In this document: piece by piece, positions 1 to 64,000 of the stretch
How positions within the stretch are numbered: position 1 is the stretch's first letter
Layout: every line of letters starts with the position of its first letter
Assembly: GCA_026874595.1 (NCBI GenBank)
Contig: CM049309.1
Span: 54,596,079-54,660,078, forward strand
From: Sipunculus nudus
Lineage: Eukaryota > Annelida > Sipuncula > Golfingiida > Sipunculidae
Length of the DNA: 64,000 nucleotides
Direction: 5' to 3'
Translations under genes and position numbers: made by a program
Notes under the pieces: generated by a model
What the model was told of the DNA's origin: nothing
What the model saw: the letters and a program-made list of their open reading frames with translations, nothing else
The model's database searches: none

Positions 1-1974
1 CTGATGTCTCTTTAGTGAATCATTGACCTGGAATGAAATATGAAATTGTAAATCTAGTGCATTCATTTTATGTGTGGTCTGTAAAACTGCTGTTTTTGCA
101 GGAAAAGATTAAGAAATTACGCTCTATATTTCCTCTATATTAGAGAATCAAGTTGACAAATAAATACATAACCTTGCAGTATTACTGTCTGATGCAGAAC
201 ACAGAATCATTGCTTTAGATTTAAAAGAAACACATGATCTACCTTTGATGTTTGCCCTAAGACACATGAAATTCACAAGAGATCACTATGTTTTACGTCT
301 CACTGCTACATAATATGTTATGTTATATTTCCCGATCACAACCGTTAAGCAAAGGTAACTTGATAAATACACATGTCCGGTGCGTTTAAACTTAGATATT
401 TTTCAGCGTTTTGTATATATTTTGGTCACTTTCTTGATAGCTTTGAAGTCCTGAATTAATTACCAGAATTGCCGGAATATTGACGCCTTAGCGAACCAGT
501 TACTTAAACCATACCTGCCATGAAGGGCTTCCGTTTCGAGGCGCTGTTCAGCTGAAAAGCACATGGTACAAGAGAGGCAGGCTGGCATATGACGTGCTCG
601 ACTAGTTTCGTCAATCAAATGGTGGATGGTAACGGTGGATACGCAATGAAGGAAGGTTCCTAACTTGTGTCACATTCCTCGGAGAACAAGGTATAAATCA
701 ATGAAAATAAAAAGCTGGGTTTTCATTGGAAGGGATGTTTCCAGTGGTATGAAAAAAGTCACAGATTGAACGATATGAATCTGAAGACGTGCAATGTGGA
801 AGGCAGATGAATTTAAGGAAATTGTGAACTTTCAACAGTTAGAAACTTCACTGGAACGTATTATTGTTTCTATTTTTAGTTATTTGTATGTGTGCGTGTG
901 TTTATGTGTTAATTTTATTTGAGTTTACAGCAAGCTATTCCTCTGGCTTATTTGTAGAATTTATGCGATTTCTGGCTCACTCTGGCTTTTCTGCGTAAAT
1001 GTTAATGAACTGCAAATAATTCCAGGCTGAGAAAGGTTCACATAACGCGTCTGGGACGGGTGTATGGGATTATTTGTCAACAAGCTGTTAGGAAAGAGGG
1101 GTAGATGTCCTCATGTTGACAAACAAAAACACAATGTATAACCGAAGATAGATGATTGCATATGTGCGGAAGTGGAAAGGTCACCAGATGCAAAACGCTA
1201 TTTACAAAACTCTGGTTTGTCAAAGGTAGTAGTTTTATGTGTTTTGATTACAACCTATTTGGCGCATCCCCCCCCCCCCCCCCCCAACCCCAATATCCAA
1301 GTGTAGAGAAACTAAGGAAGCTTTTTTTTTTAGAAATGATTATATTTATAAATCTCATAAAATTGTTCACTATGCACCCGGAAACATTCATTTTTAAACA
1401 ATAAAGATACATATTTTAATGCCTCTTCGATAGTTTATATTCACATTGAGAGAATTTGCATCCTGGTTTCACCACCACTGCGCTTTCAGTGTTTTGAGAC
1501 TTGGATCACGTGAGGATCCCATTCACACAATCATATCTGTTTTAAATAACTGTTTGACGTGCGTCGTTTGTTATGCACCAGATGATTTATGTCCAGTTGT
1601 GACATTGTAGAAAGCAGCTCAGTTGTGTCAGGATAGTGAAACCAGGTTAAATGGACCTGTGTTTGGATCGTCACACGAGGGAGAATGCGGTCCACTTTTG
1701 CCAAGATATTATGAGAGGATGAAAGCAGTTCCCTTTTATCCCGAAAGTTACATTATAGAACATGTAAATGCAGTTCACTTATTCTCGGCAATAACACACA
1801 CACACACAAATATCTGTGTGTCCTCTAAACAGGACAACCTACTTATCCCGACAAAAATTTCAAGTCCCTGGGAGTGTCCTGTATAGAGCCAAGAGTTTGT
1901 CCTATAACTTTATAGGTTCTATGAATGTTACTGATATATAGTAGGGGGCGGGGGGGGGGGGGGGGGGGGGGTTA
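1..1974. other. AT-rich DNA, no supported gene
   Basis: No reading frame here looks like a protein-coding gene. A run of 18 C lies at 1268-1285 and a run of 22 G at 1950-1971. A short (CA)n stretch is at about 1795-1808. On the minus strand, 515-551 has a good acceptor (TGCTTTTCAG) and a good donor (GGCAG then GTATGG) around 37 bases, but nothing nearby supports it as part of a gene. Coding sequence of a gene running off the left edge cannot be excluded. Confidence 0.4.
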
Positions 1975-2310
1975 TAGTCTTATATCAACGACGAAGTCAG
2001 TCTCATCCGACTTTATTTTACACTTTGCCTTCTTGGTCTTTCGGGCCTGTTCATTCTTGTAGCTTTTCTCATCTCCCTGGGTAGCATACACCAAGCAGCA
2101 GCACACGACGTTAGAAGGTTATGCGTTCTACATTTGCCTGATACCCATGTTTGAACAGTATCCATTCACTCCTGGATGAAGAGAGCGCATCCTTGTGGTA
2201 AAGACTTTGGCTAGGAGTCTAAGCGCGGAAAGCAGTCAGATCGGAACGCGAACCCCCAGTCTGACGGTCACGAGTTCAGCGCACTTTCCACTACGCCTAC
2301 ACGCTCCACA
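1975..2310 (-). repeat. tRNA-derived SINE
   Basis: Read on the minus strand, this starts with a Pol III promoter-like head. An A-box-like TAGGCGTAGTGG lies at 2299-2288, followed at tRNA spacing by a B-box-like GGTTCGCGTTCC near 2252-2241. A body of about 250 bases follows with no homology I can name. Spacing and order fit a tRNA-derived SINE. The ends are approximate and no target-site duplication was confirmed. Confidence 0.5.
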
Positions 2311-2319
2311 ATGCTATAT

Positions 2320-3345
2320 TCACTATAAAATTATTGCTATAATAATACAAATATGCATCCGTAATTTTGAAGAAATTAAAAAAAAAAAAAACAAGGTAGC
2401 TCACGACTGGCGGCATCGGGCATACCAGTTTACAGCCAGTATCATGGGATCAAATTTGTAAAATGATAATTATGTAGAACGTTACCATGAAAAGACCATC
2501 GGTCGTTGTGATCTTTATATAATATTAGCTAGCCGCTATAGCTGGGCTAGGTATTTTTAACTGCGGGGTCCCCTATTGTTGTTTATGAATATATAACGAT
2601 ACATATAACTGTGTGAGTTATTTGGTGAACCATGTTACTCCTTATATTTTCTTTACAATTAACAAGAGCAAACTGTCACTAACCAATGGATGATTTCATG
2701 CAGGCATGGCGTTGCTCTTAGTACTGACAAGCGTTTTTTACAGCTACCGGCCAATCCTGAATGAATAACGGAGGACATATGAAATAAACTACGATGTCAG
2801 TAATATCTCTAGATTGTAATTTTCCATGCACCATCGGCCGACTCGCGCTGGTTGAGGAGTTGTATCCATGACTAATACATGGTTTCGCGCGATATCTGTC
2901 CGCCTTGCGGGATCTTACTTTGTACACTACACGCCGGACCAGAAAGTTTGTCCGTTATCCGGGAAAGTGAGTTGTCCGATTTCCTGTGTTTGCGATAAAC
3001 ATTGAATATAGGTAAGTTTGAATGGACTTAGATTTAGAGTCCGCATAAGTGAGTTGTCCGCAATAGTGAGTTGTCCGCAGGAAGGAATTTCACTATATAT
3101 ATGCAGAAAAAAAGCGAACCACTTTGTTACCTTGACGGACTTTATGAGTGTAAAGCATAATTAACTAAAATATTTAATATTTATGTCCATCCGGAAAGTC
3201 ACGTAAACTTATCTGTAAAAACTAATGAATATCTTGAAAACGGTTCACATAAAGAGGTCAATTTGTTGTGTTCTTTAAATAACCTTTCCAGGTAGATCAA
3301 CAGATGATGCTCGACTCATTGCCCTTTGTATAACCTCAGGATAAT
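2320..3345. other. intergenic, no supported gene
   Basis: AT-rich sequence with an A-run near 2380. The phrase 'gtgagttgtccg' recurs at 2966, 3048 and 3066, suggesting a small degenerate repeat. No exon-like segment with splice sites was recognised. Confidence 0.35.
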
Positions 3346-3645
3346 TGCCTCCGCCAAGAGAGGGTGCGTTCCTTCCCTTCCGTATGTGTGTGTCTGTGTT
3401 TACAACATAACTCCGGCAATCATGAACGGAATCTCATGAAATTTTTAGGGCTCCTCGGGATTAGGCCAATGAAGGACCGATCAGATTTTGGTGTGGGTCC
3501 GGATAATGATTCGATACAAGGAGGACTTCCAGGAATATTCACAAATGTGCAGTTACATATGCCGATTGAACATGGGTATATGGCCGGAATAAGTGAATGC
3601 AAACACCTGTTGGGGGAACATATGCACAAGTGAGCCTGGAAAAAA
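3346..3645 (+). repeat. dispersed repeat of the 'cctccgccaag' type
   Basis: It begins CCTCCGCCAAG and continues with a T/G-rich stretch, then text on the pattern 'aactccggcaatcatgaacgg..atgaaatttt' and 'ggaccgatcagattttggtgtgggtccgg'. I recognise this as a repeat common in many marine animals, from general memory of the sequence type. A reversed, diverged relative is at 8215-8420. The open frames across it are incidental. Confidence 0.5.
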
Positions 3646-3850
3646 GTGATAACACGGTATTATCTTTTTTATGATTGGGTCGTCTGACCCGACTTCTTCG
3701 TAGGATCTCTATGAACATTGAATATATGAAGACTTAATTATAAATAGGAATTAAAGCGCCTGTGGTTGTTCATTTAAACGTTGAAGAATAATACGACACA
3801 AAATTGAAAATTATATTAAAATTGAAACAAAAATATTTAGAAAAAAAATA

Positions 3851-3856
3851 TTTATT
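3851..3856 (-). promoter_or_regulatory. possible polyadenylation signal of the receptor gene
   Basis: AATAAA on the minus strand, 209 bases past the receptor stop codon. It lies in an AT-rich tract where chance matches are frequent. Confidence 0.3.
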
Positions 3857-4064
3857 TTGTTTTAAACATTTACGCGTACGTTTGTCGGGATGACATAATC
3901 AATATTTAAGATTTTTTTTCAACGAGTACTAAAATCATATTGAAAACGTTCTATGAGAATTCATTCATAAATATTAAATATAAAATAATAGATATATAAA
4001 AATACTCTCCATACACATACTAGTCACTTACATACACATCGCGAATTTTACGTTTCTCATTCTA

Positions 4065-5168
4065 CTAAATTTCACTTTCTCTACTTATAATAAAACTTAG
4101 TGATGTATCTGCTTTGGAAGTCCAACAAAAACAGCATATTTTAAACAGTTCTTTTCGGAATCGGGAAGCTCCGCAGCAATACAGGAAGAAATTCACAGCA
4201 TGGTTACAGAACATCATCAGGGCTGTGATCGTATATGCTAGTGTCTTGACAGCTTCCTCGTGTCTATTGCTTGGAAACCAGTATTTTTCCACAATCAACA
4301 TGACTGCAACAGGACCGGTTAAGATAATAAATGCGAATGTTACCAGTAACAACATTACAGTTATTTGGGTTTGTGTGCGCGTGACCTTTGAAGAATCACT
4401 GCTTTTCTCAGTGATTTTGCAATGTTTCTTCGTTGCTTTCTTTAGTTTGTAAAGCATGAGGAAATTCAAAATGATGAGCGATAAAATAGGTATGAACGAA
4501 TAGAGTGCCGCGTCAATCCAAGGCCAAACACGCAGGTGAAAAATATTGAACTTTGAACTGTACATCACAAGAGATCGCTCCATGCATGTTGAATAACCGG
4601 TGGCAGGATTCGTGACGTCAGGTCGCGTGAATAAGTGGTTTATGTTCAGTCCCAAAATGGCGACAGTTATGCAGACGATAGTGATCCGGGCTCTTTTCAG
4701 TGTACACCAGGACGAGGCTTTAAGAGGAAACCATACTGCCAGGAACTTTTCTGCTGTCATGGCAACTAAAAGAATAACGGAAGTGTGAATGGAGAAATAA
4801 AACATGACTAAAATGACCCGACATGCCCAAGGCTGGTTAAGTAGCGAGGGGGTCACGACAATTCGTAAATAGAATATTATGAAAATGCCAGTTGTGAGCA
4901 GATCGCACGCAGCTACTCCTGTCATATACGCACAAGTTGTAACATTGCGCATGCATCGTCGGTTCATAACGACCAGATTAAGTATACCCCCTATTACTCC
5001 TGTGATGCAGATAACAGGTTGAAAATAATGTCTCAAAGCCTCGCTCACTTTTTCTTCTACAAGCCCCAGCTCTGGTGGTTCACTCGAATTTGCCGTGAAT
5101 CTGTCTGACAGAGAGTGAACAAATCCACTTGCTGAGTCCGGTGACTCTCTTGTCACGTTGGTGCACAT
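4065..5168 (-). CDS. rhodopsin-family GPCR, peptide-receptor-like
   Basis: A single uninterrupted frame of 367 codons encodes a class A seven-transmembrane receptor at the plasma membrane. Seven hydrophobic segments lie at about residues 50-70, 77-101, 117-139, 160-178, 216-240, 268-293 and 308-332. The N-terminus has glycosylation sites at N4 and N27. TM1 has the GxxxN signature (N64), TM2 has CDLL (D89), and C116 with C195 would form the usual loop disulfide. The DRY motif is replaced by EKF (140-142). TM7 has NHAVNFFLYC instead of NPxxY, as in lophotrochozoan FMRFamide/thyroliberin-type orphan receptors. A basic third loop and a short Cys-rich tail follow. The acceptor TTCTGTTGTAG just upstream, with exon start at 5216, suggests a 5'UTR intron. 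The ligand cannot be told from the sequence. Confidence 0.9.
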   Translation of the reverse strand: MCTNVTRESPDSASGFVHSLSDRFTANSSEPPELGLVEEKVSEALRHYFQPVICITGVIGGILNLVVMNRRCMRNVTTCAYMTGVAACDLLTTGIFIIFYLRIVVTPSLLNQPWACRVILVMFYFSIHTSVILLVAMTAEKFLAVWFPLKASSWCTLKRARITIVCITVAILGLNINHLFTRPDVTNPATGYSTCMERSLVMYSSKFNIFHLRVWPWIDAALYSFIPILSLIILNFLMLYKLKKATKKHCKITEKSSDSSKVTRTQTQITVMLLLVTFAFIILTGPVAVMLIVEKYWFPSNRHEEAVKTLAYTITALMMFCNHAVNFFLYCCGASRFRKELFKICCFCWTSKADTSLSFIISRESEI

Positions 5169-5216
5169 TTTGTAGATTTTTTCTAGTCCTCAGTTTGTGT
5201 TACACGGGAAACAATA
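5169..5216 (-). other. probable 5'UTR part of the receptor exon
   Basis: On the minus strand a pyrimidine-rich acceptor ending TTCTGTTGTAG is followed by 48 bases and then the receptor ATG. This fits the usual layout of an intronless coding region preceded by a 5'UTR intron. The upstream exon is uncertain; see 5990-6120. Confidence 0.4.
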
Positions 5217-7015
5217 CTACAACAGAAATCAAATATATACATGAATTGTAAGGGGTCAGACAGGTGGTATTTGTGCGTTTGTGTGTTGTTAACTCATGAG
5301 GGATAATCATAACCATGTCACTTTTACAAATGGCTACCCGGAGAATAAGTGTACACACATATTATATATATATGTGTGTCAATATGTTGATATTTTTGGA
5401 TATACACAGCAACTAAATACAAAAGTCCCCTTGTTTCGATCATATTCGCATACAGTTATGGACAGTGTGGTAATGATATACAATCCTGAATGACACTTCA
5501 CTCTTAAACAGTTGTGGACTCATATTATCTGCAGTTACATAATTTTAGTATCATTACATTGCTACCAGAGGGCTGTGCCATCGGTAAGTCAAGGTAATTA
5601 TGAAATGTTCAATAACAATACAGTTCGCAATACTTGCAGACGAATTGAAGAAACGTGTGCTCTAGACGCATGGATGATATATCTCAGTGAATGTTCATAC
5701 CCCGTTCTGCAAGACACGCGAGCCCTATAATACTTCACCTGTTTCTTACACTCAGGAGTTATAATTGGTCTTATTGTCGCCATAGGTCATATAAACCGTG
5801 AGATGAATGCTGAAAGCAAAGGATGAACACAATGATTTAAAGCATATGAAATTTAGAACCAAAAGCTTTGAAAGACTGCTTCATGAACAATCGGAAAAAA
5901 AATATTTTTCACGTTCGGCCCCCACTCAGGGTGAGCGCTGTGTAGTCCAGCTGATTGGTTGACAATGCCCGACGGTCGGGGGCACTCACAAACGCTGCGC
6001 CTTGTCAGGATGGGGTTGATAAACACTCAGAACTCGCAGGTGCGATGCATCCAGCTTTGGTAAAGCATGGATAATCTTGTGCCCCATCCTGGTCACGGAG
6101 TCCGAAATCGGGATACAATTCTGCATATGTACAGAGTACCTCCAGCAACATAAAAAAGTCTTGTTAAGTAATAGTACTTTATTTGTATCCGTACTTTCAA
6201 TTGTAAACATGCGCATGATTAAATTCCCTCCGGCATAGCCGTCAAATTCACTCAATCCATATATGTTAACCATATTTGTGACTAAGATGTCCACCTTCAT
6301 ATGCATGAGAATCGCTTCCTTTCCGTGATGTTGTGGTTAATTCTACGATATCAATAGAGTAAAAAATAAATCATCTTTACCTTTTACTTTTACATTTACA
6401 CATTAGTTTCGAGATGCCACGGGATGGGCTTGTATTTTGTTTCTCTCTTTTAGCTTCACGTTTCTCTCGCTGTACCAGAGAGTGCCCACTACTGATGTTG
6501 TCGTGTCTACGATTAACTGAGAGCGGGCACTAAACCAGACCGCTCGCTCAGTTGTGAAGTGAACTTACTCACTTTGACACGTTCCAGTCTGCCCCTGTCA
6601 GTTTACACGGACAATCGTATTTGCTAACAAGGACAAACATGCCATTTTCCGTGTTAATGGATTTCATATTTACTTTTACGTATATGTTATGCATGGCTGA
6701 TCATATTTGACAGAAGCCGTTTATTTTAATGTACATTTACAATTCGTCATTTTCAAAGCTATCGTCTTTAGAACAGTTAGTTATTATGAGTGATGGTTCA
6801 TAGCCATTAATCCAATATGTTAAGCTATGGGTGAACAGGAGGGGGCCATCAAACAGGCATTTGTACATATAATCATGATATACAGGCCGTGCACAAAGCC
6901 TTAAAAAGTATCTGCATTAAATGGCTTTATACATTTTACGTACAGCTTTACGAAGCAAGCAGAATCGCATATGCCAATACAAAGGGCCAGTTTAATTAAT
7001 GATACCAGTTATGAC
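5217..7015. other. upstream region of the receptor gene, with a possible 5' exon
   Basis: No independent gene is evident. On the minus strand 5990-6120 is flanked by an acceptor (ACATATGCAG) and a consensus donor (GTGAGT). It is less AT-rich than its surroundings and could be a 5' non-coding exon of the receptor. The open frame through it (5986-6306) resembles no family I know. The rest is AT-rich. Confidence 0.3.
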
Positions 7016-7329
7016 CAATGATACAGCACTCGAGTCCGGAATCGAGTCCACTTTTCTAGGGACTCATACTTGGACGTGAAGGTTCTGGACTCGGACAAGG
7101 AGGTAAGGAGTCCATCTTGAGTCCAGAAGAAAAAAAAAGCTCTGTCACATACTATAAAGACATACTATACATACGCGAAGTACCAACATAATATTATGTA
7201 AATTAGGCACTGATTTCTCTCTAGTCCTTACCTCCAAGTCCAGAACCTTCAATCCAATTCAAAGTCCGTAGAAAAGTAGACTCGAGTGCGGACTCGAGAC
7301 CAAGTCTGGACCCGAGCCCTACATCACTG
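7016..7329. mobile_element. fold-back MITE, hAT-like ends
   Basis: The two halves are long imperfect inverted repeats. 7016-7110 and the complement of 7215-7329 share blocks such as 'aaggttctggactcgg/tt', 'ggaggtaagga' and 'acttttcta'. The tips read CAATGATACAG and, reversed, CAGTGATGTAG, close to hAT-type termini. There is no coding capacity. A clean target duplication was not found. Confidence 0.6.
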
Positions 7330-7628
7330 GTTGACATAGACCACATGCCGGACCGATATAACCCCTATAACCCGGTCGTTATAGGTATACCAGTGACCTT
7401 GGGTCCGGTTGATAAAATGGGTGGTCAGTTGATAATGTGCAATACAATAACCATACATACTTTGTATCGGTCTTTCCAAATACAAATCAGTATATAAATG
7501 ATTTGAAACGTCTAATATTGTTTTTAATTTTCATCGTCAGGCAACAATTCTAAATACTAGTATTTGAGCAACCTGAATAAAAATGTGGCAAACATCAAGT
7601 AAAATTTTGAGGTATAACACCCCCCTAC

Positions 7629-7647
7629 ACTCTCTCCCTCTCTCTCT

Positions 7648-7724
<77 letters not shown>
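7629..7724. repeat. compound (CT)n-(TA)n microsatellite
   Basis: About 60 bases of CT repeat pass directly into about 34 bases of TA repeat. Surrounding bases up to 8214 are AT-rich and hold no supported gene. Confidence 0.9.
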
Positions 7725-7727
<3 letters not shown>

Positions 7728-8214
7728 TCGTTAAAGCACTCTGACAGTCATTCTGATTCTTTGACATATTCTACTATATATGTCATCATGTTTTGGGGAA
7801 TGTTGACTGGAATATTCACGATAAAAATAAAGTCGGGTAAAGCTTAGGCACAGATTCTATTAATAAAAAGGCAACAAAAGTAATTCATTATGTCCAGAAT
7901 GATTGAGACCATTTACATAATTACATTTGTAAAATATCAGCCCCACTGACGGATAGGCAGATAGTTAGATGCAAAAAAAAGAGTATCAACTTCAAACGTT
8001 GCCGATCAGATTATGTCAACAAAACACACTAATAATGAAACTTGCTGAAACAGAGAGAAAGAGATCTGCCTCTGCAGAGTGGGTCGTGATCTATCAGGGC
8101 AAAGAAAAGGGTCAAGAATGTACTGAAATATACACTTTGGATGTACCGAACAACAATTTAACGCCATTTTTCTCTTCCGTGTCTGATGAAATAGTCAATA
8201 CCCCGTAAAAGCAT

Positions 8215-8420
8215 GGCATTCAATGGAGCGCATACCTGTGCCAGGGCAAAAACTGTCCTGTTGGATTGGCCCCTCTATCTGGGTCCGCACAAAAATTTAA
8301 TGATTTCGCCAAAACTTTCATAGAATCATGTCACAGAAAAATTTCAGTTGTTTTAGCCTGCACCTGTTAACAGGCAAATAAACCAACAAACCGACACCGG
8401 TGAAACATAACCTCCTCGGC
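8215..8420 (-). repeat. dispersed repeat, reversed relative of 3346-3645
   Basis: On the minus strand it starts GCCGAGGAGGTTATGTTTCA and continues with 'tcggtttgttggttt' and a 'gtgcggacccag' block, the same plan as the repeat at 3346 (CCTCCGCCAAG start, 'gtgggtccgg' block). It is diverged and non-coding. Confidence 0.5.
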
Positions 8421-8443
8421 TGTGGTAATATTTTTTTCTAAAC

Positions 8444-8446
<3 letters not shown>

Positions 8447-8494
<48 letters not shown>
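8447..8494. repeat. (TA)n microsatellite
   Basis: Roughly 48 bases of TA repeat with one interruption. Confidence 0.85.
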
Positions 8495-8918
8495 TTCTGA
8501 TAATTGTCTAGTTTTCAATAGAAATCCTAACCCCTTATTATATAATAATAATATTCCTTAATATTGCAAGAGGAAATATGTAAAACCGACTAACTTGATT
8601 TATAGAAATAGAATACATATATCATCATAATCACATTCCTCGCATTTGGTGAGCCTGACAGTGAACAGCGTATTATCTACAGGTAGAAAAAAACTTCCAT
8701 CTTAATACTTTAGTCAGTGGAGATGTTATTAATTGCTTAATAAATTCTATTGATGTAACAGTATGTTTTTACAGACATTTATACTTGAAATGCACACTTA
8801 CAGTTACATCAAGCTTCGAGAGAATACATTATTATCTTAAACCTGCTTCCATATGTGGTACGTTTATAGTATCCTCAGTCAAATGAGCCAAAAAAGGTCA
8901 AAAGGTTTATTACTTCAC

Positions 8919-9243
8919 CAGGGGCCTGTTGCAATAACAGTTTACTGGACTTAAGCCCAGTTGGGGGCCGTAATACCATGATTACAATTGTGACGTCATA
9001 ATGGTTACCATGGTGACACACAGATGCCCCTGGGCTTAAGTAACCTACATGACTTAAGTCACCTTATTGCAACACACCCCAGGGGCCTGTTGCATTAACA
9101 TTTTACTGGACTTAAGCCCAGTTGGGGGCCTAAATACCATGATTACAATTGTGACGTCATAATGGTTACCATGGTGACACACAGATGCCCCTGGGCTTAA
9201 GTCACCTACATGACTTAAGTCACCTTATTGCAACACACCCCAG
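8919..9243. mobile_element. tandem pair of ~162-bp palindromic MITEs
   Basis: Two nearly identical copies (about 8919-9081 and 9080-9243) abut and share their junction bases. Each begins CAGGGGCCTGTTGCA and ends TTGCAACACACCCC, so the tips are inverted. Inside, ACTTAAGCCCAG near the start is answered by CTGGGCTTAAGT near the end. The copies differ at only a few positions, so the doubling is recent. There is no coding capacity. Confidence 0.75.
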
Positions 9244-9750
9244 GAGCCTAAGTTATACTAAGAGGGGTGTTGTTGCAATAGGTGTCAAGAAATGTCCCCC
9301 CCCCACCAGCACACAACAAATGTACAAACATTCAGTCTACCGCCTACAGGGGCGTCAATTAATATAGGGGGAATGGGGTAAATATACCCCACCCCCACAC
9401 TTTTTGGCAAGGGGAGATGGTCAATGTAATCAAATCCCCCCCACCTTTTCAGAGAATAATATATTGCAAATGGAATGTATTAATAAATAGAATTATAGTC
9501 TTTGGTTTCATTTATCAGCTTAATTTGAAATATCATACCTAAACCTGGTTTAGAATTAACTTATGCTGGAAATATGATACCTTATTTTCTAATAACTTTA
9601 TACTTAATTGTGATTTTTGTTAAATGTGATTAAATATATATAAAATATATAACTCTGAAGATTAAACAACACTGTTAATACACAACAGTGTTTCACGGGA
9701 TGCGACCCGATCATCAGGTGAATGTGGTTAGAATGAAGCTAACGGCGTGG

Positions 9751-9810
<60 letters not shown>

Positions 9811-11854
9811 CAGTGTGAATTGGTTAATTAATTGATTTGTTCAGTAGTGAATATGCACCACGCTTAGTTACACGTAACTTTAAATATCTGAGTGTAATTA
9901 AGTGTGACAATGAACATTCATGTATTAATAATTCGGTTGTTAGTGGGCCTGCTTGCTATATTAACGGATTCAGCCAAATCATTATACGTGTGTGTACGTG
10001 TAAAATTGAATGGAACGTTATGTGGATTCACATATTTAAGATGAACCATCAAATCGCCGTGGCCTAAAAAATATACGAATTCATATTAATTTATTGTCAA
10101 GAATGTTATTTATATATTTAAAATTCAAATGCCGTTGTCTTCAGTTGATCTGGATGATTTGTTTTTAATACATTGACTAAGGATCGTTGAACTTCATTAT
10201 ATTGTGAATTTATCAAACAGGGAGATTTCCCCGTCGCATAGGTAAAGCAATCAAGGGAATCGGATTTAAGCGAGGCCATATTGAACAAACTATCACATAA
10301 AATTGAAATATATTTATCATCACTGCCCTTTATCATTCTTTCTAGATTTATATATAAATTTAATTATACGTAATACTTAAATACACATATCATTAACGCA
10401 AACACAAAATATCAAGCTCATACACACATCATCACACACACACGCCCCCCCCCCCCCCCACACACACACACGCACATACACACAGATGCCGGCCTACCAG
10501 AATTTCTTGCACCCTGTACGTCACTCCGTGGCCCTGTGTGCGTCTGTAGGTGACTTAAATCAGATTTTTTGGACGATCGGTTTTGCAGATGCTGGGCAAT
10601 TTTTTTACGGTGTAATTAACATCTTCCTTTTTCCATTTCATTCGGAAAATTGTGTCCAGTTATGCACATAATGATCTCTGTCACCATGAAAAACTATAAG
10701 CTCGAGTTGGATCATTTACTCAGAGCAAACAGAGATATATGTACATGTACAAACGAACTGGGGCGAGACTCGTTCTGGATCATTCGAAGGATTATGTTGA
10801 TTATGACATAATAGTCTGCCCAGCATTGTACAACCCCCGTAATGCTCCCGCATCAATGTACCTTAACATGGTTTTATATATTAATTAGCAGGTTTCATGT
10901 GGTGTTCCAATTCGTGACTCTTTGTGCTTCTCGAGTAACCGAGTACTGTAAATCTAGGGTCTGAATTGTTTTGCACGATCAATAAATTGCCAGTATATAA
11001 TAATGCTGCAAATGGTAAAGGCTAAAAGCCAATTTTGCCCGCCACTAGATTGTGCTCGTGTCACGAAATATAAATGGAACTTCAAGCACCTGATGACATG
11101 TTTAACAGATGACCTAATTCAACAAATATTTACGTTGTCTGATTTCGGACACAGAAATAAATAATAATATAGATAACAACTCGAGATAAATTTCACAGAG
11201 GAAAAGTCCTCGTTGAAGTTGTAACAACCATTTAATGCCTAGATCGCGAAAAGTTAAACGAATGAATACTTCATAAGATTTACTTCAAAATATAACGGTG
11301 TCTGTCATTTTTTCTATTCTTTCTAAAACCGTAAGCTTACTCCTGTACACAAGTGAATAAAAAAGCTTGAACCGGGTGCTATCAGAGTCGCAAAACGTAA
11401 TCAGCGCGCACGACACCTGGTGGCCGTACCGCGCAACTTTACAAGTCAAGATTTATCAAGCTTCTAACCGATGTTTCTTCCGTGTTTCTTCTCTCATTTT
11501 TTTCGGCCTCGTTTTGGAACTGTCACGCGTTATTTAAAAAAAAAAACTTCGTCCCGCATGCAATGCAATCGGTAGGTTTCGACAATGGCAGTTTCGGAAC
11601 ATTTTCCATATTAGGTTGTAGAAGATCAGCCAGTTGAGGCAACTGAATAATGTATCCTGCATACTTTTCAGTGGGTTTTCACAAATCTTAGGAATAGTGT
11701 TAGTGCTGTACTGATTTACTCGATAAAGGTATTTTGCATTACCTTTAAAAGGAATTCTTTTTCCACCATCGAGGGTGTTACATGTCTGTAGTAGTCCCTC
11801 TCTCTCAAGTTTCTCATCGACCTTCTCTTTCAAGTTAAATTTTTCAAGCATACG

Positions 11855-11915
<61 letters not shown>

Positions 11916-12620
11916 ATATAAATTATGTAATTTTTTATTGATGTAATGTACCTAAGGGATAATCCATTACAACTTTATATGGATAAATTTAATAGTTTTT
12001 GTTGAAATGAGTCTTTACTGTTTTGATGTAAGTCACTTTGTTTATCCCGGCTGAGAGCTGGTTTTTGGCGCCGTCTTGGTTATGGCCCGTTATGCTTGAA
12101 TTTGAAGCAATCACGTAGTTGATAAACCCTGACCCATTCCTCTGGGCTTGTACTGATGTATTTGCTGCCCTTCCGAAGGTATTTGTTTACGCTCTTAACA
12201 TGGCTGTTACACATGTTTGGGAATGGAAAAAGGTTGTTTTTGGAACTGCGAGTGCGCTGTTGAGACGCTTGTGTGCACGAGGAGTCTGTGAGTCTGAACG
12301 TCTCACTGAGAGATTCAGGCACAAAGATACTTTTCTAATGAATGTATTGTTCCGCCCTTTGCAATGTATATATTCATTGGTATATGTAATATACCTGCTT
12401 ATAGCTTTCATTTAAAATTATTAGGTGAATGTATATTTTGAAATGATGTGGATATCCTTCTTCAGCTTTGTCAAACTAAATAAATATAGAATGAAATAAT
12501 CTAGCTTTGAATGTTTACACAAATAAACCACTCTCTCTCAAAAAAGAACTCCATACTGAACAAGTATTAGCTCAAAACATACATCTTATGGTATATTTGC
12601 ATTTATTATTGTAATTTTTT
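9244..12620. other. AT-rich intergenic DNA with simple repeats
   Basis: Contains (TA)n tracts at about 9751-9807 and 11857-11910, a run of 15 C at 10445-10459 within a CA-rich stretch, and otherwise AT-rich unique sequence. An open frame on the minus strand at 11534-11851 (105 codons) has a plausible composition but no recognisable motif or clear splice sites, so I do not call it a gene. Confidence 0.4.
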
Positions 12621-12629
12621 TTACATTTA

Positions 12630-12925
12630 TGATATGGTAGATCTGCTTTCTGTGCCGGGCTTATGATAGACAGGTCATGAGTTCGAATCCCGGTCAGACC
12701 CCCACCTTAGGCAAGGTCCCTAACGCAAGTGTGCCTCTGTCCACCCAGCAGTAGAAATGGTTACCAGTAAATACTGGGAAGGTAACCTGCGATGGACTAA
12801 CGTATTAGCGTCCTATCCAGGAGGAGGTTAACTCCTAGTCGCTTCACGCTACCGAACCCGGGATAAGCTCTTGCCTGATGAGCCAGTAGGCCCGGATGTA
12901 AAGGCCCAACAGACTTAAGATGTGC
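12630..12925 (+). repeat. tRNA-derived SINE, Meta-SINE-like
   Basis: A B-box-like GAGTTCGAATCCC lies at 12671-12683. It is followed by a body containing 'cctctgtccacccagcagta', 'gggaaggtaacctgcgatgg', 'gcgtcctatccaggagg' and 'ccgggataagctc'. From memory this body matches the conserved central domain of the Meta-SINE superfamily found in molluscs and other invertebrates. It inserted about 200 bases from the DIRS element. Ends are approximate. Confidence 0.6.
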
Positions 12926-13121
12926 TTTACAAACCTGCAACCTGTTTTGGGCTGTTAAGCAATAACTGAATATAACTCTGGATCCTATTTTCTTGTTTAC
13001 TTCATAAGTGATCAGATACACTTTGTATTTGATACAATTATCCATGCTAATGATATTTGATACACTTATCTGACGCCAGATAGCAGCACTAATACTGCCT
13101 TGCAAAAGTGCATATACCTGT

Positions 13122-13320
13122 TTTTATTACGTAAACATCGATGTGAGTGTTTTCTGTATTAATGAGAATATTTTCTGTAATATTCTCTATTAGTATTCAC
13201 ACGCCAGAAGCTCCACTAACAAAATTTTCCCTGAGTAGGCCTATCATCGCCCACTTCCGCCTCATTCTCGGTATCTAGGTCATGCCTCGCTTTGGTAGAG
13301 CCACATTATTCTTCTGGCGT
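13122..13320 (+). repeat. left inverted terminal repeat of the DIRS element
   Basis: It pairs with the complement of 15967-16145. Shared blocks include 'agtattcacacgccagaag', 'ggcctatcatcgcccacttc' and 'cgctttggtagagccacatt'. The outermost 40 or so bases pair instead with the internal complementary region. Confidence 0.9.
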
Positions 13321-13389
13321 TTTTGCTAGACGGACGTGTCGACGGGCTCCTCCCGTCCGTCCGCTGTTGGTTTTCACTTGCTCGTTGCT

Positions 13390-14300
13390 TCGCTTATTGT
13401 AAGTTCTCCACCACCGTGCCCTCGTGCTTTCCCTTCTTCGCGATCTAGGCTTTCTGGTCAATGTCCAGAAGTCTCATCTGGTCCCTACCCAGACCATTCA
13501 GTTTCTGGGCGTGGTCCCGGGCCGGTCGTGTGTCTCTCCCGCTCGACTTCACGGTCAATCTGCGCCGGCGGATCCGATCCCTTCTGTCGGCTCGTCGCGT
13601 CAGCTCCCATCTGGCGGCTTCCTTACACGGTTCTCTCAACTGGGCGGCCACGTTCGTCCCTATGGGCCGCCTGTTCCTCCGCCCGGTGCAGTCGCTCCTC
13701 CGCTCCGCGCGTCTCCTGGGTTCGGCATCTCAGAGTACGGCGATTCTGCCTGCCCACCAGGCCTGGCGGGCCCTCCGCCCCTGGCTCCGGCTGTCTTTTC
13801 TCCTTCGCGGTATTCCGTTCACGCAGACCGTCGCCTTTACGATCTTTACCGACGCGTCTCGGATGGGCTGGGGTGCCCACCTGGCCGATCTTCGTATTTC
13901 CGGCCTCTGGTCTCCTCGGGAGCGTCTGCTCCATATCAATATTCTGGAGCTCAGAGCAGTCCGTCGTGCGCTCGAACGCTGGTCTCCGCGCTTCCTCGAC
14001 AGTCATGTTCTAGTCATGACAGACAACACGACGGTTCTTGCATATATCAACAGGCAGGGCGGCACTCGGTCACCCACGCTTCTGCGGGAAACTTATCGCC
14101 TGTTCGATCTGTGTATCCCTCTCGGTATTACACTTCAGGCTCGTCATGTCCGCGGCGCCGTGAATGTCCTCGCCGACGCCCTTTCCCGGGATCGCCTCGG
14201 TACCCTTACCGCCGTTTCTCTCCCTCCGCCGGTTCTCCGGGGATCTTCGGCGCTTGGGGGACTCCGGATTTCGACCTGTTCGAATTCCCGAACCCTCCAC
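13390..14300 (+). pseudogene. DIRS reverse transcriptase end plus RNase H, frameshifted
   Basis: The first frame (from about 13424) reads through the RT C-terminal motif 'LGFLVNVQKSHLVPTQTIQF' and then LGVV. The homology then moves to the frame beginning near 13461, starting around 13510-13535 ('RVSLPLDF'), so one frameshift separates RT from RNase H. RNase H keeps all four acidic positions: D in FTDASRMGWG, E in INILELRAV, D in VMTDNTTVLA and D in NVLADALSR. The N-terminal fingers and palm with the catalytic YxDD are absent, so it cannot act alone. Other frames here, on both strands, are shadows of this GC-rich sequence. Confidence 0.85.
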
Positions 14301-14595
14301 CCCTCGTTCCGTCCGGTCCACGGCTACGTCGCCCTCGCGTCCTTCTCCCGGACACGCCCCCGTCCGCCTGGACCGGCCGGTTCTTTTACGGGTTCCCGGC
14401 CCCGGCCCTGATCCCGCGGTTACTCCTGCGTCTCTCGGCGGCACCTCTCACGGACCTCATCCTAATCGTCCCGTTTCATCAAGCGGCTCCGTGGTTTCCT
14501 CGATGTCGTTCGTTTCTCGTCTGTCCGCCCATTCTCCTGCCGCTGTCGGTCGATCTGCCGCTCCGTCCTCGCACTGCTCGGTCTTACCCTCTGAG

Positions 14596-15700
14596 CGTTT
14601 TCTTACTGTCATCCGATCGCTCAAAGATCAGGGGTTTTTAACGCCGGTTGCGGCTCTTGCAGCGGCTCCCCGTCGACGATCTTCCGACCGTGTGTAGGAC
14701 TCCCGCTGGCTCATCTTCTCTCGATGGGCCCGGGAGCGTCGTATAGATCCACTGGATCCGCCGGTCCAGTCGCTCCTTGATTTCCTACTGCATTTATTAC
14801 AGGATAAACGTTTATCCTTCCCTACTATTCGCGGCTATCGCGCGGCTCTTCTTTCCGTGCTTCGCCCCCTCCGTCTGGATTCGGTTCTCCGTCATCCCGT
14901 CGTTTCGGATTTTCTCCAGGGGGTCCGCGCTCGTTCGTTCCGCCTGCGGTACGTAGTTCCTTCTTGGCGCCTTGACGTGGTACTCCGGCACCTCCGCGGC
15001 GCTCCTTATGAGCCGCTCCGCTCCACGCACCTGCTCCATCTGTCGCGTAAGACGGCCTTCCTCCTGGCGCTCGCCACTGCTGGCCGTCGAGCTGAGCTTC
15101 ATGCTCTCATGGCCGATCCTAAATTTTCTCAAATTGCGGCTGACGGTTCATCCGCGGACTTTCACTTTCCTCCGGACTTTTATCGTAAATCGCAGTCTTA
15201 CGATGACCCCGCAATTTCATGGCACGTTCCTGCCCTGCCTAACGGCCGGTACCGGTTCGGCGCCACGAATTGCCCCATCCGGGCCTTACGATACTATCTT
15301 AAGGCTACAAAATCTCTCCGGGGGGGGGGGGGGGGCGTAAGAAACTTATTTCTTCAAAATTGGGTGCAGCCGATAAAGAAATAAGTCCTATTACTATCAG
15401 TAACGGGATAAAGGCTGCTATCATCGCCGCCCATGACTCTTTACGTCCGGCTGAACTACAGTCCTTCCATGTCACGGCTCATGAGGTCAGGGCTATCGCC
15501 TCATCCTTCGCTCACCTTTCGGGCATGTCTCCTGCCGCGCTGGTCAAAATGGGTATCTGGAAGTCCCCTTCCACGTTTACTCAATTTTACCTCAAGGACG
15601 TACGCCTGCAAGACTCCGGCCTATATGCCATGGGTCCCGTGGTTGCCGCAGGCACTATTGTTAACGTTACCAGCACAGCTTCCTCGACGTCTACTCTCGT
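14596..15700 (+). pseudogene. DIRS tyrosine recombinase, stop and frameshift
   Basis: The homologous frame starts near 14600 (SERFLTVIRSLKDQGF). It meets an in-frame TAG at 14695-14697 and continues through 'TIRGYRAALLSVL'. The catalytic residues of the tyrosine recombinase family are visible: R in ATAGRRAEL, the HxxR motif in HEVRAIASS, W in MGIWKSPST and the nucleophile Y in FTQFYLKDV. A run of 16 G at 15320-15335 lies in the linker before the second half, and the frame after it differs from the frame before it. The family product would integrate the circular DNA copy. This copy is inactive unless the stop and run are sequencing errors. Confidence 0.85.
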
Positions 15701-15824
15701 TCGGCCCGCTACCTGCCTGCAGACGTCGTCTTCTGCTGTGGTTTCTACTACTTGCTGACCGCATTATCTTCATCCTCGTCGTTCCAGGTCAGTATCTCCC
15801 TCCCTATGGTTTATCTGTTTCTTT

Positions 15825-15934
15825 TCATTAATACAGAAAACGCTCACATCGATGTTTACGTAATAAAACCCCCCATTCCCTTCCCCGTGAATGGTGGTTT
15901 TGTTAGTAAACGGATGTCAGCTTTTCTGTATTAC
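15825..15934 (+). repeat. internal complementary region of the DIRS element
   Basis: 15825-15870 is the reverse complement of the left end (13122-13165). 15870-15934 is the reverse complement of the right end (about 16126-16188). The two halves meet with the tips of the element side by side, as expected for a template that joins both ends during circle formation in DIRS elements. Confidence 0.85.
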
Positions 15935-15966
15935 AATCATCTGTCCCTCCCCCGATACTTCCTACT

Positions 15967-16188
15967 TCGCCCTCGAATAATGTGGCTCTACCAAAGCGAG
16001 GCATGACCTAGATACCGAGAATGAGGCGGAAGTGGGCGATGATAGGCCTCTCAGGGAAAATTTTGTAAGTGGAGCTTCTGGCGTGTGAATACTAACAGAG
16101 AATATTACAGAGAATATTCTCATTAATACAGAAAAGCTCACATCCGTTCACTAACAAAACCACCATTCACGGGGAGGGGAATGGGGGG
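15967..16188 (+). repeat. right inverted terminal repeat of the DIRS element
   Basis: Complement of the left terminal repeat. It runs from 'cgaataatgtggctctacc' outward to the G-rich tip at 16171-16188, which also matches the second half of the internal complementary region. Confidence 0.88.
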
Positions 16189-17066
16189 ATTTCTAAATAT
16201 GTCCTATATAAGTGTGATTGTTAAAGAGTTATTGCTCTCCTTTATACGTTACTTTGCTGCTTACATATACTCGTGTATGTTTGTCTTACACACATATATA
16301 CAAACTGTTATTTATTTTATTTTATTATCTATTTATAAACTATCTTTTTTTGGAACAATTAGTTACTTCGATGGTATTTTAATTTCATTTATAATGTGTA
16401 TCACCAAGGTTTAGCACCACAAACTGTCATGTAAAGTAATGTAATGTTGACCTTATGGTTCTATGGGTCGGAGGCCTTTACACTTGAATATATATTATTA
16501 TTATGATTATATTATTATCATTGTCATTGTATTGTTCCATGCACCCTTCGGCTAGAGGTCGCTTTTATTCAGAACGAACTCCGTATTTTTGTGAGGCCGA
16601 TTTGTGCAGTGTGTGTATTGTTCCTGTGCTCCAGGAACGTCTGTTGTGGGGACGGCAACCCGCTTCCTTCGATAACGTTACCATTATACGCCAGCTTGTT
16701 CGAGTGTATGGTTAATCTCTATGTGTGTCGCCAATAAACAATGTGAGCAGTATCTTACGAGTTACAGAGCAGAAAACCTCAACCAAATGTTTTAGTATAT
16801 TTATTCTATGTTACCACATAAAGGATATATAAATTATACAATATATATATGTGTGTGTGTGTGTGTTAATCGGTGGTAAAAACAATGGAAACAACATACA
16901 AATACAGAAAGTACAAGTACAAAAGCACCTGTATTGAATTAACACGCATTCCAAGGTTTATATATTATGATCATGATAACATTGTGCATAAATGACGAGC
17001 TAAAATGATGACGAGATTGTCTGGTAGAAAAGGGGGACCCGCATCCATTGCCGTTGAGAACATTGT
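16189..17066. other. thioredoxin 3' flank and unassigned DNA
   Basis: On the minus strand AATAAA at 16805-16800, 262 bases past the thioredoxin stop, is a possible polyadenylation signal. A less AT-rich stretch at about 16540-16740, ending in an AATAAA on the plus strand, resembles a repeat end, but I cannot assign it. A short (TG)n tract is at 16850-16866. Confidence 0.3.
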
Positions 17067-17141
17067 CTAATCGTCGTCTCGACTGAATTCCTTGAACAAT
17101 GATTCCAATTTTGCTGAATCCGTCCCAACCAGGCGCTTAAT
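17067..17141 (-). CDS. TXN: thioredoxin exon 5 and stop
   Basis: Twenty-four codons after the acceptor CCCTTAACAG, ending in TAG. It encodes the final strand and helix, including VGTDSAKLESLFKEF. Confidence 0.9.
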   Translation of the reverse strand: MKRLVGTDSAKLESLFKEFSRDDD

Positions 17142-20100
17142 CTGTTAAGGGAAAATTGAGGTTACATTTAAAGACGTTTAATCGTCATCATAGATAATAA
17201 AAACAAACTGTGGAATCCATAAGCAAAACTGCAGGTTCAGTTACCAACAAGGTGGAAAACCACAATAAAGGAGAGGAAACACATTAAGAATTTGACATCA
17301 AAAGAGGAAATCAGTGGTGACACATAAAGGTTCAAAAGGTTTAAAAGTGTTCAAACGTAACTGGATTCTTTATACTGTTTGAGCGTGATTTATGTTATTG
17401 ATACTGAAATTTATATTTTGTAAAAATCAGTTTAAGAGATATTACAACATTTACGGGTTATTATTTTTTTTATTTAAAATAAACACATTATCATGACTGG
17501 CTATAGCTATCCTGGTGATATTAATAGGTCTTACAATAATCTTCTTTCCCAAATACTTACTGACCCTTATTAATATATATGCGTTTTCTTGCTAACCCTG
17601 TAGAGAAATAAGTTACCTGAAAAGTATTTAAAGTGAAAAGTGCTCGAATATTAGTATTTTGGACAGAACAGGATGGGACCTTATTTACGAACCACTCAGA
17701 TATATATTTATATAGACCCGTTGATTGCAGACCTCTGTGCCGTGAAGAAAAAATTGTAGAGCTCCATAAATCCGCTTTAGAGGTATAATGGATGCGAATA
17801 AGCAGGCGCTACTGATTTACGGCCAGTATTGGATTAACAGTGCGTTCATAATACCACAACAAATATTTCAGGAGTTACCATATTTCTCACTGCTAAGATC
17901 ATATCGCAGCTATGATTTTATATTTTAATAAACAGTATAACTGTACCAGGAAACTTTATCGCTTTGGTATCATATTGTATATGCAATTGGAAATCTATTG
18001 TTATGTACGTACTGTAGAACTGGATTAGATAATTGTTTCCTCCGAAAATACCCGTGTCCCTTATATATATTTTCCTGTTAAGTTAATCAGTATAATTTGT
18101 GGATAGGCAATGTTCAAATGTTTAAAACGATTAACGTATAAGTAATTAATTATATTATGTATACTGTATTTTTGCTGTATAATGTATATGACTGATATTA
18201 CCATGGTGGGAAACTGTTCAATGAGAAGCATTAGGAGATAACATACACACCTTTACCCCTCTCTGGAATACAACGAAGGTCGGGGTGGACCACACGGCGT
18301 ATTCCCTGGAAATGCCCTGAAAAAGCACACTGTTGAATACAATCAAAGCATAATATGCTCAATTATGTTATCTTATATCCTACATGGTGGTGATTAAATA
18401 TGTGACTGGGTCGTTAGATAAATTTTATACCCAGTTCCAATTTTCTAGATGTCGTCATGCTGATATACTATAGTTTGCATGGTCATGATTTCATGACGTC
18501 GTTATACTTTATGTGCGACATTTACTCTTTTTTGTCCCCCTGTCTGTCTCTCTTTCCCTCTGCCTGTCTCTCTGTCTGTCCGTCCGTCAGCTTTCCGTTT
18601 CCGTGCGATGAATTTATTAAATATTATCCGATTTCATTCAAATTTAGGTCAGGGACTGCTCTCATAGCATACCTTGGTTGGGTTTTGATTTTAAGTGTAT
18701 GTCTGAAAATCTATCCACTTCAGCTCCAAACAAAAATATTATATTATAAATCATAACATGTTGAGACATCTTCAGGGCACCATGAAAACAAAACACAGCC
18801 ACTATGACATGTGGAGACATTTTTAGGAAAACATAAAAAACTGAAATATATTGATCAGGTAAGCATAAAAGACAACAAGGGGCAGAAGCGGAGGATTTAA
18901 TTTCCGCGAATTAGCTTGTTAGATTTAATTTCGACACTCCACGGCACTAAATATGATAATTTATATCAAGATAATATATAAGCAGTGCAATTTGTCTTAT
19001 TTTTCATAGTTTTACACACTGTCCAGTGACATTACCCAACAACTGAATATATATTGAGGCAATTTTTTGTACAACAAAGCTCTATGTAACAGCTATATTG
19101 TTGTGCAGAGTTGACCAATTTACTTATGACGACAGAATAAACGGAAAAACATTTTTGAAACTATTTTTAGTAGGTTTATAAATAATGGCCAGTCTATATA
19201 CATGTAGTAATCAATAAAAAAAAACTCCTATGCAGCACTCTGACGATGGAACCATATGGAGCGCACCGGTCTTTAAAGTTTCAAAGATGATGTCAGTATT
19301 GTGCATGCACATTGCACCTAATGCATGTATCTGAGCGGCTATTTACGTCGTTATTTTATATGACGGTTATTTTTGTTCAAATCTGATGTCTGCCGGTTAA
19401 TAAATCATTTTGTCTGGTTTGTGTTGAGTAATGTCTGTCTACATATGACCTACCTCTAGTTCGTCCACATCGATGCGGATACCATCAATACTCCGATACC
19501 GCTCCGCGATTTCCTGTATAAAACCAGCACAAAAAGAACACATAAATGGTCTAGATATTTTACCAAATGGACAAGTGCTGGAAATTTTCGCAATTTTGGC
19601 TAAGTGTAAGATTTAAGCATATTACATATGTCGTTCATAACAGGTCATAACAGGTAATACTTAAAAACAATTTAATTCTTCAGTGATCAGAGCAATAAAA
19701 ATATAAGAAGAATATTATAAAAGAAATTAATTTAAATGAGGCTTGAGGAGAATGATTTTTAAATATTAAAAAACAATAAAAAATATGCAAACGGTGCCAT
19801 TGGTAAGCTAGCATTCCATGTATGCGTATGTAGTATAAATGCGTATGAGGCCCTTATGTTTATTCAGATAGAAAACGGATGCCCGCGATTCCATACGTAT
19901 GCGTTTGCCGTACGTTGCAGCAAAATTCGGCACATTGTAAAGCGCTACATGAGTAGAGAAGTGACATCTAGAAGAGGAATACCCATTAATGGAATTTTTC
20001 CTTGAGATTATGTGTCTGATCTTCATCTGCATATACATACGTATACTGCATGTGCATGTACGGAATGCCACATGCACGAGCTAAAACCGCAATGAGGAAA

Positions 20101-23100
20101 ACTAACCTTGAATTTTGGACAAATGACCCTGCAGGGGGCGCACCAATCCGCGTAGAAATCTATGATCACAACTTTTTCTCCCTTGAGTGCTTCATGGAAC
20201 TGCGTCTACAGCGATGATAAAACAGGGCGAAAATAATGTTACTGTTCTCTTTTTAAAACTCTCAGTTAACATTTTTAGCTGGAAATGGCTTATATCCACA
20301 AACTTTTTTCTTAGCACACTGTCTATATCAACAAAGGGAGTAGTTTGAACTTTCTGTTCAAGGTTGTTTTAATTTGTATTCACATTTCTGTGCTCATCAA
20401 CCTGTATAAAGTAATAATGTAAAAATATATCAGGTTTAGGAGCACTGTTATTCGCTCTTTTCGCACATACACGTTCTAGCCACCACGATCACCACGTTCT
20501 CGGGAAACGTGGTGGTCGCGGTGTTGAACGTACAATGGTCTCCAGAGGTCGTCGTAAAGTCGCCATGATCGCCAACCCTCTACGACAAAGTTTTCCTGTA
20601 AAACTTGAGCGCGGTCGATCGCGGCAGACGTGCCGAAACATACTTCAGAACGTATGGAACGTACAAAAAACTTAGTGGACGTACAAAGGACGTACGAAGG
20701 ACGTACATAGAACGCGGGTGGTCGCCACCATTCCTTGACTGCGTTCTCGGCGACTGTTGTACGTCATCACTACGTTCATTGTGCGCTCTTACTTCGTCCT
20801 CAGCACGTCCTCGGCGTGTTGCATACGTTCTCTTTACGTCTAGGAAGTTCCAAGTAGGTTCTCTTCACTTTCTGTGTACGTTCATGGCGTCTGTTGTACG
20901 TTTTCAGCACGTTCTTGCAACGTCTTCTCGACTTCCTCAGTGCGTCTTATTTTTAAATAAATCTTATGTTGTATTTAAATAAATAGTTGTAAAAAACTAA
21001 AGCCTAAATATCGAAACCTAACAAATAAATCATAAACGTGATCTAATTCCGTATTCCCTAATACCCGTAAATTTTATAGTTTATTGTGGTTTAGAACAAA
21101 ATAATAAATATTAATATAAATATACTATTTTCTTTCTTTCTTTTTTCAGATGGTTAAACGCTATACATCACTCTCATTGGTGTGACATTTGCCAGATAAA
21201 GGAAAAAATTTTAAAATAACATAAGAGATATAAGCATAACATAGAGAACATGAATCAATAAGATAAATTGGCATGTTTTTATTAGTAACTGTGAGCAATT
21301 ACATTTTCGTATTATTAGAGCGGTAGCTAATGTATTATTTTCTTTTTTACCAATAAGGTATTCTATTCCTGTACCAACTGTTGGACTATTGGGTGTATGG
21401 AGAAATAAATTTGTAATTTTTATATTTAATATTTACTTTTTCTGACTACATTTTTAGACTATGGGACAAGGCATATGATTAAGTAATAATATCTATTTAA
21501 AAGGCAAATGCACAATTACTTTTAATAATGATATGTCACAAAAGTATTTACATTTTACACAACTTCCAATTTTTGCATACATTACAGTTTTACAAAACCT
21601 CAATTCAACATAACAACAATTATTATTGTTAGTGTCTCTGGCTATGAACTGAAATGTAGCTTTAAAAAATGCGATCGTTCTGGAAAAACACTTGCAGTCT
21701 GCCATGGCACAGCTCCTACAGGGTGCGAGTAATACCTTAATAAGTAATCCCGCAATTGTTGCACTCTTACCACGGCCTGGCTGAAAGTTTACATTTAAGT
21801 TTTGTCCTTGAGCCAGGAACCAGGTATACGCTGTAGGTCCTCGCTGCGTAAGAGAGCATTTTGCAGAGCAGGATAGCGTGTCCGCATTATATTGTGCAGG
21901 CATTCACAAGCCAGAGTTATGCTTTCCACATTCTTTGGAGACAGTTTCAGAGTAGTCAACATACAGGCAAATCGCTGCGCTAATATTCCAAAGGCGTTCT
22001 CAACCACTGTCCCGGCTCTAAAAAGCCTGTAATCAAATAACCGCTCTTCATCTGTTAGATTTCGTCGACTGTAGGGCTTCATAAGCCAGGTCCTCAAGGG
22101 GAAAGCATTATCTTTGATAATAAAATATTAATATAGGGTAGATCCTCCTTATCTTCTTGAAGGGGTGTGGGTGGAGGGAAAACAATATTACCATCCTCTT
22201 TTGTCGTCTTGAGTTCGCAGGTCCCTAATATCTTACTATCCAAACATGATCAATTAGCACCGACAACCATCCAAATGGATTTGTAGTCCGCATCAACAAG
22301 GACCATCAAAACAATGGGATTGAAGCCCTTATAGTTGTAAAATGTTGATCCGCCTCTCGAAGGACAACTTATTGCGACATATTTGCCGTCTATAGCTCCA
22401 AGGCAGTGGTGAAAAATCATTCTTCTGGAGAAAATTTCAGCAATGTCCAGCCAACCCTGGATAGTGGTAGGTATGGCGAGGACTTCATCAGCATATTCCG
22501 AAATAATTGCTTCACACACCTCCGGTATGAACAGAGCAAGGGTGTTGTGCGCCACTCGGAAGTTGAAAATCATGGACTTGTGCAGCCAGAAGCCAAGAAC
22601 CTGAGGGTGCAGGTAAGCTTCACGCCTTGAGGCAGTGCTTTCCTCCAGAAGGTGTCTTGACGTTGAATGCGTAGACCAACTCTTTCCAACAGTTCATAGA
22701 ACATTTGCGACTCGAGGCGAAGAAAGGTCTGGAAGCTGGCGTGGTCAGCAATCTCCAACTCCATCATCAGCTGCTCGTACTGGCCGAAGAGTATTCTGGT
22801 TTGCAGCCAAGGCCTGAGCCACCACTCGCACCGTTTCCCGTCGTCCCGCATCTCCTCCGCCAAAACAGCCAAGGCGAGGTCTTCTGTAGCAATCAAATCA
22901 TTCAGTATGGCAACATTTATTGACACCAACTTGTGTCTTGCAATAGCTGGTATGATGTTCACTCATTGGAAGTCAGAATGGAAAATAAATTTACTCAAAA
23001 CATCCGGGGTTTATATAAACCAGGTACTCGAGAGTCGTACAAAGACGAAAAAAAAAAATAAAAACGCACTGAGCGTCCTACGATCGCGAAACAGCGTAAA

Positions 23101-24485
23101 ATGATCGCAGTAAGCGCAATAACAACGTATGAATTTCGTACAGGGGGCGTTGTGGACATACTAAAAGCGTACGAGGATCGCACGTTTTTGTTGGCGATCC
23201 AGTCGTCCTGGACGTAATGACAACGTACAATGGACGAACAATGAGCGTACGTCGGCGGCGACCATTTCCAACCTCCACGACCACCCACGTTCTCCGAGAA
23301 CGTGGCGAAACGGGGCCAGACGTACGATCAAACGTGAATGTGTGAAAGGGGCATACGGCTGAAGAGAATGTTAAGCAAGTGAAGGCTGCGATGCCCAAGT
23401 ATAGTTATCTAAATATGAATCATACAGAGGAGAAATATACAAGGAGAACAGCTAAATGGCAAGCAGTAAATATACAATGAATCCAGATGAAGTCAGAAAG
23501 CATCGAACACATGCTTTTAGTTATATTCACGTGTTTGTAAAATGTACGGGGCCCGCCATAATGGCCATGACCAACATGGAAATCTTGCGGCATATCAAAA
23601 GAACCAGAGGCCTGCAAATGACAAATGATGGTGTTGCTTAACGTGCTCTTACTGATATCAGCTAAAGTGCGAAATCTACCACCTCTTGCCACATGGACAT
23701 GTGTACCGTATTTACAACAGCTTGTTTACCTAGCCCATGCGTCTGTCACAGGGACATTATAAGAACTTTTGAAGGAATGAATCACATTTCATAAAAATTA
23801 TATCCAATGTAAGCCAGAAATCACATAAATTCTACAAAAAAGTTAGATGAATACTAGTAGCTGGTTTAAGAACAGCACACTTTGGACGAATGATGCGAGT
23901 CGGTCTGACCACCTTTCATAGCCTGACAAAATTATCCCTATAAATGGCCCACGCCAAGTTCGGTCCTGTATCAGGTGAACAAAGACCACTGGATCGATGA
24001 ACTTCCCTGTCTCTTAACCAAAAATTCTATTTGTATTTAAAGATCGTTAAATCCCGTCAGTTAAGAAAATCAGTCATGCCATGATAACAATATGCGATAT
24101 GAACGGCGCAGACGTACACATAGACACTTGATAATATCACCCGGCTGTACTAACTCAAGTATAGGGTTATACGAACACCATTGAACGTACATATACTATG
24201 CATGGGGTATCTGTATTTAATACATTGAACATACCATTACACGAACCAAAGCCCAGGGTCATGGACCGTGCATAATTTCAGTTATACCTCTTCTTCATAT
24301 AGTAATACCTATTTGTTAGTTGTCATATTGAACTGAGGGGAATGTATACACATTTATGGCCAACCCGTTGACTGTACAGAATTCTTTTGTAAGCTAAATT
24401 GCAAAATACATGCTGATATCATGATGCCTGATTGGGAAAACTTTAAATCATCTTTTAGACTTCATAAATGTTGCGACAGTGCAAG

Positions 24486-24541
<56 letters not shown>

Positions 24542-25578
24542 GCTATAACATCCAGATTTAGTTGTGGATCACGCTGACATAACGTTAATGACAAGGGGTC
24601 AGTGCTCTAGCTCTGTATAAAAGAGTTGAACAAATTGTAAACACTAGGTACATGTAGTATTATTTTACAATAATTCGATTCAACGACCACAGAAAACAGT
24701 GTAAGATGATTCTCTTTGAATGAAACTTAAACATAACTCACATTTCATATTTAAAGCAAGATATTAACCTGTTAAATTTATATATCACTTTGTTCAGTAG
24801 CGTAATGCTGCATGATAAGTATACAATACGCACAACCTCAATTAAATCTAAAAAGACCAAATCACGTATTTCGATTATTCAAAGCAATGGTATGACGAAA
24901 AATATATATTGAAAAAAATTACTTTTGGTCCATGAATAAATAAGTTAAAAAGGTGAAACATATTAAGCCAATATGAACTCGGAATTTATATATAGGACTT
25001 TCTACAGTCAAAGCAATGCAAAAATTATACGGACAAAAACAATCATAAAAATGTATTTAAATGATGGGGTGTCAAAGATCACTTGGCAGGCTATGTAATT
25101 TTTTTCCTGGTAGAATCCAATTATCACAGGGGCCCTTTCGTATCTTGCATATTTAGTAAGACAATTTCATACTAGTAGTTTACAATTTTTTTAGCTGAAT
25201 AAATCTTTGGCCAATATTGAGGATCAACCTTCAACAATCTGAACTTTATCTAGTAATATCAAGACTGTCAAAACATTTTGAATTAACCTATTCTGCATAT
25301 TTAATCAAACCCATTACATGTTAATAGTAATGACAGTCATGTAAATTGGTAACCAAATACATTTTGCCCTGACGTGAACCGTAAAAGTGTATCACGCCTT
25401 TTCTTCGGCGAGAATACTCCTACTTATACTTACAAATAGAATAAACCGAGCTAAACTGCCCGGTTGTTGTCAGGTGACTATTTTGAATTTTATGCCACAT
25501 TTCTTAACCTCTGTGTCTATAATACTGACAGATCTATTGACATAATAGACATACCTCTGTGTTTATTTCTCGGAACAT
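17067..25578 (-). CDS. TXN: thioredoxin, five exons
   Basis: Five short exons (25578-25555, 20205-20107, 19513-19454, 18316-18251, 17141-17067) all join in phase 0 and give 107 codons plus TAG, the normal length of a cytosolic thioredoxin. The product reduces protein disulfides and is recycled by thioredoxin reductase. Visible hallmarks are the start MFREINTETQFHEAL, the buried acidic residue D24 before the active site, WCAPC at 29-33 (usually WCGPC), and the cis-proline P73 in WSTPTF. The C-terminal helix ends SRDDD. Each exon has matching GT and AG borders, for example GAG then GTATGT and TTTTTCAG then GGC. The ATG at 25578 is preferred because it reproduces the standard N-terminus; the frame continues a few codons upstream. 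Intron 1, about 5.3 kb, holds a dead PIF/Harbinger transposon. The symbol reflects family membership only. Confidence 0.92.
18251..18316 (-). CDS. TXN: thioredoxin exon 4, cis-proline loop
   Basis: Twenty-two codons between GCTTTTTCAG and a GTGTGT donor. It includes WSTPTFVVF, where the proline is the conserved cis-proline facing the active site. Confidence 0.92.
18317..20106. other. thioredoxin introns 2 and 3 (with exon 3 between)
   Basis: AT-rich intron sequence. A CT-rich stretch at about 18530-18600, followed by 'tttccgtgcgatgaatt' and 'atttcattcaaatttagg', looks like a dispersed repeat fragment. No other gene was seen. Confidence 0.4.
19454..19513 (-). CDS. TXN: thioredoxin exon 3
   Basis: Twenty codons, EIAERYRSIDGIRIDVDELE, between TTTTATACAG and GTAGGT. 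The strand IRIDVDE corresponds to the FLEVDVDD strand of animal thioredoxins. Confidence 0.9.
20107..20205 (-). CDS. TXN: thioredoxin exon 2, active site WCAPC
   Basis: Thirty-three codons between the acceptor GCTGTAG and the donor GTTAGT. It encodes the first helix end, the strand VVIIDFYAD and the redox motif WCAPC. A second in-phase acceptor six bases on would drop two residues (TQ); alignment to other thioredoxins favours keeping them. Confidence 0.92.
20454..23352 (-). mobile_element. PIF/Harbinger DNA transposon, degraded
   Basis: It lies in thioredoxin intron 1. The ends are imperfect inverted repeats: 20454 onward reads GCTCTTTTCGCACATACACG, and the complement of 23352 reads GCCCCTTTCACACATTCACG. 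Both are followed by a second shared block, 'ccacgttctcgg..aacgtgg..ggtcg', which is itself a hairpin. Both subterminal zones are packed with 'acgtac' words. The interior codes for a DDE transposase on the minus strand. The Myb-like partner gene of this superfamily was not found. A 3-bp target duplication is not apparent. Confidence 0.75.
21795..22962 (-). pseudogene. PIF/Harbinger transposase, frameshifted and stopped
   Basis: Three pieces in order form one DDE_Tnp_4-type transposase. 22962-22570 is the N-terminal helical region, ending LRFLASGCT. 22573-22250 includes FRVAHNTLALFIPEVCEAI and the first catalytic D in LGAIDGKY (near 22390). 22130-21795 includes KDNAFPLRTWLMKPY with the second D, and the catalytic E in VVENAFGILAQRF (near 22000). 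Breaks are a one-base shift at the 22570 overlap, a TGA right after WMVVGAN (about 22250), and a shift near 22120. Normally the product would excise and insert the element at TWA targets. This copy cannot make a full-length protein. Confidence 0.82.
23353..25554. other. rest of thioredoxin intron 1
   Basis: AT-rich sequence with a (TA)n tract of about 48 bases at 24490-24537. Open frames on both strands at 23420-23692 carry no recognised motif. Confidence 0.4.
25555..25578 (-). CDS. TXN: thioredoxin coding exon 1
   Basis: Eight codons (MFREINTE) followed by a strong donor, GAG then GTATGT. It is too short to stand alone; the call rests on phase 0 and on the fit with exon 2 to the canonical thioredoxin start. 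Frame-compatible codons extend upstream to a stop, so a few extra residues are possible. Confidence 0.75.
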
Positions 25579-26675
25579 GGCTGCCTCGTCGTCCTTGGTT
25601 ACACCCGCTCTTTTAACTTTGAGTAATCAAGCGTTCAAAACGTAGTGAATTATCCTTTTACATAGATTCGTGCTAAAATCTTATTCTAAAAGTAAATTCT
25701 ATCAAGACGAGTTGTCTAATGTCACCAACTCTATTGTCATAAACATGTAGCATATGAATCCACCCATATCAACGTGAAGGCATGCGTATCCACGGCAAGT
25801 ATAGCTAACTATGGTAAACTATTCCAGAAAGTGATCAGTTTTCACATAAGCTCGGCCGGGTGGCATCTTTTGACATGTACCGGGGCTCAGTGAAGCACGA
25901 TGACCTGTGTCGCCCTGACAACCTGAGCGTGACCGTATCACACTATCTCAGCGTGCCCGTTACTTACCCTCCGTGTGTCACGCAGAGTAGTGAGAGTACA
26001 AGAGATAAAGCTACACATAGGCGTCTCCAAAAAGAATTGTCCATGTGCGCCGGCCCACGGTTACAGTCGTATATGGGGGTAATAAAAATATTCTCATCCA
26101 AAGCACGGCTCTCACTTGATGAATAGCGTGTGGAGTCCACTGGATGCATTTCGACCTGCCCTGGGAGTTGATGTGAAGGGGTTAATTAGATTGTGTAATG
26201 GGTCGAGAGAAAAAATTTGGGTAACTTGTAACTACTCAGAAGAAGATGCCGACTGAGGACTTATTTATCACATTAATTAATTAACAATTATGGAGCAGCT
26301 CCAATGGAGGAGTACTGGTACATAAATATATATACTTGATATAACCTTCATAACCAGCTAAGTTAAGACACCATGTGCCCAGAAATCCTGAAAGGTGGAG
26401 TTAAATAATCCTAATTGGTCAGAATCTATTTTGCTCAGCTAATCCCAGGGGAAAACTTAAGATATAAAAAAATATATGTATTAATATTAAAGTAAACTAT
26501 ATTGAAATAATATTTATTCTTTTAATATAAAGCTTCAGCGGGTTGACCTATTTCACAAACGATTTTTCTTCCGCCATTTAAAACATCGGAATGACCATGA
26601 AACGTAAACTGTACAGAACCACGCAAAACACGGGATTTCTAGGGTAAAGATAACCTTGGCGGTAATATAAAAAAA
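25579..26675. other. upstream flank of thioredoxin, no other gene seen
   Basis: The thioredoxin promoter should lie here, upstream of 25578 on the minus strand. I see no convincing TATA box or other element. The open frame 25860-26126 resembles no protein I know. Confidence 0.35.
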
Positions 26676-28223
26676 ACAAAGTGACCCATGGGTCATGACG
26701 CTCAGCTGACTAGGAAGACATTCAAAAAGGAATTTTATCTTCTGAATGCCAAAATTTGCAGGCGGAATCCACTGTAGCAATTAAAATTCTTCAAAATCAA
26801 CCAGAAGAAAAGTTTCATGAAAATATGTCCAGCCGTTCCCGTGAAATCTAGCCTTTTTGTGTGCAGTCAGCTGAGCTAAAAATGACCATAAAGGACATCC
26901 CTGGATGTCAAGATAGAAGATTCTACGTCCAACAGTAAAGTCTTACTGTCTGAGTGCTGTAATATAGGTCACCATGACGCAATAACAGGTTTCCATGAAG
27001 ACGGCCCCGGACTTTCATGCATACTACATTGGTACATTCTAGGGCTAGCAGACACAGTTTGTGAACCCTCTGACTCTCTGGGTGCTCAAAATCATGTTTT
27101 TGGCCCATAGGTCGCAAAATATAGGTCACCATGACCTAATTTCAGGTTTCCAAGGAGATTTGCTTAAGACCTCCCGGGATGTAGATTTGGAAGTTTCCAG
27201 GTCTAACGGTTTCAATTTGTACCCTTTTAAAACTTCTTCATCTGAAGGTCTCAAAATTAGAGAGAAAAATCCGTTAAATAATTAAAAAAATACAGGTGGC
27301 GTCGCAAGTCTTCAGGAAATGATAGATACTCAATGATTAATATGAATTGAAAAATCATGGCAAACATTGCATTAGCTATTCAGATACTGGAGCTTTTGTA
27401 TCACATTTTAATTTCTTGGGTTTAATTTTTAGCTTCAGTTTTCCAATGAGATTTTATGGACCTCCATGGCCGTACCGTCAGAAGATTCTTGGTCTGGCGG
27501 ATACATTTTGTGCCCCATCTGACTTGGCGCCCAAAATCATGTTTTCAGCTTGTAGTTCGAAAATATAGGTTACCATGATCTAAATTCAGGTTTCCAATGA
27601 GTTTTTATGGACCACTATGGGTGTAATGTCAGGAGATTCTAGGCCTAGCTGAGACAATTTGTGCCCAATCTGACTGCCGGGTGCTTAAAATCAGGTTTGC
27701 AAAATGTAGGTCACCATGACATAATTTCAAGTTTGTTTGGAGATGGCCTAGGACCTCCCTTGATGTTGAGTTAGAAGTTTCAAGGTCTAAAGGTAACGAT
27801 TCGTGCTCTGTTAATGGACAAACTGCTTCATCTAAATTAAAAAAGAAATGAGAGAACAAATGCGTAAAAATTAGAAAAATACAGGTGGCGCCACGAGTCT
27901 TCAGGAAATGATGAATCACTCAATGATAAATATACATTGAAAGAATCATGGTATTCAATGCATTAGTTATTCAGATATTGGAGCTTTTGTATCAAATCTA
28001 TTATAATTCTGGGGGATACTATCGAGCCCCGTAGCTCGGAGGATATAGGTCACAATGACCTATTTTCAGGTTTCCAGGGAGATTTTTATGGACCTCTATG
28101 GGTTATTAGATAGAAGGTCCTAGGTCCAGCATTTACGATTGGGCGCTTTTAACGGACAGACGGACGACGGATAAAGAGCGATCGCTATAGCTCAGATGAC
28201 TATCAGTCAGCTGAGCTAAAAAA
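26676..28223 (+). mobile_element. element A, copy 1 (Helentron/HINE-like)
   Basis: It begins ACAAAGTGACCCATGGGTCA, containing a 14-base palindrome, then GCTCAGCTGAC. It ends with a 'gacggacgacgg' microsatellite and GTCAGCTGAGC followed by TAAAA. The 11-bp GCTCAGCTGAC and GTCAGCTGAGC are exact inverses. The core is degenerate tandem units with phrases such as 'ataggtcaccatgacctaat', 'aggtttccaaggaga' and 'gatttgtgccctgtt'. There is no coding capacity. The plan resembles non-autonomous Helentron-associated elements such as bivalve 'pearl'. Confidence 0.6.
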
Positions 28224-29548
28224 ACAGCTTAAATGAATAAGTGAATATTGATATCTTGAAAAAAAAGGACTATTACAGAACTATAGTACACATACCGGTT
28301 TAAGCTAGAAACAATCAGATGAGCAGATCCGGACTAATTTGTCCTTGTGCTTTGATATAATATACCATCATTATTTAATTCGAACAATTAGTAATTTTTA
28401 CTCGAACAAATAGTAAAGGTGAAGATTCCCATTTATTTTGTCAAATTTTCAATGTCAATCATGGCTACAAATCACTCTCTGCTCAAGAAATTCCCATTGC
28501 TCACGTTTCCAAAAATCTTCTTTTATGCGAAGGTATTAGTCATTCCGTCAGTGCGCTATAAACTTTTTCATCAGACGATGCTCATAAGATACCTCTGAAA
28601 CCCAAGGGCCTCTTTGGGATCCTCAAATTTTTCAAGATGGGGAACACTGTATTCTTCCGACTGACAGGCTTCGTCCAAGTATATGGTCCACATGCCGTTC
28701 ACAGAAGAGTCTTTGTTTTTTTAATCCTCATGGTTACATGGTTTATACATAATAAGTCCTCATGTTTTCCTGTGTTAAAGGTGTTTTTATGCTTTATTCT
28801 TACTATGATGAAAACAAATTTCAAATATCACAATTCAGTGTGATGTTACCGTCATATTCAATGAGGTTTCTCATTTCCATTTCTTCACTTTAAATGGTAC
28901 GTTAAAAATTTTCCAAAAACTTATTCCTCTGTCGGTTTGTTGGTCCTCCCAATAATTGTATCTTTTCAAAACCAAAACTATTAACCAGGCGTGAAAAGTA
29001 GTCTTTTTATTACAAAGTCTCAGTTTTAACCAACCTTTCTCTACGGTTAATTCTTTTCTTTGCAAATTTAAGATATTTTCTCCATCGTTCCAATGATGGG
29101 GTGTCGAAATCTTAGAATGTCTTCCTTCTATGTAGAGTTGTCAGAAATATTTGACAAGCATATAAAATATGAATGTATCATAACATACCACGTTTGTGTT
29201 TATTGCATGTTCTTTTTTATAACTTTAATACGTTATTGTTTGGACAGAAGAACATCTGAAGAGCAACCAGGCTATTTTTTTAATCCTGTTAAATGTATAT
29301 GTTTAAACTATGATGACGATTGCAGGATAAAAAACGTACGATAATCGATTATAAATCGATTATATTATGTACCTTCTATATTACCGTGAAATTGCTATAA
29401 ACATAATGACCGAATAAAGCTAATCTGACTTCTAAATCACGCTGAAAAGTTAGGGTGACGGTTGTCGACACTTATTTGTTGCATGAGGTTCAGTTTTAAT
29501 ACTGTTCGCTATTTTGTGCAAACTTTTCCTTATATCTCTGACAGAACT
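28224..29548. other. intergenic, possible relic of a coding sequence on the minus strand
   Basis: On the minus strand two stretches read like protein. One is 29143-28871, about 89 codons, including QRKELTVEKGWLKLRL. The other is around 28713-28588, including MWTIYLDEACQSEEYSV and ending at a GTATCT donor-like site. They are in different frames with stops between. An AATAAA lies at about 28438 on that strand. I do not recognise the family; a decayed retrocopy or chance are both possible. Confidence 0.2.
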
Positions 29549-29747
29549 CAGGGCGGCTCCAGGATTTTTTAAAGGGAAGGGTTCAACCAAGAAGACTAAA
29601 AGAAAACCTAAAAAGGGTTCTCTGGTCCGTAATGAAGGGGGTCGAGGTAGCAACATTTGGTTTGAAACCCCTGAAAAGGTTGTTTCGGTTCATTGGGGGG
29701 GGGGGGAGGATCCAGATCCCCTGTACCCCCGTCTGGATCCGCCACTG
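29549..29747. mobile_element. MITE, hAT5-like, 5-bp target duplication
   Basis: The left tip is CAGGGCGGCTCCAGG; the right tip reversed is CAGTGGCGGATCCAG. The direct repeat GAACT flanks it exactly (29544-29548 and 29748-29752). It contains a G-rich run and no coding capacity. A related end occurs near 42390-42423. Five-base duplications fit the hAT5 group; the assignment is inference. Confidence 0.6.
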
Positions 29748-29821
29748 GAACTATACTTTTTTATCAGGATAACATGACTTTTTTGGATGTGCATCTGTAA
29801 TGATTTGTGATGGATTTGCAA

Positions 29822-32800
29822 ACAAGGCCTACAGCCTAATTCGAACCTGTGCAATGCGATATACATCAGGTATAATACTTCCATGTCGGACCATCATTTT
29901 ACAAGTACACGTGTGACATGCATATATGTACAATGCAAATACTAAACATTTTACTGAGTATAACTGAGTATAAGCACCAATTACACAAACGTCACTCCTG
30001 AAACACTGGCATGGATATACACAACACAAAAATGATTGTAGGCGGAGACACTAGTCTTGTGCACGAGAAAGCCATCGAAGATGTATGGACATGCAAAATA
30101 TCAGGCAAATACTTCAAACCACGAGCTATGTGCCCAGATGCATGGACCCAATAAACAATTGTTGATGGCGCCAAAAGTCTTGTATACAATAAAACTATCC
30201 GAGATGTATGGACATGCAATTTCAGACTGATATGTCAAATCCCTCCTGAGACAGGAGCATACACTGTGAAAAAATAATTAGGTGGCGAAATCGGTCTTGC
30301 ATACGACAAAGCTATCCGAGAAGTATACATTAGCGTAATTTCAGGCATATATACCAAATCCCTCCTTAAAATAGGCAGGGACATACACTGTGCAAAAACC
30401 ATTGTAGGTGGCGACAACAATCTTGTATACGAGAAAGCAACCAGATGCATGGACAGACCAAAATTTCATTCAGATACATCAAACTTCTCTTGAGTCAGGT
30501 GCACCAAGCTTAGCTGAGACAACTAATTTTCCCGAGTCAAGCGAAATTAATTGGTAGCTACAGCTACTGCACTGAGTGAACTCTTGACCAGCACCTGGAT
30601 ACAATGAGTGAACTCTTGATCTGTATCCAGTTGCACTGAGTGAACTCTTGACCTGTTGCAAAATCTGATACAGTTGGCAGTCTGCTAAAATTATAAAAAT
30701 ATCCAGACTGAAACTTGGTCTGTTCGTAAATCTGTTTACACGTTGAAAGACTGGCTACAATGCTTTTTTTAAGCTGATTTATTCATAAAAATTTTTCACA
30801 ACAGGTTTAGGATAATAACAGATGCCTGTTGAAAGCTAAATCAAAATACAGATATATTTGATTTATGGATTCATCTTACACAAAAGTTTAAGATAGACAC
30901 CAGTTATTTATGTTGCCTGTACAGCCCTGCTTATATACCCACAGAGCTCAGTCTGTATATACAATAAATCAACTAGCTTTGTTTACCAAAGTATATCACA
31001 GTCCAATAATGTGGCCCAAAGACAAAGGTTCAATAATTCAGCCAAAAATCATCTGAGTTAACTTGAACAAGGCCACCTAACAGTCATTTTTGTACAATGA
31101 TACAGAATTTCAAACAGGAGTTTTGAAGATCTGCATCCCCTCAGTCTGATATAGGCTAACTTGGCCACAAGACCAACTTCAGCTTTCTATGACTAAAACA
31201 AGTGACCCAGGGGTCATGACGCTCAGCTGACCAGGAAGACATTGACAAAAGTAATTTTATCATCTGAATGTCAAATTTGAATGAAATACTTTTTCAAAAA
31301 TTTGACCTTTTGTATAAAATCATCCAATATTCATTGGGGTACTATGGAGCTCTGTAGCATGAAGGATATGGGTAACAGACACCTATTTTCAAGGTTTACA
31401 AGATGACTTTTCAGGGGTCTCCCAGCATGTCAAAAAATAAAATTCTAGGTCCAGTTATTATGATTTGTGCCCTGTTAACAAATCCAAATGTTTATTCTGG
31501 GGGGTATTTGAAAGCCGCATAGGATGAAGGATATGGGTAACAGAGATGTAATTTCAGGTGCACAAGGAGACTTTTCAGGGGCCTCCCAGCATATCAAGAA
31601 AGGAGATTCTAGGTCAAGTCATTATAATTTGTGCTCTGTTAACAGATGACCAAATCTTTATTCTGGTGAGTACTTCGGAGCCCCAGAGCATGAAGGATAT
31701 GGGTAACAGGGACCTTATTTCGGGTTTCCATGTAGACCTTTTATGGGCTTCCCTGGAGGTGAGGACAGAAGATTCTAGGTCCAGTCATTATGATTTGTGC
31801 CCTGTTAATATATGACCAAATCTTTATTCTGGGGGGTACTTCAGAGCCCCATAGCTCACAGAATATGGGTAACTGGGACCTTATTTCGGGTTTCCATGTA
31901 GACCTTTTATGGGCTTCCCTGGAGGTGAGGACAGAAGATTCTAGGTCCAGTCATTATGATTTGTGCCCTGTTTACAGATGACCAAATGTTTAAAGATCAC
32001 AAAAGGTAGAGAAAAAAAATCGTAAAAAATAAAAAAAACATAGGTGGCGCCACCAATCTCCAGAAATTGATGAAACGCTCAATGATCAATATCCATGCAA
32101 AAAAATCATGGTGATTTATGCATTAGTTGTTCAGATACTTGAGCTTTTGTATTAAATTTTGCATTATTCTGGGGGGTACTTCAGAACCCCATAGCTCGAA
32201 GAATATAGGTCACAGTGACCTAATTTCAGGTTTACAAGGAGAATTTCCATAGACCTCCCAGGATTTCAAGTAAGAAGATTCCCGGTCTAGCGGTTACGAT
32301 TTGTGCCCTGTTAACAGACAGACGCCTGGATGGCCGGACGGACGACGGACAAAAGGTGATCCCTACAGCTCAGATGACTTTCAGTCAGCTGAGCTAAAAA
32401 TGGAAAAAATACAGGTGGCGCCACCAGAATGCAGAAACTGATGAAACATTTCATGATCAATATCCATGCAAAGAATCATGGTGATCAATATAATAATTGT
32501 TCAGATACTTGAGCTTTTGTATCAAATTTTCCATTATTCTGGGGCGTACTTCGCAGCCCCATAGCTCAGAGGTTATGGGTAACAGAGACCTAATTTCAAG
32601 TTTTTAAGGAAACTTTTCATGGGCCTCTCAGCATGTCAAGAGAGAAGATTCTAGGTCCAGTTGTTACGATTTGTGCCATGTTAACAGATGACCGCATCTT
32701 ATGAGGTCTCAAAAATAGAGAAAAAAAATCGTAAAAATAAAAAAAAAAAAAATACAGGTGGCGCCATCATACTGCAGAAACTGATGACACATTCCATGAT

Positions 32801-35800
32801 CAATAACCATGCAAAGGATCATGGTGATCACTGCAATAGTTATTTAGATACTTGAGCTTTTGTATCAAATTGTCCATTATTCTGAGGGATACTTCAGATG
32901 ACTTACAGTCAGCTGAGCTAAAAACACTTAATGGTCAATATCCATGCAAAGAATCATGATGATCTCCGTATAAGTTGTTCAGATACTTCAGCTTTTGTAT
33001 CAAATTGTCCATTATTCTGAGGGATACTTCAGAGTCCTATAGCTTGAAGGATATGGGTAACAGAGACCTAATTTCAAGTTTCCACAGGCACTCTTCATGG
33101 GCCTCCTTGCATGACAAGAATGAAGTTTCTAGGTCCAGTTGTTGCAATTTGTACCCTCTTGATAGATAACATAGGTGGCGCCACCAGTCTGCAGGAACTG
33201 ATGGAACATCTCATGATCAATAGTTATGCCACAAATCATGACCATCATTCAAGTAGTTAATGAGATATTGAAGTTTTTGTATGAAATTTTTTACTTTTCT
33301 TGGGGGTACTTTAGGGCTCCATAGCTCGAAGAATATGGGTAACAGAGACCTAATTTTGGTTTCCATGGAGACTTTTCATAGGTCTCTCAGTGTGTCGAGA
33401 ATGAAGATTCTAGGTCCAGTCGTTATGATTTGTGCCACGTTAACAGATGACAGCATCCGTAAAGGTCTCAAAAATAGAGGAAAAAATCGTAAAAAATCAA
33501 ACGATACAGGTGGCGCCACAAGTCTGCAGGAACTGATGGAACATTTCATAATCAATATGTATGCCAAAAATCATGACCATCAGTGATGTAGTTATTGAGA
33601 TATTGAAGTTTTTGTATGAAATTTTTGACTACTCGGGGGGGGGGGGGGGGTACTTTGGGGCCCCATAGCTCGAAGGATATGGTTAACAGAGACCTAATTT
33701 CTGGTGTCCAAGGATATTTTTCATGGACCTCTCAGTGTGTCAAGAATGAAGATTCTGGGTCCAGTCGTTACGATTTGTGCCATGCTAACAGATGACAGCA
33801 TCCTTAAAGGTCTCAAAAATAGAGGAAAAAATCGTAAAAAATCGAACAATAAAGGTGGCACCACCAGTCTGCAGGAAGTGATGACACATCTCATGATCAA
33901 TAGTTATGCCACAAATCATGACCATCATTCAAGTAGTTAATGAGATATTGAAGTTTTTGTATGAAAGTTTTTACTTTTCTTGGGGGTACTTTGGGGCTCC
34001 ATAGCTCGAAGAATATGGGTAACAGAGACCTAATTTCTGGTTTCCATGGAGACTTTTCATAGGTCTCTCAGTGTGTCAAGAATGAAGATTCTAGGTCCAG
34101 TCTTTACGATTTGTGCCTTGTTAACAGATGTTTACATTTTGAAAGATCTCAAAAATAGAGAAAAAAATTCGTAAAAAATTGAACGATACAGGTGGCGCCA
34201 CCAGTCTGCAGGAAGTGATGGAACATCTCATGATCAATATGTATGACAAAAATCATGACCATCAGTCAAGTATTTAATGAGATATTGAAGTTTTTGTTTG
34301 AAATTTTTACTTTTCTGGGGGGTAGTTTGGGAACCCATAGCTGGAAGGATATGGGTAACAGAGACCTAATTTCTGGTTTCCATGGAGACTTTTCATAGGT
34401 CTCTCAGTGTGTCGAGAATGAATATTCTAAGTCCAGTCATTACGATTTGTGCCTTGTTAACAGATGTTCACATTTTTAAAGGTCTCAAAAATAGAGAAAA
34501 AATTCGTAAAAAATCGATAAAATGAGATATTGAAGTTTTTGTATGAAATTTTGGACTTTTCTGGGGGGTACTTTGGGGCCCCATAGCTCGAAGGATATGG
34601 GTAACAGAGACCTAATTTCTGGTTTCCAAGGAGATTTTTCATGGACCTCCCAGGATGTCAAGTAAGAAGATTCCAGTTCTAGCGATAACGATTTGTGCCT
34701 GGTTAACGGACAGACAGACGGAAAGACAGACGGACAGACAGACAGACAGACGGACGACGGACAAAGAGTGATCGCTATAGCTCAGATGACTTTCAGTCAG
34801 CTGAGCTAAAAATCAATGAACAAGATCTATTTTTATACAAACTAGAGACCATTACAGCAGGATAACCTTTGCGAAGAATTAAACCATTCTTTTGACAATT
34901 TCATCATAAAACATTTCAAATGCTGTGGCTGAAAGAGGCTATAATTACGAGTTTTTCCCCGTAAAAATCAGCTTGTTGTAGGTGGCGCCACAAAACATAA
35001 ATTTCAAATATGAGTCATGCGACCAACATTTGCACAACACTTGGTGATTCTAGTTCCTGTAGTTTCTAAGATTGTAATGTTAGTATACTTACTTGGCCAA
35101 ATGACTTAGTTCTAATTCCTGTAACTTGGCCAAAATTAATCGAACCCTAACCATTCGAGCAAACTTGAGAGGTCATCTCTGGGATCATTTCTGTGAAATT
35201 TGGCTAAACGATTATGACGGAGAAGATTTTGAAAGGTTTTATAGCTCCCCCCCCCCCCCCCGTAAAATGTAGGTTGATGCAGGTGGCGCCACAAAAAGCT
35301 CAATTCCATAACAATTGACATGTGACTGATTTTTGCATAAAATTTTGGTATGCTAGCTCTTGTTATTCCTGAGAAATTATGGGTAAATGTAGTGATGACC
35401 GAAGACCCCCCAATAAAAAAGGTTGATGCAGGTGGCGCCACCAATACATCTATTCCAAATATGACTCATATGGTCAACATTTGCATAAAAATTTGGTGAT
35501 AATAGCTCCAGCCGTTTCTGAGATTGTAATTTAGTATGCTTTTTATGGTAAATTACTAAGTTCAGTGTCCAGTAAATCAGCCAAATATCACCGAACTGAA
35601 ACCATTCGAACAAACTTAAGAAAGATTATTTCTGGGATTATTTCTGTGAAATATTGAACAATTTTGCTGGACGGTTTCGGAGATGAAGATTTGTAAAGTT
35701 TTTTTTTTGCTTTTCCCTGTTAATTCTAAATCAAAGCAGACAGTCAAAAAATAAGCTCAATATGATAGCCTTACAAATGTGACTGATTTGTCCATAAAAT

Positions 35801-35907
35801 TTGGCGCTGCTAGCTGTGACGGGTTTTGAATTAGCATGGGTAAACGTACGAACGATGGTGGACGGATGACGCTGCGCCATGGCAAAAGCTCCCAATTTCG
35901 CTAAAAA
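29822..35907 (+). mobile_element. element B, copy 1, split by a nested element A
   Basis: It starts ACAAGGCCTACAGCCTAATT then CGAACCTGTG. Its tandem core of about 120-bp units has a GGTGGCG-type palindrome at about 30047, 30161, 30280 and 30404. A segment with 'ctgcactgagtgaactcttg' repeats follows. The element is then interrupted at 31198-34812 by element A. It resumes with 'aggtggcgccac' units at 34980, 35279 and 35430 and ends with 'ggacgacgg'-like sequence and TTTCGCTAAAAA. The uninterrupted copy at 53569-57062 has the same text on both sides of the insertion point. Confidence 0.6.
31198..34812 (+). mobile_element. element A, copy 2, nested in element B
   Basis: Left end ACAAGTGACCCAGGGGTCA, then GCTCAGCTGACC; right end GTCAGCTGAGCTAAAAA. 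The core has about 335-346-bp tandem units, with successive 'ggtggcgccacc' boxes at 33173, 33508, 33854 and 34189. Two further right-end sequences occur inside, at about 32382-32400 and 32905-32924, so the copy carries three 3' ends. A 16-G run is at 33635-33650. The many open frames here are repeat shadows. Confidence 0.65.
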
Positions 35908-36356
35908 GCAACAATGAAAAAAAAAATAAAATAATCATCCATAAAACCGTTTAATTGGCACACCAATTATACAGATATAATGCATGTATATATATATATA
36001 TATATATATGTATATGTGTGTGTGTTAAATGCCTACCCCAAAGCGAGGTAAGATGGAGTACATGGTCAGAGGTTGCTTCTTTTATATCATGGCTTTGTCT
36101 TCAGGTACCTTGGGTTGATTTGAAGAATTTTTACCAATGAACAGACTTCATCACCCTCCCCTTCTGTCTGTTTAGCTCTGTAGCTTTGTCATGATAAAGC
36201 AGGGCAGCATAATCACATTGCTTCATGACTCGTTTCCATTACCTAACCACCGTGGGTTGGACATTTCACTCAACATGATTATACATGTCTCTGGTAGCAG
36301 ATTACTCGTTTATCACCATGATTCATTTGTTCATGTTCCCCCTAACTTTGATTATA
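35908..36356. other. spacer between elements B and A
   Basis: Contains a (TA)n/(TG)n tract at about 35983-36024 and unassigned sequence. Confidence 0.4.
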
Positions 36357-37999
36357 ACAAGTGACACATGGTTCATGACGCTCAGCTGGATCTGACATGT
36401 ATACAGGTAATGCATGTGTATCGATGTTATGACCTGGTAAAAATATTTGTTAAGGAACCTTGAACAATGGGTAGAATGACTTTCAGAGTGCTCAAATCAT
36501 GTTTTTTTTCATATTCCTTAGAAATAGGAGACAGCAAGAAAATTTCACTAGGAGCTCCCCAGATGCCAAGTTAGAAGTTTCTACGTCGACCTGCTATGAC
36601 TGCTTGGGTATTCAAATCATTTTGTTTCACATAGCTCACATAATATACGTCAAAGTGACCTTATTTTGGATGTCAAAGGAGACATTACATGTACAATGAC
36701 CCCCATTATTTTAAGAAAGACATTTCTGAAGCCAACAGTTGAGATTTGTGACCTGTCTAACTGTCTGTGTGTTCAAAATTATGTTTCCTGCTAATAGCTC
36801 AAAGAATATAGGTCACAGTGATCTAGTTTCAGGATTCAGAGGAGACTTGCCAAACACCTCCCTTGATATCATTTGAGAAGGTACTAGGTCCAAATGTTAA
36901 TTTTTGTGCCATGCCTGACTGTCTAGGTGCCCATAAGCATATTTTTGGCCAGTTGCTTGAAAAATATAGGTCACCATGGCCTACTTTGAGGTTTCAAAGG
37001 TGATCTGGCCAGGACCTCTGTGGATGTGGTGTTATAAGAATCTAGGCCGAACAATTACAATTTGTGTCCTGTCTTTCTGTTTGTTCAAAATCAAGTTTCT
37101 GGCCAGTTGCTCGGGGAATATAGGTCATCATGGCCTAATTTCAGGTTTCCAAGAAAATGTCACCAAGACTTCCCTTGATATTACATAAGAAGATTCTAGG
37201 TCTAAGGGATCCCGTTTGTGCACATGTGACTTCCAGGGTGCTCAAACCATGTTTTTTTCCCTACAACTCCCTGAGAGTCACAATAGAAACTTGAAGACCA
37301 AGTGGATACATTTTGTGCCCCAGGTGTGTTTATGGGTGCTCAGAATCATGTTTTCAGCTAGTATCTGGCAGAGTATATGTCATCATGACCTAATTTCAGG
37401 TTTCCGAGGAGATTTGCCAAGGAACTCCTTGGCTGTACAGTTAAATGTTTCTAGGTCTAACGGATGCGATTTGTGCCCTTTCTCACTATCACGGTGCTCA
37501 AAGTCATGTTTTTGGCCAGTCATTTGAATAATATAGGTCATCATGACCTAGTACATGGTTTATGAGAAAATTTGCCCTGGAACATAGAAGATTAAAGGCG
37601 TAACGGATACTATTTGAGCCCATCTGACTTTCAGGGTGCCCAAATAATTTTCTCCAATAGTCTTCAGGAACTGATGAAGCACTTTTTGACCAATAGATAT
37701 GGAAAGAATCATGGCAATCAATGCATTAGTTATTCAGATATTTTGTATCAAATTTGTAATTATTCTTGGGGGTTATTTCGAGCCCCATAGCTAGGGGGAT
37801 ACAGATTACAGTAACCTAATTTCTGGTTTCCAAGGAGATTTTTCATGGACCTCTGTGGGTTTGCAGTCAGAAATTTCTAGGTCCAGAGATAACGATCTGG
37901 CCCTGTTAATGGACGATCGGACAGATAGACAGACGGAGGGACGATGGACAAAGAGTGATCTCTATAGCCTTGATGACTTTCAGTCAGATGGGCTAAAAA
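36357..37999 (+). mobile_element. element A, copy 3
   Basis: Left end ACAAGTGACACATGGTTCATG then GCTCAGCTGG. The right end has a GACAGACGGAGG-type microsatellite and CAGTCAGATGGGCTAAAAA. The core consists of degenerate tandem units with 'ataggtcatcatgacctaat' and 'aggtttccaaggaga'. It is more diverged than copies 1 and 2. Confidence 0.55.
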
Positions 38000-38108
38000 G
38001 CACATTCACATAATATGTATACAAAATCTAGCCAAAAATGTAATAAATAATTTATTACCCATGAAATACACCCAAACACAATTTTCACAAAACTGACAAA
38101 TATATATA

Positions 38109-38905
38109 CAGTAGAACGCCTGCTTTACGGTCACCATCGGGACTGGATGAAAGTGGCCCTAATACATGAGTTGCCGTTATACAGGACTTGACCAGAATAG
38201 GGGGGTTAAGATGTTACACAAAACAAAGTTCGAATCTTTATTGCAATCAACAAAATAAACGTATATACAGAGTATTAGTATAATTACTGTTATAAAAAAA
38301 TTACAATCACGTCAACTTTATTTATAACAATTACCAACAATATATACAAATACAGTGTTTGTTATTAAAGTACAAACAGATTGTATATCAATAATATTTG
38401 TACAATAATGTTGAGAAGCCCTTTGTATCAATCAAAGCATACTAACACCCTGATTAAGATCCGGCTCGCATGACTGATTCCCAAACATACCCGCTGGTGG
38501 GAACACATGCCTTACTATTGTGCATATTAATGAGGCCGCGAGGGGTAGTGCGACGCTGGCTCCGTGTCAAACATCTCAGTCTAGGTCGAGTGGTTACCTT
38601 TATCCAAGCACTCATTAAAAGAGAGGAATTAGTGAGAGCGGACATTTGTGTAATGATATTGAGGTCAGAAGTGGCCGCTCGATTTGTTGAGACCATGTCA
38701 GAAGTCACTGCCCCTGACCTAACTTAGGCGTTTCCCAGCCTGCGGGACCGAGAGACCTGGCCGTGATACGGAATAGAGGAGTGACCTTAATTAACAACAA
38801 AATGATTATGAAATATAACGGCCAAAAAAGCGGGACCGGAAAATCTAACCGTTATAGACGTATGGACCTTTAATGGAGGCGTGGCCGTTAGCAGGCGTTC
38901 TACTG
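38109..38905. mobile_element. pogo/Tigger-like non-autonomous element
   Basis: The tips are CAGTAGAACGCCTG and, reversed, CAGTAGAACGCCTG, a perfect 14-base inverted repeat. TA dinucleotides flank both ends, within (TA)n-rich DNA, so the duplication is not independent evidence. The tip matches the CAGTARAAC type of pogo/Tigger elements. At 797 bp there is no transposase; the overlapping frames at 38454-38727 show no DDE motif. Confidence 0.65.
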
Positions 38906-39300
38906 TATATAATCAGAGGTCCAATTTTCTTTTCAATGGAACACATGACTCGTTAAATATGACTGAATTGTGCACATCTTTAATCATTTTGTAACCAAGT
39001 TCATTTTTCAATTCTTTTCTTACCTAGCTCGAATTAACCTTTGAACGGGCTAACATGCCAACATTCAATTTTATTGGAGACGTGATGGATGTTATGATGC
39101 CTAATATTAAACTGCTAATAAAATGAGGGGTTAAAGAATACAAGTCATGTAGCAATTAATTTGATAGACAGTCAAACCGTTTGAAGGATACTGCATTATA
39201 TTTCGCCTCAAAATCATTAGTCTTAAAAGGCACTGGCATGAAGAATAAAAGACCCACCTGCTTCAGAAATCCCTGTGACTGGGGAAGATGAGGTTATTTG
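38906..39300. other. unassigned AT-rich DNA
   Basis: No gene or repeat recognised. Confidence 0.4.
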
Positions 39301-41240
39301 ACCCAACTGCATCAGCAACTACATAGCACCAAGGCTAGAGGAGATGAGCACTTTGACACAACTGTTTAAGTAATCACCATAACTGAGGAAGAGGAGGCAC
39401 TTTGAGCTAACTACATCAGCAAAGATCACGAGAGAGATGAAGCACTTTGACTGAACTGAAACACCAACCATTGTGACTGAGGGAAATGAGGCATTTTGAC
39501 CCAACTACATCATCAAAAACCATGACTGAGGGAGATGAGGCACTTTGACATAACTAAACCAAAAATCACCTTTAATGAGATCACCAAGGGGGGGGGGGGG
39601 GAGGTCAGGCATTTTGACCTACCTACATCATCAATTACCATGAATGAGGGAGATGAGGCACTTTGACCTAACTTCACCATCAATCACCATGACTGAGATC
39701 ACGATGGGGGGGGGGGGGGGCTGAGGCATTTTGACCCAACTACATCATCAATTACCATGAATGAGGGAGATGAGGCACTTTGACCTAACTACACCATCAA
39801 TCACCATGACTGAGATCACGAATGGGGGGGGGGGGGGGGGCTGAGGCATTTTGACCCAACTACATCATCAGTTACCATGAATGAGGGAGATGAGGCACTT
39901 TGACCTAACTACACCATCAATCACCATGACTGAGATTACGATTGGAGGGGGGGGGGGGGGGTTAGATGTGACATTTTGACCCAACTACATCATCAATCAT
40001 CATTACTGGGGGAGTTGAGACATTTTGACCCAACTTCATCATCAATTATCAAGACTAACCAAGATGAGGCAGTTTGATTTAACTACATCATCAATAATAA
40101 TAACTGGGTGAAACAGAACACTAAAAATTATATAAACTTATTTATTTTACATGGATTGTACAAATAGTTATTATAACTAATAGCGGCACTCTCTATTGCT
40201 CAGATTGTGGCATTCAGTAGACTGTAGATTTGGAAGAAATTGGAGAACCAACAGAAAACCAGCAGCCTTGGATTGGCAACTACAACCCACTCTTATGGCC
40301 ATGCTGGGGATCGAACCCGGGTCCCCAGTGGAGAGGAGCGAGTGTTTTATCCCTTGACTGTCCAAGCCCCGCTACCAACTCTGACCCAACTACATCATCA
40401 ATCATCATGAATGGGGGAGATGAGGCACACTGATCCAGCTACACCATCAATCACCATGGCTGGGGAAAATGAGGCACACTGACACAACTACACCATCAAT
40501 CAACATGGCTTGGGGAGATGAGGGACTTTGACCCAATTACATCATTAGTCAACATGGTTTGGGGAGATGAGAGAACTCTGACCCAACTACATCATCAATC
40601 AACATGGCTTGGGGAGATGAGGGACTTTGACCAAACTACACCATCAATCACCATGGCTGGGGGAGATGAGGGACTTTGACACTCCTCCAAAATCAATCAC
40701 CTTGGCTTGAGAGATAAGGCACTCTGACCCAACTACACCATCAATCACCATGGCTAGGAGATATAAGGGACTTTGACCCAACTACACCATCAATCACCAT
40801 GGCTTGGGGAGATGAGGGACTTTGACCCAACTACATCATCAATCAACATGGCTTGGGGAGATGAGGGACTTTGACCCAACTACACCATTGATCACCGTGG
40901 CTTGGGAGAGCAGGGACTTTGACACTCCTACACCATCAATCACAATGGCTTGAGAGATAAGGCACTCTGACCCAACTACACCATCAATCACCATGGCTAG
41001 GGGATATGAGGCACTTTGACCCATCTATATCATTAATCACCATAGCTGGGGGAGATGGGATACTCTGATGTAACTATATCATCAATCACCTTGACTGAGA
41101 CCATCATGGCTGACCTAGATGAGGCAGTTTGATCCAATTACATCATCATATATAACGACTTGTGAAAATTGGGCACACTGGCCTTACTACATCATCAATC
41201 ATGACCGACCCAGTTGAGACAGTTTGATCCAACTATATCG
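39300..41240 (+). repeat. ~50-bp minisatellite with G-run higher-order units
   Basis: Units of roughly 48-60 bases follow the pattern 'gacccaactacatcatcaat', 'caccatgactgggggagatg', 'aggcacttt'. Four units at 39588, 39706, 39824 and 39947 carry 14-17 consecutive G at spacings of about 118-123 bases, showing a higher-order repeat. A SINE splits the array at about 40118-40377. Open frames are repeat shadows. Confidence 0.85.
40118..40377 (-). repeat. tRNA-derived SINE inside the minisatellite
   Basis: On the minus strand the head has an A-box-like TAGCGGGGCTTGG at the start and a B-box GGGTTCGATCCCC at 40323-40311. It is followed by a body including 'gctgctggttttctgttggt' and an AT-rich tail ending AAATAAATAAG. 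The minisatellite continues on both sides. Confidence 0.65.
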
Positions 41241-41393
41241 TCTATTATAATGACAAAAATATCAAATGCTGCTCGACAGAAAAGAGGTTACAGTTTTTGT
41301 TAAATCAGTGCACTTGAAAATGTATAACCTAATGCATTACCCATTTGGCTTATTTTGTTCTTTAGTCTGTCTTGCATGTAGCCTTATAGTTTC

Positions 41394-41835
41394 CAGGGCT
41401 CGACATTAACGATTAACTGCTTGCCAGGGGGCAAGTAAAAGTTCTAGTAAAATGGTGGTAGGGAAACCAAAAGAGAATTCCTAGTTGCCCGACTGGACAA
41501 GTGGATGCAACATTAAAGTTTTACACAAGGGCCTGAATCTTGACTCGGTAAAATTAAGTAAGCCACTTTCTTTTTCAGAAGAAGTGAAATCATATTGTAA
41601 TACCTCTTCAATTACCTGCATATTTTGGTCTGTGAAAATTCTAAAGAGAAATATTATTAACAAACATTTGAATATGTTAATTGTTGCATAGTAGTCATGT
41701 GGATCACGTTTTTTGTGGTCATGGATTCAATCACTGATTTCTGTGGGACAAGAAAAAAAATAAAGTTGGGCAAGTAAAAGCTAGTTGTCACTTGCCCTAC
41801 TGGCAAATACTTTCAAAAGTTAATGTTGAGCCCTC
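41394..41835. mobile_element. MITE, hAT5-like (CAGGGCTCGACATTAAC ends)
   Basis: The left tip is CAGGGCTCGACATTAAC; the right tip reversed is GAGGGCTCAACATTAAC. A direct repeat GTTTC abuts both ends (41389-41393 and 41836-41840). Inside, 'gggcaagtaaaagtt' near the left end recurs at about 41767. The tip type is widespread among animal hAT elements. There is no transposase; open frames are incidental. Confidence 0.65.
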
Positions 41836-41879
41836 GTTTCCTTTCCCTTATCACACAATACATAAGATGCAGCTAGTGC

Positions 41880-42005
41880 TCCTACAATGACTGTATATGC
41901 AACAGAAGAGCATTTATTAGCCTCTATACAAAGAAAAGTGATCAAAAGCCTGTTAAAGTACTGTTTTATCTGCCTAATATGACATGGTCAAAGTATTTCC
42001 ATAAT

Positions 42006-42048
<43 letters not shown>

Positions 42049-42325
42049 TGTATGATGCAACAGATTGTACATGCAATAGAAGAGAATTTATTAGCCTCTG
42101 TACATAGAAGAGTGCTCCAAATCCGGTTAAAATACTGTATTATCAATTTTCATAATTATTATATATATATATATATATTGTTGTATGATGCTATAGATTG
42201 TACATTGAAAAGAAGAGCATCTATTTGCCTCCGTACCCCAAAGCCTGTTAAGATACAGTTTTATATGCCTAATATGACATGGTAAAAGTATTTTCATAAT
42301 TAATATATATATATAATTTCTTAAT
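41880..42325 (+). repeat. three degenerate ~130-bp units ending in (TA)n
   Basis: Each unit runs from 'tgtacatgcaatagaagag' through 'tttattagcctctgtac' and 'ggttaaaatactgt' to 'cataattaatatata'. Units start near 41890, 42060 and 42190. They lie just past the 3' end of the transporter gene and could include its 3'UTR; 'tttatt' (AATAAA on the minus strand) occurs in units 1 and 2. Confidence 0.7.
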
Positions 42326-42662
42326 AATAATAATAATATATTAATAATAATAAGTTCTTGCAGTGCAAAAGGGGGGGTTAGAACCCCTGCACCCCCCCCC
42401 CCCCCCCCAATGGATCTGCCACTGTTTTTCACACTTAAACAGCATGGAAAATCATTAAGTCATTTTTCAACACTTTAAAAGCATAGAAAATCTTTCAGTA
42501 ATTTCTCACACTAACATCATAGAAAAACTTTCAGTCATTTTCCACATAATACAACCAAAGGCTTCATGAAGAATATGTAATGTACCAACATATCACTTAA
42601 TACTTAACAATTCACACACATGTGCACACATTGCAGAATACACCATTTGTGAAGGTAACATG

Positions 42663-42770
42663 TCAATCCTTGGCAGCTGTTAGCATGTTTGTCTGTTTTC
42701 TACACCAGTACCAGATGTAGAACGGGTGAATATAGGACAGCAGAAGTACAATCAGGATCACCAGATTTGC
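42663..42770 (-). CDS. SLC43 last exon, TM12 and stop
   Basis: Acceptor TTTCTTTTAG, phase 0. It encodes 35 residues beginning ANLVILIVLLLSYIHPFYIW, then a basic tail and TGA. It aligns with the final helix and YRECRTW tail of the human protein. It is too short to stand out without the rest of the gene. Confidence 0.85.
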   Translation of the reverse strand, partial: ANLVILIVLLLSYIHPFYIWYWCRKQTNMLTAAKD

Positions 42771-45700
42771 CTAAAAGAAAAAAAATTTACTGTTGCTGGT
42801 TTCACATTCATGAGCTTAGATTTCTTATGATTTTCACATTTTTAATGTTTCGTGAAGGTTTCATTTTCCTAATTTCAGGATATAGTATCCAATACAGTAT
42901 ATTCATTAAATAAAGACGCAAGGGGATATCTAATGAGTAGAAATTGCTTCTACATTATTGGTAGATAAAATAAAAGGTCTGATATTATCAATAAAACAAG
43001 TCTTTGATTTGGAGAGAACATAAAATATGTTGTTATTATTACAAGTATCAATTTTTTTACCTGTGACTCTGCAGAAATGGATAACTAAAGTTTTTAAGGT
43101 ATTAGTTGATGAGGCTAGGCAGTATGATGTGTAGGTTGGGCTTCTTATTCAAACAGGTTTTACTATGATGATTATGTCCATTTTGTGAACATTGTTAATT
43201 AGAAACCCTAATTTGTTTATTATTTAAGTTTATTAAGCTTACAACAAAGTACACATTGATTGTATGATAATATTAATGTCATTTTATAAAAGCATAAAAA
43301 TCATACTACCACAACTACCATATAAAGCCCCCCAAATATTAACTAGCATATGGGTAGTCAACAAGCGACTACATGTATCCACCAAAATCAGAGTAATATC
43401 AGTGAAGTGAGGCATGGATTGAGTGGCATGGGGAAATAGAGTGAGATGTGTTACATATTAGCATGGATGTCTGCAATGTAAACATATTTGAAGGTGGTGC
43501 CATCTGTCATAAAATCAAGAAAGCTATCCAGGATGTATACGCATGCCAAATTTCAGGTGAATATGTCAAACCACTGCCGGGATATGAGTAATTTTAACCC
43601 TTCAACCCGGGGATGATGAACAGATCAACGCTGTGCAAAAATGGTTGCAGTGGTGCCCCCAGTCTCTTGTATGATAAAGAGCTATGTGAGATCTAAACAC
43701 ATGCAAAATTTCTGGAAGATTTGTCAAACCAGTCCGGAGATATTCGCATGGATGTCTGCAGCATGAACATGAATTTAGGTGGCGCCACCTGTCATAAAAT
43801 CAACAAAACTATCCAGGATGTATAGGCATGCCAAATTTCAGGTGAATTAGTCAAACCACTGCAGAGATATGAGTGATTTTAACCCAAGGCAGACACACAG
43901 ATGGACTCTGCACAAAATTGTTGCAGTTGGCGCCACCAGTTTTTTGTATGATATAAAGCTACCCAAAAGCTACACTGGTGCAAAATTTCAGCCTGATCTA
44001 TCAAACGAGTCCGAAGATATGTGGTTTAATGTGTAAACAAAAACGCACAAAAGGACACACTGCATAGAGGAAAGGTCAGAGGTCAATGCCAAACAGTTAG
44101 GCACCAGTTCACATGTGACATGATACCTGGGTTAAGTTTCGGAAAAATCAGTCCAGTAGTCTCAGAGGAGTTCTCCAGAAACAAATATGGCAGGGGCGGC
44201 AGAAGAACCCAGTCAAAAACATAGTACCCGCAAAACTTTGTTTTGGCTGATACCATTATAGGTTTCACAGACACCCCCACCTACATCACTTCAAACCCCT
44301 TGTCTTTATCTTTTTTACAGCCTAACAGAACAGTCTCATGTTGTAACCTGTTACCTATACATCATCTTATGTTTTCATAACTGGTCATCATTTCTATGTC
44401 AATGCAGCCTGCCAGATGTCCCATTGAGAGACAAACTGACAATGTACAGCTGACAGACAAATACTCATCTCACAGAAAACCTAACAGATGCTCAGCTCAC
44501 AGACAGGATGACAGATGCTGAGCTCACAGACAGCCTAACTGATGCCTAGCTCTCAGAAAGCCTTATAGGTGCCCAGCTGGATGATAAAGGAAACCCAACG
44601 GACAGACAGCCTGACAAATGTCAAACTTACAGAAAGCCTGACTGATGCCCGGCTCAGAGACAGCCTTAGAGATACTCAGCTCACAGACAGCCTTACAGAT
44701 GCCCAGTTGGGCTGACAGACATGATGAAAGATGCCCAGCTGATAGACAGCCTGACAGATGTCTAACTTACAGAAAGCCTGACTGATGCCAAGCTCAGAGA
44801 CAGCCTTAAAGATACCCAGCTCACAGCCAGCCTGACAGATGTCCAACTCACAGACAAATAAAGAGATGCCCAGCTCAGAGACAGATTAACAGATGCCAAA
44901 GTGATGGACAGCCTCATAGATGCCCAGTTCACAGACAACCTAACAGAGGCCAAGGTGAAGGACGACCTGACAGATGCCTATCTGGGCTGACAGACTGGAT
45001 GAAGAATACCAAGCTGACAGACAGCCTGACAGGTGCCAGCTCACAGAGAGCCTAATAGAAGCCCAGGTGATGGACAACCTAATAGATGCCCAGTTCACAG
45101 ACAACCTGACAGATGCCCAGCTCACACACAGCCCAACAGAGGCCTAGGTGATGGACCACCTGACAAATGCCTAGGTGGGATGACAGATGGGATAAAAGAT
45201 ACCCAGCTTACAGACAAGATTACAGGTGCCCAGCTCACAGATGGAGTAACAGATGCCCAGCTCACAAACAGCCTGACAGATACCCAGCCTGACAGTTGCA
45301 TGCCGAGCTCACAAACAGCCTGACAGATGGTGAGCATGTATGCATGTTATATATAGTTATTAGTTAGCTGTATACAGGTTGAATGTACTTACAGGTAATG
45401 GATCTCCCTGGAAAGCTCCCTGGACCAGCAAGAACATGGGGTACTGAAGCAGACTTACTACAGCTGCTACAGACATGGCCAGACCAAAGAGTCTCCCAAA
45501 ATGTTGAGGCTGGAAACTGCAAGTACATATGCACTGACTTAAAAACCTGTTCATGGTTTAATTAAAGGAAAACAGTCACTTTGATGGCTTAAGGAAAGGA
45601 AAACAAACTACCGAGTAGTCTAATGGCCAATGAAAGTGAAATAAGAAATCTGATGGCTACCTGGCAGTTAAACAAAACAGTGTAATTTTTTATAAAGTAA

Positions 45701-48700
45701 AACAAAAGAGTGTGAATTTTTAGAAAGTAAAAACAGTGTGATGGCTTATTGACAGTAAAACAGAAGATGGTAACAACACCTGCCAGACATGATTAACAGT
45801 TTCTCCTGTTTAGGACAAATCCTGGTCTCATGTGATAGAAAAAAACTTGCCTAACTCATTATATATTTAATCTATTTTATCCAAAATCACTGCATATCAG
45901 GTAAATAGCATTGAAATTCTTATTTTGCCACTCGAACTCATTCTACAATACTCTAGGATTATATTACATGTTACCATAAAAAATATATTTATCCTATCAA
46001 GAGACCTTAATGCTGGATATTATGAGCAAAAGATTACTTTTTCAGATATCAGTCACTTACGCTTTTGCAATGAATGCAGTATTTGGTCCATACAGAAAAG
46101 CACGGTGAACTACATGCAATGCAAAAGATGCATACTGGACTTCAATAACAGGAATGCATGTCATCACTGTCAGGAGTACACCGACTGTTGTGTTCAACAG
46201 GAATGACAGCACACACATCTCCACCTTAGCTGTAAAACGGAAGTCAACATGAATACACACACAGAGCACAACCATAGCTGTAGAGTTCATTAGGAAACAA
46301 GTGACCCATGGGTCATGACACTCAGCCAACTGACAAGTTGACAATATGTCCTTGCATAAGGAACTAAATAAGATAATGCAGGTAGCATGCATCATCATTC
46401 ATGCAAATTAGGTTCATTTCATTAAGACGCATAAGCACACAAAATTTTATGACAATCCATTCACCCATTCCTGAGGAATCTCGCAATTTTAGTGTATTCT
46501 GCATTATTTCTGGGGCACTCAAACATGGCCACTAATTCTGAGTTCCATAGCTTTGATGATATTGGTAACAGAGACCTAGATTCTGGTTCCTTTAGAGACT
46601 TCTCATGGGCCTACATTGATGTCAAGTTGGAAGATTTGAGGTCCAGTGATTATGATCTGTGCCCTGTTAACAGAAAACCATCAGGTCTCAAAAATAGAGG
46701 AAATAATATGTAAAAAATATAAATATTCCAGGTTGCACCACCAGTTTGCAGGAACTAATGAAACACTCCATGATCAATATGCATGATAAAAGAATCACGG
46801 TGATCAATGCATTAGTTTTTCAGATAATTAAGCTTTTGTATTAAATTCTGCATTATTCTGGGGGGGGGGGGGGGGATACTTAGGAGCACCATAGCTTGGA
46901 GTATATGGGTAACAGAGACCTAATTTAGGGTTTCCTTGGAGACTTTTCATGGACCTGCAGGATGTCAAGTTTAAAGATTCTAGGTCTAGTAATGATGATT
47001 TGTGCCTTGTTGACACATAACCACATCTTTACGGTTTCAAAAATAGAAGAAAAAATGTGTAAAAAAATATGCAGGTAATGCAACCAGTCTGCAGGAACTG
47101 ATGGAACAGTCCATGATCAATATTCGTGCAAAGAATCTTGGTGATCAATGCATTATTTGTTCAGATACTTGAGCTATTGTATCAAATTTTTCATTATTCG
47201 TGGGGGTTATTCAGAGCCCATAGCACAAAGATATAGGTAACAGAGACCTAATTCTCGGTTTCCAAGGAGATTTTTAATGGACCGCTCTAGATATAAAATT
47301 AGAAGATCTGAGGATCCAGCGGTTATGATTTGTGCCCTGTTAACGGACAGACATCAGACAGATGACCAACAAAGGGTGATTGTTCAAGCTCAGATGACTT
47401 ACAGTCATCTGAGCTAAAAAAAAACACACAGATCCCACCTCATGCACAAGCCCACATACGTCTCCCCCTCAAAAGAACAGTTCTACATTTATAACATCAC
47501 AAACATCAATATATAAGCTATAGTGTCACAACATGCACAACACTGCATGTATCCTGCACACATCTCTACCACAGCTCTAGTTATCAAACACATATCCACT
47601 GTAACTGTAATGTTTAACATGTTCAGCACCACACACCTCCCACCTCAATTATAGAGCTCAACATTCACAGCACCACACACATCTCTACCGCATTTACCTC
47701 CACCAAAGCTTCAACATGTTCACCATACAGCTGTAGAGTTCAACATACACAACACTGAACACATCCCTAGCTCAGCTGTGGAGTTCAACATGCACAACAC
47801 CACACAGGCACACACATCTCTACCTTAGCTATAAAACATCAAGATGATGTGTGAGGTGCAGTTAAATACAGGAACAAGCTTTGATAAAGTAGCAATACTT
47901 TAAGATTTATGGTATATATTTATTTAATTTCTTCTAACACAATTCAAAACTTAAATAAAACTACCACAGCTTTGGCATTCAACATGCACAATAATGCACA
48001 CATCCCTACCTTAGCTATAGAGTTCAACATGCACAAATACTGCACACATCTCTACCACAGCTGCTGCATTAACATGCACTGATCATCCCTAGCATGCACA
48101 TTAAGGATGCCTTTCCATACATGTGGATTTTCACCTGCGCGGGACCCTCGCGGGTCCCCGCATTTAGAGAGTCCCTTTCCATATGTGCGGGTTCCCCGCT
48201 TGCGGGTGACCTGTTAGTTGGGATAAACACATGCACTAATACTTAAAATTTCTCAAATTTAAGTGTAATGTGTTAAGAAAAAATTCAGTGAAAACATTTA
48301 TACTAACTGACCGAAGTGGATTAATATCGTATCTTACCAGCCAGGCTTGAATGGTTGCTATTTCCTGTCACACTCTAACTAAAGCTGGCCCTGGGCCATA
48401 TCGCAATGAAGACTGGTCGTATATTTTTGATGCAGTCTAATAAGCTCTATCAGCTCCTTTTTTTCAAAGACAAGGACACATGCCTACTACACATGCCTGC
48501 TACTGATTGATACATGCAGCATCCGCATGCGGGCCCTTGCAGAAATCCAACACTGCTGGATCCGCATGCGGGACCCATGCAGGGTCCCACATGTATGGAA
48601 AGGGGACAATGATAACACACTTGTTGGATTTCAACCTTGCAGGACCTGCACGGTATCCGCGCGTTGGGCCCGCATTTAATGAAAGGCACCCTAAAACACT

Positions 48701-51700
48701 CATATCCATTGCATATTCAGTATGCACAACACTGCACACATCCCTAGCATGCAAAACAAAAACACACATATCCATCCCATATTCAGTATGCACAACACTG
48801 CACATATCTCTAGCATGCACAACAAAACACACATATCCATCCCATTTTCAGTATGCACAACACTGCACACATCTCTAGCACGCACAACAAAACACACATA
48901 TCCATCACATGTTCAGTACGCACAACACTACAGACATCTCTAACATGGAAAACATCACACACCTTATTTTACAGTTCAACATGTACAGTTCCGTGAACTG
49001 CAATATTGTCTTCTACCTGTGTATGCTGTGTAGTACTCTGACAGTGTTTCAATGACATGTACAATGCAGCAGATTTGACATGGTATAATACCTGTATGAA
49101 CTGTGTATTACAGGAGATCTGACATGGTATAATACCTGTATGAACTGTGTATTACAGGAGATCTGACATGGTATAATACCTGTATGAACTGTGTATTACA
49201 GGATCTGACATGGTATAATACCTGTATAAACTGTGTATTACAGGAGATCTGACATGGTATAATACCTGTATGAACTGTGTATTACAGGAGATCTGACATG
49301 GTATAATACCTGTATGAACTGTGTATTACAGGAGATCTGACATGGTATAATACCTGTATGAACTGTGTATTACAGGAGATCTGACATGGTATAATACCTG
49401 TATGAACTGTGTATTACAGGAGATCTGACATGGTATAATACCTGTATGAACTGTGTATTACAGGAGATCTGACATGGTATAATACCTGTATGAACTGTGT
49501 ATTACAGGAGATCTGACATGGTATAATACCTGTATGAACTGTGTATTACAGGAGATCTGACATGGTATAATACCTGTATGAACTGTGTATTACAGGAGAT
49601 CTGACATGGTATCATACCTATATGAACTGTGTATTACAGGAGATCTGACATGGTATCATACCTATATGAACTGTGTATTACAGGAGATCTGACATGGTAT
49701 CATACCTATATGTGCAGCCTCAGCTGAGACTTTTTTCTTCCTGTCCATCAGCCGACCACTCAGGGGAGCCAAGAAGATGCCGAGGAATTGTAAGGAGGCA
49801 TACACAGATGTATATTTACTCACTGAAACAAGACAAAATATTATGACCATATATAAAATTATACTTATTAACTGAAAGAAACAGATATTACTTGCTTAAA
49901 AAAATAAGTTCTTATAAATGTTATATTAAAGGATCCCTCACTGAACCAAACCCTAACTCACATTGAAAGAGATATAATAAATTGCTTGATACTGATGTTA
50001 TCTTAAATTTACTTGAAACTACATCAGACGTATCCACATATAATATTTCATTGAGGAGATATAGATAGGTATCTATTATATAGATAGGTATCTATTATAT
50101 ACCAAAGAAAACTGAATAATTCATTTGGATGTTCATGTGACAAGTATTTTCCACCACATGCAACAAACAGACTTTTATCACAACATGTATTCCGTTATAC
50201 ACACACCTAACAGATCTCAGCAGCAATGTCTGTGACTTACTCACCAATAGCCTTATTCCCTCTGGCTAATCTTGTCAGTGATGGGTTCAGCATTCCTACA
50301 TAACTCCAGCTCCGGAAACGGTGACAAGTCAACCACACAACATCCAGTATGTATAATGCAGACAATACAGATTCTTTCAATGTTGGTGGTTCCTCATTGC
50401 CACCCGTTTGACCATCTGAAGGAGAGCCATTTTTCTGATGTGTTTCTGGTTTACTACTTTCATTTGTTACTGTGGTGCTATTCACTCCATTCAGTGAGAT
50501 TTTACCAGGCTCTTGAAGTGGGACCATCTCCATTTCCTTCACAGAGTCATACTGACCAACATCTTTCAACATTTCTTTTTCTGTCTCATCTACATTGACT
50601 ATATTTCCACTCTTTTTGGATCTATTTCGGCCACACAGAGGGAGTGTGTACCCTTCTGGTAGAGGCTGAGGGATGTTTCCCTTGGGTAGAAAGAAGAACG
50701 TGCTAAACACACATATTGAAAAAGCTCCCGTCAGAAACAGGAAGGACCAGCGGATAGGAATCCCTGCTTCAAATGCCCACTGAAACACAATTAACTTAGA
50801 TTTTATATTGCATATTGGCATTCAAGAAAGCATCATCACTCTCACCCAACAGACCAGCTTCAAAATACAACAATATATAAAATTTTTAATATCTTTCAAA
50901 CTCCTGCAGTTACTGTATATTTATCATAATTTGAGTTTACATAAATACACATGTTCTTGCATTTAGGTTATCCATTTGCCTTTCTTGTCTGAGGTCATCC
51001 AAAACTATTCTGGTTACCACTATGTTTGGCAGATTAGAATTATTGGTCAAGTAGAAGAATTTACTATAATAAACTTAGTCATTTGTGAATAAATTATACA
51101 ATAAACAAGGCCTACAGGCCTAATGCGAACCTGTGCATTGGGAAATACACCAGGTATAATGCTTCAATGCTGGACCATTACTTCTCATGTATATGGACAA
51201 TGCAAGTACTAAACATTTAAAATAAGAAACAATTACACAAACATCACTGCTGAAATTCTGGCATGGGTGCATACAACACAAAACAGATTGTAGCTGGCAC
51301 CACCATGTAGTCTTGTACAAGACAAAGCTATCAGAGATATACACATATGCCAATTTTCAGACTGATATATCGAACCCCTCCTGAGAAATAAGCAGGGACA
51401 CACACTGTGCAAAAATTATTGTAGGCAGCACCACTAGTCTTGTATTCAACAAAGCTATTCGATATGTATAAATATGCCCAATTTCAGGCTGATATATCAA
51501 ATTCCTCTGTAGAAATAAGCAGGCACATACACTGTGCAAAAGTCAATGTACGTGGCACCACCTGTCTTGTAAATGAGAATACCATCAAAGACGCATAGAC
51601 AGGTCAAAATATCAGTCCAATACATCAAACTTCCCCAGAGTTTGATGCACTGGGCTGACAAGGCTAAGGTGAGTAAGGCAGTTGCCCCTGAGTGACCTGT

Positions 51701-54700
51701 GACAAAAAGCTACTGCACTGAGTGAACTCTTGACCTGCACCTGGCTAGACTGAGTGAACTTTTAACCTGTACCTGGCTGCACTGAGTGAACTCTTGACCT
51801 GTTGCATAATCTGACACATTTGGCAGTCTGCCAAAGCTATAAATAGATTCAGGCTGAACTTTGGTGCCAAATATGATGCAGTGAACAGTCTGCAAAGCTA
51901 TAAATAGAAAGCAGCTACTGCACTGAGTGAACTCTTGACCTATACCTGGCTGCACTTCTTCCAATCCTGGCACTGTGCAAAAACTATTTATAGAGCTGAC
52001 ATCATCTTGGCTAATGGCCAACATCAAGGCACTGGCAATCTGCCAATGGTAAACCAAGTGCTGCCATCTGAACACAAAAGTGGTCCCTACTTGAAATAAC
52101 TTTGAAATTTATTTTCCTAATACAAAATGCTTTTCAGCTGACTTTTTATAAAAAAGAAATCAGGAATCTAGGTAAAATTATTACGGATGCATACTGAATG
52201 CAAAATTAAAATACAGATATATCTCACTGATGGCAAATTCTTGAATTAAGTTGAGTAGGGATACCAATAATTTATGATCCACGTACAGTTGTCTTTATAT
52301 AGCCACAGAGAGCTGAATATCCATGATTGTAACATTGCCTGGTATGATGAATAACTTAAAACATAAATCTAAATTATTTAAAAGCTTTTAAAAAAACTTT
52401 CTTGTCAATATTAACCAAAGATAACCTGAAATCTTAATGTCTAGTGGCATGATGTAATAGATGCTGATAAACTGGTGCCAGGCTAGATTAACAGCATCAC
52501 ACAGCTAAGATATATGGTAAAATGACTCAATTCAATCACCATAATTCAGCCAAAAATTATTCATGTTGAACCATTAATGACAATTATTATAAGAATTATT
52601 GTAGGAATTATTCTTGTAAAATATTTAACAAACTGGCTTCAGTGGCATCAGTCGAAAAACGTTTCGCAGGTTTATAACTCATATAGGATGATACAGCAAA
52701 CTGGCTAAGTTCAGCTTCCTATTACTCAGCCAAAAAGCACTGAACCAAAACCATTTCAAAAAATTGAATTATCAACATCTAAGGATAATTAATGTGTGAG
52801 ATTTAAGAATTTGGCCCAGTGGTTTTTGAGAAGAAGATCTTTGTAGCAACTGAGCTAAAATGGTCTGTAATGGCCTATGACTAAATTCAGCTTTCCATAA
52901 CTTAGCCAAAAGTCACTGAAAAGAGACCATTTTAACAAACTTCAGAAAGCACTACCCTAGGATCATTTCTGTGCAATATTAAACATTTTGGCCTTATGGT
53001 TTCAGAGAAGAAGTTTTTTGTAGCCCTCAGTGTGATACAGGCATTGATGACCCTGTACAAAAAAGGCTGATGCAGGTGGCGCCACCAATACCTCAATTTC
53101 AGATATGACCTATGTGACCAACATGGGCATAAAATTTGGTGACGGTAGCTACAGCCATTTTGAGATTTAAATTTTAATATGCTTTTTTGCACAGTTAACA
53201 AACTTCAACCTCCTGTATCTCGGCAAAAAATCTCCAAACTGGAACCATTCGAACAAACTTGAGAAAGACTGTTCCAGGGATCATTTCTGTGAAATATTGG
53301 ACAATTTGGCAGGACATTTTCGGAGAAGAAGATTTTTAAAGCTTTTTTAGCTTTTCCCCTATAAAATCTAAGAAAATGCTGTTAGGAAAAAAATAAACAA
53401 AATCTGATAAAGTTTTTTGGATGACTGATTATTTGCAAAAAATTTGGTGATGCTAGCTCCTGCCGTTTTAGAGATAGCTATGGTTAATGTACAGACAACA
53501 CACGACGCACGACGGACGTTGCTGCACCATAGCATAAGCTCACAGGTTCGCTAAAAAACAAATTATAGACAAGGCCTACAGGCCTAATGCAAACCTGTGC
53601 ACTGGGAAATACACCAGGTATAATGCTTCAATGCTGGACCATTACTTCTCATGTATATGAACAATGCAAGTACTAAACATTTTGAATAAGAAACAATTGC
53701 ACAAACATCACTGCTGAAATTCTGGCATAGGTGCACACAACACAAAAATGATTGTAGCTGGCACCACCAGCCTTGTATTCAAAGAAGCTATCAGAGATAT
53801 ATACATATGCCCAATTTCAGACTGATCTATCAAACCCCTCCTGAAAAATAAGCAGGGACACACACTATGCAAAAATTATTGTAGGTGGCACCACCAGTCT
53901 TGTATACGACAAGTATACGATAATTAAAATACGATAGGTATAAATATGCCCAATTTCAGGATGATATATCAAATTCCTCTATAGAAATAAGCAGGCACAA
54001 AAGTCACACACTGCGCAAATGTCACTGTAGGTGGTGACACCTGTCTTGTGAACGAGAAACCCATCAAAGAGACATAGACAGGTCAAATATTAGGCCAATA
54101 CATCAAACTTACCTTAAGTCTGACGCATGGGGCTGACCACGCTAAGGTGAGAAAGGCAGTTGCCCCGAGTGAACTGTGACAAATTTGAGCGCTGCACTGA
54201 GTGAACTCATGACCTGCACCTGGCTAGACTGGGTGAACCTTTGACCTGTACCTGGCTGCACTGAGTGAACTCTTGACCTGTTGCCTAATCTGATACAGCT
54301 GGCAGTCTGCCAAAGCTATAAATAGATTGGCTCCACATGCAGCCCTGAGGGGCATGACACCCATGAGGTGATCACATGGTGCCCATGAGGTGTTCACATG
54401 TCACCCATGAGGGGATCACATGCCTTGTGCTTGGCTGCACTGACTGAACTTTTAACCTATATCTGGCTGCACTGAATGAACTCGTCATCTATTGCCATAT
54501 CTGAAACAGTTGGAAGTTTCTTAACCTATGTCAATATACAGACACAATCTTGGCCTGTTGGCAAATCTGTTTACACAAACTGAAAGACTTTGGCTAAAAT
54601 GCTTTTTTTCAAGCTGAAATATTCATAAACTTTTTATCAAAATATCTAGAAAAATAAAAGATTCAGTTCTTTCATTGTTAAGGGTCCAATTATTCTGCCA

Positions 54701-57700
54701 AAAATCATTCAAGTAAACTTGACCAAAGGCCACCTAAGAATAATTTTTGTGCCATGTAACAGAAGTTATAATTGAAACAATAATTTTGTAGAAGAACAGT
54801 ATTGCAGTCCTAAGTTTGAGTTAGACATAATAATGGCCATAAGACCAACTTAAGTTTTTCTGATATGATTGAAAGAACCATGTCCTACGATAATTCTTTT
54901 GAAAAATTGAACGATTCAACTTGACAGTTTCATCATAAACATTTTAAGCTGAAAGAGGCTAAAATTATGAGGTTTTTGCCCATAATAAACAGGTCAATGT
55001 AGGTGGCACATCAAAATCTGCAACTTCAAATATGAGTCATGTGACCAACATTTGCACAATACTTGGAAATGCTAGCTTCTGTCATTTCTGAGATAACTAT
55101 GTCAGTATGCTTACTTGGCCAAATGACCGTTCAAATTAGTTTAACTCCACTAAAATTCATCAAATGCAAACCATTTGAACAAACTTGAGAGTGCTTGCCT
55201 CTGGGATCATTTCTGTAAAATACTGAACAATTTGGCTGGACCGTTTACAAGAAGACTTTTAAAGGTTTTTCAGCTTTTCCCCTATAAAATCTAAGTAAAT
55301 GCAGATAGCAAAAAACATAAGCTGCATCCCACAACATTTGATATGTGACAGATAATTGCATAAAACCTGGGGATGGTAGCTCCTGCAATTCCTGAGAAAT
55401 TATGGGTTGATATACAGATGACCAATGACCCCCGTACAAAAAAAGGTCAATGCAGGTGGAGCCACCAAAACCTGAATTTCATATATGACTCATGTGACCA
55501 ACACTGGCATAAAATTTGGTGATGATAGCTCTGGCCCTTTCTGAGATTTTCATTTTAGTATGGTTTTTTGGACAGATGACTAGGTTCAATTTCCTGTAAT
55601 TCAGCCAAAATTCACAGAACTTAAACCATTTGAACAAATTTGAGAGAGATGGTATAAAAGATTATTTCTGTGAAATATTGAACAAATTGGCTTGACAGTT
55701 TCAGAGGAGAAGATTTTTAAAGTTTTTTTAGCTTTTTCTCTATAAAATCTAAGAAAATGCAGATTTTTTACAGATGGCTAATTTTTTGCATTAAATTTCA
55801 TGATGCTAGCTCCAGTTGTTTTCGAAATAGTATGGGTTAACGTATACCTGTGATTGTAAACATTACCTGGAATGAGGAATATTTAAAATCATAAATCTAC
55901 ATTTTTAAAAGTTTTTAAAAAACATTCTTGCCAATATTAACCAAAGATAACCTGAAATCTAAATGTCTGGAGGCATGGTTCCAGGCTATATATATCTGCT
56001 TCACACAGCTAACATATATGGTAAAATGACTCAATTCAATCTTTATTATTCAGCCAAAATTCATTCTTTGGAACCATTAAAGACAATTATTATAAGAATT
56101 ATTCAAGGGATTATTCTTGTAAAATATTAAACAAATTGGCCTCAGTAGCGTCAGTCAAAAAACGTTTTGCAGGTTTATAACTCATATGGAAAAATAAAGC
56201 AAAATGGCTAAGTTAAGCTTCCAATAACTCAGCCAAAAATCACTAAACCAAAACCATTTCAAAAACTTGAATTATCAACATCTAAGGATATATAATTAAT
56301 GTGTTGGACTTAAGAATTTGGCCCAGTGGTTTTTGAGAAGAAGATCTTTGTAGCAACTGAGCTAAAATGGGCTGTTATGGCATATGACTAAATTCAGCTT
56401 CCAATAACTCAGCCAAAAGTCACTTAACTGAGACCATTTGAACAAACTTCAGAAAGCACTACCCTAAGATCATTTCTGTGTGATATTAAACAATTTGGCC
56501 AAATGGTTTCAGAGAAGATTTTTGTAGCTGTCAGTATGATATGGGCACTGATGACCCCCGTTCAAAAAAGGCCGATGCAGGTGGCGCCACCAATACCTGA
56601 GTTTCAGACATGACTCATATGACCAACATTGGCATAAAATTTGGTGATGACAGCTCCAGCCGTTTCTAAGATGGTAATTTTAGTATGCTTTTTTGGACAG
56701 ATGACTAAGTTCAACTACCTGTAACTCGGCAAAAAATCACCGAACTTAAACCATTCGAACAAACTTGAGAGAGATTGTTTCAGGGATCATTTCTGTGAAA
56801 TATTGGACGATTTGGCTGAACAATTTCGGAGAAGAAGATTTTTAAAGTTTTTTTTGCTTTTCTCTATAAAATCTAAGAAAATGCAGTTAGCCAAAAAATA
56901 AGCAAAATCCGATAGAGTTTTTTAGATTTTAATTTCTTGCAGAAAATTTCTTGATGCTAACTCTTGCCATTTTCAAGATAGTATGGGTTAACATACAGAC
57001 GACAGATGACGGCCGACGGACGACGCCACACCATCGCATAAGCTCACAGGTTCGCTAATAAACCAATATAATAAAATATATTTTTAATCAACTTGAAAAA
57101 ATGTGTAAGTACTTGAATAACAGAAAATCTTCTTTATAAATATCAGCTCTAACTATCACATCTCCATGCTGACAATATCCCTCTGGTGCATGAGAGTTAA
57201 AATGCTTGTAAACTGGTGTCTTTAGATAAGAATAAAACTATGCTAATGAAAAAAAAAATTTCAGGAAAAGCAAATTTTGTTACTCACTTTTACAAGAATT
57301 AGAATGAATGCACTGGAGTCGTACGCCCCACAGTACAGTGAGATGATGGTTGAGCCTTTCTCTGGGATGAGACGAGATAACTGCATGTTGGTCATGAGGA
57401 TGAAGTAACCACCATAACACAGCAGCAGGAGACCAGGGTACAGCAGCAGTCCCAGCGCTGATAGAAACACATGCAAATGAAGCAGGTACAGCCAGTATGG
57501 CCTAAACACAGCAATGATGACAGCAAGTGGAGAAAGAAACCACATTAAATACTAGCTGCTCTTAGTTTTTACATTAAACTCCTTTTGTTAAGTTCAATAT
57601 GAAAGTAAGAAAGTGAGCATAACATGACTATTAAAAATATAAAACTTACCTGGTGTTGAAAATGCAATCAACAAAGTGCCCAGTACATATGTTATGCTGA

Positions 57701-59200
57701 AAGTAAAATTAGAGACCAATGTGAACAATCACAAGGTAGGAAGTGTTGGGGAATGCAAGCTGTGCAAAAAACGAAAAGGAAAACTGTATTATCATGCCAT
57801 GTGAATCAGAGCTATCCATGATGAAGGTGCACATCAAATTTCAGTACTATCAATTCCTGGAATATCTCATGTTATGTATTAAATATTTAGAAGTCTAGGA
57901 GTATTGCACAGCATAACCACAAATATAAATTTCATCAGTATTAATTAATAATCTTAGATATTCAAAAGACAAATTGTTAGTGACTATAATATTTGTGCTG
58001 ATTGAGTTGCAAGAAAATTCAGCCAATATGAGATGAAAAAAGGGGGTCCTTGTTTCTGACCATGATTCAATCAATTTTTCAAGGGAATGAGGTTAGTGCG
58101 ACCTAATTTTAGGTTTTGTGTTTGATGTCATGATGACCTATAAAATCAGATTGAATTACATAATGCCGACAGTCCTGTGCATCCATCAGAGGTCTATAAG
58201 CACACTAAGTGCCATGAAAACCCAAGGAAACTTTTTTTTTACAAAATCTGACCCTTTTGTGTAAATTCTGACTCAAAATGGATCAATCGTATCATATTGA
58301 GTAAAACTGGTCATAAAAATTTTATGTATATTTTGCAACAAAATAATCCAATGCAAATGTCTGTTGGGTAGCCATGAACACCCAAAAAATCTGGTTTTCA
58401 GTGGTACAGGATATATCAAAACATAGGTCACTATATCCTGTCCGACAACAAACATGAACTTCCTAAGTAGAACTGTTACAATTGGTGCCCTGCTAACAGG
58501 ATGCAAGATGACAGATAGTAGATGGAGAATGATCAATATACTGTTAGTTATAATGCTGAGAGATATTTCAGGTGAGATAAGAATTAAATGTTTCCCCGAG
58601 GCAAAAATATTAAAGATTATTATGGGATAATTCATCATTGAATAAATCCCATATGCCAGAAAATTCCTAATGAGTTTAAAATGATAAACATAATGAGGTT
58701 TGACATGACCACGGAACAAACTATTTGAGATTTCATTTAAGTATGGGCCTTATCTAGATTTAATTCTTGACTTACATTCCAAGGCAGCGACAGAATCTGA
58801 TGCCAAATTTATCCATTAACCAGCCTGACATGACATTAGTGACACCAGTGAACACAGTTGCGATGACATATATCAAGTTGAAATGAGCATCTTGTGAAGG
58901 ACAAGGCACAGAAAGGGGATTCTCTGTGGGTTTCTCATGTCCTTGTATAATGTACTTGTATTGATGAGTACTGTTTGTATACTCAATCTGGTGAGTATTG
59001 TCTGTCCTTGTGTAATTTAGAACTGTGTAAATATCAGGAGTTCTGGTAGATGTGAGGTTCTGCTGGCCATTTGAGCAGAGAAAATAATCTTCTAATTTCA
59101 ACACATAAACCATCGAGGCCCAACCGAACACCAAGCCTCCAAAGCATAACACCTCAGCTGCTCCCCATGCCACTACTGCGATCTTCCAAGCTCTTTTCAT
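42663..59200 (-). CDS. SLC43-family transporter (SLC43A3/LAT3-like), eight coding exons
   Basis: Coding exons are 59200-58776, 57696-57650, 57457-57288, 50779-50245, 49822-49706, 46229-46061, 45516-45393 and 42770-42663. Phases match at every junction, and the total of 1695 bases gives 564 aa plus stop, close to SLC43A1/A2 length. The order of conserved blocks follows human SLC43A3: GGLVFGWASMVYVLKLEDYF in TM1, GWLMDKFGIRFCR at the first cytoplasmic MFS loop, STIISLYCGAYDSS, a charged central loop of about 100 residues in the 535-bp exon, FLYGPNTAF, HFGRLFGLAMSVAAVVSLLQ and a final helix ending IHPFYIWYW. N48, N62 and N76 are glycosylation sites in the first outer loop. The family carries large neutral amino acids or purine bases at the plasma membrane; the substrate here is not decidable. 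Introns are rich in mobile elements. Confidence 0.9.
43480..44060 (+). repeat. tandem units with the GGTGGCGCCACC box, type C
   Basis: Units of about 131-154 bases, with boxes near 43494, 43648, 43779 and 43925. They share phrases with element B units ('aaagctatcc.agatgtata', 'gccaaatttcaggtga') but differ in the rest. No clear element ends were found. Confidence 0.55.
44420..45335 (+). repeat. ~27-bp minisatellite
   Basis: Degenerate units of the form 'cctgacagatgcccagctca' plus 'cagacag', about 30 copies, ending roughly 60 bases from the donor of the 45393-45516 exon. Open frames on both strands are repetitive shadows. Confidence 0.85.
45393..45516 (-). CDS. SLC43 exon, TM11
   Basis: Acceptor CTTGCAG, donor CCT then GTAAGT. 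It encodes FQPQHFGRLFGLAMSVAAVV and SLLQYPMFLLVQGAFQGDP, nearly identical in pattern to human SLC43A3. Confidence 0.9.
45517..46060. other. SLC43 intron between exons 46061 and 45516
   Basis: AT-rich intron with a loose repeat of the 'gtaaaacagtgtgatggct' kind at about 45590-45760. No gene. Confidence 0.4.
46061..46229 (-). CDS. SLC43 exon, TM9-TM10
   Basis: The acceptor CCGTTTTACAG precedes CTAAGGTGGAGATGTG; the donor is GC then GTAAGT. It encodes AKVEMCVLSFLLNTTVGVLL and HRAFLYGPNTAFIAKA. The start of this exon and its acceptor are copied many times in the intron upstream (47.4-48.1 kb). Confidence 0.88.
46297..47420 (+). mobile_element. element A, copy 4, in SLC43 intron
   Basis: Left end ACAAGTGACCCATGGGTCA, with the palindrome intact; right end CAGTCATCTGAGCTAAAAA after a 'ggacagacatcagacag' stretch. 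It carries degraded boxes at 46733 and 47073 and a 16-G run at 46860-46875. It inserted about 70 bases upstream of the exon at 46229, splitting the splice-site-derived array. Confidence 0.6.
47430..48110 (+). repeat. degenerate ~50-bp array resembling the exon 46229 splice site
   Basis: Units read 'cacacatctctaccttagct', 'atagagttcaacatgcacaa', 'cac'. The exon boundary itself reads 'cacacatctccaccttagct' then 'gtaaaacggaagtcaacatg'. Clear copies begin near 47552, 47689, 47757, 47810, 47998 and 48044. On the coding strand each carries a possible 3' splice site followed by CTAAGGTAGAGATG-like text. The relation is by eye. Confidence 0.6.
48112..48692. mobile_element. GC-rich MITE with AGGRTGCCTTTC ends
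   Basis: The left tip is AGGATGCCTTTCCATAC; the right tip reversed is AGGGTGCCTTTCATTAAATG. The subterminal parts contain hairpins such as 'gcgggaccctcgcgggtcc' and 'atgcgggacccatgcagggtc'. There is no transposase. It interrupts the array that continues at 48690. Confidence 0.55.
48693..48965 (+). repeat. ~60-66-bp tandem repeat
   Basis: Four to five units of 'atccatcccatattcagtat', 'gcacaacactgcacacatct', 'ctagcatgcacaacaaaaca'. They share the block 'gcacaacactgcacacat' with the array at 47430-48110, so this is probably an extended form of the same array beyond the MITE. Confidence 0.8.
49077..49720 (-). repeat. 44-bp tandem array made from a 5' splice site
   Basis: Fifteen unit starts, spaced 44 bases apart except one of 42: 49077, 49121, 49165, 49207, 49251, 49295 and so on to 49691. 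The unit at 49691 is the real exon-intron border of the SLC43 exon 49706-49822. On the coding strand the real donor is CATATAG then GTATGATACC. The two nearest copies are identical over this stretch; more distant ones read CATACAG then GTATTATACC. Every unit therefore keeps a consensus-like donor. Confidence 0.92.
49706..49822 (-). CDS. SLC43 exon beside the 44-bp array
   Basis: Acceptor TCTTGTTTCAG. It encodes VSKYTSVYASLQFLGIFLAP and LSGRLMDRKKK. The donor, CATATAG then GTATGATACC, is the first unit of a 44-bp tandem array that runs into the intron (see 49077-49720). Confidence 0.88.
50245..50779 (-). CDS. SLC43 exon, TM6 and central loop
   Basis: Acceptor TTGTGTTTCAG, donor G then GTGAGTAA; 535 bases. 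It encodes a helix (SFLFLTGAFSICVFSTFFFL), PKGNIPQPLPEGYTLPLC, a long acidic Ser/Thr-rich cytoplasmic loop of about 100 residues, then TM7 (ALYILDVVWLTCHRFRSWSY). The loop is longer than in human SLC43A3. Confidence 0.9.
51105..53558 (+). mobile_element. element B, copy 2, in SLC43 intron
   Basis: Starts ACAAGGCCTACAGGCCTAAT then GCGAACCTGTG; ends CACAGGTTCGC then TAAAAAA, an exact 11-bp inverted pair. Units of about 128 bases carry boxes at 51291, 51420 and 51548. The 'ctgcactgagtgaactcttg' segment lies at 51710-51950, a second-type box at 53073, and a 'cacgacggacg' microsatellite comes before the end. No coding capacity. Confidence 0.65.
53569..57062 (+). mobile_element. element B, copy 3, most complete copy
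   Basis: Starts ACAAGGCCTACAGGCCTAAT only 10 bases after copy 2 ends, in the same orientation; ends CACAGGTTCGCTAATAAA. Boxes lie at 53755, 53882, 54027, 55001, 55454 and 56577. It is the uninterrupted reference for copy 1, which is split by element A. Long text such as 'gatcatttctgtgaaatatt' recurs several times inside. No coding capacity. Confidence 0.65.
57288..57457 (-). CDS. SLC43 exon, TM4-TM5
   Basis: Acceptor GTGTTTCTATCAG, donor AAA then GTGAGT; phase 1 in, phase 0 out. It encodes ALGLLLYPGLLLLCYGGYF, LMTNMQLSRLIPEKGSTI and SLYCGAYDSSAFILILVK, all strongly SLC43-like. Confidence 0.9.
57650..57696 (-). CDS. SLC43 exon, 47 bp
   Basis: Acceptor TTTTACTTTCAG, donor CAG then GTAAGT; phase 2 in, phase 1 out. 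It encodes ITYVLGTLLIAFSTP, TM3, aligned with the human FFYTTATLIIAFTSA segment. Confidence 0.88.
57697..58775. other. SLC43 intron with a decayed element A fragment
   Basis: About 58050-58570 keeps diverged element A phrases ('gcgacctaattttaggttt', 'gttacaattggtgccctgct', 'gatgacagatagtagatgga'). The open frame at 58273-58719 is a shadow of this. Confidence 0.45.
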
Positions 59201-59223
59201 CCTGAGGAACTGCAGTGTTGATA
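58776..59223 (-). CDS. SLC43 exon with start codon
   Basis: The acceptor CATTTTCTTCAG places the exon start at 59223. The ATG at 59200 gives MKRAWKIAVVAWGAAEVL, matching the family start. It encodes TM1, the glycosylated loop and TM2, ending in the loop GWLMDKFGIR. The donor is AT then GTAAGT, phase 2. A nested frame-compatible start further upstream is discussed at 62800. Confidence 0.88.
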
Positions 59224-61016
59224 CTGAAGAAAATGAAAAAACATTAGGCTACAATTTAATTCTGTGAATCATTCCACTTATCTTAGGGCCTTTGTGATAA
59301 GAAAAAAGTTAAACATGGGCCATGATGCTCAGCTGACATTGTAGCAAAGAAAAATGTGCAGGCTGCCCTGGGCTAAAAACATGAGTAAGATGATCTATCT
59401 TGGCTTATGTATGTCTTTAATACTGACTGAACTATGAGAGCTGTCATTTATACAAATGAGATATCATGGCAGGGTTAGGATCAAAGCTAATGACTAGTTG
59501 TTACATTTCAGAGCACAAAGTCCCAAGTGTGTTAGATCCCAACATTAAGTGCCTCCAAGCAAAGATAGAGAAATCTTCATGGAACCTCACAGATCAGCTT
59601 TAATGTCTAATTATAATCTACAAGATATCCCATGCATAGAATATCTTGGTGGTTTGTTGAAAACCTCATTCTCATCATATGGTTCATAATGATTCAATAA
59701 ACAGCTTATGTCTGGTATAAAAATATGTCAAAATGCACGAATTTCAAACAAACAGTTGATAGTTCACATCTGACCCATGCTATCCGAATGGGGCTAAATT
59801 CACTCCGATGCAGAATAGTGTATTTCCTGTCAAACACAAATATACTTCTAATTTAATAGTTACTGCATAGGTTACTCTGAAATTTACAATGATAAAAGAT
59901 CTATTTTATATGAACCTGCATGCCAAAAATCAGTACATAGTATGAAGTATTATATAATAAATGGCAACAAAACTTTAATCCTATTTCACACCCATTTCTA
60001 TAATTTCACTAATATTAAAAATATCTTCATAGTAACAAAAGGAATGGTTCTGTAAAAACTAATGACAAAGTACATTTAAACTGAACATCATTATATTTAA
60101 AGGCCTACTTGCTTAGCTAAGAGCACTGACATCAGGTCAACAAAACACACAGCAGTTAATTGGCCATATGTAGATACAGGCCGGTTTGCCGGCCAGCCCC
60201 TATCATGCTGTAACCATCAGCTTTGCATATGGCTTTAGTACAAAGCATCACTTTTGATAGAGTTAAAAACTAATGAAGTATGAGAATAAGCCAATAGCAT
60301 TCACAATACGGATCATAAATGAATATATACATATTTATAGACAGAAGCTCTAACATAAGTGTGAGCTCCTGACTAGCTTTTTCTGTCAGGATCCTGCGTG
60401 ACGACACATGCATAACTTTTATTTATAATGGGCTGGCTACATGCAATCATATTTTGTATCCTGCTTTGTTTGCTCACTACCTTCAGTCTGTATACCCTCT
60501 AAGAATATTTCTACAGCACAGCAAACAAGTTTTTTCCATCTAATATTTGTTTAAGCCTTTATATCCATACCAACACTCTAGATCACATTTCATTCTGCAA
60601 ACCACACTGTTATAAGGCTCTCTTAAATCTTTATACCTGTTAAAACCTTACACCTGAACATGCAAGTGTTCCTAGAGACATAGTGTTTTGACGTTTTTTT
60701 TTCAAATCATGCATATATATTCTGTATATTTGCATATTTTACCATACTGTCCATATCTGCAACTAAATTTGTAATAAACAGTGTTTCATTTACTTTGGAT
60801 TCTTAAATGCCCAACACCAATTTAGTTGTGTTCTTATTGTAGTGTGATAACACTCCATTTGAAACAGGAGGGATAATCTGAGGAATCTGGTCCATCTGAA
60901 TACTGATGGACATTCATCCTACATGAAAACAGGACAGGAAACTTTTTATTCACTATGGGTGATTTATTTTATTTAATTCTGTTATTTGCTAAAATGAATG
61001 GGGTGTGAAATTGTAG

Positions 61017-62056
61017 TACAAGTAACCAATGGGTCATGAAGCTCAGTGAGTGAGCTGCTTTTCTTGACCAGTAAGTTGAGCTATTTTCTTAACCAAACAA
61101 GCACAGTTTTTTTTTTATTTGGTGAGCCAAGTCTTGGTCAAACTAGAAACTGCAACACATTCTTAAGAACAAGAGTGAACCAGATTTTGTGATCATGCCA
61201 TGTACTCTGGTGTGAAGGTATTAAGGAATTATTACAATCACTATGATAACACAAGACTAATTACATTTCAATGAGCAATTATCTGTTCCGTTGCAAATAC
61301 TGACATAGCTTCTAGTGACCAGCAATCAAATTATTATTAGTTTTTAAAATTTCTCAACTTTGAATTAAGTATTAAAATTAATACAAATAAGTTCACATAT
61401 GTATGTTAGGAGAGAGCTGTCAATGGAAGGGTTGGGGGGTTGGGGGGGGGGGACAAGCTCAGCAGACCAATGTAGTTTTTCCCCATCCCTTTCCCTCGCC
61501 CCAACTTGTAGTCTAAGCTGAGCTAAAAATTTATTTGATCCCTCCAGTCTTACAGAAGTAAAAAAGTGTTACACAGGATTTATAGTCTTACCAATGTTCA
61601 GGACAAACAATACATCCTTGACTTACTAATCTGAGATATCTTATCTAAAGTATGAAATTCCAGTATGAAGAGAACATGTTTTAAGTCCACAATTTGACAC
61701 AATACTACAGAACTATCTTGGCTGATATGTACTTGGTGATAGGGATATATGTGGTGGTGATAACGCATTTTGCTTGAATGCTATGTTTTTTTTTTATATT
61801 TAGCAGCCTTAAATGTAATTTTCAAAGGGCTCAGAATTAATGAGATATAGTCTCAGTTTTTGATAAGGGTCATAATGAGCTTAAATTCAGGATTCCAAAG
61901 AAATCACCATGATCTGTCCATATTTTTTGTCAAATGTGGTGTCTGTTAATACAAAGATGACCTTGATGACAGAAGGCCAGACAGTCAGAAGGATGACAGA
62001 AAAAGAACATTGAATCTCTAAAGCTCTATGTGACTGATAGTCAGCTGAGCAGAAAA
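61017..62056 (+). mobile_element. element A, copy 5, diverged
   Basis: Left end ACAAGTAACCAATGGGTCATG then AAGCTCAG; right end ATAGTCAGCTGAGC after a 'gacagaaggccagacagtca' stretch. A further right-end-like text, AAGCTGAGCTAAAAA, is at about 61512. G-run near 61431-61452. Confidence 0.45.
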
Positions 62057-62327
62057 CATCATATTTTATTGATACTCGACCAATACTAACCTTTTTTATG
62101 ATGGCTATAGACCAACCATATGAATTTCCACTACACTTTCAGCCTAATTAGCAGGAGTATTATTACACTACTTAATATGCCTGTCTTTTTATGTGCTGAG
62201 TGTGTATTACTGCAGTGACATTATCTTGAAGCTATATTTCAATTTAAAAATAACAATGTTAGATCCATATTGTTTATATATTATTGGTTGTCCATGTAGC
62301 CAACTGATACTGACATATAGAGTCTTT

Positions 62328-62379
<52 letters not shown>

Positions 62380-62740
62380 GTTGTTACACATTTCATCATT
62401 TTTTGGGCCAATGCAAAATATATGCTTGTTAAATATAAAGTTAAATATGAAATAAAAATATTTTCAAGCTAATTTTTATAAGCAATAAAATATTTGCAAC
62501 AATAAGGCCATTAAGGGGAAGTTTAGCCCAAAGGCAAGTGCAAGGTACAAAACTTTCTAAATTTTTTTTTCCTTGCTAATTAATACATGTGGGCGCCTGG
62601 CTACTTGAATGGGACCATCACTATAAATGTCAAATTGAAAGCATGGCTTAAAGTCAGCAGAACCAAAAAAACATATTATGTATCATTGATTCCATTAATT
62701 TTGTATTTGTAAATTTAATTCTCGGTATTGACGATATGGA

Positions 62741-62779
<39 letters not shown>

Positions 62780-62799
62780 TATATACCATAATAGCTTAC

Positions 62800-62893
62800 C
62801 AAGTATCAATCCGACATTTAACTGAGAATCCCCAGGCCATGATATTGCGAGCAAAACAATTAAAAAAAGTATCATATGTTTAATTAAATGCAT
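62800..62893 (-). CDS. possible small exon encoding a signal-peptide-like start
   Basis: ATG at 62893 opens 31 codons with a hydrophobic stretch (MILFLIVLLAIS), followed by WPGDSQLNVGLIL and a donor G then GTAAGC, phase 1. If spliced to the acceptor at 59224 it stays in frame through the SLC43 ATG, adding about 40 residues. Such an extension is not usual for SLC43 proteins. It could instead be the first exon of another secreted or receptor protein, or chance. Confidence 0.25.
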
Positions 62894-63113
62894 GGCCTGA
62901 ATTCAGACAGAGGAGACGTACATCATTAGCTTGTATATCAAGTTGTAGAATTCCTCGAAGGATACAATCAAATGTGGGGGCCTCCCTGTTTGTTTGTAAA
63001 CTCTGACATTGCAGTCGTAATGCTTGGAGATTAAATGCCTGATTAGATCCTGCAAGCTTTCAGGAAGCTAAAGATGTGTAATGCTACATTGTTACTTTTC
63101 ATTTTGGACGTAC

Positions 63114-63300
63114 CTGTATAGGTGACTGCTGGAGATTCCCTGAAGCCGGAGACAGGATATCAGATGACCAAACTCAGGGCTGAGAGATACAGGCATTTCA
63201 TTCACTACTATTTGATGAAGCAGGTTATTTACCGAACGTGGTGAAGAAAAGGGGATTTCCCCCACAAGATGTGGGGCGGCGCTTCACTGTTCTCCAAGAG
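63114..63300 (-). promoter_or_regulatory. probable SLC43 first (non-coding) exon and promoter area
   Basis: On the minus strand 'gtcacctatacag' is followed by the donor GTACGT at 63113. The 190 bases before it are the only non-AT-rich, repeat-free DNA upstream of the gene. Splicing to 59223 would give a 5'UTR exon joined to the ATG exon. The transcription start is not identifiable. Confidence 0.35.
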
Positions 63301-64000
63301 ACTGGGAAAATAGTTAGATAAAACAAAGAAAAAAAAGGGTGTTTTGCAAAGCTATCAAAACTTTCATTTTTTTGTGATTTTTGTTGCCTGATATTAAAGA
63401 CGAAAAACCGGAGAATAAAAATGTAGTTTTTGGACAGCCTTTGGTCAACTATATAGAGTATAAAAATAAGATAAAAATATAAGGATCCTATACAAATATG
63501 TGTCTATTCAAATTATTATAAGTGTATTTTAACATGTATTGTTAGATAACCAACGATGTCTGCATGCCGCATATACATCCACAGTCTGAACTTATTTTAA
63601 TGTCCTATTATAACACATCTTTGACTCTTTAACATATTACTTGTAGATTGTTTGTTTCTCAATGACATAAAAATAAAGTGCAATTTGTTATAATTATTAT
63701 TTTTTATAATATGGGTCGAAAATACAAACGGAAATACATAACTTTATAGCTTTATTAGAATAAATAATTCCTGTCGCTTTTTCTTTGTAACTCAAGGATT
63801 GATTATTATTAGTGGAATCTTATTACAATTAAAAAAATAAAATTACCATTCAAGGCATGAAGTTGGACCAATGGTCCAGCTCTATTGTGATATAGGCTAT
63901 AATCAGCTATAGGGCCGTAAGCTCCGAGTCTTGGGCGGGGATGCAAGGGGGCAGCTGCCCTTAGAAATTTAAGATAAAAGTAAAATTTTTGGATAAATTG
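63301..64000. other. AT-rich upstream DNA
   Basis: No gene seen. The last 100 bases (from about 63900) look like the start of another dispersed repeat ('gggcggggatgcaagggggc'). Confidence 0.35.

Follow-up and report, generated by a model that had tools for sequence, protein, structure and literature searches.

Element families that differ in sequence while sharing one layout have already been published in Crassostrea gigas (Cg_HINE, group 3), and in the oyster the tandem-repeat clusters of HINEs make up 49% of the satellite-like arrays detected, according to passages of PMC7492417. The same 2020 study, the one comparable study that we found, could tie its HINEs to no autonomous Helentron and calls the relationship unresolved. 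An inverted repeat beside the 5' subterminal inverted repeat (subTIR) is present in DINE-1 and Cg_HINE and absent in mite HINEs; it is not obligatory for HINEs. Domains of the herpes-tegument kind are known in Helentrons (in part of PMC9741609), and the several 5' ends of plant tandem Helitrons have been explained by a circular template that lost its terminator (in part of PMC12628747).

We analysed two element families, A and B, in 64,000 nucleotides of the Sipunculus nudus genome (contig CM049309.1, positions 54,596,079 to 54,660,078; hereafter the window). HINE families such as these are of a known kind, and what is new here is the autonomous parent of family A. From the sequences compared below, we hold it highly probable that A and B are minus-strand HINEs, and that A is mobilised by a 15-16 kb Helentron of the same genome encoding a Rep (Helitron_like_N), a PIF1 helicase and an endonuclease-like region.

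Layout and orientation of the two families

Read on the minus strand, both families show the layout published for HINEs, which are non-autonomous Helentrons, and A agrees with it in each part (PMC7492417, PMC4067079). On the element strand, TTTTAGC and an 11-bp subTIR come first, then a GTCC-type microsatellite and a satellite array; the inverted subTIR follows, succeeded by a palindrome and CTTGT, with a T-rich site beyond (Table 1). As in Helentrons and HINEs, subTIRs of at least 11 bp stand near both ends, exact in A2 (GCTCAGCTGAC/GTCAGCTGAGC) and in B1 (GCGAACCTGTG/CACAGGTTCGC), and the 3' subTIR is followed by the palindrome, close to the terminus; in nine Helentron loci it is also downstream of the coding frame. 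A microsatellite beside the 5' module together with an array of about 160-bp units, the mark of Cg_HINE and pearl elements, is likewise present, with units of 166 and 336 bp in A and 127 bp in B1. Element boundaries in the window were set by a fuzzy scan of the ends, except that the left part of B0 was placed by blast.

Table 1. Elements of families A and B, their parts and their terminal words in the window
Feature	Position(s)	Strand	Remarks
A1, family A HINE	26677..28221	-	1.5 kb; 3' end 26677, 5' end 28221; additional 5' end at 26864-26881
A2, family A HINE	31198..34811	-	3.6 kb; nested within B0
A2 5' end	34778..34811	-	TTTTA, subTIR GCTCAGCTGAC, complementary inverted repeat; hairpin -10.6 kcal/mol, z -4.5
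A2 microsatellite	34706..34763	-	GTCC/GTCT (element strand)
A2 satellite array	33173..34517	-	336-bp unit x 4.0
A2 satellite array	31355..31992	-	166-bp unit x 3.8
A2 internal second 5' end	32366..32399	-	occurs also in three autonomous Helentrons
A2 third internal 5' end, partial	32890..32923	-	without microsatellite
A2 3' end	31198..31231	-	subTIR GTCAGCTGAGC, GTCA, palindrome (one change), CTTGT
A3, family A HINE, diverged	36357..37998	-	last 98 bp 71% like family-A Helentron
A4, family A HINE	46297..47419	-	5' end forms a hairpin with a perfect 13-bp stem, z -6.0
Decayed family A copy	59304..62055	-	another 3'-like end at 61018 (8 mismatches)
B0, family B element	29822..35906	-	interior interrupted by the nested A2
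B1, family B HINE	51105..53556	-	2.45 kb
B2, family B HINE	53569..57060	-	3.5 kb; head-to-tail neighbour of B1, gap 12 bp
A palindrome TGACCCATGGGTCA	26682, 46302
A word GCTCAGCTGAC	26700, 31221, 59327
A inverted word GTCAGCTGAGC	26866, 28206, 32384, 32908, 34796, 62040
Word GACGGACGACGG	28159, 32337, 34749
B palindrome AGGCCTACAGGCCT	51108, 53572
B word GCGAACCTGTG	51125
B inverted word CACAGGTTCGC	53541, 57045

In a preliminary description of this DNA, the elements were said to begin with ACAAG and a palindrome, followed by an exact 11-bp word that returns inverted at the other end. Every word named there was found again in its place. The ACAAG start holds in general, although A1 starts with CAAAG, and the 11-bp word returns exactly in A2 and B1, whereas B2 has one mismatch in its left word (GCAAACCTGTG) and a right end that reads GCTAATAA, and the words of A3, A4 and B0, the third B copy, are imperfect. 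The direction had been reversed: the elements lie on the minus strand, and the supposed 5' palindrome, being located downstream of the Rep/helicase frame, must be the 3' terminator. The orientation, a prerequisite for experiments on nicking and termination, is now settled. Besides this direction, two features had been overlooked, namely the nesting of A2 in a B element, for which B2 supplies the uninterrupted counterpart of the insertion site on both flanks at 71-75% identity, and the word GGTGGCGCCACC, common to the A and B cores, with eight exact occurrences in the window and 0.0006 expected.

A de novo scan for the layout returned 36 rows in the real window and between 0 and 6 (mean 1.9) in 40 Markov-1 simulations. 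Fifteen of the real rows, each of them on the minus strand, belong to A or B, and four are chance-like; the other 17 come from another inverted-repeat element in the window, at 13153-16131.

The 5' ends of A fold as a hairpin in all three copies folded, out of four (z -4.4 to -6.0), while no A-type hairpin was found at the B 5' end in the two copies folded, out of three. The A 3' palindrome was no more stable than shuffled sequence in any of three folded copies, and its covariation is weak, amounting to one pair in two related sequences (score 0.103, equalled by the 0.099 obtained with the partner slid by one column).

Copies, boundaries and insertion sites in the genome

The A palindrome TGACCCATGGGTCA occurs 10,844 times in the genome, against three occurrences of its reversed control, and the 31-bp B 3' end occurs 3,875 times (1950+1925), against none for its control. 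In the sampled genomic copies the boundaries coincide with the 11-mers, as the preliminary description had implied, and the alternative pattern of boundaries lying elsewhere was not seen. Sixteen of 20 sampled inner-type A 5' ends (from 370) stand outside any A-array context, and in 15 of these 16 a T directly precedes TTTTAGC. The sequence preceding the third 5' end of A2 is a 99% match to that preceding an inner-type 5' end at genome locus L067. A T follows the B 3' end in nine of ten sampled copies; two of the ten lie inside A monomers and one inside another repeat, for which uninterrupted window paralogues can be aligned beginning one or two bases past CTTGT. Insertion at T-rich or TT sites is thus seen in the A 5' and B 3' flanks, in the window, in the Helentron flanks and at paralogous sites. 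Canonical Helitrons start with 5' TC, end with 3' CTRR and insert between A and T; A and B instead have the ends TTTTAGC and CTTGT at T-rich sites. A search of IMG/VR with a 27-base pattern of the A 5' end gave no hits.

We considered whether these could be cut-and-paste elements of the miniature inverted-repeat kind, mobilised by a DDE transposase, as the 11-mers are inverted near both ends, the pearl elements of bivalves were initially classed as MITEs (part of PMC7492417), and the copy at genomic locus C5, one of the Helentrons discussed below, is flanked on both sides by the 6-bp repeat AGTGCG. Among 110 mismatched flank pairs, 15 show repeats of at least 4 bp, and such repeats are somewhat commoner at the real elements (5 of 11). 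A direct repeat of more than 4 bp is absent from 10 of the 11 elements, however, with no duplication of constant length among them; the ends are asymmetric, and the element with both A ends encodes Rep and helicase, not a DDE transposase. A cut-and-paste origin is accordingly very improbable.

A Helentron sharing both ends with family A

Three genomic loci (C17, C5 and C10) carry a Helentron of 15-16 kb with a Rep, a PIF1 helicase and an endonuclease-like region. All three start with the exact 16-base A 5' end, its hairpin and its microsatellite. Next comes the A2 array, at 92.2-94.6% identity over 1149-1183 bp, a match that includes the second, internal 5' end. All three finish with the family-A 3' end with one or two mismatches, and they are 98% identical to one another over the last 1.9-2.2 kb, to 2-3 bases beyond the A 3' end, and unrelated thereafter. 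The link between HINE and Helentron therefore rests on both ends, at which the elements stop in three loci and in the copies sampled, and on the satellite array itself. An earlier reading of the internal 5' end of A2 as a separate tandem event was dropped, as the same junction was found in the three Helentrons. A2 did not arise from the Helentron by simple deletion, since the sequence directly before its 34-bp 3' end differs from that of the Helentron.

Profile searches of the C17 frame, in two pieces, returned Helitron_like_N (2e-27), PIF1 (3.2e-23) and similarity to an endonuclease, the last under the Pfam cut-off (21.6 against 24.5 bits). In a relative at C13, 93% identical to C17, Exo_endo_phos_2 is over the cut-off (33.9 against 27.4), and no A end was seen in the 9 kb read there. 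In C5 and C10 the Rep domain, within a 3-kb stretch, was detected by the family search alone. The preliminary description had suggested a Helentron-like rolling-circle system and advised a search for an autonomous Rep/helicase element in which the 11-bp inverted word adjoins TAAAA; the Helentron-like identity is borne out, and for family A such an element exists.

With 150 of 195 candidates evaluated, at least 143 Helitron_like_N matches are present in the genome, and open frames that hold them exceed 2,200 amino acids in some cases. A-like 3' ends were found at nine of 14 inspected Helentron loci. At C11:50.96 Mb and C3:57.29 Mb no A 3' end was seen. Neither an A nor a B 3' end was seen in the stretches examined of the OTU-bearing Helentrons at C11:50.385 Mb and C7:31.58 Mb, which are 99% identical; weak 5'-like matches there, with 4-5 mismatches, were regarded as chance. 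The A ends are abundant, at about one exact palindrome per 130 kb, and some might lie near Rep genes as chance neighbours, that is, as 5'-truncated HINEs inserted downstream of unrelated Helitron genes. Yet homology stops at the A 3' end at three separate loci with an exact A 5' end on the other side, and in C17 no A 5' end lies between the frame and the 3' end, so that we give coincidence very little credence. The partner Helentron is unlikely to lie inside the window, as Pfam found no Helitron domain in the 17 frames scanned there (96 amino acids or longer, of 91 frames of at least 80) and none of the 143 listed Rep matches falls within it.

It had also been suggested that one Helentron machinery moves A and B alike, recognising layout (hairpins and spacing) rather than sequence. 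The families do share TTTTAGC, CTTGT and the order of their parts, and the A-Helentrons contain, upstream of their coding region, a stretch of 86 bp that is 81% like B. Against this, the A partner repeats the A subTIR and palindrome nearly letter for letter, subfamilies whose ends have changed are themselves Helentrons bearing altered ends, nothing like the A 5' hairpin was seen in the two B copies folded, and the B 3' end was found at none of the 14 loci inspected among the 143 Rep matches. The idea of a single machinery is thus unsupported, and we think it unlikely; family-specific recognition of sequence appears to fit better, and B probably has a Helentron of its own with B's subTIR.

If A is indeed moved by its Helentron, Helitron biology suggests that Rep would nick the 5' end, which consists of TTTT|AGC and the subTIR, that the helicase would peel away one strand, copying would stop at the 3' subTIR and palindrome, and the copy would join a T-T step. 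Satellite arrays and extra internal 5' ends may be by-products: were the 3' terminator lost from a circular template, replication could run round and leave several 5' ends with one 3' end. In C17, C10 and C5 the two 5' ends enclose two to three 337-bp units, and in A2 about six. From these numbers, and from the inner-type 5' ends that start insertions outside A arrays, we tentatively propose, as a possibility we would not yet favour, that the autonomous Helentron itself makes the satellite, with both of its 5' ends functional upstream of a single 3' end, rolling-circle copying between them gaining or losing units, and the parent too spreading arrays. As the satellite is located inside an autonomous element, one can ask whether rolling-circle replication builds arrays.

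Comparison with known systems

Cg_HINE, likened here by description, resembles these families in having subTIRs of 11-12 bp, a 3' one accompanied by a palindrome, in its GTCY/GTCC microsatellite and satellite units of 140-180 bp, in its T-rich sites and in its unrelated families with one layout; its inverted repeat beside the 5' subTIR is found in family A but not in B. For Cg_HINE no autonomous partner could be linked, whereas family A has one sharing its ends and array. The pearl family of bivalves (CvA, CvE and CvG), again likened by description, combines differing sequences with a common structure and core repeats of about 160 bp (parts of PMC11136912 and PMC7492417); two primers for BIV160, a satellite related to pearl (in part of PMC5139131), matched A2 no better than shuffled sequence did.

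Closest in coding capacity are the Helentrons and HINEs/DINE-1 as described in part of Thomas et al. 2014 (PMC4067079), where a Rep/helicase/endonuclease parent carries the ends of non-autonomous copies, families are defined by subTIRs of at least 11 bp and insertion is within TT. The parents found here differ in carrying a satellite array, two 5' ends and an N-terminal domain of the herpes-tegument kind. Several 5' ends with one 3' end recall the plant tandem Helitrons (Xiong et al. 2016, as described in part of PMC12628747), but the double 5' end here lies inside an autonomous Helentron of animal type, at three dispersed loci.

Layout and orientation of families A and B

The motifs named in the preliminary description are present in the window (C4:54596079-54660078 of a 1.43-Gb host genome; G+C 38.6% over 64,000 bases), and a fuzzy scan shows that the element ends recur. 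When the layout was searched for de novo, the real window returned 36 rows versus 0-6 in each of 40 Markov simulations. Fifteen of these are family A or B and are all minus-strand, 17 come from a separate inverted-repeat element that resembles a DIRS-type retrotransposon (see table), and four are chance-like. Both families read 5' to 3' on the minus strand, the reverse of the direction first assigned to them. When reverse-complemented, family A opens with TTTTA, GCTCAGCTGAC (the 11-bp subterminal inverted repeat, or subTIR), TGAAA, GTCATCTGAGC (an inverted repeat of the subTIR) and a GTCC/GTCT microsatellite, continues through satellite arrays with 166-bp and 336-bp units, and closes with GTCAGCTGAGC, GTCA, TGACCCATGGGTCA and CTTGT. 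In the parts of PMC7492417 consulted, the oyster Cg_HINE has the same layout: its left part holds a 5' subTIR with a complementary inverted repeat and a microsatellite, and its right part, past the array, a 3' subTIR with a palindrome; the layout is also close to that of Helentrons in general, as far as PMC4067079 was consulted.

The ends are abundant genome-wide. TGACCCATGGGTCA occurs 10,844 times, against three for its reversed control, and at all four loci examined it lies in a 34-base A 3' end that has 0-7 mismatches. Exact copies number 1950+1925 for the 31-bp B 3' end and 172+198 for the 44-bp inner-type A 5' end, each against 0 for its control. The A 5' end forms a strong hairpin in all three copies folded (z -4.5, -4.4 and -6.0), and no such hairpin was found at the B 5' end in the two copies folded. 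The 3' palindromes of B are weakly more stable than shuffles (z -1.9 and -1.2), while the three folded from A are not more stable. Covariation in the 3' palindrome is weak: among 15 sequences, two related ones have a single pair changed at both positions (A-T to G-C). Of 500 shuffles, 4 equal the score and 119 the pair count, and a one-column shift of the partner scores as high.

Autonomous Helentrons and the family-A ends

At least 143 matches to Helitron_like_N (PF14214; E <=0.001) are present in the genome, with 150 of 195 candidates scored, and none was found in 14 control genomes. We inspected 14 Helentron loci downstream of Rep, and an A-like 3' end lies there at nine (see table); the stretches read at C13:9.11, C11:50.385 and its copy C7:31.58, C11:50.96 and C3:57.29 Mb have no such end. 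The C17, C5 and C10 elements are approximately 98% identical across their last 1.9-2.2 kb, the match stopping 2-3 bases past the A 3' end, and their long upstream alignments are at 96-98% identity. Far upstream, each starts with TTTTAGCTCAGCTGAC (0 mismatches), a hairpin and a microsatellite, with unrelated flanks outside; their lengths follow from these end coordinates, and the sequence read for C5 and C10 covers the two outer parts, on either side of a central segment of about 3 kb that contains Rep.

The C17 reading frame (2,342 aa, searched in two pieces) matches Helitron_like_N (2e-27), PIF1 (3.2e-23) and DUF6570, preceded by an N-terminal herpesvirus-tegument-type deubiquitinase-like domain (PF04843, 3.8e-12). 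Its endonuclease similarity (2e-4) is below the curated cut-off; a relative 93% identical in DNA passes for Exo_endo_phos_2 (33.9 bits). The C17 frame diverges from this relative towards the end of the endonuclease region, and C17 may therefore not be fully functional. Another Helentron family in this genome has an OTU domain (PF02338) ahead of the Rep domain, and both tegument-type and OTU-like domains in Helentrons are described in the consulted part of PMC9741609. At C10 (L044), a second 3' end of a sister-subfamily type lies about a dozen bases past the A-type end.

C17, C5 and C10 are the Rep/helicase element with family-A ends that the preliminary description had proposed to seek. Its guess of a Helentron-like superfamily was right, and the elements are real.

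Features of the window and Helentron loci
Feature	Location	Observation
Family A copy A2	window 31198-34811	nested in B0
Third family B copy, B0	window 29822-35906	contains A2
Internal second 5' end	window 32366-32399	within shared array
Sites of GGTGGCGCCACC, up to 2 mismatches	window 27884-56591	24 sites; A, B and a further repeat at 43.5-44 kb
Inverted-repeat element	window 13153-16131	RNase H (PF17917) frames flanked by inverted terminal repeats
Open frame	window 4065-5189 (-)	seven-transmembrane receptor (PF10324, PF00001)
Further, unassigned satellite-like arrays	window 39244-41255, 44457-45288, 48693-49712	units 49, 27, 65 and 44 bp
Helentron C17	C17:35.63 Mb	14,888 bp; A-like 3' end, 1-2 mismatches to 34-base A end
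Helentron C5	C5:42.91 Mb	16,131 bp; A-like 3' end, 1-2 mismatches
Helentron C10	C10:71.60 Mb	15,731 bp; A-like 3' end, 1-2 mismatches
C17 frame N-terminus	L041:3-3527 (-)	PF04843 domain
Helentron locus	C7:71.19 Mb	A-like 3' end, 4-5 mismatches
Helentron locus	C7:70.98 Mb	A-like 3' end, 4-5 mismatches; long duplicate of C7:71.19 Mb
Helentron locus	C3:10.58 Mb	A-like 3' end, 4-5 mismatches
Helentron loci	C8:22.66, C6:5.95 Mb	A-like 3' end, 5 mismatches
Helentron locus	C8:29.80 Mb	A-like 3' end, 8 mismatches
Adjacent B ends	L078 (C1:162352-162532)	second B 5' end ~45 bp past B 3' end, same direction

In all three Helentrons the A2 array lies in the interval from the 5' end to the coding region; it aligns over 1149-1183 bp (identity 92.2% in C17, 93.5% in C5 and 94.6% in C10), and includes an internal second 5' end. 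The number of 337-bp units separating the outer from the inner 5' end is two in C17 and three in both C10 and C5; A2 has about six, which are less regular. Judging by these alignments, the array is part of the Helentron itself. A2 did not arise from the Helentron by simple deletion, however, since at its 3' end the match to the Helentron is confined to the final 34 bp; for A3, another A copy, it extends over about 98 bp at 71%. The A and B cores have GGTGGCGCCACC in common (8 exact copies in the window versus 0.0006 expected), a palindrome for which a text search listed six papers, none of them transposon-titled, and a small segment of the A-Helentrons resembles B (81% over 86 bp).

Nesting and target sites

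The A2 junction within B0 was placed against an uninterrupted paralogue, B2, at 71-75% identity, and is precise only to a few bases. B1 and B2 lie head to tail with a gap of 12 bp, an arrangement that L078 resembles. Among 20 inner-type A 5' ends (the first 20 of 100 listed, of 370 in the genome), four are in A-array context and 16 outside it; the base before TTTTAGC in these 16 is T in 15 and A in one, and one of them (L071) lies within a B-like core (88% over 193 bp). Ten B 3' ends, the first five per strand of the genome list, are followed by T in nine cases and A in one. Those of L081 and L082 are inside family-A monomers, and that of L079 is inside a repeat whose window copy is uninterrupted; all three alignments, read on the CTTGT side, begin at the first or second base past CTTGT. 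Each family has thus inserted into the other, and the sites are T-rich.

Target duplications were sought in the 10 bases next to each end of 11 elements with both flanks (eight in the window, three Helentrons). In ten of them no direct repeat exceeds 4 bp; repeats of at least 4 bp occur in 5 of 11, versus 15 of 110 mismatched flank pairs, with neither length nor position constant. Short of proof, this pattern suggests that insertion leaves no ordinary target duplication. The C5 Helentron (L043, L050) has the 6-bp AGTGCG on both sides, with Ts between word and ends, which is either chance or a target duplication.

Probable mechanism and comparison with known systems

For family A the data demonstrate T-rich insertion sites, boundaries at the ends, and a parent that has the same ends and encodes Rep, a helicase and an endonuclease-like region. 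Transposition would begin with a nick at the 5' end of the element; the helicase would displace the strand, replication would terminate at the 3' subTIR with its palindrome, and the copy would be joined at T-T. In plant Helitrons, several 5' ends ahead of one 3' end have been ascribed to a circular template losing its terminator (Xiong et al. 2016, as cited in the consulted part of PMC12628747); by analogy, such loss would account for the multiple 5' ends of A1, A2 and the Helentrons. The earlier suggestion that structure alone is recognised is unsupported, and no partner for B was found among the 14 Helentron loci inspected.

In the oyster, unrelated HINE families with one layout are already known (group 3), and none of ten autonomous elements could be related to HINEs, according to the consulted parts of PMC7492417; pearl elements likewise differ in sequence and have a common structure (PMC11136912). 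The consulted parts of the oyster assembly paper PMC7992393, of PMC8268682 and of PMC12628747 name no partner for such elements, and a literature search covering titles and abstract openings, with subscription papers mostly outside it, found no claim of an autonomous partner in a mollusc. Given these precedents, A and B are new elements of a known HINE kind, and the array-bearing autonomous partner is the informative part of the finding.
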